DNA from: a virus
IMG/VR virus record: IMGVR_UViG_3300009285_005395
Coordinates: 1 to 26,233 of that record
Length of the DNA stretch: 26,233 nucleotides
Direction: 5' to 3' (one strand)
The translations under genes were made by a program, and so were the position numbers. Shown here one piece after another: positions 1 to 26,233 of the stretch. A model generated the notes under the pieces. The model did not search any database and was not told where the DNA came from. It worked only from the letters and a program-made list of their open reading frames with translations. Numbering within the stretch: the first letter of the stretch is position 1; each line of letters opens with the position of its first letter.

Positions 1-1
1 T

Positions 2-1096
2 GGGTTCAGTTGGTTCGAGAAAGTCTACGAGCGTGTCGATGGCAAACTCGAACTGGCGCGTATCGCTCCGCGACTGGCGTCCTCTTTGGATAGATGGTGG
101 ACAGACGAGAACGAAAGATTGATTGGCGTTCGGCAATGGGTCGAAGCGTCGAATTTCAAAGTGGATCTACCGGTAGACAAGATCGTGCTGCTTTCGTTCC
201 AGCAAGAAGGCAACAATTTTGCCGGAATGAGCCTGCTTCGTGGTGCATACAAGCATTGGTTCATTAAGGACCAGATCTACCATATCGACGCTATCCGCAT
301 TGGGCGCTTCGCACTGGGCGTCCCACATTTCAAGCTTCCGGCTGAAGGCTATGACTCGAAAACGCTGGCGGATTTACAAACGGTTGGCAAGAATTGGAAA
401 GCCGGAGAACAGTCGTACTTGATTACCCCTTCTGATATTGAGGTGGAGTTGCTATCTCTGTCTCAAGGTCAGGTGCTTGATGTCATTCCGACGATTACTC
501 ATCACAACGAAGAGATCGGCAAATCTACGCTAACGCAGTTCATCAACCTGGGCACGACGCAATCAGGCTCCCGTGCCCTGGGAGCCGTTGACGTCGGCGT
601 CTTCTATGATTCGCTCAAAGCACTGTCGCAATGGCTGGCCGAGGAGATTACGACCCAGATTATATGGCCGCTGCTTGATATAAATTTCCCTGGCAAGCCA
701 CGTCCTCGGCTGGAAGTGGAGGATATTGGCACAGTGCGAATGGCCGATCTGTTGGATTTTCTAAAGTCGCTTGGCGGAACTTTTCTGACACCTGATCTTG
801 ACACGGAAAACTATGTTCGCAATATGATTCGTCTGCCGCAGCGCACACAGGCTCAGGTGGACAAAGAGAAGAAAGAGGGAGAGAAGGACAAAGAAGAAGA
901 GAAGGACAAAGAGGAAGAGGCGAAACGTAGCGCTCCGTCGCAGATTGAAGAGCAGGGGGAAGAGTTATCCGCTGGAGTCAGCCCACCCCAGCGTCGCCCG
1001 CGTACGGCTCCGAACCCTGCTCTCTTCGATCTCGTCTCTGACGACGATACGCTGACAGCCGACCAGTGGCGGGCGATCATCGAGGAGAGTCGATGA
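2..1096 (+). CDS. Portal protein, Mu gp29-like (DUF935 family), 5' truncated
   Basis: The reading frame is open from the window edge, so the true start lies upstream; 364 residues are visible. The segment beginning GFSWFEKVYERVDG, followed by DRWWTDENERLIGVRQW and then LPVDKIVLLSFQQEGNNFAG with LLRGAYKHWFIKD, matches my recollection of the Mu gp29 / DUF935 portal family. Portals form the dodecameric ring at one capsid vertex through which DNA is packaged and ejected. The last ~70 residues are very rich in Lys and Glu (about 847-930) and look disordered, followed by a short helical tail. The stop overlaps the next start as ATGA, and the next gene is an F-type minor head protein, which is the normal order in Mu-like head modules. 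A TTG at 86 could be called as a start, but homology-like sequence continues upstream of it, so that is unlikely. Confidence 0.88.
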   Translation, partial: GFSWFEKVYERVDGKLELARIAPRLASSLDRWWTDENERLIGVRQWVEASNFKVDLPVDKIVLLSFQQEGNNFAGMSLLRGAYKHWFIKDQIYHIDAIRIGRFALGVPHFKLPAEGYDSKTLADLQTVGKNWKAGEQSYLITPSDIEVELLSLSQGQVLDVIPTITHHNEEIGKSTLTQFINLGTTQSGSRALGAVDVGVFYDSLKALSQWLAEEITTQIIWPLLDINFPGKPRPRLEVEDIGTVRMADLLDFLKSLGGTFLTPDLDTENYVRNMIRLPQRTQAQVDKEKKEGEKDKEEEKDKEEEAKRSAPSQIEEQGEELSAGVSPPQRRPRTAPNPALFDLVSDDDTLTADQWRAIIEESR

Positions 1097-1995
1097 CGGC
1101 AGTAGCTCAGGTCAGGCAGACGTACTGGCGCGAGCTTCGCGAGTCGGAGAAGTACGTCGCCTTTCAGGATATCGTGCGCGACCTCGACATCACGGAGAAG
1201 CGTGTCACGCAAGCCATCTCCGCGTTTCAGAAAGCGTGGCTTCGGCAGATTGGCGACGAGTTGGCGGATGCCATCAAGGAAGGCCCGGTCGCGATCGACA
1301 AGGTGACGAACATCGCCAAGTCGATGAGTATGGGCTTGCGGAAGATCATCAGCCGCGAGCAGCGGACGATGTACACGTTGGGTGAGTTGCATGTCCAGCA
1401 GGAATTGATGCGCCAGCAGAACGTCGTCCTGGCTCGTCGGGATCCGCCGACTGTTCAGCACGTGATCGAGCTGTTCAAGGTTCGGGCCAAGTCGGGGATC
1501 GACGCCTTCTCCCAACAGACACAGCGTCACGTGCGCGAGGCCGCGCTCGAAGCCTGGAGAGCGTACGGCGACAGCCTGACAGCCGGTCAGATGGCGAACG
1601 TCATTGGCGAAGCGCTGGACGTCTCGGGGCGGCAGTCGCAGTTGTTCTCGCGGCGCATGGGCATGGAGTCGTTCAACATGGGTCGGGACCGCCGAGCGCG
1701 GCTGCACTACGATATCATTCAAGAAGCAGAGTACTCTGCCCTGCTCGACGGCAATGTCTGCGAGGCGTGCGCCGAAGCGGATGGCACGGTCACGACGATG
1801 GATTCGCCCGAGTACTTCCGACTGATGCCGCCGAATCATATGTGCCGTTCGAGAAAGTCTGGGTTCAACAATTGCCGCTGTATGTGGATCTATCGTACGC
1901 GTGCTGAAGGTGGTCCAGTGGCGGATCCGGCCACATTGTTTAAGCCACCTGCCGCCGACGGTTCAATGCGCGTGCGAACAGGAGTTGAGGTGTAG
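1093..1995 (+). CDS. Minor head protein, Mu gpF-like head morphogenesis protein
   Basis: This 300-residue protein has a long helical N-terminal two thirds and a C-terminal cysteine cluster: C223-x2-C226, then C251, C261 and C263 (the last two in NCRCMW). That pattern, with GMESFNMGRDRR just before it, is typical of the F-like minor head protein domain (SPP1 gp7 / Mu gpF group), a low-copy capsid protein associated with the portal. The cysteines probably bind a metal; that is inference. The ATG at 1093 is preferred over an in-frame GTG at 1066 because it overlaps the portal stop as ATGA and has GAGGAG nine bases upstream region (1082-1087). A long open frame on the opposite strand here is a mirror of its codon bias, not a gene. 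Confidence 0.85.
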   Translation: MTAVAQVRQTYWRELRESEKYVAFQDIVRDLDITEKRVTQAISAFQKAWLRQIGDELADAIKEGPVAIDKVTNIAKSMSMGLRKIISREQRTMYTLGELHVQQELMRQQNVVLARRDPPTVQHVIELFKVRAKSGIDAFSQQTQRHVREAALEAWRAYGDSLTAGQMANVIGEALDVSGRQSQLFSRRMGMESFNMGRDRRARLHYDIIQEAEYSALLDGNVCEACAEADGTVTTMDSPEYFRLMPPNHMCRSRKSGFNNCRCMWIYRTRAEGGPVADPATLFKPPAADGSMRVRTGVEV

Positions 1996-2029
1996 TTTTA
2001 CACTAGTCAAAAAAGTTTCGAGCCAAAGT

Positions 2030-2062
2030 CCCCTTTGTCCAAATGCCGGACAGGGGGTTTTT
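2030..2062 (+). terminator. Rho-independent terminator after the minor head gene
   Basis: A ten-pair stem (about 2031-2040 with 2048-2057, including two T-G pairs and a seven-base loop) is followed directly by TTTTT at 2058-2062. It lies 35 bases after the minor head protein stop and would separate portal/minor head transcription from the protease and capsid genes, or attenuate it. Confidence 0.75.
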
Positions 2063-2064
2063 AT

Positions 2065-2108
2065 GTACAGCCCTCCGATAATCTGAAGTACAGCACGGGG
2101 GAAGGATG
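2065..2108 (+). promoter_or_regulatory. Possible promoter or leader region with CCGATAATCT motif and GTACAGC direct repeats
   Basis: Between the terminator and the next gene lie two copies of GTACAGC (2065-2071 and 2088-2094) flanking CCGATAATCT (2075-2084). GATAAT at 2077 resembles a -10 box, but no -35 box is found at normal distance. The same CCGATAATCT followed by AGTA and GCAC occurs at 21005-21025, also just after a terminator. A Shine-Dalgarno-like GGGGGAAGGA lies at 2097-2106. A five-codon frame (ATG at 2106, MARS, stop at 2118) could be a leader peptide. The function is inferred. Confidence 0.3.
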
Positions 2109-2148
2109 GCCAGATCGTAACGGTCTGGACTATTCGTTACGATCTGGC
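2109..2148 (+). promoter_or_regulatory. Perfect 14-bp hairpin between ribosome binding site and start codon
   Basis: GCCAGATCGTAACG (2109-2122) and its exact reverse complement (2135-2148) enclose a 12-base loop. There is no T run, so it is not a standard terminator. It sits between a purine-rich AAGGA (2102-2106) and the start codons at 2150 (GTG) and 2156 (ATG), which have no Shine-Dalgarno sequence of their own. If the hairpin folds, AAGGA is brought to about nine bases from the ATG. This resembles the arrangement known for T4 gene 38. Confidence 0.6.
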
Positions 2149-2155
2149 AGTGAAT

Positions 2156-2806
2156 ATGCCCTGGACAGTCGAAGACGTAGACGAGCATAAGAAAGGCTTG
2201 TCGGCACATCAGAAACGTCAATGGTGCCAGATTGCCAACGATGCACGGCGTAAGTGCATGTCGGATGGCGGCTCCGAGAAAATGTGCGACGCTCGTGCCG
2301 TGCGAATGGCCAACGGGAGAATGGGCGAGATGATGTCAGCTACTGATCTAGATACGATGAAGGTTCAGCTAGCTGATCTTGAAGATCGTCTAGTTCAGCT
2401 TCACGCTCGTCACAACCAGAAGACGCACGGGCGCAAAGGGAAGGGTGGAGGTGGTAAAAGTGGAGGTGGAGCGGGAGATGTAGTGAAAGTTAGGGTGAGA
2501 AGTCAAGAAGTAGCCGATCTAACAAACGAAGCTTCTAATAGGGCTCACGAGTTGGCCTGGGATCGTATAAACGATAACGACTTCATGGAGACGTATGGCC
2601 ATCAAGAGGGTAATCTGCATATTCGCAGGCTTGTGAAAGCATCTCGTACAAACCCTCAAATAGTAAAAACCATGAACAGGGTTTCTCGTAACCTCTCTTT
2701 TACGAAGGGGCAATTTACAACTAAATACCGAAGTTTCACTGACGGGTACTCGAAAACAATCACTCACGCGAACATCAATGTGCAGCGGACAAGGGTAGGG
2801 CAGTGA
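2156..2806 (+). CDS. Phage protein with N-terminal cysteine/helical domain and HNQKTHG motif
   Basis: This 216-residue protein begins MPWTVEDVDEHKKGLS and continues through a helical stretch with cysteines (QWCQIANDARRKCMSDGG, then EKMCDARAVRMANG). Such short domains recur in phage head modules beside the protease gene and vaguely resemble ChaB-type sequences; no function is assigned. A helix is followed by ARHNQKTHGRKGKGG and a Gly/Lys-rich linker (about residues 82-106). The HNQKTHG motif is common in phage and prophage structural proteins of unknown role. The C-terminal half (about 107-216) is basic and not recognised. The ATG at 2156 is chosen over the GTG at 2150 because hairpin-corrected spacing from AAGGA is about nine bases. 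It ends four bases inside the next frame if that uses the GTG at 2803. Confidence 0.72.
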   Translation: MPWTVEDVDEHKKGLSAHQKRQWCQIANDARRKCMSDGGSEKMCDARAVRMANGRMGEMMSATDLDTMKVQLADLEDRLVQLHARHNQKTHGRKGKGGGGKSGGGAGDVVKVRVRSQEVADLTNEASNRAHELAWDRINDNDFMETYGHQEGNLHIRRLVKASRTNPQIVKTMNRVSRNLSFTKGQFTTKYRSFTDGYSKTITHANINVQRTRVGQ

Positions 2807-2808
2807 GT

Positions 2809-4389
2809 ATGGCCACAACTCAACAGCATCTTTTCTTCAGCGTCATGTTGGCTGACGACGAAGTGCCGTCGTTGAGTCGCGTACAGATCCTTCGCTCGGG
2901 GTCATTCAACCATCGGCGCTTCGGTCAGTTCACTATCGACCGGGCAGTGATGGAAAACATTGTTGCCAACTTCGAGCCGGATCGCGTGCCGCTTGACTAC
3001 AACCACGGCTCTCTGTCGGAAAACCCCGATCAGTCGAAGGCTGCTGGCTGGGTGAAGTCGCTGGAGATTGCGGACGGCAACAACGGATCTTGTTCATTGT
3101 TCGCCAACGTCATGTTTACTCCGGCTGCGCGCGATTACGTCGAGAATGATGAGTTCCGCTACATCTCTCCCGAGTTCACCTTCCACTTCTCTCATCCTGA
3201 GTCGGGCGAAGATAAAGGAGCGAAACTCGTGGCTGTAGCCCTAACCAATCGACCGTTCCTTCCTGGCATGCTGCCGATTACGCTCAAGGAGGACGGCACG
3301 TGGGCTGACGCCGATTTTGAGATGGTTCTTCAGTCTAAGCTGGACGAGATGAGGCTTAGCGAGAACAGCATCAGCGACCGAATCATGGCAGTCACGCGCT
3401 CATTTTACTCACAGTACCGCGATTCCGAGTTTGTCAACTACTATATCGAAGACGTGCGTGACGACAACGTGATCGTGCGACGCTCTCAGCGCGATGACAA
3501 TCGTATGTTCCAGATCGGCTATGGTGAGCGCGATGGTGCCATTCAGTTCGCGCCTCCGGACGAGTGGGTTCCCGTGCGTCGAGCCTTCGTTCCGGACAAT
3601 CGGCCAAAGTCAACAGCAACACCAGTCGCCACTCCGCGACTGTCACGGACTCCCAACACGGAGTCCTCCACCACCACTGTTTCCAAGGAGGACGGAAACA
3701 TGGATGAGCAGAAGCTTCGGGAGATGCTCGGACTCAAGGCTGAGGACGACATCGCCGGAGCCATCTCTTCTCTCATCAAGCGAGCTGGTCAGGTGGACGA
3801 ACTTCAGAAGCAACTCCAGACACTTAACGACAAGGTTGGGGAGATGGAGAAGCTGCAGGAGGAGTCCGCCGAAAAGCTCACAGATGCCGAAGAGAAGACT
3901 GTCCAGCTTACCGAGGAGAAAGACGCCGTCGAAACGGAACGCGCGGCTCTCGACAAGAGGCTGGATGCGCTCGACCAGGAACGAATCGCGCTCAATGAGC
4001 GCGTGCAGAGTCTGGAAGAGGATGTCAAGGCTCGCGAAGCCCAGGTCTTGATCGCCAAGGCCCAGTCTGATCGCAAGCTCACTCCTGCAGAGTGCGCCCC
4101 CGATGCTGAGGGCAAGCCGAGCGAATGGGTGAGGCTAGCGGCAGACGAGCCCAACGTGTTCAAGGCGCTGATTGATCGCAAGCCGGCGTACAGCGAAGAT
4201 CTGCTGAAGATTGTGTCGTCTTCGGGCGGCAACGATTCTTCGATGGATCCGGCGATGAAGTTTTGGTCGCTAGTGGACGCCAAGCAGGCCGATAATCCGG
4301 CGATGATGCAGCATGAGGTTCGCTCCATCGTCTGCCGGGAGCATCCCGAGGTGGCGAAGGCCGCCGGCATGATCGTCAAGGAGGCGTAA
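2809..4389 (+). CDS. Head maturation protease with C-terminal scaffold (Mu gpI-like)
   Basis: This 526-residue protein has three parts. Residues 1-165 match the Mu I-like protease pattern: VPLDYNHGS (His66), KAAGWVKSLEI, YISPEFTF (Ser120) and VALTNRPFLPGMLPI; His66 and Ser120 are candidate catalytic residues by analogy. Residues ~170-260 form a small beta-rich domain (VEDVRDDNVIV-like pattern). Residues ~298-420 are a heptad-rich coiled coil, followed by a C-terminal end ~430-526, as expected for a scaffold that templates the procapsid and is then digested. It is followed by decoration and capsid genes, the usual order. An in-frame start with a strong ribosome site lies at 3700. A GTG at 2803, overlapping the previous stop, is an alternative start; the ATG at 2809 has TAGGG eight bases upstream. 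Confidence 0.85.
   Translation: MATTQQHLFFSVMLADDEVPSLSRVQILRSGSFNHRRFGQFTIDRAVMENIVANFEPDRVPLDYNHGSLSENPDQSKAAGWVKSLEIADGNNGSCSLFANVMFTPAARDYVENDEFRYISPEFTFHFSHPESGEDKGAKLVAVALTNRPFLPGMLPITLKEDGTWADADFEMVLQSKLDEMRLSENSISDRIMAVTRSFYSQYRDSEFVNYYIEDVRDDNVIVRRSQRDDNRMFQIGYGERDGAIQFAPPDEWVPVRRAFVPDNRPKSTATPVATPRLSRTPNTESSTTTVSKEDGNMDEQKLREMLGLKAEDDIAGAISSLIKRAGQVDELQKQLQTLNDKVGEMEKLQEESAEKLTDAEEKTVQLTEEKDAVETERAALDKRLDALDQERIALNERVQSLEEDVKAREAQVLIAKAQSDRKLTPAECAPDAEGKPSEWVRLAADEPNVFKALIDRKPAYSEDLLKIVSSSGGNDSSMDPAMKFWSLVDAKQADNPAMMQHEVRSIVCREHPEVAKAAGMIVKEA
3700..4389 (+). CDS. Nested scaffold protein from in-frame internal start (Mu Z / lambda Nu3 analogue)
   Basis: AAGGAGG at 3685-3691 stands eight bases before an ATG at 3700 that is in frame with the protease gene. 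It would give a separate 229-residue product beginning MDEQKLREMLGLKAEDD, made of a long coiled coil and a C-terminal domain without the protease part. In Mu (I/Z) and lambda (C/Nu3), free scaffold is made this way from the protease gene. The perfect ribosome site inside a coding sequence, exactly at the domain boundary after a Ser/Thr/Pro-rich linker, is the main evidence. Separate production is inferred. Confidence 0.72.
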   Translation: MDEQKLREMLGLKAEDDIAGAISSLIKRAGQVDELQKQLQTLNDKVGEMEKLQEESAEKLTDAEEKTVQLTEEKDAVETERAALDKRLDALDQERIALNERVQSLEEDVKAREAQVLIAKAQSDRKLTPAECAPDAEGKPSEWVRLAADEPNVFKALIDRKPAYSEDLLKIVSSSGGNDSSMDPAMKFWSLVDAKQADNPAMMQHEVRSIVCREHPEVAKAAGMIVKEA

Positions 4390-4390
4390 G

Positions 4391-4771
4391 ATGGCCGTCG
4401 AGAACCTACTCCTCTGCAAGACGTTCACCGTCAGCGGCAACAACCTTTCGGCAACGGCGGATCAGTTCATTTTCGTCAAAGCCGGGGCGACGTCACCGGA
4501 AGTCGTAGCGGCAGCCGCAAATGATCCGACCCTGGGCATCTCACAGGATACGGCCAAAGACAGTGCCGGGATTTCTGTCGGTATGGCTGGGATCAGCAAG
4601 TTGCGTCTGGGAGCTACTGTGAAACATGGGAACTTGCTCAAGCCGACAACTGACGGCACGGGTATCCTGTGGCTGGGTTTGGGCCATTACGGAGCTCGCG
4701 CCCTCGAAGACGGGGCGAGCGGTGAAGTCATCGAGGTGCTGATCAATACCGGCGCTTCCAGTTCGTCATAG
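4391..4771 (+). CDS. Capsid decoration protein, DUF2190-like
   Basis: This 126-residue protein follows the protease/scaffold gene at one base and precedes the major capsid gene, the usual place of the decoration (capsid-stabilising) protein. The sequence is small and Gly/Ala/Val-rich with short beta segments (PTLGISQDTAKDSAGISV, GISKLRLGATVKHGNLL, ARALEDGASGEVIEVLIN). This matches the DUF2190 pattern in which an initial state, a setpoint for added values and a final EVIEVL strand recur. Such proteins bind the outer surface of the expanded capsid. AAGGAGG at 4378-4384 sits six bases before the ATG. The family assignment is from pattern recall only. Confidence 0.7.
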   Translation: MAVENLLLCKTFTVSGNNLSATADQFIFVKAGATSPEVVAAAANDPTLGISQDTAKDSAGISVGMAGISKLRLGATVKHGNLLKPTTDGTGILWLGLGHYGARALEDGASGEVIEVLINTGASSSS

Positions 4772-4789
4772 TGAACGGAGGAAACTAAC

Positions 4790-5719
4790 ATGCCTCAGCC
4801 GAAACTCAGCGACGTTCACATTGATCGAGCGATTCGTAATGTGGCCCTGCGATACACGAACGTGGGGTTCATTGCGGATCAGGTGGCTCCGGTAGTGAAC
4901 GTTCCGAACGAATCGGACAAGTATTTCATCTTCACGAAGGGAGATTGGTTCCGTGATGAGGCTGACGATGATCGTCGGCCTGGATCGCGCGCTCCGCGTG
5001 GTGGATTCACGCTGAGCACGGAAACTTTCTCTCTGAAGGAAGCTGCTCATGCGACTCCGATTCCAGACCGTATCCGCGACAACGCAGACGATCCGCTGCG
5101 TCCTTGGGAGGACGCGTCCAGGTTCTCCTCGCAGATGGTGATGCTGCGTCGTGAGCGTCGCGCGGCGGCCGCCATGTTTGTATCGAGTACGTGGAACAGC
5201 GGCACGGACTTCAGTGTCACTAACCAGTGGAACGATCTGGTCAATTCCGACCCAGCCTCCGATGTGGCATCAGGTGTTGACACGGTTGCGAAGAATACTG
5301 CGCAGATTCCGAACGCTCTGCTCGTCGGGCGCGAGGTCTATACTCAGCTTCGTCAGCATCCGGACGGTCTCGACCGGTACAAGCATACGCAGACGGGCAT
5401 TATGACGCCTGCAATGATCGCCGAATGGCTTGGCGTCGAGCGTCTCATTATTGGCAACGCTGTGTACAATAGCGGGGCCGAGGGCGGAACGGTGAGTATG
5501 AACTACATCTGGGGCAAGAACGCACTCTTGCTGTACTTGCCTGCCGCTCCGAGTATTACCGAGCCGAGCGCCGCCTATATTTTCCAGAAGGGCGGACTTC
5601 AGACGAAGCGCTACCGTGAGGAGGCCGAGGAGCAGGATGTGGTCGAGGCGAAGCTGCTCCACGATACCGTTCGCACCGCCGTGGACTGTGGATACTACTA
5701 CCCGTCTATTGTCGCGTAA
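4790..5719 (+). CDS. Major capsid protein
   Basis: The 309-residue product is a good size for a major capsid protein and sits right after the decoration gene. Features that fit include a helical N-terminus (HIDRAIRNVALRY), VAPVVNVPNESDKYFIFTKGDWFRDEA resembling an extended-loop region, the helix-rich middle (FSSQMVMLRRERRAAAAMF), and a C-terminal domain with WGKNALLLYLPAAPS and KLLHDTVRTAVDCGYYYP. It looks like the HK97-fold coat family used by Mu-like and gpE-like phages; the exact subfamily is not resolved. It should be the most abundant virion protein, and so a candidate acceptor if the downstream glycosyltransferases modify the particle. GGAGGAAA precedes the ATG by a normal distance. Confidence 0.82.
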   Translation: MPQPKLSDVHIDRAIRNVALRYTNVGFIADQVAPVVNVPNESDKYFIFTKGDWFRDEADDDRRPGSRAPRGGFTLSTETFSLKEAAHATPIPDRIRDNADDPLRPWEDASRFSSQMVMLRRERRAAAAMFVSSTWNSGTDFSVTNQWNDLVNSDPASDVASGVDTVAKNTAQIPNALLVGREVYTQLRQHPDGLDRYKHTQTGIMTPAMIAEWLGVERLIIGNAVYNSGAEGGTVSMNYIWGKNALLLYLPAAPSITEPSAAYIFQKGGLQTKRYREEAEEQDVVEAKLLHDTVRTAVDCGYYYPSIVA

Positions 5720-5734
5720 GAGGGGAGGCCACTG

Positions 5735-6292
5735 ATGTCAAAGCCGACCTTCGGTCCGAGGGAGATCTTCCCTGGTCAGCGGCTGAACCCTACGGGGATA
5801 ACCGCTGACAAAATTCGGGCGAGCACTATTACCAGTCCGAAAATGGGGGCGGATTCCGTTGGTGTAACGGCGCTGGCAGATGCTTTGCAGCGCAACGTCG
5901 AGATCGTCTCGCTCTATATGAGCCAGGGGGTTGCGGCGAAGACGTTCAACATTTTCAGGGCTCCTCCGTCGAAGGCGAAGCTGACTTACGTGGGGGTCAA
6001 CTGTGGAGCACAGATCTACCGTCAGGCGACGTACGATGATGGCTGGAAATTGACACTGCTCAACAAGTCCGTCACTTCAACTGGCGGATGGGCTACGCTG
6101 AGCAGGCAGACTCCATCTCTCATTGGGCAGACACTGGCGGCAACTAGCTTCAAGAGTCTGCCGTTGAACTGGGGTCGCTCAACGCTCAACCCCGGGGCCG
6201 TGCTGCAGCTTTCTCTTGGCGTCTCTGGTACTCCACAGACTCTCAATGATGTTTCCGTCGTCATTGAGTGGGTGCCAGTTACCAACGCGTAA
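5735..6292 (+). CDS. Putative virion protein (head fibre or capsid-associated), unrecognised
   Basis: This 185-residue protein lies directly after the capsid gene with GAGGGGAGG upstream. Its N-terminus (residues ~14-48) has a repeat-like pattern of the type TGITADKIRASTITSPKMGADSV, common at the base of phage fibre-like and head-decoration proteins. The remainder is beta-rich (AAKTFNIFRAPPSKAKLTYVGV; LTLLNKSVTSTGGWATL; NDVSVVIEWVPV), like a small beta-sandwich. I infer a capsid-exposed or fibre-like structural role from these features and position; no specific family is recognised. Confidence 0.55.
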   Translation: MSKPTFGPREIFPGQRLNPTGITADKIRASTITSPKMGADSVGVTALADALQRNVEIVSLYMSQGVAAKTFNIFRAPPSKAKLTYVGVNCGAQIYRQATYDDGWKLTLLNKSVTSTGGWATLSRQTPSLIGQTLAATSFKSLPLNWGRSTLNPGAVLQLSLGVSGTPQTLNDVSVVIEWVPVTNA

Positions 6293-6310
6293 CGTAAGGT
6301 AGGTGGGCTG

Positions 6311-6583
6311 ATGCACATTGTGCTTACCCGAGACTTGAAGGGACCGAAGGCCATCGAGCATGGATTTATCGAAGGGGCAGCCTTTGATTGGCCGCGTTCG
6401 GTGGTCACTTCGGTTTCTAGGCAAGAGGGCGACGAAACGTGGTTTCGGTTTAGCGCCGAACTAGAGCGACGGCGCAACGTGGAGGCGGCCGAGTCTGAGG
6501 ACGTCGAGTCTGACGACTTGGCTGCTTCCAGAAAGAAGGCCAATAAGCGGCGAGCTTCTGTCACTGAAGATCTTGAGGTGTAG
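6311..6583 (+). CDS. Small protein of head module, function unknown
   Basis: This 90-residue protein starts MHIVLTRDLKGPKAIEHGFIEGAAF and contains WPRSVVTSVSRQEGDETWFRFS, giving a small beta-rich N-terminal domain, followed by a Glu/Asp-rich then Lys/Arg-rich tail (about 55-90). It lies between two probable virion genes with AGGTAGGTGGG upstream, so a head-related role is likely, but I recognise no family. Confidence 0.5.
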   Translation: MHIVLTRDLKGPKAIEHGFIEGAAFDWPRSVVTSVSRQEGDETWFRFSAELERRRNVEAAESEDVESDDLAASRKKANKRRASVTEDLEV

Positions 6584-6585
6584 AA

Positions 6586-6933
6586 ATGGCGTCATTCCAT
6601 CAGCGAGCGAAGCCAAGGTACGTCAAAGCAGGCAGCGGTAATGTGGTACTTTCTACACACCGCTGTCTGATCTCGGCGTCTCTTGTTTCGGAGGGCGCGG
6701 CTGCTAGTGCTGTGTTCTATGACGCCGTGAACCTTACGCACGGTAACTGCACTGTAGATCGTCGCCTGAAGTTGGCGATTGGTCCGCAGACCGGCGTTGC
6801 GCACGATGGACTGAAGTGGATGCTACAGTTCAGCACGGGATGCGTCGTCTCGTGTCATGGAAACGCGCTCAAGACGCACCTCAATATTGCCTTCGTGGAT
6901 CTAGCGGGCGAGGCAACGCTTCAGGCTCTCTAG
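6586..6933 (+). CDS. Small beta-rich protein at end of head module, function unknown
   Basis: The 115-residue product starts two bases after the previous stop. Its pattern (GNVVLSTHRCLISASLVS; AASAVFYDAVNL; GLKWMLQFSTGCVVSCHG) suggests a compact beta-sandwich like small virion surface proteins, which often carry a VFYD-type strand. It is the last gene before a strong terminator at 6953-6990, so it closes the head transcription unit. The function is not known. Confidence 0.5.
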   Translation: MASFHQRAKPRYVKAGSGNVVLSTHRCLISASLVSEGAAASAVFYDAVNLTHGNCTVDRRLKLAIGPQTGVAHDGLKWMLQFSTGCVVSCHGNALKTHLNIAFVDLAGEATLQAL

Positions 6934-6952
6934 CAAACAGCGCTACGGATTA

Positions 6953-6990
6953 GAAAGAGGGGCACCTGGTAACGGGCGCCCCTCTTTCTT
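6953..6990 (+). terminator. Strong rho-independent terminator closing the head module
   Basis: An 11-pair perfect stem, GAAAGAGGGGC (6953-6963) with GCCCCTCTTTC (6978-6988), has a 14-base loop and TT after the stem. The downstream T run is short (interrupted by G), but the stem is very stable. It lies just before a promoter, so it isolates the head operon from the accessory cassette. Confidence 0.75.
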
Positions 6991-6991
6991 G

Positions 6992-7021
6992 TTGACATAC
7001 CCGTAAAACTATAGGTATACT
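6992..7021 (+). promoter_or_regulatory. Near-consensus sigma70-type promoter for the accessory cassette
   Basis: TTGACA (6992-6997) and TATACT (7016-7021) are separated by 18 bases. This is a full -35 consensus and a five-of-six -10 box, placed between a terminator and the first cassette gene, which has AAAGGAG at 7040-7046 before its ATG at 7057. It is the clearest bacterial-type promoter in the window and would give the cassette transcription independent of the phage head operon. Confidence 0.8.
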
Positions 7022-7035
7022 AAGTCTGTAGACTT
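7022..7035. promoter_or_regulatory. Palindromic operator candidate at the cassette transcription start
   Basis: AAGTCTGTAGACTT is an inverted repeat of six-base arms around a two-base centre. It begins one base after the -10 box and covers the expected transcription start (about 7028), a usual place for a repressor to bind. The cassette also encodes a small ribbon-helix-helix-like protein (9781-9945), which could be the regulator, but nothing links them directly. Confidence 0.5.
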
Positions 7036-7056
7036 GCCTAAAGGAGACGAAAGCGA

Positions 7057-9276
7057 ATGCCGACGATAGCGTGCTGTATGGTAGTGAAAAATGAGGAAGA
7101 GACGCTGGTTGCTGCACTGGAGAGTGTCAAGGATATCGTAGACGAGATTGTTATTGGCGTGGACGACTCATCTACCGATCATACGCCACAGATTGCTGCT
7201 CACTATGCCAGTCCCGGTAAGTGCTTCAGCTTCACTTGGCGTGATGACTTTTCATGGGCTCGCAATGAAGCCATCAAGCGAGCTAGTTCCGACCTGATCT
7301 TCATTCTCGACGGGCACGAGTTCGTTCCCCCTGATAGTCATCCGGTTGCCGAAGTGATGACGAAAATGCGGCACGTCAACGTCTTTGAGCAGCGCACATT
7401 GACTCCGAGGTCGTTTATCGAACAGGTGCGGATGTCGGATTTCCCGCGCCCTTACGATGTTGTCTGTATCAATCTAGCAATGAACACCGACTTCTTTGGC
7501 ATTCCACAGTTGTTCTTTCTGCAACCGCGAATCTTCCGCAATGATGGCAAGATCCATTACTCGTCTGCTGTTCATAACTACGTTGACGGGTATCCAAGAG
7601 ATCATGCAATGGGGTGCCCTGAAGGGATTATTGTCCACAACATGCCTCCGAAGCGCGAGGCGCAGCGCAAGGCGCAGCGCAAGCGAATGAATGTTAGCGG
7701 GCTCTACGCAGATCATCGTACTAACCTGAATGATGCGCGTCCATTATTCTATCTTGGTAACACGCATGCCGATCTGGGAGACTCAAAGAAAGCCGCCTTC
7801 TGGTACCGCAAATACCTTAAGAAGAGTCGCTTCGGAGAAGAGCGCTATCAAGTTTTGCAACAGCTTGCGATTCTTGAGTACAGACATTTTGGCAATCACA
7901 ACGCCGCTCGTGAGCTTGTTATTGAGGCTACGCACCTGTGTTGGAATCGCAAGGAGCCGTACATCTTGCTGGCTGAGATTGCGTACGAGACAAAGCAATA
8001 CGACGAGGCAATTCATTGGCTCGACTTGGCCGATGAAATGCCAGCGCCGGTTACGGTTATGTTCCTTCAAGGACCAGTATACAGTTACATGTGTGATCTT
8101 AAGCGTATGGAGTGCTTTGCGGCTCAAAACAACCTAATGATGGCAATACGCTGTTCTGAGCGCGTGCTCTCCTGGCGACCTGGAGATCCGCAGATCATCG
8201 ACATACTGCAAGGTTACAAGAACACCTTGCGTCGTCAGTCAAATGGTACGGGCGACAAGAACATGCTAATCGTGGACAAGATCATGTCGTTTACCGAGCC
8301 TATCGCCAAGGCTTTCGCTGGGGAGTACACTGTTGTGCGTCGCCAGGAGTGTGACGAGCGTTGGAAGGGCTGGGCTGATGTGGCGTGGTTTGAGTGGTGC
8401 GATGAGAACATCGCCCTGTGGAGTCATCATCGCTGGAACGTGCCCGTCATTTGCCGCCTGCACAGCTACGAGTCGTTCGGCAATATTCCACCGCAAGTTG
8501 ATTGGGACAATGTCGATCATCTTGTCTTCGTGGCCGACCATATACGCGACAAGTTCAATCTACAGTGGCCGGATATTCAAAAGCATGTTGAGCAATCGAC
8601 GATACCCAATGGAGTTGACGCAAGCCTGTATGCGTTTCGCGAGCGTGGGCACGGAAAGACCATAGGCTATCTTGGTTACTTCAACAACAAGAAGGGTATT
8701 GATCTTCTTGTGCAAGCCATGTGGTCGCTTCCAGACTACATGTTTCGTTGCGCTGGACAATTTCAAGATCCGCACCTGCTGTATTATTTCCAGACATCCG
8801 TCGCGGAGATGCACAACGTCATCTTTGATGGCTGGATCCAACCTGAGCGCAAGGATGAATGGCTAGAGGAAGTGGATTACCTTATCTCACCTAGCATCGT
8901 GGAGAGCTTCGGCTTTTCCATTGCCGAGGCAATGTGCAAGGGTATAAAGCCGCTGATTCACCATCGCGTTGGGGCTATATGGCATGAGACATGGCGAACG
9001 ATTGACGACTTACGGAAAATGCTAGAGGGTCCGTACGAGTCTAGAGAGTATAGGTCGCATATCGAGCGCTTTTATTCGCTCGAACACCAGCTGCAGGCGA
9101 CGAAAGCGCTTGTTAAGTATCTTGTCGGGCAGAAGCACGGCAAGATGTCGTCACTTCAACAGGCACAGTTCAAGGCGTCTCCTATTGTCGCGCAGTTACG
9201 GCCGTTCACATCTGATCTGCCTGTGGCTTCTCAAGATGTCGAGAAGATAGTGCAGGGAGATGAGGTTCACGGATGA
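7057..9276 (+). CDS. Bifunctional glycosyltransferase: GT2 - TPR - GT4 fusion
   Basis: This 739-residue protein combines two catalytic folds. Residues 1-~205 are a GT2 (GT-A) domain starting IACCMVVKNEEETL, with nucleotide-binding D36-D37 in VDDSSTDHT and a DxD-like D85-G-H-E88. About 225-385 are TPR-like helical repeats (YLGNTHADLGDSKKAAFWY; YILLAEIAYETKQYDEAI), the layout of SunS-like GT2-TPR enzymes that modify proteins or peptides. About 400-690 are a GT4 (GT-B) enzyme: IPNGVDASLY (~517), GYLGYFNNKKGIDLL (~538) and the donor-site helix ESFGFSIAEAMCKG (~616). The two could add successive sugars, with the TPR region binding a protein acceptor; that is inference. It is the first gene behind the 6992 promoter and overlaps the next start by four bases. 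GT2-TPR is common; joined to GT4 it is unusual. Confidence 0.87.
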   Translation: MPTIACCMVVKNEEETLVAALESVKDIVDEIVIGVDDSSTDHTPQIAAHYASPGKCFSFTWRDDFSWARNEAIKRASSDLIFILDGHEFVPPDSHPVAEVMTKMRHVNVFEQRTLTPRSFIEQVRMSDFPRPYDVVCINLAMNTDFFGIPQLFFLQPRIFRNDGKIHYSSAVHNYVDGYPRDHAMGCPEGIIVHNMPPKREAQRKAQRKRMNVSGLYADHRTNLNDARPLFYLGNTHADLGDSKKAAFWYRKYLKKSRFGEERYQVLQQLAILEYRHFGNHNAARELVIEATHLCWNRKEPYILLAEIAYETKQYDEAIHWLDLADEMPAPVTVMFLQGPVYSYMCDLKRMECFAAQNNLMMAIRCSERVLSWRPGDPQIIDILQGYKNTLRRQSNGTGDKNMLIVDKIMSFTEPIAKAFAGEYTVVRRQECDERWKGWADVAWFEWCDENIALWSHHRWNVPVICRLHSYESFGNIPPQVDWDNVDHLVFVADHIRDKFNLQWPDIQKHVEQSTIPNGVDASLYAFRERGHGKTIGYLGYFNNKKGIDLLVQAMWSLPDYMFRCAGQFQDPHLLYYFQTSVAEMHNVIFDGWIQPERKDEWLEEVDYLISPSIVESFGFSIAEAMCKGIKPLIHHRVGAIWHETWRTIDDLRKMLEGPYESREYRSHIERFYSLEHQLQATKALVKYLVGQKHGKMSSLQQAQFKASPIVAQLRPFTSDLPVASQDVEKIVQGDEVHG

Positions 9277-9749
9277 CCGTAGTTGGCATTGATCCCGGCC
9301 CGCAGTTCAGTGCTTATGTGCTGTTCGATGGAAGTCGTGCGCTTCGCTGCGGAGAGCTTGAGAATGAGCACTTGCTTGATCGGATTGGCTTACTGTCAGC
9401 CGAAATGCTGGCCGTTGAGCAAGTTGTTTCGTACGGAAGGCCTGTAGGGGCCGATGTGTTTGAGACGGTATTCTGGTCTGGTCGATTCATAGAGCACTGG
9501 GAAGTCTTGCGTCATTTACCATGGATTCGCATTCCGTTTAGGGATGTTGGTAGGCATCTCTGCAATGCAGCCTCTGGCATCAAGGAATCGCATGTGCGCC
9601 AGGCCCTTATTGATCGTTTTGGACCATCACGTCTTACAGCCATAGGTGTCAAGAAGCTCCCCGGTCCATTGTACGGCGTGTCGGGGCACAATTGGTCCGC
9701 GCTTGCTGTGGCTGTCACTGCTCACGATCAGAGCTTGACTTTGCTGTAG
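9273..9749 (+). CDS. RuvC-like Holliday junction resolvase / RNase H-fold protein
   Basis: The 158-residue protein opens with VVGIDPGPQFSAYVLF, the first strand and catalytic Asp (D7) of RuvC-like nucleases, and has a second acidic residue E49 in MLAVEQVVSYG. The C-terminal helix has H139-N-W-S142-A-L-A-V-A where typical RuvC has acidic residues; His replaces one Asp in some RuvC enzymes, but the last Asp position appears to be Ser here. Phage RuvC-like enzymes resolve branched DNA before packaging. It may be an active variant or one with lost cleavage. It overlaps the fusion glycosyltransferase by four bases (ATGA). A DNA enzyme inside a sugar cassette is odd and may be a leftover of how the region was acquired. 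Confidence 0.7.
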   Translation: MTVVGIDPGPQFSAYVLFDGSRALRCGELENEHLLDRIGLLSAEMLAVEQVVSYGRPVGADVFETVFWSGRFIEHWEVLRHLPWIRIPFRDVGRHLCNAASGIKESHVRQALIDRFGPSRLTAIGVKKLPGPLYGVSGHNWSALAVAVTAHDQSLTLL

Positions 9750-9780
9750 TGGTATAGTAGTTTTACGATAAGCAGGGACT

Positions 9781-9945
9781 ATGGAAAAAAAGAAGCCTCT
9801 CACTTCCGTGTCAGCAACAAGCACGGCAAAAAATCTGCTTAAGCAGATATCCGCTTTGGTTGATAAGCCCGTCTATGTGATCGTGGAAGAGTTGGCGTCT
9901 CGCGAGTTGGCTCGTCTGCAGAAGGGAAAAACTCATGCTCGATAA
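9781..9945 (+). CDS. Small (54 aa) ribbon-helix-helix-like protein
   Basis: The frame runs from ATG at 9781 to TAA at 9943-9945. The product starts MEKKKPLTSVSATSTAKNLL and continues KQISALVDKPVYVIVEELAS before a basic tail. A short beta-like start, a helix, a turn, then an EELASRELARL helix is the layout of Arc/CopG-type ribbon-helix-helix DNA-binding proteins, but the match is weak and from pattern only. It lies in a 200-base gap between RuvC-like and GT2 genes with a modest AGCAGGGA upstream. Its codons look like those of neighbouring genes. It could regulate the cassette, for example at the palindrome at 7022-7035. Confidence 0.5.
   Translation: MEKKKPLTSVSATSTAKNLLKQISALVDKPVYVIVEELASRELARLQKGKTHAR
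9833..9848. repeat. 16-bp perfect palindrome inside the small RHH-like gene
   Basis: ATCTGCTTAAGCAGAT reads the same on both strands. It lies within codons 18-23 of the small protein, so it may simply reflect coding sequence (LLKQ), or be a binding site or hairpin. Confidence 0.5.
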
Positions 9946-9953
9946 GAAAAGCG

Positions 9954-10715
9954 ATGGGTTACAGTAGCCGCGTTTCGATCATTATTCCCACCTTCAACCA
10001 AAACCCGGCGTACCTTCGCGCTGCTTTGCTGTCAGCTAGGCATCAAACGCATTGCTGCGAGATCGTTGTTGTGGACGACGGTTCCGAGCCCAGGCAAGAC
10101 GGAGTGGTTGAGGAAATTCTGCTCGGATATTCAAACGAACAGACACGTGCCGTGTACATTTGGCAGCCGAATACCGGAGTAGCCGGAGCCCTCAACAAGG
10201 GCTTGGAGCTTGCTACGGGAGAATGGGTACAGTGGCTTCCTTCTGACGATCTGTTTGATCTGCGAAAGACTGAGGTCTTTCTATCCTGCGCCGATGCCCA
10301 TCCAGAATTTCGCGTTTGGTACTGCGCCTACGAAGAGGGCATCCCATCGTCAACCCGACTGCTTCCTGCTCCGACCTATTCTGCCCAAGCGTCTTTGTTC
10401 GACGCCCTGAGACGGCATTGCTTCATCAATGCTGCTACTGTCATGTGGCATCGAAGTGTTTTTGAGACGGTAGGCAAGTTCAACACAAACATGACTCACG
10501 CGCAAGACTACGAGTTTCTGTTGCGATGTGCCGAGCAGTACAACTTTGCGGGTATATCCGATGCGCTTGTCCGTAGGCGTATTCATCCAGGTCAGATGCT
10601 TAACACACTGCGCGATCCTCAAGAGGCCAACAAGAAACACCAGGATATGTCGTACATTCGCGAACGCTATGGGGCAGATGGTAACGTCTGGCTTCCTGCT
10701 TTGGAGAAGGCTTGA
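9954..10715 (+). CDS. Family 2 glycosyltransferase
   Basis: This 253-residue single-domain GT-A enzyme begins SRVSIIIPTFNQNPAYLRAALLSAR. It has the nucleotide-binding D41-D42 in VVVDDGS, the metal-binding D98-D99 in WLPSDDLFD, GVAGALNKGLELATGEW before it, and a catalytic-type HAQDYEFLLRCAE (the usual place of the base, an ED/QDxE motif). A GT2 transfers a sugar from a nucleotide donor to an acceptor; donor and acceptor cannot be read. No membrane segments are seen, so the enzyme should be cytoplasmic. It lies nine bases after the small RHH-like gene and three bases before the next glycosyltransferase, with which it is probably co-translated. Confidence 0.85.
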   Translation: MGYSSRVSIIIPTFNQNPAYLRAALLSARHQTHCCEIVVVDDGSEPRQDGVVEEILLGYSNEQTRAVYIWQPNTGVAGALNKGLELATGEWVQWLPSDDLFDLRKTEVFLSCADAHPEFRVWYCAYEEGIPSSTRLLPAPTYSAQASLFDALRRHCFINAATVMWHRSVFETVGKFNTNMTHAQDYEFLLRCAEQYNFAGISDALVRRRIHPGQMLNTLRDPQEANKKHQDMSYIRERYGADGNVWLPALEKA

Positions 10716-10718
10716 TCT

Positions 10719-11549
10719 ATGCGGATCGTAGGCTTCCTCTGTAACTACAATGGCCTCTCTGGCGGACATTTACTGCGGTGTCTACGCTCAATGTCCGCCT
10801 GTACTGATGTAATTGTTGTGTACGACGATTGTAGTACAGAGGTCGTCAGACCGATCTACGAACAGTTCGGTTGTGTTGTTATCTACGGTCTGCGGAATGA
10901 GTTTCACCGTGAGCTGTACCATAAGCAACAGCTGCTTTACGTAGCTCTCACGTTTAAGCCTGATTGGGTCTTGTGGTTTGATAGCGATGCCATCTTGGGC
11001 CGACAGTTTGAGACCCGCGATGGAGCGGAATCCGTGCTGAAGTCTTGCGATACGCAAGGGATTCACTTGCTTCACTTGCATAACCTAAACCTGTGGCGCT
11101 CAAATCGCTCGTATCGTGTGGATAACGCCTTCAACGATCTGTGGCATGGCGTTTGGTGGAAGAATACAGGGGAGCTTCATTATAGTCCCGTCGCCAAGCT
11201 GCATCAGAAGCAGTACCCACAGTTCTGGATTGATCGTGACCGAGTTATTTGCAATTCTAAGTACCCCAATGAATCCGGCAAACTCATTCATTTTGGTTTC
11301 GCTACTGACGACGACATTGCGACTAAATACTTCAAGTACCGTGAGAATGGTCAGACCGGTTGGCCGCTTGATCGTCTTGTTTCAGAGGATGACAAGCTCG
11401 AACTGCAAGTTGCTCCCGATGAATGGTTCCCGGAGTGGTATTTGAAGGAGCGAGAAGCTTCTCACTATCCTGGTTCACGCTTCAGTCCGGAGAATATGGC
11501 CTGTTATGACAACTTCGACCAATGGAAACAAAAGGAGTCGCCATCTTGA
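10719..11549 (+). CDS. GT-A fold glycosyltransferase (GT2-like)
   Basis: The 276-residue protein begins MRIVGFLCNYNG and has D36-D37 in VVYDDCSTE and a clear DxD motif D88-S-D90 in LWFDSDAIL, the two metal/nucleotide-binding sites of GT-A enzymes. The following segment (RELYHKQQLLYVALTFKPDWVL before it; WHGVWWKNTGELHYSP after) fits a GT2-like transferase acting on an unknown acceptor. GGAGAAGG at 10703-10710 precedes the ATG at 10719, three bases after the previous gene. The stop (11547-11549) overlaps a TTG codon (TTGA), which could restart translation into the small frames beyond. Confidence 0.75.
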   Translation: MRIVGFLCNYNGLSGGHLLRCLRSMSACTDVIVVYDDCSTEVVRPIYEQFGCVVIYGLRNEFHRELYHKQQLLYVALTFKPDWVLWFDSDAILGRQFETRDGAESVLKSCDTQGIHLLHLHNLNLWRSNRSYRVDNAFNDLWHGVWWKNTGELHYSPVAKLHQKQYPQFWIDRDRVICNSKYPNESGKLIHFGFATDDDIATKYFKYRENGQTGWPLDRLVSEDDKLELQVAPDEWFPEWYLKEREASHYPGSRFSPENMACYDNFDQWKQKESPS

Positions 11550-11565
11550 CAAGACGCGCTGGCAT

Positions 11566-11679
11566 ATGATAGGGCGTTGGGTCGGGTATTGGCTTGTCAT
11601 GGTCTTTATGTTCTTCTTTTTGCGCTTTGCCTGGGACGCATCGACATGGCTGATCCAAGTGCTGTACGCGCTGCCGTAG
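11566..11679 (+). CDS. Possible 37-aa small membrane protein
   Basis: An ATG at 11566 opens a frame ending at TAG 11677-11679. The product, MIGRWVGYWLVMVFMFFFLR then FAWDASTWLIQVLYALP, is strongly hydrophobic and would form one membrane helix with a basic N-terminus. A chain of overlaps could deliver ribosomes: AAAGGAG (11531-11537), then TTG at 11546 overlapping the previous stop (TTGA) and coding MTRRAGI, whose stop overlaps this ATG (ATGA). No good ribosome site lies directly before 11566. It overlaps the next gene by 34 bases. It may be chance. Confidence 0.35.
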   Translation: MIGRWVGYWLVMVFMFFFLRFAWDASTWLIQVLYALP

Positions 11680-12290
11680 ACGACGATCTGTTCGGCCCAG
11701 ATGGTGACTATTACTTCCAGCTCCTGCGATTGAAACATCGCTCGCACGAGCAAGTGCTTGCCGATCAGATCATTCATCATGCCTGTAAGGGAGGTTGTCG
11801 AGTTGACGTGCCTATCGAGCGCTCAATAGGTGGCTCAGATAATGCACATACTCTCGCATTATCGGCTGCTTCTTCTTTGCTGAATCTGCAGGTAGAGAAA
11901 GACCATATCTTGAGTTCAACAGGGAAGAGGATCTACCCGGTTATTACTCGTTATCGAGGTTGGCACCTGTCTGTCTTGGAAAGTTGCGCAAGGCAATTCG
12001 ATGCCTTCATTCTTATGTGGCCGATCATTGGGGCGGACGCACTGTCTATGGACATTGTGGGTTGGTGTACAAGGAGCGAGTTGAAGAAAGATGGCTTTCG
12101 GCCTCGAAACGTAGAACCGCCCACGCAGACGATCCCATGGTTTTTTCTGCATCGTATGCCGGAACTCAAGATGCCTCTGTATTACAACAACAGTCGAGCC
12201 GAGCTGAACAGACGCATGCTCGACACTTTGACATACCTACCGAACAATCTTGACTCGATGGTAAAACAACTTACCTGGAGGAGGGCATGA
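11646..12290 (+). CDS. Unrecognised cassette protein, 214 aa
   Basis: I do not recognise this protein. It begins MADPSAVRAAVDDDLFGPDGD and has a helical region (HEQVLADQIIHHACKGGC) and a conserved-looking core: GKRIYPVITRYRGWHLSV, then FDAFILMWPIIGADALSMDI and VGWCTRSELKKDGF, ending near PWFFLHRMPELKMPL. A final GW-C-x-x-x-E-L after a hydrophobic strand recalls some phage PD-(D/E)xK nuclease-like proteins, but the E-x-K expected before RYR is absent, so that is weak inference. The ATG at 11646 (GGGA nine bases upstream) is preferred to a TTG at 11577, because the extension mirrors the small membrane frame. It overlaps the next start as ATGA. Confidence 0.5.
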   Translation: MADPSAVRAAVDDDLFGPDGDYYFQLLRLKHRSHEQVLADQIIHHACKGGCRVDVPIERSIGGSDNAHTLALSAASSLLNLQVEKDHILSSTGKRIYPVITRYRGWHLSVLESCARQFDAFILMWPIIGADALSMDIVGWCTRSELKKDGFRPRNVEPPTQTIPWFFLHRMPELKMPLYYNNSRAELNRRMLDTLTYLPNNLDSMVKQLTWRRA

Positions 12291-12742
12291 TTTTAGATCT
12301 CGGGTGTGGAGCGTACAAGCACGAAGGATCGATAGGTATTGATACGCAGCCGTTCAATGTTGTGGATATTGTTCGCGATCTTCGACGTGGACTGCCGTTT
12401 AGCGATTCGACATGCGATGGAGTTATTGCCAAGCACGTGCTTGAGCACTTCGATGGAGAAGACCTCATCTTTCTTGTCGAAGAAATCTGGCGTGTGCTCA
12501 AGCCCTCCCGTGGAGCGAGTGTCGAAGTTCCCGATGCCTGTAGCCCCAATCGCTACCGCGATCCAATGCACAAGACGAGAGATTGGAGTGCGGACTCCTT
12601 CATGCTTTGGGAAGTCGATCATACAGGAAAGTGGTGGATTGATGTTGGTCCTTCGTACCGACGTCAAGCCAAGTTTCAGGTGCAAAGTACGCTTACAGAT
12701 TCTACCAGCAATAGGTTTTACATACTGAAAGCCATCAAGTGA
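12287..12742 (+). CDS. Class I SAM-dependent methyltransferase (small)
   Basis: This 151-residue protein begins MILDLGCGAYKHEGSIGID: motif I (LDLGCG, residues 3-8) and the acidic end of the second strand (GID-TQ) that binds the SAM ribose. The pattern LPFSDSTCDGVIAKHVLEHF and LVEEIWRVLKPSR are the typical post-I and motif IV/V of the Methyltransf_11 group. The protein begins almost at motif I, so it has no N-terminal cap and is short for the family; the C-terminal half should provide the acceptor site. The product could methylate a sugar made by the cassette. The start overlaps the upstream stop by four bases, with GGAGGAGG-like sequence before it. Confidence 0.82.
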   Translation: MILDLGCGAYKHEGSIGIDTQPFNVVDIVRDLRRGLPFSDSTCDGVIAKHVLEHFDGEDLIFLVEEIWRVLKPSRGASVEVPDACSPNRYRDPMHKTRDWSADSFMLWEVDHTGKWWIDVGPSYRRQAKFQVQSTLTDSTSNRFYILKAIK

Positions 12743-12752
12743 GTTTGCTGAT

Positions 12753-13583
12753 ATGGTTGACGTGACGTGCTATACGATTATCAGTCGCGATGTTGGGCTT
12801 CTGGAATGGTGTATTAAGAACGCATGTGTGCGAGCTGGCATGGAACACAATTGGCTTGTCATTGGCTGGGATCCGACGACTGAGGTAAGGGAGTGGTGTA
12901 ACAGGCAAGGCGTTCCTATTCATTCGTTTGAGCCAATACCGCAAGACAGGTTTTTTAGTCGCACTTCATGGTTTCTTCGGAATTTGTACTGTGGATGGAA
13001 CATGGGTTATGCGTATGCTTCGACGAAGTGGGTTGTCCGCATGGGGTCGGATCAGTTCTTTAGCCACAACTGGCTACGAAATCTTATGGAAGCTGCCGAG
13101 AAGCATGGCGAGCGCGGCATCTACCATACATGGACCGTTGAGAGCGACCTGGCTCGTCATTCACGTCACGAGATGCGAAACTGGGGCACTTCCTGGGACG
13201 AGTTTAATAAGACGCAGTTTGACCTATACTCTAATGATTTGATCTATCGCACTGGCAGCACAAAAGCTATTCGTGGCGACGAGTGCGATCTATGGTACCG
13301 ACACCCGGCTCGCGGCAAGCAGCGTCGGCCTGATGGAGTAACTTGGCTGCAAACGAAAGCATTGTGGGGGGAGTTTGGTCCGCTGGAAGATGGAATCAAT
13401 GTCGAAGGAGTGACGGGTGATGTGGCATACATGGACAGACTGTACGATGGCGTTACATCAAGCGGGCGAGAAGTTGCGCCTGTTTGCGGGTATCTGGTAC
13501 CGCGTTCCGTCTCTTACCATCTTGTGCGCGGCGAATCCCGAGACGTGCAAGAATCCGGAGCCCAAGTGGCTCGTATTATGTAA
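12753..13583 (+). CDS. Putative GT-A fold glycosyltransferase
   Basis: This 276-residue protein resembles a GT2-type enzyme but is less typical. It starts VDVTCYTIISRDVGLLEWC (first strand and helix), followed by HNWLVIGWDPTTEVREWC (second strand) and, after YCGWNMGYAYASTKWVVRM, the segment G98-S-D100-Q in the usual place of the DxD motif. HTWTVESDLARHSRH is probably part of the acceptor region, and the C-terminal VNVEGVTGDVAYMDRLY looks catalytic-helix-like. It follows the methyltransferase at ten bases. The evidence is a fold pattern rather than a named family. The stop is at 13581-13583. Confidence 0.62.
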   Translation: MVDVTCYTIISRDVGLLEWCIKNACVRAGMEHNWLVIGWDPTTEVREWCNRQGVPIHSFEPIPQDRFFSRTSWFLRNLYCGWNMGYAYASTKWVVRMGSDQFFSHNWLRNLMEAAEKHGERGIYHTWTVESDLARHSRHEMRNWGTSWDEFNKTQFDLYSNDLIYRTGSTKAIRGDECDLWYRHPARGKQRRPDGVTWLQTKALWGEFGPLEDGINVEGVTGDVAYMDRLYDGVTSSGREVAPVCGYLVPRSVSYHLVRGESRDVQESGAQVARIM

Positions 13584-13705
13584 GCGCCAGATTGGGCAAG
13601 AAACGCACGATGCTATCGGCAAACTACGTCTTCACCGTGAAGAGCTTCGGCTGCTGAGAGAGCGAGTCGCGATGGCTATCCACCGAGTTGACGCTAGGAA
13701 ATTTC

Positions 13706-14611
13706 ATGAAGAAGCCAGGCTACACCAAGCGAATCTTCCCGGGTCCGTACCCCGAACCACATACAATCGACGGAGAAAAGATGCCCCCCGACGGGAAGGC
13801 GCAACCGCAGCATGACAATAAACATCCGCCGATGATGATCTCCCATCCAATCGGCGTGTCCTATCCTGCTGGTCACGACTTCGGTCCTTATGTCGATCAC
13901 AAGGGAGAGGGCTTGTACCATTCTTTCCATCTCGACTTCTACAACTCGATTCCTTACAACTCGGGCGGCATCCATCCGCATACTGGCCTGTTGCTCTTTG
14001 CTTTGGCGCTCAACATGCGCCCCGATGTCATTGTTGAAACGGGGACGTTCTTCGGCACGTCCACCTTATATTTGGCTAAAGCGTGCGAGATCTGGGGACA
14101 GGGGATGGTTTATACTATCGATCCAGAGATCAAGTGGGTTCATCCTGATGTACTGGATCATCCTCGCGTCGAGTTTATTCGAGGTCTCAGCGAAGTGGAG
14201 ATTCCGAAGTTGATTGATCGGGTTGGCCACGTGGACTTCGCTTTTCTTGACTCGTGGAAGAGACTATCGCTGGCGGAGTTCGCCCTATTGGACGAGCATG
14301 TAGTAGAAGGCGGAATCGTTGCCTGCCATGACACGCAGTTTCTTAATTCAGGTCGCACGTTCTACGATATCGCCTCACAGATCTTTTCTGACTACGACCG
14401 CATCTTGTTTTCTGGCGTTCCGCACGTGGACAATCCGCATCGCTTCCACGGCAACGCCGACGACCGCGGACTCTTCGTCTTCCGCAAGCGCAACGAGGAT
14501 CCGTTCATCGACGCTGCCGATTCGCAGTCGGGGCAATACGGAGACAAGCAGGTATGTATCCTTCCGCAGACGGTGGAAGCCGTCAAAAGGATGGCGAGCT
14601 GTGTTGCGTGA
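13706..14611 (+). CDS. SAM-dependent methyltransferase, Methyltransf_24-like
   Basis: This 301-residue protein contains the class I SAM pattern DVIVETGTFFGTSTLYLAKA (E111-T-G113 as motif I), YTIDPE (acidic end of strand 2), HVDFAFLDSWKR and LLDEHVVEGGIVACHDT. This matches the Methyltransf_24 group, seen in O- and sugar methyltransferases and related to CmcI-like enzymes. The ~95-residue N-terminal region (MKKPGYTKRIFPGPYPEP, Pro-rich) looks extended. The ATG at 13706 with AGGAAA eight bases upstream is chosen over a TTG at 13688. From here to about 17.2 kb the sequence is clearly richer in G+C than the preceding genes. The next gene begins ten bases before this stop. Confidence 0.78.
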   Translation: MKKPGYTKRIFPGPYPEPHTIDGEKMPPDGKAQPQHDNKHPPMMISHPIGVSYPAGHDFGPYVDHKGEGLYHSFHLDFYNSIPYNSGGIHPHTGLLLFALALNMRPDVIVETGTFFGTSTLYLAKACEIWGQGMVYTIDPEIKWVHPDVLDHPRVEFIRGLSEVEIPKLIDRVGHVDFAFLDSWKRLSLAEFALLDEHVVEGGIVACHDTQFLNSGRTFYDIASQIFSDYDRILFSGVPHVDNPHRFHGNADDRGLFVFRKRNEDPFIDAADSQSGQYGDKQVCILPQTVEAVKRMASCVA

Positions 14612-15005
14612 CTGGAATCGACCTTGCCTCATCGTGGACGTGGACGGCACGCTCTGCCCTACGCGGCTGCCCGATCAGTCGTACGCGAATTTGCCGCCCA
14701 TCATCGAGGTGATCGAGAGACTGAGGCAGTACCATGCGGCGGGATGGTACATCATCATCCATACGGCGCGTCAGGAGCGCACGTACGACGGCAACATCGG
14801 GCAGCGCACGGCGCACATGCTGCCCGTGCTGATCGAATGGCTTGACCGTCATCACGTACCCTATGACGAGATCCGCATCGACAAGCCATGGTATGGATTC
14901 CACGGTTTCGCGCTGGACGACAAAACGGTGCCTCCGAAAGTTTTCATCGAACAAACAAGCGAAGAGATACTACAGACATGGCTCCCGATCTTCGCGGTGA
15001 AGTAG
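14601..15005 (+). CDS. HAD-superfamily phosphatase/hydrolase
   Basis: The 134-residue product contains the full HAD set: D13-V-D15-G-T in CLIVDVDGTLC (nucleophile and acid/base), T55 in IIHTARQE, K95 in RIDKPW and D106-D107 in FALDDKTV. It has no room for a large cap, like small capsule-type HAD phosphatases. The GTG start at 14601 is chosen because AAAGGA (14586-14591) is at the right distance and the frame upstream is only a shadow of the methyltransferase. It overlaps that gene's end by 11 bases and the kinase gene by 28. It could remove a phosphate in sugar-precursor synthesis, before or after the adjacent kinase and nucleotidyltransferase. Confidence 0.8.
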   Translation: MLRDWNRPCLIVDVDGTLCPTRLPDQSYANLPPIIEVIERLRQYHAAGWYIIIHTARQERTYDGNIGQRTAHMLPVLIEWLDRHHVPYDEIRIDKPWYGFHGFALDDKTVPPKVFIEQTSEEILQTWLPIFAVK

Positions 15006-15832
15006 TCGGTACGCTGCAGGGCTTCTCTGGATCCAAGTTGCGGATCTGCCGGGACGACGGCATCACCTTCGTTCGCAAGTTCATCAGCAACCCCGAAAGG
15101 CTGTCTGCTGAAGTCGCCAAGATGAAGAGACTGCAGTCTTTGTCTGGCAGACTGTTCGACGTTCCCACCATCTGGCAGTGCGCCTCGACATACTACGAAC
15201 TGGAGTACCTGCGCGGCATCACACTGGAGGAGCGACTGCAAGTTTGCCCCATCTCAGAGGTCGAGAAGTGGGCCAAGCGCTGCGCGGACATCGTACGCCA
15301 GCTTCGCTGCGAGCCCAGCGTCCTGTCTGTCAGCGAGTCAAGCTTCTTGCTCAGGTACCTGGAGCGCGTTGCTGAGAGGTATCCCAGGTACGGCAAGCTG
15401 CTGGAGCGCATCGACTCTCTGGATACCAGCCCATCATTCAGCCACGGCGATCTGACGCTCGACAACATCCTCGTGACTCAGGACGATGAGGTCTTCCTCA
15501 TCGATCCGTCGTGCCACGAGTTCGATACGTACCAGTGGGACATAGCCAAGCTGATGCAGAGTTGCTACTGCGATTGGTGGGAGATGCGCGGAGCCAGAGA
15601 GAATCGTTCCCGTCGGCTTGCCATCTTCTGTAGATTCCTTCTGTCCGAGTTCCTGTTCGACGCCGACTTACAGACGACGGCCCTCTATCTGGCCGTGGTC
15701 TTGCTGCGGATCATGCGCTACGCCTCTAATGCCGGGCAGCGTCAATCTCTGGAAAGCCGGGCCTTCGTCATGCTGGATCAGTACCTTGGAGTCAGGTTGC
15801 CGTTTACCATGGAGGAGTCGAGATGGATCTGA
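14978..15832 (+). CDS. APH/choline-kinase-like phosphotransferase
   Basis: This 284-residue protein has the catalytic loop FSHGDLTLDNILV (H156, D158, N163) and the magnesium-binding D176 in VFLIDPSCHEFDTYQWDIAKLMQ, the signature of the aminoglycoside phosphotransferase / choline kinase family. The N-lobe is short, with F-V-R-K-F as possible ATP lysine region. In LicA-type systems such a kinase phosphorylates a small alcohol or sugar before nucleotide activation by the neighbouring nucleotidyltransferase. The ATG at 14978 (inside the HAD gene's end) gives the recognisable protein; an upstream in-frame start at 14888 adds sequence that shadows the HAD gene. The stop overlaps the next start by ten bases. 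Confidence 0.78.
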   Translation: MAPDLRGEVVGTLQGFSGSKLRICRDDGITFVRKFISNPERLSAEVAKMKRLQSLSGRLFDVPTIWQCASTYYELEYLRGITLEERLQVCPISEVEKWAKRCADIVRQLRCEPSVLSVSESSFLLRYLERVAERYPRYGKLLERIDSLDTSPSFSHGDLTLDNILVTQDDEVFLIDPSCHEFDTYQWDIAKLMQSCYCDWWEMRGARENRSRRLAIFCRFLLSEFLFDADLQTTALYLAVVLLRIMRYASNAGQRQSLESRAFVMLDQYLGVRLPFTMEESRWI

Positions 15833-16536
15833 TCGTTCCGTGCGCCGGGCTTTCCTCGCGCTATCCCGGTACTCTCCCCAAGTACCTGTGGCCGATCGAC
15901 GACAGCACAATGGTGGAGGTGGCCGTCAGTGGCGTCGCGCACTTAGCCAAGCGAATTCTGATCGCCGTCCTCGAAGATCACGACCGCCGATGGCAGGTGA
16001 TCAAGACCATGAAGAAGGCGTTCGACTTCATGCCGTGTGAAGTGTTGTTGCTGCCCTCAGTCACTTCGGGCGAGGCGGAGACGGTGCTCAAGGTGATCGA
16101 GAAGTTCGGTGTTTCCGGCCCTTTCTTCGTCAAGGACTCCGACTCGGCCTTCTGGCCGACTGGCGACACCATCAACTGTGCTCGCAATGGTTTCTGCTGT
16201 TGCCCCGTGTCCGACTATCCGCATCTGCACAATCTCGACGCCAAGAGCTATGCCCAGGTCAACGATCAGGGCTTGCTGGTGGGCGTAGCGGAGAAGTCAG
16301 TCATCTCCGGGCTCTTCGGCTGCGGCGGCTACTTGTTCGACAATTCCGAGGAGTTCAAGCGCGGGTACGGCGAGATGCAGATGCGCGGCGAGCGCTACCT
16401 GTCATTCGTGATTGAGGTCCTACTGTCTCATGGGATCATCTTCCATCCCATCCCCTGTCACGGCTACCGCGACTACGGCACGTTCGAGAGTTGGGAGTGG
16501 ATGATCCATCAGCAGCTAATTAGGGAGTCGCGATGA
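15823..16536 (+). CDS. Sugar-phosphate or phosphocholine-type nucleotidyltransferase
   Basis: The 237-residue protein begins MDLIVPCAGLSSRYPGTLPK: the G-x-S-x-R nucleotide-binding loop and K20 of the GT-A-like nucleotidyltransferase family. D105-x-D107 in FVKDSDSAF fits the metal-binding position. AEKSVISGLFGCGGYLF matches the sugar-binding strand seen in NTP transferases. The family activates a phosphorylated sugar or alcohol as an NDP adduct; LicC and glucose-1-phosphate enzymes are members. With the preceding kinase and phosphatase, it could make an activated donor for the glycosyltransferases. GGAGGAG (15810-15816) gives a clear start. It overlaps the next gene by four bases. Confidence 0.8.
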   Translation: MDLIVPCAGLSSRYPGTLPKYLWPIDDSTMVEVAVSGVAHLAKRILIAVLEDHDRRWQVIKTMKKAFDFMPCEVLLLPSVTSGEAETVLKVIEKFGVSGPFFVKDSDSAFWPTGDTINCARNGFCCCPVSDYPHLHNLDAKSYAQVNDQGLLVGVAEKSVISGLFGCGGYLFDNSEEFKRGYGEMQMRGERYLSFVIEVLLSHGIIFHPIPCHGYRDYGTFESWEWMIHQQLIRESR

Positions 16537-17258
16537 AACGCTGGGCGCTGGTCGTCACGATGCTCGATGAGGTGCAGTCCGTTCTACTGACTCTGCAGCG
16601 CGTCGGCAAGGAATTCGCTTGTATCCGCGTCGTGCAGTCTGGCGAGGAGCCGTACGCCGAGGTGGAGGCGGCCCTGAGTGGGCATCGGGACGCCAGGTAC
16701 TTCTGCCTTCCCGATCTCGATACGCGCACCGACGAGGAGAAGCAGGGGAAGGGCGAGCGCTTCGACATCGGAGCCAGGGCGCAGTCGCGCAACTACTCGC
16801 ACGGCTTCCAGAGCGTTGAGGAAGCTATGGCCGGCGGCTGCAAGGTCAGCTATCTGGTGGGGATTCACGGCGATACGGCGACCATTCATCGCTTCGGCAT
16901 CGAGTGGATCATCCAGAAGATGAGTCTGCACACAGCCAACGTCGGGGTGTCAAGAGCGATGGGGCAGAGTCTTCACGCCGCATCGCTCACGCGCGAGCAG
17001 ATGACCGATCCCGATCATCCCAAGGGCGGCAGGATACAGGACGACACCAACAAAGACTTCATGCCGCAGTTCTTCGTCGCTAAGTCGTCGATGTGCGGGC
17101 GTCTGGCGCACATCGACGTCACCAACCCGTGGTGCATGGAACAGTGCATGGGAGATGCTATTGGCGATGCCAATATGTTCGTTTTCAGCAAGACAGCCTA
17201 TGGCTTTGCTGATGGCATCGTTTATCATTGCCTGTCTCCAAAAGGGTGGAAGCATTGA
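16533..17258 (+). CDS. Putative glycosyltransferase-like protein, uncertain
   Basis: The 241-residue protein starts KRWALVVTMLDEVQSVLLTL followed by IRVVQSG, a GT-A-type strand-helix-strand, and contains RAQSRNYSHGFQSVEEAMA and VSYLVGIHGDTATIHR, where a GD pair could occupy a metal site. A later QDDTNKDFMPQFFVAK segment is also acidic. I infer a glycosyltransferase-like fold from these pieces and the neighbours, but cannot name a family. It overlaps the nucleotidyltransferase by four bases. Its stop overlaps a TTG (TTGA) that probably starts the radical SAM gene. Codon use is G+C-rich, like the preceding three genes. Confidence 0.5.
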   Translation: MKRWALVVTMLDEVQSVLLTLQRVGKEFACIRVVQSGEEPYAEVEAALSGHRDARYFCLPDLDTRTDEEKQGKGERFDIGARAQSRNYSHGFQSVEEAMAGGCKVSYLVGIHGDTATIHRFGIEWIIQKMSLHTANVGVSRAMGQSLHAASLTREQMTDPDHPKGGRIQDDTNKDFMPQFFVAKSSMCGRLAHIDVTNPWCMEQCMGDAIGDANMFVFSKTAYGFADGIVYHCLSPKGWKH

Positions 17259-19312
17259 ACGTCTTCCTATGTGACTTGTCACACGTCACGGATGGGCACT
17301 ATGGCTCGGAGGTGGTGCCGTACGGTGTGGCTTGTCTACGGGCCTATCTTCGCAAGGATGTTAGGGACGAGTTCAACGTTCGCATTTTCAAGGATGTCGA
17401 TGGTCTTAACAGAATATATGCGGTTGAGAAACCTCAGATCATCGGCTTTGCCAACTACATGTGGAATACCGATCTATCGTGTCAAATCGCGCGTCTTGTC
17501 AAGGAAGTTCATCCCGAAACCTTCGTCGTATTTGGTGGTCCCAACTTCCCGTTGGAATCTCACAGGCAAGAGCAATGGCTACGCTCGCGACCGTATATCG
17601 ACGCCTACTTGCAAGGTGATGGTGAGGATCCGTTGCTGAGACTTTGCCGGACCGTGCGAGATCATGGAGCAGAGTACGCCCAGCACGCAGACATCATGGG
17701 CTTGTGTGCCGTGGCCGGGGAGTCTTTTCTGAAGGTTATTGACGGCCAGTACGCAGATGGAACAGATAAGATTCCCAGGATGGCATCTTTGGACTCCATA
17801 CCTTCTCCCTATCTTAATGGATCACTAGACGTTTTTCTTGCCGATCCGCTTCTACTTCCCATGTTGGAGTCAAATCGTGGCTGTCCGTTTACCTGTACCT
17901 TCTGCGCGGATGGCTCGCGCTCTCGCGGGCAAGTGTTCAAGCACTCTCCGGAGCGGATGATTGATGAGCTGTGGTACGTTGCGGCGCGCACTAAGTCGAA
18001 GACCCTAATCATGGCGGACGACAACTTTGGCATGTACGAGGAGGACGTGCGCTTCAGTGAGACATTCCGTTTGGCCCGCGAGCGCTGGGGCTTCCCGCAC
18101 TACGTGGTAGCGGCAACGGGCAAGAACAGGAAGAATCGCGTCCTGCAAGTGGCCGACAACATGGACGGGACGCTGCGTGTGGCAGCCTCCGTGCAGTCTC
18201 TTGATCCCGACGTCCTGACCTTCGTCGAGCGGGACAACATCTCCCAGGAAGACTTGTCCGAAGTCGCTCTCTCGGCGACAAGGTCGAACACATACTCAGA
18301 GTTGATCCTTGGCTTGCCCGGCGACACGCGGGCCAAGCACACGTCTGGCATCCTGCAACTGATGGACGCTGGCTTCGATCAGATCCGCATGCACCAGCTA
18401 ACTTTGTTCGACGGGGCGCGTATCGCCACAGATGCCCATCGCCAGCAGTTCGGGCTTGTCTCACGCCAGCGCGTCTTGCAGAGGTCGTTCGGCCGGTACG
18501 TCTTCGATGGATCTCCTGTCTGCTCTATCGAGACAGAGGAGATTGTCGTTACTCACAACAGCATGTCGCTCCACGACTATTTGTACTGCCGCACCTTCGC
18601 CCTGACGGTGGCCCTGTTCTACAACGACCGGGTGTTCTGGGAGCTTTCTAGATACTTCAGGCACGTTGGACTTCAGTACTCGCAGTTCATCCTGGCGCTA
18701 CACAGTGCGCTGCAGATGCGAGACACCATGCGCTCGCCGCTGTCGGCGGAGTACGCCGAGTTCGCGAAAGCGGCCGAGAATGAGTTCGACTGCCTGTTGC
18801 AGCCGACAGATGAGCTATGGAACAGCCTGGAAGCCGGACGTGTCGGTAACAATCTCCTGTTCAACACCCAGGCACACATCCTCTTTCGCAAGTACTCCGA
18901 TCTCTGCGTGTTTGCCTTCTCTATGGCTCGCAAGTACTTCAGAAGCAAGAGCGTTGCGTACGATGGACATTACCTCTCGCAGTTGGAGCGCTATTGCCTG
19001 CTCAAGAAAGGATGCCTGCATCTGTTCCTGTCCGACTTAAGCTCGCAGGACTTCGATACGGTGGCGACGTTCCTTTACAACTTTGTTGCGATGGAGAACG
19101 CGGACTTCCTTGGACCGCCTATCGTTGGCGACATTACCCTTCGATTCATGTACGATCCCCAGCAGAAGGAACTGCTGGAATCCCAGATTGCCTCTTTTGG
19201 TACTTCTGAGCGAGGTCTGGGGAAGCTTATTGCTCGTTGTCCGATAAGGGAAACATATCGACACGTTCAGATTCTCTTCCGAGACTTTCAGGAGAAAGAT
19301 CATGTGGACTGA
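17255..19312 (+). CDS. B12-binding-domain radical SAM protein
   Basis: The 685-residue protein has an N-terminal Rossmann-like cobalamin-binding type domain (~1-150: VPYGVACLRAYLR, GFANYMWNTDLSCQIARLV, FVVFGGPNFPLE), followed by the radical SAM core with C210-x3-C214-x2-C217 in ESNRGCPFTCTFCADG. LIMADDNFGMYEEDV and SELILGLPGDT continue the TIM-barrel. About 450-685 is an uncharacterised helical extension. Members use SAM and often B12 for methylations or C-C bond changes on sugars, antibiotics and cofactors; the substrate here is unknown. I chose TTG at 17255 (overlapping the previous stop, AAGGGTGG seven bases away) over TTG 17228. The middle of the gene is more G+C-rich than its ends, which is unusual within one gene. 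Confidence 0.85.
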   Translation: MNVFLCDLSHVTDGHYGSEVVPYGVACLRAYLRKDVRDEFNVRIFKDVDGLNRIYAVEKPQIIGFANYMWNTDLSCQIARLVKEVHPETFVVFGGPNFPLESHRQEQWLRSRPYIDAYLQGDGEDPLLRLCRTVRDHGAEYAQHADIMGLCAVAGESFLKVIDGQYADGTDKIPRMASLDSIPSPYLNGSLDVFLADPLLLPMLESNRGCPFTCTFCADGSRSRGQVFKHSPERMIDELWYVAARTKSKTLIMADDNFGMYEEDVRFSETFRLARERWGFPHYVVAATGKNRKNRVLQVADNMDGTLRVAASVQSLDPDVLTFVERDNISQEDLSEVALSATRSNTYSELILGLPGDTRAKHTSGILQLMDAGFDQIRMHQLTLFDGARIATDAHRQQFGLVSRQRVLQRSFGRYVFDGSPVCSIETEEIVVTHNSMSLHDYLYCRTFALTVALFYNDRVFWELSRYFRHVGLQYSQFILALHSALQMRDTMRSPLSAEYAEFAKAAENEFDCLLQPTDELWNSLEAGRVGNNLLFNTQAHILFRKYSDLCVFAFSMARKYFRSKSVAYDGHYLSQLERYCLLKKGCLHLFLSDLSSQDFDTVATFLYNFVAMENADFLGPPIVGDITLRFMYDPQQKELLESQIASFGTSERGLGKLIARCPIRETYRHVQILFRDFQEKDHVD

Positions 19313-19865
19313 GAGCTTCATGCAGATGGTCGACCGTGCTATTATCGAGCGCCTGAAGCAGATACACTACTCCGAGAAAGAACGCCCGGAGGAGGCAAGG
19401 CAGGCCGGTCAACAGGCTGACAAGCTGATGCAGGCGTGCGAATCTTACTTCACGGAATGTCTAGACGGCACAATTCTTCCGAACGTTGGTCGCCATCTGC
19501 GTTTTCATAATCATCGAACGAAGGGTTGTGAGTTGCCTACTACGCTTGTTGGGTGCATTTCCCAGCTTGCGTCGGTGCATGCGGAGTACTGGGAGACGCA
19601 AACACTCGTACAGGCAGTGAAGAAACGGGTTGACGCGGCACGGGGACCTGAGAAGGAGAAATTCTGTCACAGCTTCTATGATCTTCAGCTTGTCCTTGAC
19701 GCTTGCAATCAAAGTCGTAGTGAGATCCGTCAGCGTGGAGACGAGATCTTGTGTGAGTTGCTTGGAAAGAGATACTGGTGGGAGAAGGCTGGGGAGTCAC
19801 ATGATGCCTCGTCTACTTTAGAGTTCAAGGATATTATTTCAGAAGCCGAGATGGGACGGAGATGA
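19302..19865 (+). CDS. Cysteine-containing helical protein between two radical SAM genes, unknown
   Basis: The 187-residue protein (MWTESFMQMVDRAIIERL) is predicted to be mostly helical, with seven cysteines spread along it (ACESYF, TECLDG, KGCEL, VGCISQ, KFCHSF, LDACNQ, ILCELL). No family is recognised. It overlaps the upstream radical SAM gene by 11 bases and the downstream one by four, so it is translationally tied to both and may be an accessory or partner of one of them. GGAGA lies just upstream. Confidence 0.5.
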   Translation: MWTESFMQMVDRAIIERLKQIHYSEKERPEEARQAGQQADKLMQACESYFTECLDGTILPNVGRHLRFHNHRTKGCELPTTLVGCISQLASVHAEYWETQTLVQAVKKRVDAARGPEKEKFCHSFYDLQLVLDACNQSRSEIRQRGDEILCELLGKRYWWEKAGESHDASSTLEFKDIISEAEMGRR

Positions 19866-20860
19866 CTGACTTTCGTCGTATTTCCTTCACTGCTGCCAAT
19901 GCGATTCCATTCAAAGTAGCTCGTCATGCGGACCTTCAGGGCAGCTTGCATGAGGGGAGACTGATTCCAATCCATGCTCAATTTCTTCCAACAGAGCGGT
20001 GCAATCTAGGCTGCACGTGGTGTTCATGTGCCAATGACTCGCGGCGTACGACGATGATACTAGAGGATGTTCAGAAGCTAGTTCGCATCCTCAGGATTTG
20101 GGGCTGCCGGGCCGTTACTATCACGGGCGGCGGAGAGCCGCTAATGCACCCGCAATTTAGCGAGATCTTGCAGATCTGGGCCGAAGCTGGAATCGAGATT
20201 GGTCTAGTTACGAACGCCCTTCTCTTTCCGCATCGAGTCAAAATCGCCTGCGTCCTGGAACTATTGACATGGTGCCGTATTTCCATTTCGGATGATAGGC
20301 CTGGACTGTGTAAGGGGGGCGATCTCGTCCAGGCTATCGACTATGCTACTGATCTTGCGCCTGGTGTGGATTGGGCTTTCAGTTACGTCGTAACTCGGGA
20401 GTTCGACTTAGACAAGTTTCTCTTCTCTATCCTCTACGCTACTGACCGTGAGTTCACGCACATGCGAGCCGTATCTGACCTCTTTGATTTGGACAACGTG
20501 CCTGAGATGGACAGCATACGCAGCCAAGTGCGAAGGGCTGGAGTTGACGATGGTATTGTTGTGTACCAGGGGCGGAAAGATTACGAGCGCGGAGATCGCA
20601 ACTGTCGTATCAGCTTGATTAAGCCGGTGATTGGGGCTGATGGACGCGTCTTTCCTTGTTGTGGTGCGCAGTACGCTCTAAAGACCCCTACGAAGAACAT
20701 GCCTGACGAGTTGTGTATGGGCACTATCGACGATCTCCCCCGGATCCTGTCCGAGCAAAACCACTTCAATGGCTCCGTCTGTCATCGCTGCTATTATGGT
20801 GAGTACAACCGCATGCTGTCGGCTTTGATCGTTCCGCTTGAACACGTGAACTTCATTTGA
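19862..20860 (+). CDS. Radical SAM protein with SPASM-like C-terminal region
   Basis: The 332-residue protein has the radical SAM cluster C47-x3-C51-x2-C54 in ERCNLGCTWCSC, followed by TITGGGEPLMHP (GGE motif for SAM) and GLVTNALL. The C-terminal end carries further cysteines (RNCRISLI, GRVFPCCGAQYA, VCHRCYYGEY), as in SPASM/twitch domains that bind auxiliary Fe-S clusters. Such enzymes modify peptides, sugars or other substrates by radical chemistry; the target is unknown. It is the last gene of the cassette, overlapping the previous gene by four bases, and is followed by a possible promoter and a strong terminator. A SPASM-type enzyme in a phage sugar cassette is unusual. Confidence 0.82.
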   Translation: MTDFRRISFTAANAIPFKVARHADLQGSLHEGRLIPIHAQFLPTERCNLGCTWCSCANDSRRTTMILEDVQKLVRILRIWGCRAVTITGGGEPLMHPQFSEILQIWAEAGIEIGLVTNALLFPHRVKIACVLELLTWCRISISDDRPGLCKGGDLVQAIDYATDLAPGVDWAFSYVVTREFDLDKFLFSILYATDREFTHMRAVSDLFDLDNVPEMDSIRSQVRRAGVDDGIVVYQGRKDYERGDRNCRISLIKPVIGADGRVFPCCGAQYALKTPTKNMPDELCMGTIDDLPRILSEQNHFNGSVCHRCYYGEYNRMLSALIVPLEHVNFI

Positions 20861-20886
20861 CAATAGGATCCATCAGTTCGTAGATT
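20857..20886 (+). promoter_or_regulatory. Possible promoter for a small RNA
   Basis: TTGACA at 20857-20862 overlaps the radical SAM stop. Eighteen bases later, TAGATT (20881-20886) matches four of six -10 positions. The spacing is the same as in the cassette promoter at 6992. The downstream region ends at a terminator with no coding frame. The -10 box is weak, so this is a candidate only. Confidence 0.3.
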
Positions 20887-20892
20887 ATAGAT

Positions 20893-20968
20893 GTAGCCTC
20901 CCCGGCTACCGCGTAACTCCCAACTGAAAGAGCCCTGCTGTCCACAACGACAGTAGGGCTCTTTCTTT
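20893..20968 (+). ncRNA. Candidate small RNA (about 76 nt)
   Basis: From the expected start of the weak promoter to the terminator lie two hairpins: GTAGCC-TCCCC-GGCTAC (20893-20909) and the terminator stem (20926-20965), separated by 16 bases. It has no open frame. It does not look like a tRNA (no cloverleaf or T-loop). The RNA is inferred from promoter-like sequence and structure; it could instead be the 3' end of the cassette mRNA. Confidence 0.25.
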
Positions 20969-20969
20969 C
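20926..20969 (+). terminator. Strong rho-independent terminator closing the cassette
   Basis: GAAAGAGCCCT plus CTGTC (from 20926) pairs with GACAG and AGGGCTCTTTC (to 20965), giving about 17 pairs including one G-T pair, with a short loop and TTT after the stem. It is the strongest terminator in the window and lies 65 bases after the last cassette gene. It isolates the cassette from the tail transcription unit. Confidence 0.82.
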
Positions 20970-21004
20970 CCCCCTCCTTTTTTCATCAGTAAAAAAACTT
21001 ACGC

Positions 21005-21044
21005 CCGATAATCTTCAGTAGGCACCAATACTGAGGAGGATGGT
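21005..21044 (+). promoter_or_regulatory. Possible regulatory region before the epimerase/tail genes
   Basis: CCGATAATCT (21005-21014) matches the motif at 2075 and is followed by AGTA and GCAC as there. GATAAT could be a -10 box but no -35 is found. TCAGTA (21015-21020) and TACTGA (21029-21034) form an inverted repeat, and GAGGAGG (about 21033-21039) is the ribosome site for the next gene. The function is inferred from position after a terminator. Confidence 0.3.
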
Positions 21045-21335
21045 ATGACAGACGATCTCAAGGCTCTCGTGGCGGAAGCTATGGCGAAATACTCGGGATC
21101 CGACGCCACAATTATCGAGGGCGCTACTTCCGAGTCCCTTGAGCGAGCTTCCGGTGTTGTCATCGGCGTTACGCCTAACCGTAGTCTGGCTTTGTCCTTC
21201 ATGGATCGCGGCTGGGGCATGATCGGGTGTGCTGATGGATACGTCGTACATATACACAAAGACGTCCAAAAGCTAATGAGGATGGCTCCTTCGACTCCTG
21301 TGGAGCCCTACTCTAAGAGGAGAAAGAGCAAGTGA
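21045..21335 (+). CDS. Small protein of unknown function, 96 aa
   Basis: This protein starts MTDDLKALVAEAMAKYSG and has a short helix, then strands (ATIIEGATSESLERASGVVIGV; RSLALSFMDRGWGMIG; GYVVHIHKDVQKLM) and a basic tail (SKRRKSK). No family is recognised. A strong GAGGAGG precedes the ATG at 21045. The stop overlaps the GTG start of the epimerase (GTGA), so the two are probably translated together. Confidence 0.55.
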   Translation: MTDDLKALVAEAMAKYSGSDATIIEGATSESLERASGVVIGVTPNRSLALSFMDRGWGMIGCADGYVVHIHKDVQKLMRMAPSTPVEPYSKRRKSK

Positions 21336-22381
21336 AGATCCTCATAACGGGTGGTGCTGGTTTTGTAGGATCGAATCTGGCAGTCTACTTGTCGGAATCG
21401 GGTTTCGATGTGTCTGTGATTGACAACCTCGTGCGTCGGGGATCCGAACTAAACATCCCCCGACTACGGGACGCGGGCGTCAGCTTTCGACACGGAGATG
21501 TGCGGAACGCTGAAGATCTTTTTGATGCTAAGGCGGATGTCGTGCTAGACACCGCCGCCCAGCCTTCAGCCATCGACGGCTATAAGAATCCTACTTTCGA
21601 CTTTAGCAACAATGTCGTTTGTGTGGCGAACGTGCTGGAGATGTGCCGACGTATCGGGGCCGGACTCATCTTCTGGAGTACGAACAAGGTCTATCCGCTC
21701 TCCTCAGTCCATGCTCAGGAGATTCAAGAATACGCTACGAGGTATGTCTCGTCTTTCCCGATTGATGAAAAGACGCCGCTCGACGGCGGCGACCGCTCGA
21801 TCTACGGCATGACGAAGGTTATGTCCGACCTGATGGTGCAGGAGCATGCTGACGCTTTTAGTATCCCTGCCGTAATCAACCGCTTCTCGTGCCTTTGCGG
21901 CCCGTGGCAGTGGGGCAAGCCGGAACAAGGGTGGGTGGCTTGGTGGCTAATCGCCCACCAACTAGGTCTGCCGCTCACATACATCGGTTACAAAGGCAAG
22001 CAGGTGCGTGATGTTCTTTACATGTCCGACCTCTGCCGACTGATCGAACTCCAGATTCAGAAGCTCGGCAAGGGTGGAGCAGAAGTCTACAACGTCGGCG
22101 GCGGCAAGTATTCCAGTCTCTCGCTGGTTGAATGCACTGCCTTATGTCAGCAGATCACAGGTGAATGCGTGCCAATCACGTTCGAGTCAGAGCCACGTCG
22201 GGCCGACTTCTCAGTCTATATCTCCGACACGCGCAAAGTTGAAAAGACTTACAACTGGTACCCAACGGTGCTAGCAGAGGACGCTCTCGAATTGATTGAT
22301 CGATGGGTGGTGAACAATCTTGACACGCTGCGGACACTCTACGGACAGCCTGTATTGCAGTTTGCGACGGAGCATGCCTGA
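21332..22381 (+). CDS. NAD-dependent epimerase/dehydratase, CDP-paratose/tyvelose 2-epimerase-like
   Basis: The 349-residue extended short-chain dehydrogenase has the NAD-binding GGAGFVGS (residues 7-14), the catalytic Y158-G-M-T-K162 motif and the earlier WSTNKVYP strand in place of the usual S/T position. STNKVY, RFSCLCGPWQWGKPEQGWVAWW and GKQVRDVLYMSDL are features I associate with CDP-paratose 2-epimerase (tyvelose synthesis). The exact sugar nucleotide is inferred. The gene lies after the cassette terminator and uses a GTG start overlapping the previous stop. Its stop (22379-22381) overlaps the next gene's ATG by one base, tying a sugar gene to the virion connector genes. Confidence 0.8.
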   Translation: MKILITGGAGFVGSNLAVYLSESGFDVSVIDNLVRRGSELNIPRLRDAGVSFRHGDVRNAEDLFDAKADVVLDTAAQPSAIDGYKNPTFDFSNNVVCVANVLEMCRRIGAGLIFWSTNKVYPLSSVHAQEIQEYATRYVSSFPIDEKTPLDGGDRSIYGMTKVMSDLMVQEHADAFSIPAVINRFSCLCGPWQWGKPEQGWVAWWLIAHQLGLPLTYIGYKGKQVRDVLYMSDLCRLIELQIQKLGKGGAEVYNVGGGKYSSLSLVECTALCQQITGECVPITFESEPRRADFSVYISDTRKVEKTYNWYPTVLAEDALELIDRWVVNNLDTLRTLYGQPVLQFATEHA

Positions 22382-22881
22382 TGGCACGAAATGCGACAAA
22401 CGCTCTCGAAGTAGGAGTTGACTGTTACGCCACCTATGCGCGGGTCATGGATTTACTGCCTCTGCTGTCGCTAAACTACTCGACGCGTCCGACCAAGTTA
22501 CAGTCTATCGTAATGATTCGCGAGAGCTTCGACACGCTGAACGGCCTGATCCATACACTCGGATATGATGTTCCAGTGGCGTCAACCAATGGCACGTCGG
22601 TCAATATTCTAGCCCGCCTACATGCTCTCGACTCGGCTTCGCTTATTGAGCAGGTACAGTACTCTGCTGGCAATCGTATTAGGTCTGAGCACGCTACGGC
22701 GCTGTTGGAAAGGCGCAATGATACGTGGAAAGAGTTTAAGGAAGGTCGCATTGAGCTACTTGGAGCCACTCGGTCTAGTCCGTATCAGCTTCGCAAAGAC
22801 GAGCAACAGCCCAAGGCGCAGTTTCATGTGCTATCTGGAACCGAACAGAGTCCAGTTTTCACGCGCGATATGGTTTTCTGA
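22381..22881 (+). CDS. Putative head-tail adaptor protein
   Basis: The 166-residue protein has a mostly helical pattern (YATYARVMDLLPLL; TKLQSIVMIRESFDTLNGLIHTLGYDVPVA; SVNILARLHALDSASLIEQVQY; RNDTWKEFKEGRIELLGA) resembling small connector/adaptor proteins that join the portal ring to the tail. The family match is by pattern and position, not certain. It comes before tail-completion and terminator genes, the usual order. It overlaps the upstream epimerase stop by one base and the next gene's start by one base. Confidence 0.6.
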   Translation: MARNATNALEVGVDCYATYARVMDLLPLLSLNYSTRPTKLQSIVMIRESFDTLNGLIHTLGYDVPVASTNGTSVNILARLHALDSASLIEQVQYSAGNRIRSEHATALLERRNDTWKEFKEGRIELLGATRSSPYQLRKDEQQPKAQFHVLSGTEQSPVFTRDMVF

Positions 22882-23345
22882 TGCGAATAACAACTGTTGT
22901 ACGTGGAGCCAAGGAAGCCTCTTCCAGGCTGCATGGTATGACAGTACGAGCTTCCGACATGCGCGACGCTCTCAATAGGATTGCAGATGAATTCTGCCAG
23001 CACGAAGGAACTGTCTTCCTGAACCAAGGAGCTATTGTCGGCATGTCGGGCTGGGCTCCTCTTAGCCTAGAGTACGCCGAGGAGAAGGCCAGGAGTGGAT
23101 TCTCTGATGGTATTCTCGTTCGGACAGGCAAGTTGCGAATGAGTTTGACCAGTAAGATGGATCCTTACTTCGTTATGCGTCTAACCCCGAAAACCCTGCG
23201 AATTGGCACGTCTGTTCCGTACGCCAAGTTTCACCGTTCTGGCACAAGCAAGATGCCAGCCAGGGATCCTATACGTATCACCCCGGCCCAGAGAGTTCGA
23301 TGGGCTCAGATACTGAAAGACTTTGTTATTCGCTCCAAGAAATAG
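22881..23345 (+). CDS. Virion morphogenesis / tail completion protein, Mu gpG / HK97 gp10-like
   Basis: The 154-residue protein has WAPLSLEYAEEKARSGF, ILVRTGKLRMSLTSKM, LRIGTSVPYAKFHRSGTSKMPAR and a C-terminal basic helix. The order W-x-P-L-S, L-x-x-T-G-x-L, G-S/T-x-x-P-Y-A and PAR is typical of Mu gpG-like virion morphogenesis proteins, which complete the head-tail joint. It overlaps the adaptor gene by one base and precedes the tail terminator gene by three bases. The family assignment is strong by motif. Confidence 0.8.
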   Translation: MRITTVVRGAKEASSRLHGMTVRASDMRDALNRIADEFCQHEGTVFLNQGAIVGMSGWAPLSLEYAEEKARSGFSDGILVRTGKLRMSLTSKMDPYFVMRLTPKTLRIGTSVPYAKFHRSGTSKMPARDPIRITPAQRVRWAQILKDFVIRSKK

Positions 23346-23348
23346 AAT

Positions 23349-23837
23349 ATGGCTACCGGCAAGCGTGATATCGTCGCAGTTTGCGACAGCATCGTCTCCA
23401 CATTGAAGACATACCTCCCGGCAAAACTTGACGTGTTGGATGTAGAATATGCTGACGGTATCGTACTGGAAAATGTGCTCGATCAATCTTACTTCATCTC
23501 TGAGAAGCTGAACATCACTCAGTATCCGGTGGTTTGTGTTGTGCCGGATCGAACTGAGATTCCCACGGACGGCCAGTACCGATATGGCATTGAGTACCAC
23601 TACGTTACCATTATGATCGCCTTGGCTGCCAGGGGCCAAATTGAGGAGCAACTAAAGCGCCGCACGGGACGTACGATTCGTGCTATTGAGGAAGTACTGC
23701 TGACTTACTTCACTCTTAGCAGCGACGTGGCCGATCTGATCTGTCTACAGAAGCCTTACGCTCCAATGATTTCCGAAGGAAACGCGCTTCTTCAGGAAGC
23801 TCAGTTGTCTGTGCGCGTAATGGTCAATGTGAACTAA
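23349..23837 (+). CDS. Tail terminator-like protein
   Basis: The 162-residue protein sits between the tail-completion and tail-tube genes, the usual place for the tail terminator ring protein that stops tube growth and joins the tail to the head. The pattern (IVSTLKTYLPAKLDVLDVEYADG; YPVVCVVPDRTEIP; YHYVTIMIALAARG; RTIRAIEEVLLTYF; QEAQLSVRVMVNV) fits the small alpha/beta fold of gpU-like terminators. The assignment rests on order and predicted fold, not a distinct motif. Confidence 0.62.
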   Translation: MATGKRDIVAVCDSIVSTLKTYLPAKLDVLDVEYADGIVLENVLDQSYFISEKLNITQYPVVCVVPDRTEIPTDGQYRYGIEYHYVTIMIALAARGQIEEQLKRRTGRTIRAIEEVLLTYFTLSSDVADLICLQKPYAPMISEGNALLQEAQLSVRVMVNVN

Positions 23838-23847
23838 GGAGGAGCCC

Positions 23848-24042
23848 ATGCCCAAGTACCGTTACATAGGAACGGAGCCGTGTCGGTACGGATCTGGACT
23901 TATTATGCCAGACGCTGTTACCGAAATGACTTCAGCTCCTAGTAAGCACTTCGTGCTAGTTCCCGACGCGCCTGTGCGCGCGGTGATGCCACCGAGACCG
24001 AAGCACACATTTGAAAAGATGAAGGAGGACCGAAATGGCTAA
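23848..24042 (+). CDS. Small protein before tail tube gene, unknown
   Basis: A 64-residue protein (MPKYRYIGTEPCRYGSGLIM) has a strong AAGGAGGAG upstream and overlaps the tail tube gene by eight bases. A short beta-rich fragment followed by a basic tail is typical of small tail-associated accessory proteins, but no function is recognised. Confidence 0.5.
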   Translation: MPKYRYIGTEPCRYGSGLIMPDAVTEMTSAPSKHFVLVPDAPVRAVMPPRPKHTFEKMKEDRNG

Positions 24043-25237
24043 CGAGTTGTATCCTGGCTCACAAGCTGTTCTGTACGTGCAGGAGGAACTAGCGTACGAT
24101 CAGACTGCAAAACTCACGGGCGGAAACGCCATGTTCACTATCAGTGAAACGTTCACTGGTGGACAAGAGCGCGAACCGCGCCCAGACCGTTCCGGAAGCG
24201 CTGACCATCTGGAGCGGTATGTTGGGCGTAAGACAGCTGAGTTTGAAATCACGAAGCTCATTCTGCCCAATGGTAACGTAACAACGGAGCCTGATGACAG
24301 GTTGCTCTGGAAGAATCTGTTCGGCCATGTCTCACTGGGTACTACGTCTATTGAGTACCTGTTTGCTACGGCTCACTTGACATCGCTCACACTGCGACGT
24401 GGTATTCGCACAGGTGGATCTGCTGGAGTAGCCGAGTTGCAGGAACACATGCGCGGAGCCGTTGTCAGTCGCGGAGAAATTTCCTGGGGAGCAGCAGGTA
24501 ATAACGGATTGGCGCAGGTACGGTTTTCCGGACAAGCTCGCGAGTGGGGGTACACGGGAAACACGTCAATTGGCACCGGATACGTCTCTATCGGGACAGG
24601 AGCCGGCTCCTTCCGAGTTACCGCCCCGAGGCAACTGACAAAGGGATCTGTCGTCGCTGTCGTGTCATCCATTCTTGACACAGGTGGCGGTTCTGGAATT
24701 CTCATTGATACGATCAACTATACGACTGGTGTCATCAGCTTTAGCGAGACGCTTGGAGCTTCTGCTTCAAGCGGGCGAGTAGTCAAGCCGTACAACCCGA
24801 CGGCTCACACTTCAGGCTCTCCTATCCACGGGAGGCTTGGCACATTATCGCTTGATGGATCTGCGTCTTCAATCAAGCACCTTGGTGGCTCGATCACCAT
24901 TGAGGACAATCGCAGTCTGCTCAACGAGGAGGTCGGAGAAGACGCCGCATCTCGGGTACTTCGCACAGATCGTCGCAACGTGACGTTTTCTTTGGACTTC
25001 ATCATCGACAAGGACAGCACCGGCAAGTTGCTTGGCGATATGTTGCTTGATACGTCACAGAATATGCACGTGACAATCGGTTCACTGGCGAACAAGAAGA
25101 TGCGTTTCATCATGCGGAATGCGCACTTCGACTTTACATCTCTAGACGTTCCAGATCAGGACATGGTGCGCATCTCGATGACGGGGCGCGCACTTGGTAC
25201 GAACGGCAACGATTCCCTCAAGATGAGGATCCTCTAA
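24035..25237 (+). CDS. Major tail tube protein
   Basis: The 400-residue protein sits between the tail terminator and tail chaperone genes, with AAGGAGG before the ATG. It is large for a tail tube. It has beta-rich outer parts (residues ~1-180 and ~270-400: KTAEFEITKLILPNG, HLTSLTLRRGIRTGG, LGGSITIEDNRSLLNE, NVTFSLDFIID, MRFIMRNAHFDFTS) that fit the tube-forming fold. In between, ~180-260 (GTGYVSIGTGAGSFRVTAPR; TINYTTGVISFSETLG) looks like an inserted beta domain, perhaps surface-exposed. A large insertion in the tail tube could also be an acceptor for glycosylation; this is only a suggestion. Confidence 0.78.
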   Translation: MANELYPGSQAVLYVQEELAYDQTAKLTGGNAMFTISETFTGGQEREPRPDRSGSADHLERYVGRKTAEFEITKLILPNGNVTTEPDDRLLWKNLFGHVSLGTTSIEYLFATAHLTSLTLRRGIRTGGSAGVAELQEHMRGAVVSRGEISWGAAGNNGLAQVRFSGQAREWGYTGNTSIGTGYVSIGTGAGSFRVTAPRQLTKGSVVAVVSSILDTGGGSGILIDTINYTTGVISFSETLGASASSGRVVKPYNPTAHTSGSPIHGRLGTLSLDGSASSIKHLGGSITIEDNRSLLNEEVGEDAASRVLRTDRRNVTFSLDFIIDKDSTGKLLGDMLLDTSQNMHVTIGSLANKKMRFIMRNAHFDFTSLDVPDQDMVRISMTGRALGTNGNDSLKMRIL

Positions 25238-25267
25238 CCTCTTCACCCCCGTGCTGGAGGTATTCAC

Positions 25268-25753
25268 ATGGCTTTGAAGATCAGTAGAAAGCCCCGTATC
25301 TATGTCCCCACGTGGAACAGCAATCGTGATCTGCCTCTTGATGAGCAGATTTCAGCTGAGTACCGTACTCTGTCCATTGAGGATGTCTTTACCGTGCAAC
25401 AGAAGACAGACCTCAATCTGATGTCTGGGTTCAATCTCAGTCGAGATGATCCGGATAGTATCCGAGACTACTGGAAGCTAGTACGCTGGGTACTGGAACA
25501 CTACGTCGATGCCTGGAAGGGAATCTTTGCAGATGGCATTGAGCTGATAAAGTCTGTCGATGTGATTGCCGCGCTCGGGACTGGGCAGATGGATCTTCTA
25601 GGCGAGGTATTTACGGAGATTCTACGTGATTCCAGTGGCACGGAAACAGACGTAAAAAACTTGCAGTCGGAGTCCGGGCAAACGAGCGCGGGCTCCGATG
25701 GTCCTGTACTAGCTGTATTGCCAACGGACTTCAATTCGAGCGGAACTGTGTAG
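25268..25753 (+). CDS. Tail assembly chaperone G (normal frame)
   Basis: The 161-residue product (MALKISRKPRIYVPTWNSNR) lies between the tail tube and the tape measure gene, the place of the tail assembly chaperone gpG. It is helical in the middle (IRDYWKLVRWVLEHYVDAWK; GQMDLLGEVFTEIL) and has a flexible Ser/Thr/Gly-rich tail. Such proteins hold the tape measure during tail assembly and do not enter the final virion. A slippery site at 25654-25660 inside the gene allows a longer product. The start has TGGAGGT just upstream. Confidence 0.75.
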   Translation: MALKISRKPRIYVPTWNSNRDLPLDEQISAEYRTLSIEDVFTVQQKTDLNLMSGFNLSRDDPDSIRDYWKLVRWVLEHYVDAWKGIFADGIELIKSVDVIAALGTGQMDLLGEVFTEILRDSSGTETDVKNLQSESGQTSAGSDGPVLAVLPTDFNSSGTV

Positions 25754-26091
25754 GGCGACACGCGGATCCTGAGTTTTCCAAGTTCGGGCGTCACGACTTA
25801 GGCGGGGTTCATGGCGTTGACGAGTGTCCCGTTTCGCTTGTTGGTCCTAATCTGTGGTCGGTAATTGACCTGTTTTGGATGTGTCATGCAAAGCAACCCG
25901 GCTTTGATGGAGTAATTGTCGTGCGCCAATGCTTGCCACATGATGGGTCACTAATGCAGCAGGACGGATGGCTGATGTGGGCCTTCGATGTGATCGCCAG
26001 TGAGTTTTACCGTTATCAGTCTGACATTAAGGATGAACGCAATATCCGGCAGAAGCAGCAGCATGCTCAGGAGAAAATGAAGCGTGGCTGA
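25268..26091 (+). CDS. Tail assembly chaperone GT, -1 frameshift fusion product
   Basis: A -1 slip at 25654-25660 would join codons 1-131 of the normal frame to the frame that is open from 25630 to the stop at 26089-26091, giving 274 residues. No start codon is needed for the second part, which begins LAVGVRANERGLRW and includes QQDGWLMWAFDVIASEFYRY and a basic Gln/Lys-rich tail. This is the G/GT arrangement of lambda-like tails, where a minor portion of chaperone carries a T domain that binds the tape measure. The shift direction, slippery heptamer and downstream stem all agree. The T-specific part has no other explanation as a gene. Confidence 0.85.
25654..25698 (+). promoter_or_regulatory. 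Programmed -1 ribosomal frameshift signal
   Basis: The heptamer A-AAA-AAC (25654-25660) is in the correct phase of the chaperone frame (GTA AAA AAC). A six-base spacer (25661-25666) leads to a nine-pair stem, TCGGAGTCC (25667-25675) with GGGCTCCGA (25690-25698), with a 14-base loop. The loop's GGCAA could pair with TTGCC at 25718-25722 to form a pseudoknot (weak). Confidence 0.85.
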
Positions 26092-26233
26092 AGAAGTTGT
26101 CATACGACTCAGTGCTACGGACGACGCCTCGGCGGTAATCCGTACTGTGGGAAGCCATCTGCTCAGGCTTAGTACGCCTGCTGGAGTGGCGGCCGGCGGT
26201 ATGGACAAAATGGCGAAGTCCACACAGTCGATG
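26084..26233 (+). CDS. Tape measure protein, 5' end only
   Basis: A GTG at 26084 opens a frame that runs to the window end (50 codons): MAEEVVIRLSATDDASAVIR, a typical start for a phage tape measure protein, which sets tail length. AGGAG (26069-26073) lies ten bases upstream. The frame overlaps the chaperone GT stop by eight bases. Its order after G/GT is as in lambda (H). Only the N-terminus is present, so its length and domains are unknown. Confidence 0.72.
   Translation, partial: MAEEVVIRLSATDDASAVIRTVGSHLLRLSTPAGVAAGGMDKMAKSTQSM

Follow-up and report, generated by a model that had tools for sequence, protein, structure and literature searches.

Why should a tailed phage keep a long block of sugar enzymes beside the genes for its own particle, and what would their product be attached to? 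The question arises from a 26,233-base virus record (IMGVR_UViG_3300009285_005395), the whole of which is called the window here. A preliminary description of this DNA had read the block as a means of making and attaching an unusual glycan, and this is now well supported, although calling it a whole pathway was too strong.

Setting and borders of the cassette

The head module occupies positions 2-6933. It encodes a portal protein (phrog_113), an F-like morphogenesis protein, a maturation protease that includes a coiled coil, a scaffold-like protein and the major capsid protein (MCP; 4790-5719, plus strand; phrog_1005, E 5e-73), whose gene is followed by three small ORFs. As previously described, the head genes end at a terminator and are followed by a strong promoter. 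A rho-independent hairpin (6952-6990, plus strand; 12-bp GC-rich stem and T run, -31.4 kcal/mol, z -6.97) closes the head operon, and a sigma-70-type cassette promoter, recognised by consensus match only, lies at 6992-7021 on the same strand (TTGACA-18-TATACT, 11 of 12 positions). From this promoter to position 22381 we count 17 ORFs, not the 18 genes claimed earlier, all on the plus strand. Sugar enzymes account for 13 of the 17, comprising five glycosyltransferases, two methyltransferases, a HAD phosphatase, an APH-like kinase, a nucleotidyltransferase, a B12-radical-SAM methylase (the B12 enzyme), a SPASM-type radical SAM protein and an SDR. All of the enzyme families that had been named are present, including two radical SAM enzymes and an epimerase; the other four ORFs show no clear sugar signature.

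One of these four, at 9273-9749, encodes a RuvC-like Holliday-junction resolvase (phrog_1770, E 5e-11), a passenger and not a glycan gene. Its homologue (59%) holds the same place in one related contig, G015, and lies on the opposite strand and elsewhere in another, G003, so RuvC moves independently of the cassette. The remaining three have no clear sugar function. We assign no function to u14 (11646-12290, start corrected from 11577), which has no Pfam or PHROG match and a 37% homologue in G015. The product of u22 (19302-19865) is helical in its model and weakly similar to DUF4254, and a search with its predicted fold gave no significant structural match. The small protein u24 (21045-21335) has no family match and a 36-42% homologue at the same place in contig L056.

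The adaptor genes expected after the cassette were found. The first gene of the constant tail module, at 22381-22881 on the plus strand, encodes an adaptor-like protein, with 31-64% homologues in the same position wherever a related contig extends this far, and it is followed by a neck/tail-completion gene (PF05069, phrog_26) and by a 400-aa tail-region protein without a family match. A transposon-like insertion was rejected for the absence of long direct repeats at the flanks of the block, and a search of the sequence gave no tRNA or known RNA element. A second promoter-like site (20857-20886; TTGACA-18-TAGATT, 10 of 12) precedes the small gene and the epimerase, where genes come and go among relatives.

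Recurrence of the cassette in related phages

The cassette characterises a phage lineage and is not peculiar to one contig; its gene set is modular between relatives. G015 (IMGVR 3300032138_000066) repeats the MCP, the three small ORFs, the GT2-TPR-GT1 glycosyltransferase described below (66%), RuvC, the glycosyltransferases GT2b and GTc, and u14. L056 repeats the methyltransferase MT17, the nucleotidyltransferase, u22, a radical SAM gene, u24, the epimerase (71%), the adaptor and the tail. Nearly the whole cassette, from GT2-TPR-GT1 through to the tail, is found in a single piece in the 38-kb G011, and overlapping parts occur in G001, G003, G016/G017, G018, G019 and L062. The reading frames are kept across contigs at 27-72% amino acid identity, and in all genes compared the third codon position has diverged more than the first two; these frames are thus more than chance. 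The three small ORFs also lie between the MCP and GT2-TPR-GT1 genes in G002, G003 and G015, and in four contigs the latter gene comes directly after the MCP gene and three small head ORFs.

The tail side of the cassette is constant and its left neighbour is not. The position between head and tail, as first described, is seen in the window, and the head-side junction recurs in G002, G003 and G015; in G001 and G016/G017 the cassette instead follows replication genes. All contigs with more than about 1 kb of left flank have some version of it ahead of the tail module, except L064 and L066, which end inside an insert of the G011 type. In two more distant capsid relatives, L006 and L007 (MCP identity 33-35%), no cassette interrupts the stretch between capsid and adaptor genes. 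The GT2-TPR-GT1 gene is absent from what has been sequenced of G001, G016 and G017, which are fragments, and the stretch seen of G016-G018 has no B12 enzyme, kinase, MT17 or epimerase. In G019 (L036) the B12-radical-SAM gene is reduced to its C-terminal 108 aa and the nucleotidyltransferase is shortened; the sugar pathway seems to be decaying there. G011 carries in addition another methyltransferase and an ORF that we read as sulfotransferase-like, although it has no family match.

The preliminary description had allowed that a bacterial surface-polysaccharide island might have been misassembled into the contig. Misassembly is ruled out, since the same junctions recur in independent, divergent viral contigs. 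We also rejected a bacterial island: a genome scan with the B12 enzyme finds bacterial relatives, with almost no other cassette gene adjoining them. When the products were searched against phage sequences, as had been suggested, the gene order proved to be shared with uncultured viral contigs and with no cultured phage; among 50,697 phage records, DNA-level and protein searches found no isolate with the cassette, and gave single-domain weak matches and generic epimerases only.

Several local rearrangements were seen in these contigs. A 130-aa ORF beside the epimerase of G011 (L028:9316-9708) resembles part of the MCP (25% over 99 aa; phrog_29, E 0.003) and is a capsid-domain-like orphan within the cassette. 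At L028:11113-12800 of the same contig, a u20-like stretch and the N-terminal stretch of MT17 are locally duplicated, giving a 197-aa fusion of the MT17 N-terminus to a coiled coil; the N-terminal motif common to MT17 and this ORF looks like the result of local duplication. An insert of ~4.9 kb (L029, about 1600-6490; G011 20600-25490) separates the second radical SAM gene of G011 from the adaptor gene. It consists of short ORFs, most of them on the minus strand, and of repetitive sequence rich in Pro and Thr, and is also present in L064 and L066. Three adaptor-gene homologues stand in tandem at L067:460-1896.

Enzymes for building and transferring the glycan

The first cassette gene (7057-9276) encodes a 739-aa bifunctional glycosyltransferase with a GT2 domain (Pfam, E 1e-18), TPR repeats and a GT1 domain (E 4e-10), which we propose as a protein-glycosylating starter enzyme. 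The solved structures nearest to its GT2 domain are GmaR, a flagellin O-GlcNAc transferase (9e-19), and SunS, a glycopeptide S-glycosyltransferase (1e-13), both matches spanning only the first ~100 residues; the GT2 domain is joined to TPR repeats, as in GmaR-type protein glycosyltransferases. The DxD-like motif of the domain is DGH, and the motif [IV][LV]DGHEF is present in all five homologues. Identity with the SunS equivalog (TIGR04195) was rejected at 51.9 bits against a curated NCBIfam cut-off of 350, and the likeness is one of working in the same way only. Two further enzymes carry PF00535, GT2b (9954-10715; E 5e-20, with 51-60% homologues in five contigs) and the GT2-like GT2d (12753-13583; E 5e-7, with a conserved RMGSDQFFS block). 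Between them GTc (10719-11549), of GT-A type, keeps YDDxSTE and WFDSDAxLG motifs in six homologues and has a weak phrog glycosyltransferase match (E 0.025). The fifth, u20 (16533-17258), has no sequence match and a PDB profile search was also empty, but its AlphaFold model (pLDDT 83, pTM 0.86) has a GT-A fold. Foldseek placed COLGALT1 first (E 4e-8) and also returned GnT-I, WrtF and SpsA, together with nucleotidyltransferases that include CMP-sugar synthetases of the same superfamily; TM-scores near 0.5 speak for fold, not function, and on this model u20 is a probable glycosyltransferase. The two methyltransferases are the SAM-dependent MT15 (12287-12742; PF08241, E 1e-7), with 47-56% homologues in most contigs, and MT17 (13706-14611, start corrected from 13688), a rhamnosyl/CmcI-like O-methyltransferase (PF13578, E 8e-10; PF04989, E 5e-8) with 56-57% homologues.

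The first of the supply genes encodes a small HAD phosphatase (14604-15005), whose nearest solved structure is 1xpj (E 7e-36) and which also matches the capsule biosynthesis protein 9iqw (E 9e-5). Next come an APH-family small-molecule/sugar kinase (14978-15832, start corrected from 14888 by homologues; PF01636, E 6e-7), with conserved HGDxxxDN...LID and no match of its profile in the PDB, and a sugar-1-phosphate nucleotidyltransferase-like protein (15823-16536; phrog_3980, E 2e-14; NDP-sugar pyrophosphorylase 4evw, E 3e-4). The B12 enzyme (17228-19312) has a B12-binding domain (PF02310, E 9e-9) followed by a radical SAM domain (PF04055, E 4e-8), the architecture of cobalamin-dependent radical SAM enzymes; TokK (E 6e-62) and CysS (E 8e-41) are nearest, its CxxxCxxC motif (CPFxCxFC) is invariant in 12 of 12 aligned relatives, and it is predicted to be a C-methyltransferase. 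It is not a KedN5 equivalog, scoring 168.7 bits where the curated NCBIfam cut-off for that subfamily (NF033712) is 700. The second radical SAM protein (19862-20860; PF04055, E 3e-13) has SPASM-like C-terminal cysteines and is nearest to MoaA (E 6e-9) and cytosylglucuronate decarboxylase (E 1e-6); viperin (NF038283) was rejected at 38 bits against a curated cut-off of 180.

The last cassette gene (21332-22381) encodes an SDR of the CDP-tyvelose 2-epimerase (TyvE) family. The TyvE structures of Thermodesulfatator (9RL0, E 5e-46) and Salmonella (1ORR, E 1e-43) are its best solved matches by more than 20 orders of magnitude in E-value (next enzyme, 7e-21). In TyvE the catalytic residues are T124, Y164 and K168, and W207, W210 and F211 contact CDP (PMC7851689). 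Aligned to both structures, the SDR keeps the catalytic triad as T117, Y158 and K162 and two of the three aromatics as W201 and W204; at the position of F211 it has a tryptophan, W205. The SDR is CDP-tyvelose-2-epimerase-like and may epimerise a CDP-sugar at C2; the genes for CDP-paratose supply are absent from the cassette.

Bacterial relatives of the B12 enzyme (38-42%) are located in polysaccharide loci. In L044 the relative adjoins a gene like glucose-1-phosphate cytidylyltransferase (RfbF; 292 bits, cut-off 300) and one like CDP-glucose 4,6-dehydratase (RfbG; 184 bits, under the cut-off of 278). In L045 it adjoins RfbH (627 bits, cut-off 423) and GmhA- and GmhB-like genes; in L048 a relative at 32% lies beside a NeuB-like gene, and in L037 a distant phage homologue adjoins an RfbH-like aminotransferase. 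In Clostridia, Oscillospiraceae and Ruminococcaceae MAGs of animal-gut bacteria (L051-L055), three to five B12-radical-SAM homologues are clustered per locus. To judge from these neighbourhoods and the TyvE-type SDR, the simplest theme would be a CDP-activated deoxysugar that gains a carbon methyl group. The cassette encodes no nucleotide-sugar 4,6-dehydratase and no 3-dehydrase for a CDP-3,6-dideoxyhexose; in the absence of the former from the window, either the host supplies the precursor or the true substrate is another NDP-sugar. Thermodesulfatator TyvE accepts all NDP-glucoses (PMC7851689). The cassette is thus not self-contained as had been claimed: it is modular between relatives, lacks this dehydratase and needs cobalamin and precursor sugars from the host. 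More specifically, and only tentatively, we propose that the phage enzyme methylates a carbon of a CDP-activated deoxysugar and that this sugar becomes part of a multi-sugar, O-methylated glycan on virion proteins; this would be a branched-chain sugar pathway tied to host cobalamin.

Target of the glycan and its wider meaning

On balance, we consider it moderately likely that this uncultured lineage of tailed phages uses the cassette, part of its late structural operon, as a soluble, cytoplasmic, sequential pathway for virion-protein glycosylation. In such a pathway the phosphatase, kinase and nucleotidyltransferase would activate a sugar, the B12 enzyme would methylate one of its carbons with host cobalamin, and the second radical SAM enzyme and the SDR would remodel it, drawing on host CDP- or NDP-sugars. 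GT2-TPR-GT1 would use its TPR part to recognise a virion protein and start the chain with one or two sugars; the other four transferases, of GT-A type, would lengthen it and the two O-methyltransferases would cap it, all in the cytoplasm prior to assembly. The genes, their families, the conserved catalytic residues, the lack of membrane parts and the synteny were observed; we infer the acceptor, reaction order, sugar identity and purpose, whether shielding or adsorption. The MCP and the three small head genes (4790-6933), which share a block with the GT2-TPR-GT1 gene, are candidate acceptors.

The preliminary description left the choice between virion and host surface open. A virion protein is the probable target, because the GT2-TPR enzyme resembles protein glycosyltransferases such as GmaR and SunS, a simple hydropathy scan detects no clear membrane segment among the cassette proteins, and the genes belong to the structural operon. 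The sole high hydropathy value, in u14, falls upstream of its likely start. In FlmG the TPR modules bind the protein acceptor, and flagellin glycosylation proceeds independently of an OTase by soluble sequential transferases (PMC7591256, PMC9638930). A virion-protein target is also favoured by an otherwise different contig (G012; L039:7645-9291), in which a GT2-TPR-methyltransferase fusion lies near a gene for a 1765-aa collagen-like protein, upstream of the tail sheath gene. Against such a pathway stand the contigs whose sequenced part has no GT2-TPR-GT1 (G001, G016, G017), the missing 4,6-dehydratase and 3-dehydrase, the DGH motif and the ~100-residue coverage by GmaR and SunS.

The glycan might instead alter the LPS or O-chain of the infected cell, excluding competing phages or blocking re-adsorption of progeny. 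Pelagimyophages carry a similar gene mix, with glycosyltransferases near tail-fibre genes in a hypervariable region that also holds radical SAM cassettes, and the authors who described them favour host O-chain modification (PMC7029224); the polysaccharide loci around the bacterial B12-enzyme relatives point the same way. Yet the cassette genes lie in a late structural operon, the first enzyme resembles a protein glycosyltransferase, and none of the cassette family matches is a membrane-anchored glycosyltransferase, GtrA-like flippase, polymerase or lipid-carrier sugar transferase, GtrB-like profiles being matched weakly by soluble GT2 domains only. We consider a host-surface target rather unlikely. 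It is improbable, too, that the cassette is two systems, GT2-TPR-GT1 decorating the head and the rest, beside the tail module, decorating tail proteins or fibres. Such a division would fit the company that GT2-TPR-GT1 keeps with head genes in G002, G003 and G015 and the other genes with the tail module in G001, G016-G019, L056 and L062, as well as the DNA and lysis genes that sometimes separate the two parts, but both form a single same-strand run in the window and in G011. Base modification in phages uses glycosyltransferases and sometimes radical SAM enzymes, and the transferases could in principle glycosylate modified bases of the phage genome. This we regard as very improbable: the families in the window include no thymidylate-synthase-like, hydroxymethylase or base-kinase gene, the transferases are unlike the DNA glucosyltransferase families, and TPR repeats suggest a protein partner.

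Decoration of a virion protein would have precedents. Mycobacteriophages, like the cassette phage, encode glycosyltransferases, and their capsid and tail-tube proteins are reported to carry glycans, with shielding proposed (Freeman et al. 2023, cited in PMC12619734). The Maravista announcement mentions two glycosyltransferase genes; the cassette has five, together with sugar activation, an epimerase, O-methyltransferases and two radical SAM enzymes. The pelagimyophage host-recognition region is likewise environmental, combines glycosyltransferases and radical SAM genes near tail genes and diverges in a modular way, but those phages are myoviruses whose transferases are mainly of GT8 type, with linkage to tail fibres (PMC7029224). 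In the unrelated lineage described here the cassette keeps one place, ahead of the adaptor gene, and its proposed starter enzyme is GT2-TPR-GT1. That enzyme shares a GT domain, TPR repeats and predicted soluble transfer to a protein acceptor with GmaR, SunS and FlmG, and differs in its extra C-terminal GT1 domain and in having DGH for the usual DxD. TokK, CysS and KedN5 have the B12-binding and radical SAM domains and CxxxCxxC of the B12 enzyme but act in antibiotic biosynthesis, whereas its nearest bacterial relatives are in polysaccharide loci. Hydropathy scan and family searches found in the cassette neither the membrane flippase nor the membrane-anchored transferases of gtrABC-type phage O-antigen conversion.

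Phage virion glycosylation and marine-phage islands of glycosyltransferase and radical SAM genes are thus known already. What appears new is this combination, of which we found no description in the open-licence literature and which would probably be far more elaborate than the known particle glycosylation by one or two genes. If our reading is correct, some phages make and remodel their own sugar, not borrowing those of the host, and decoration of the particle would be coupled to vitamin B12. The cassette would offer a small set of soluble enzymes for glycosylating proteins with several sugars, and its B12 enzyme, with bacterial relatives in polysaccharide loci, may represent a branch of the B12-radical-SAM methylases that acts on sugars. 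It would also provide a testable case for the role of virion glycans in the environment, where antibodies explain nothing.
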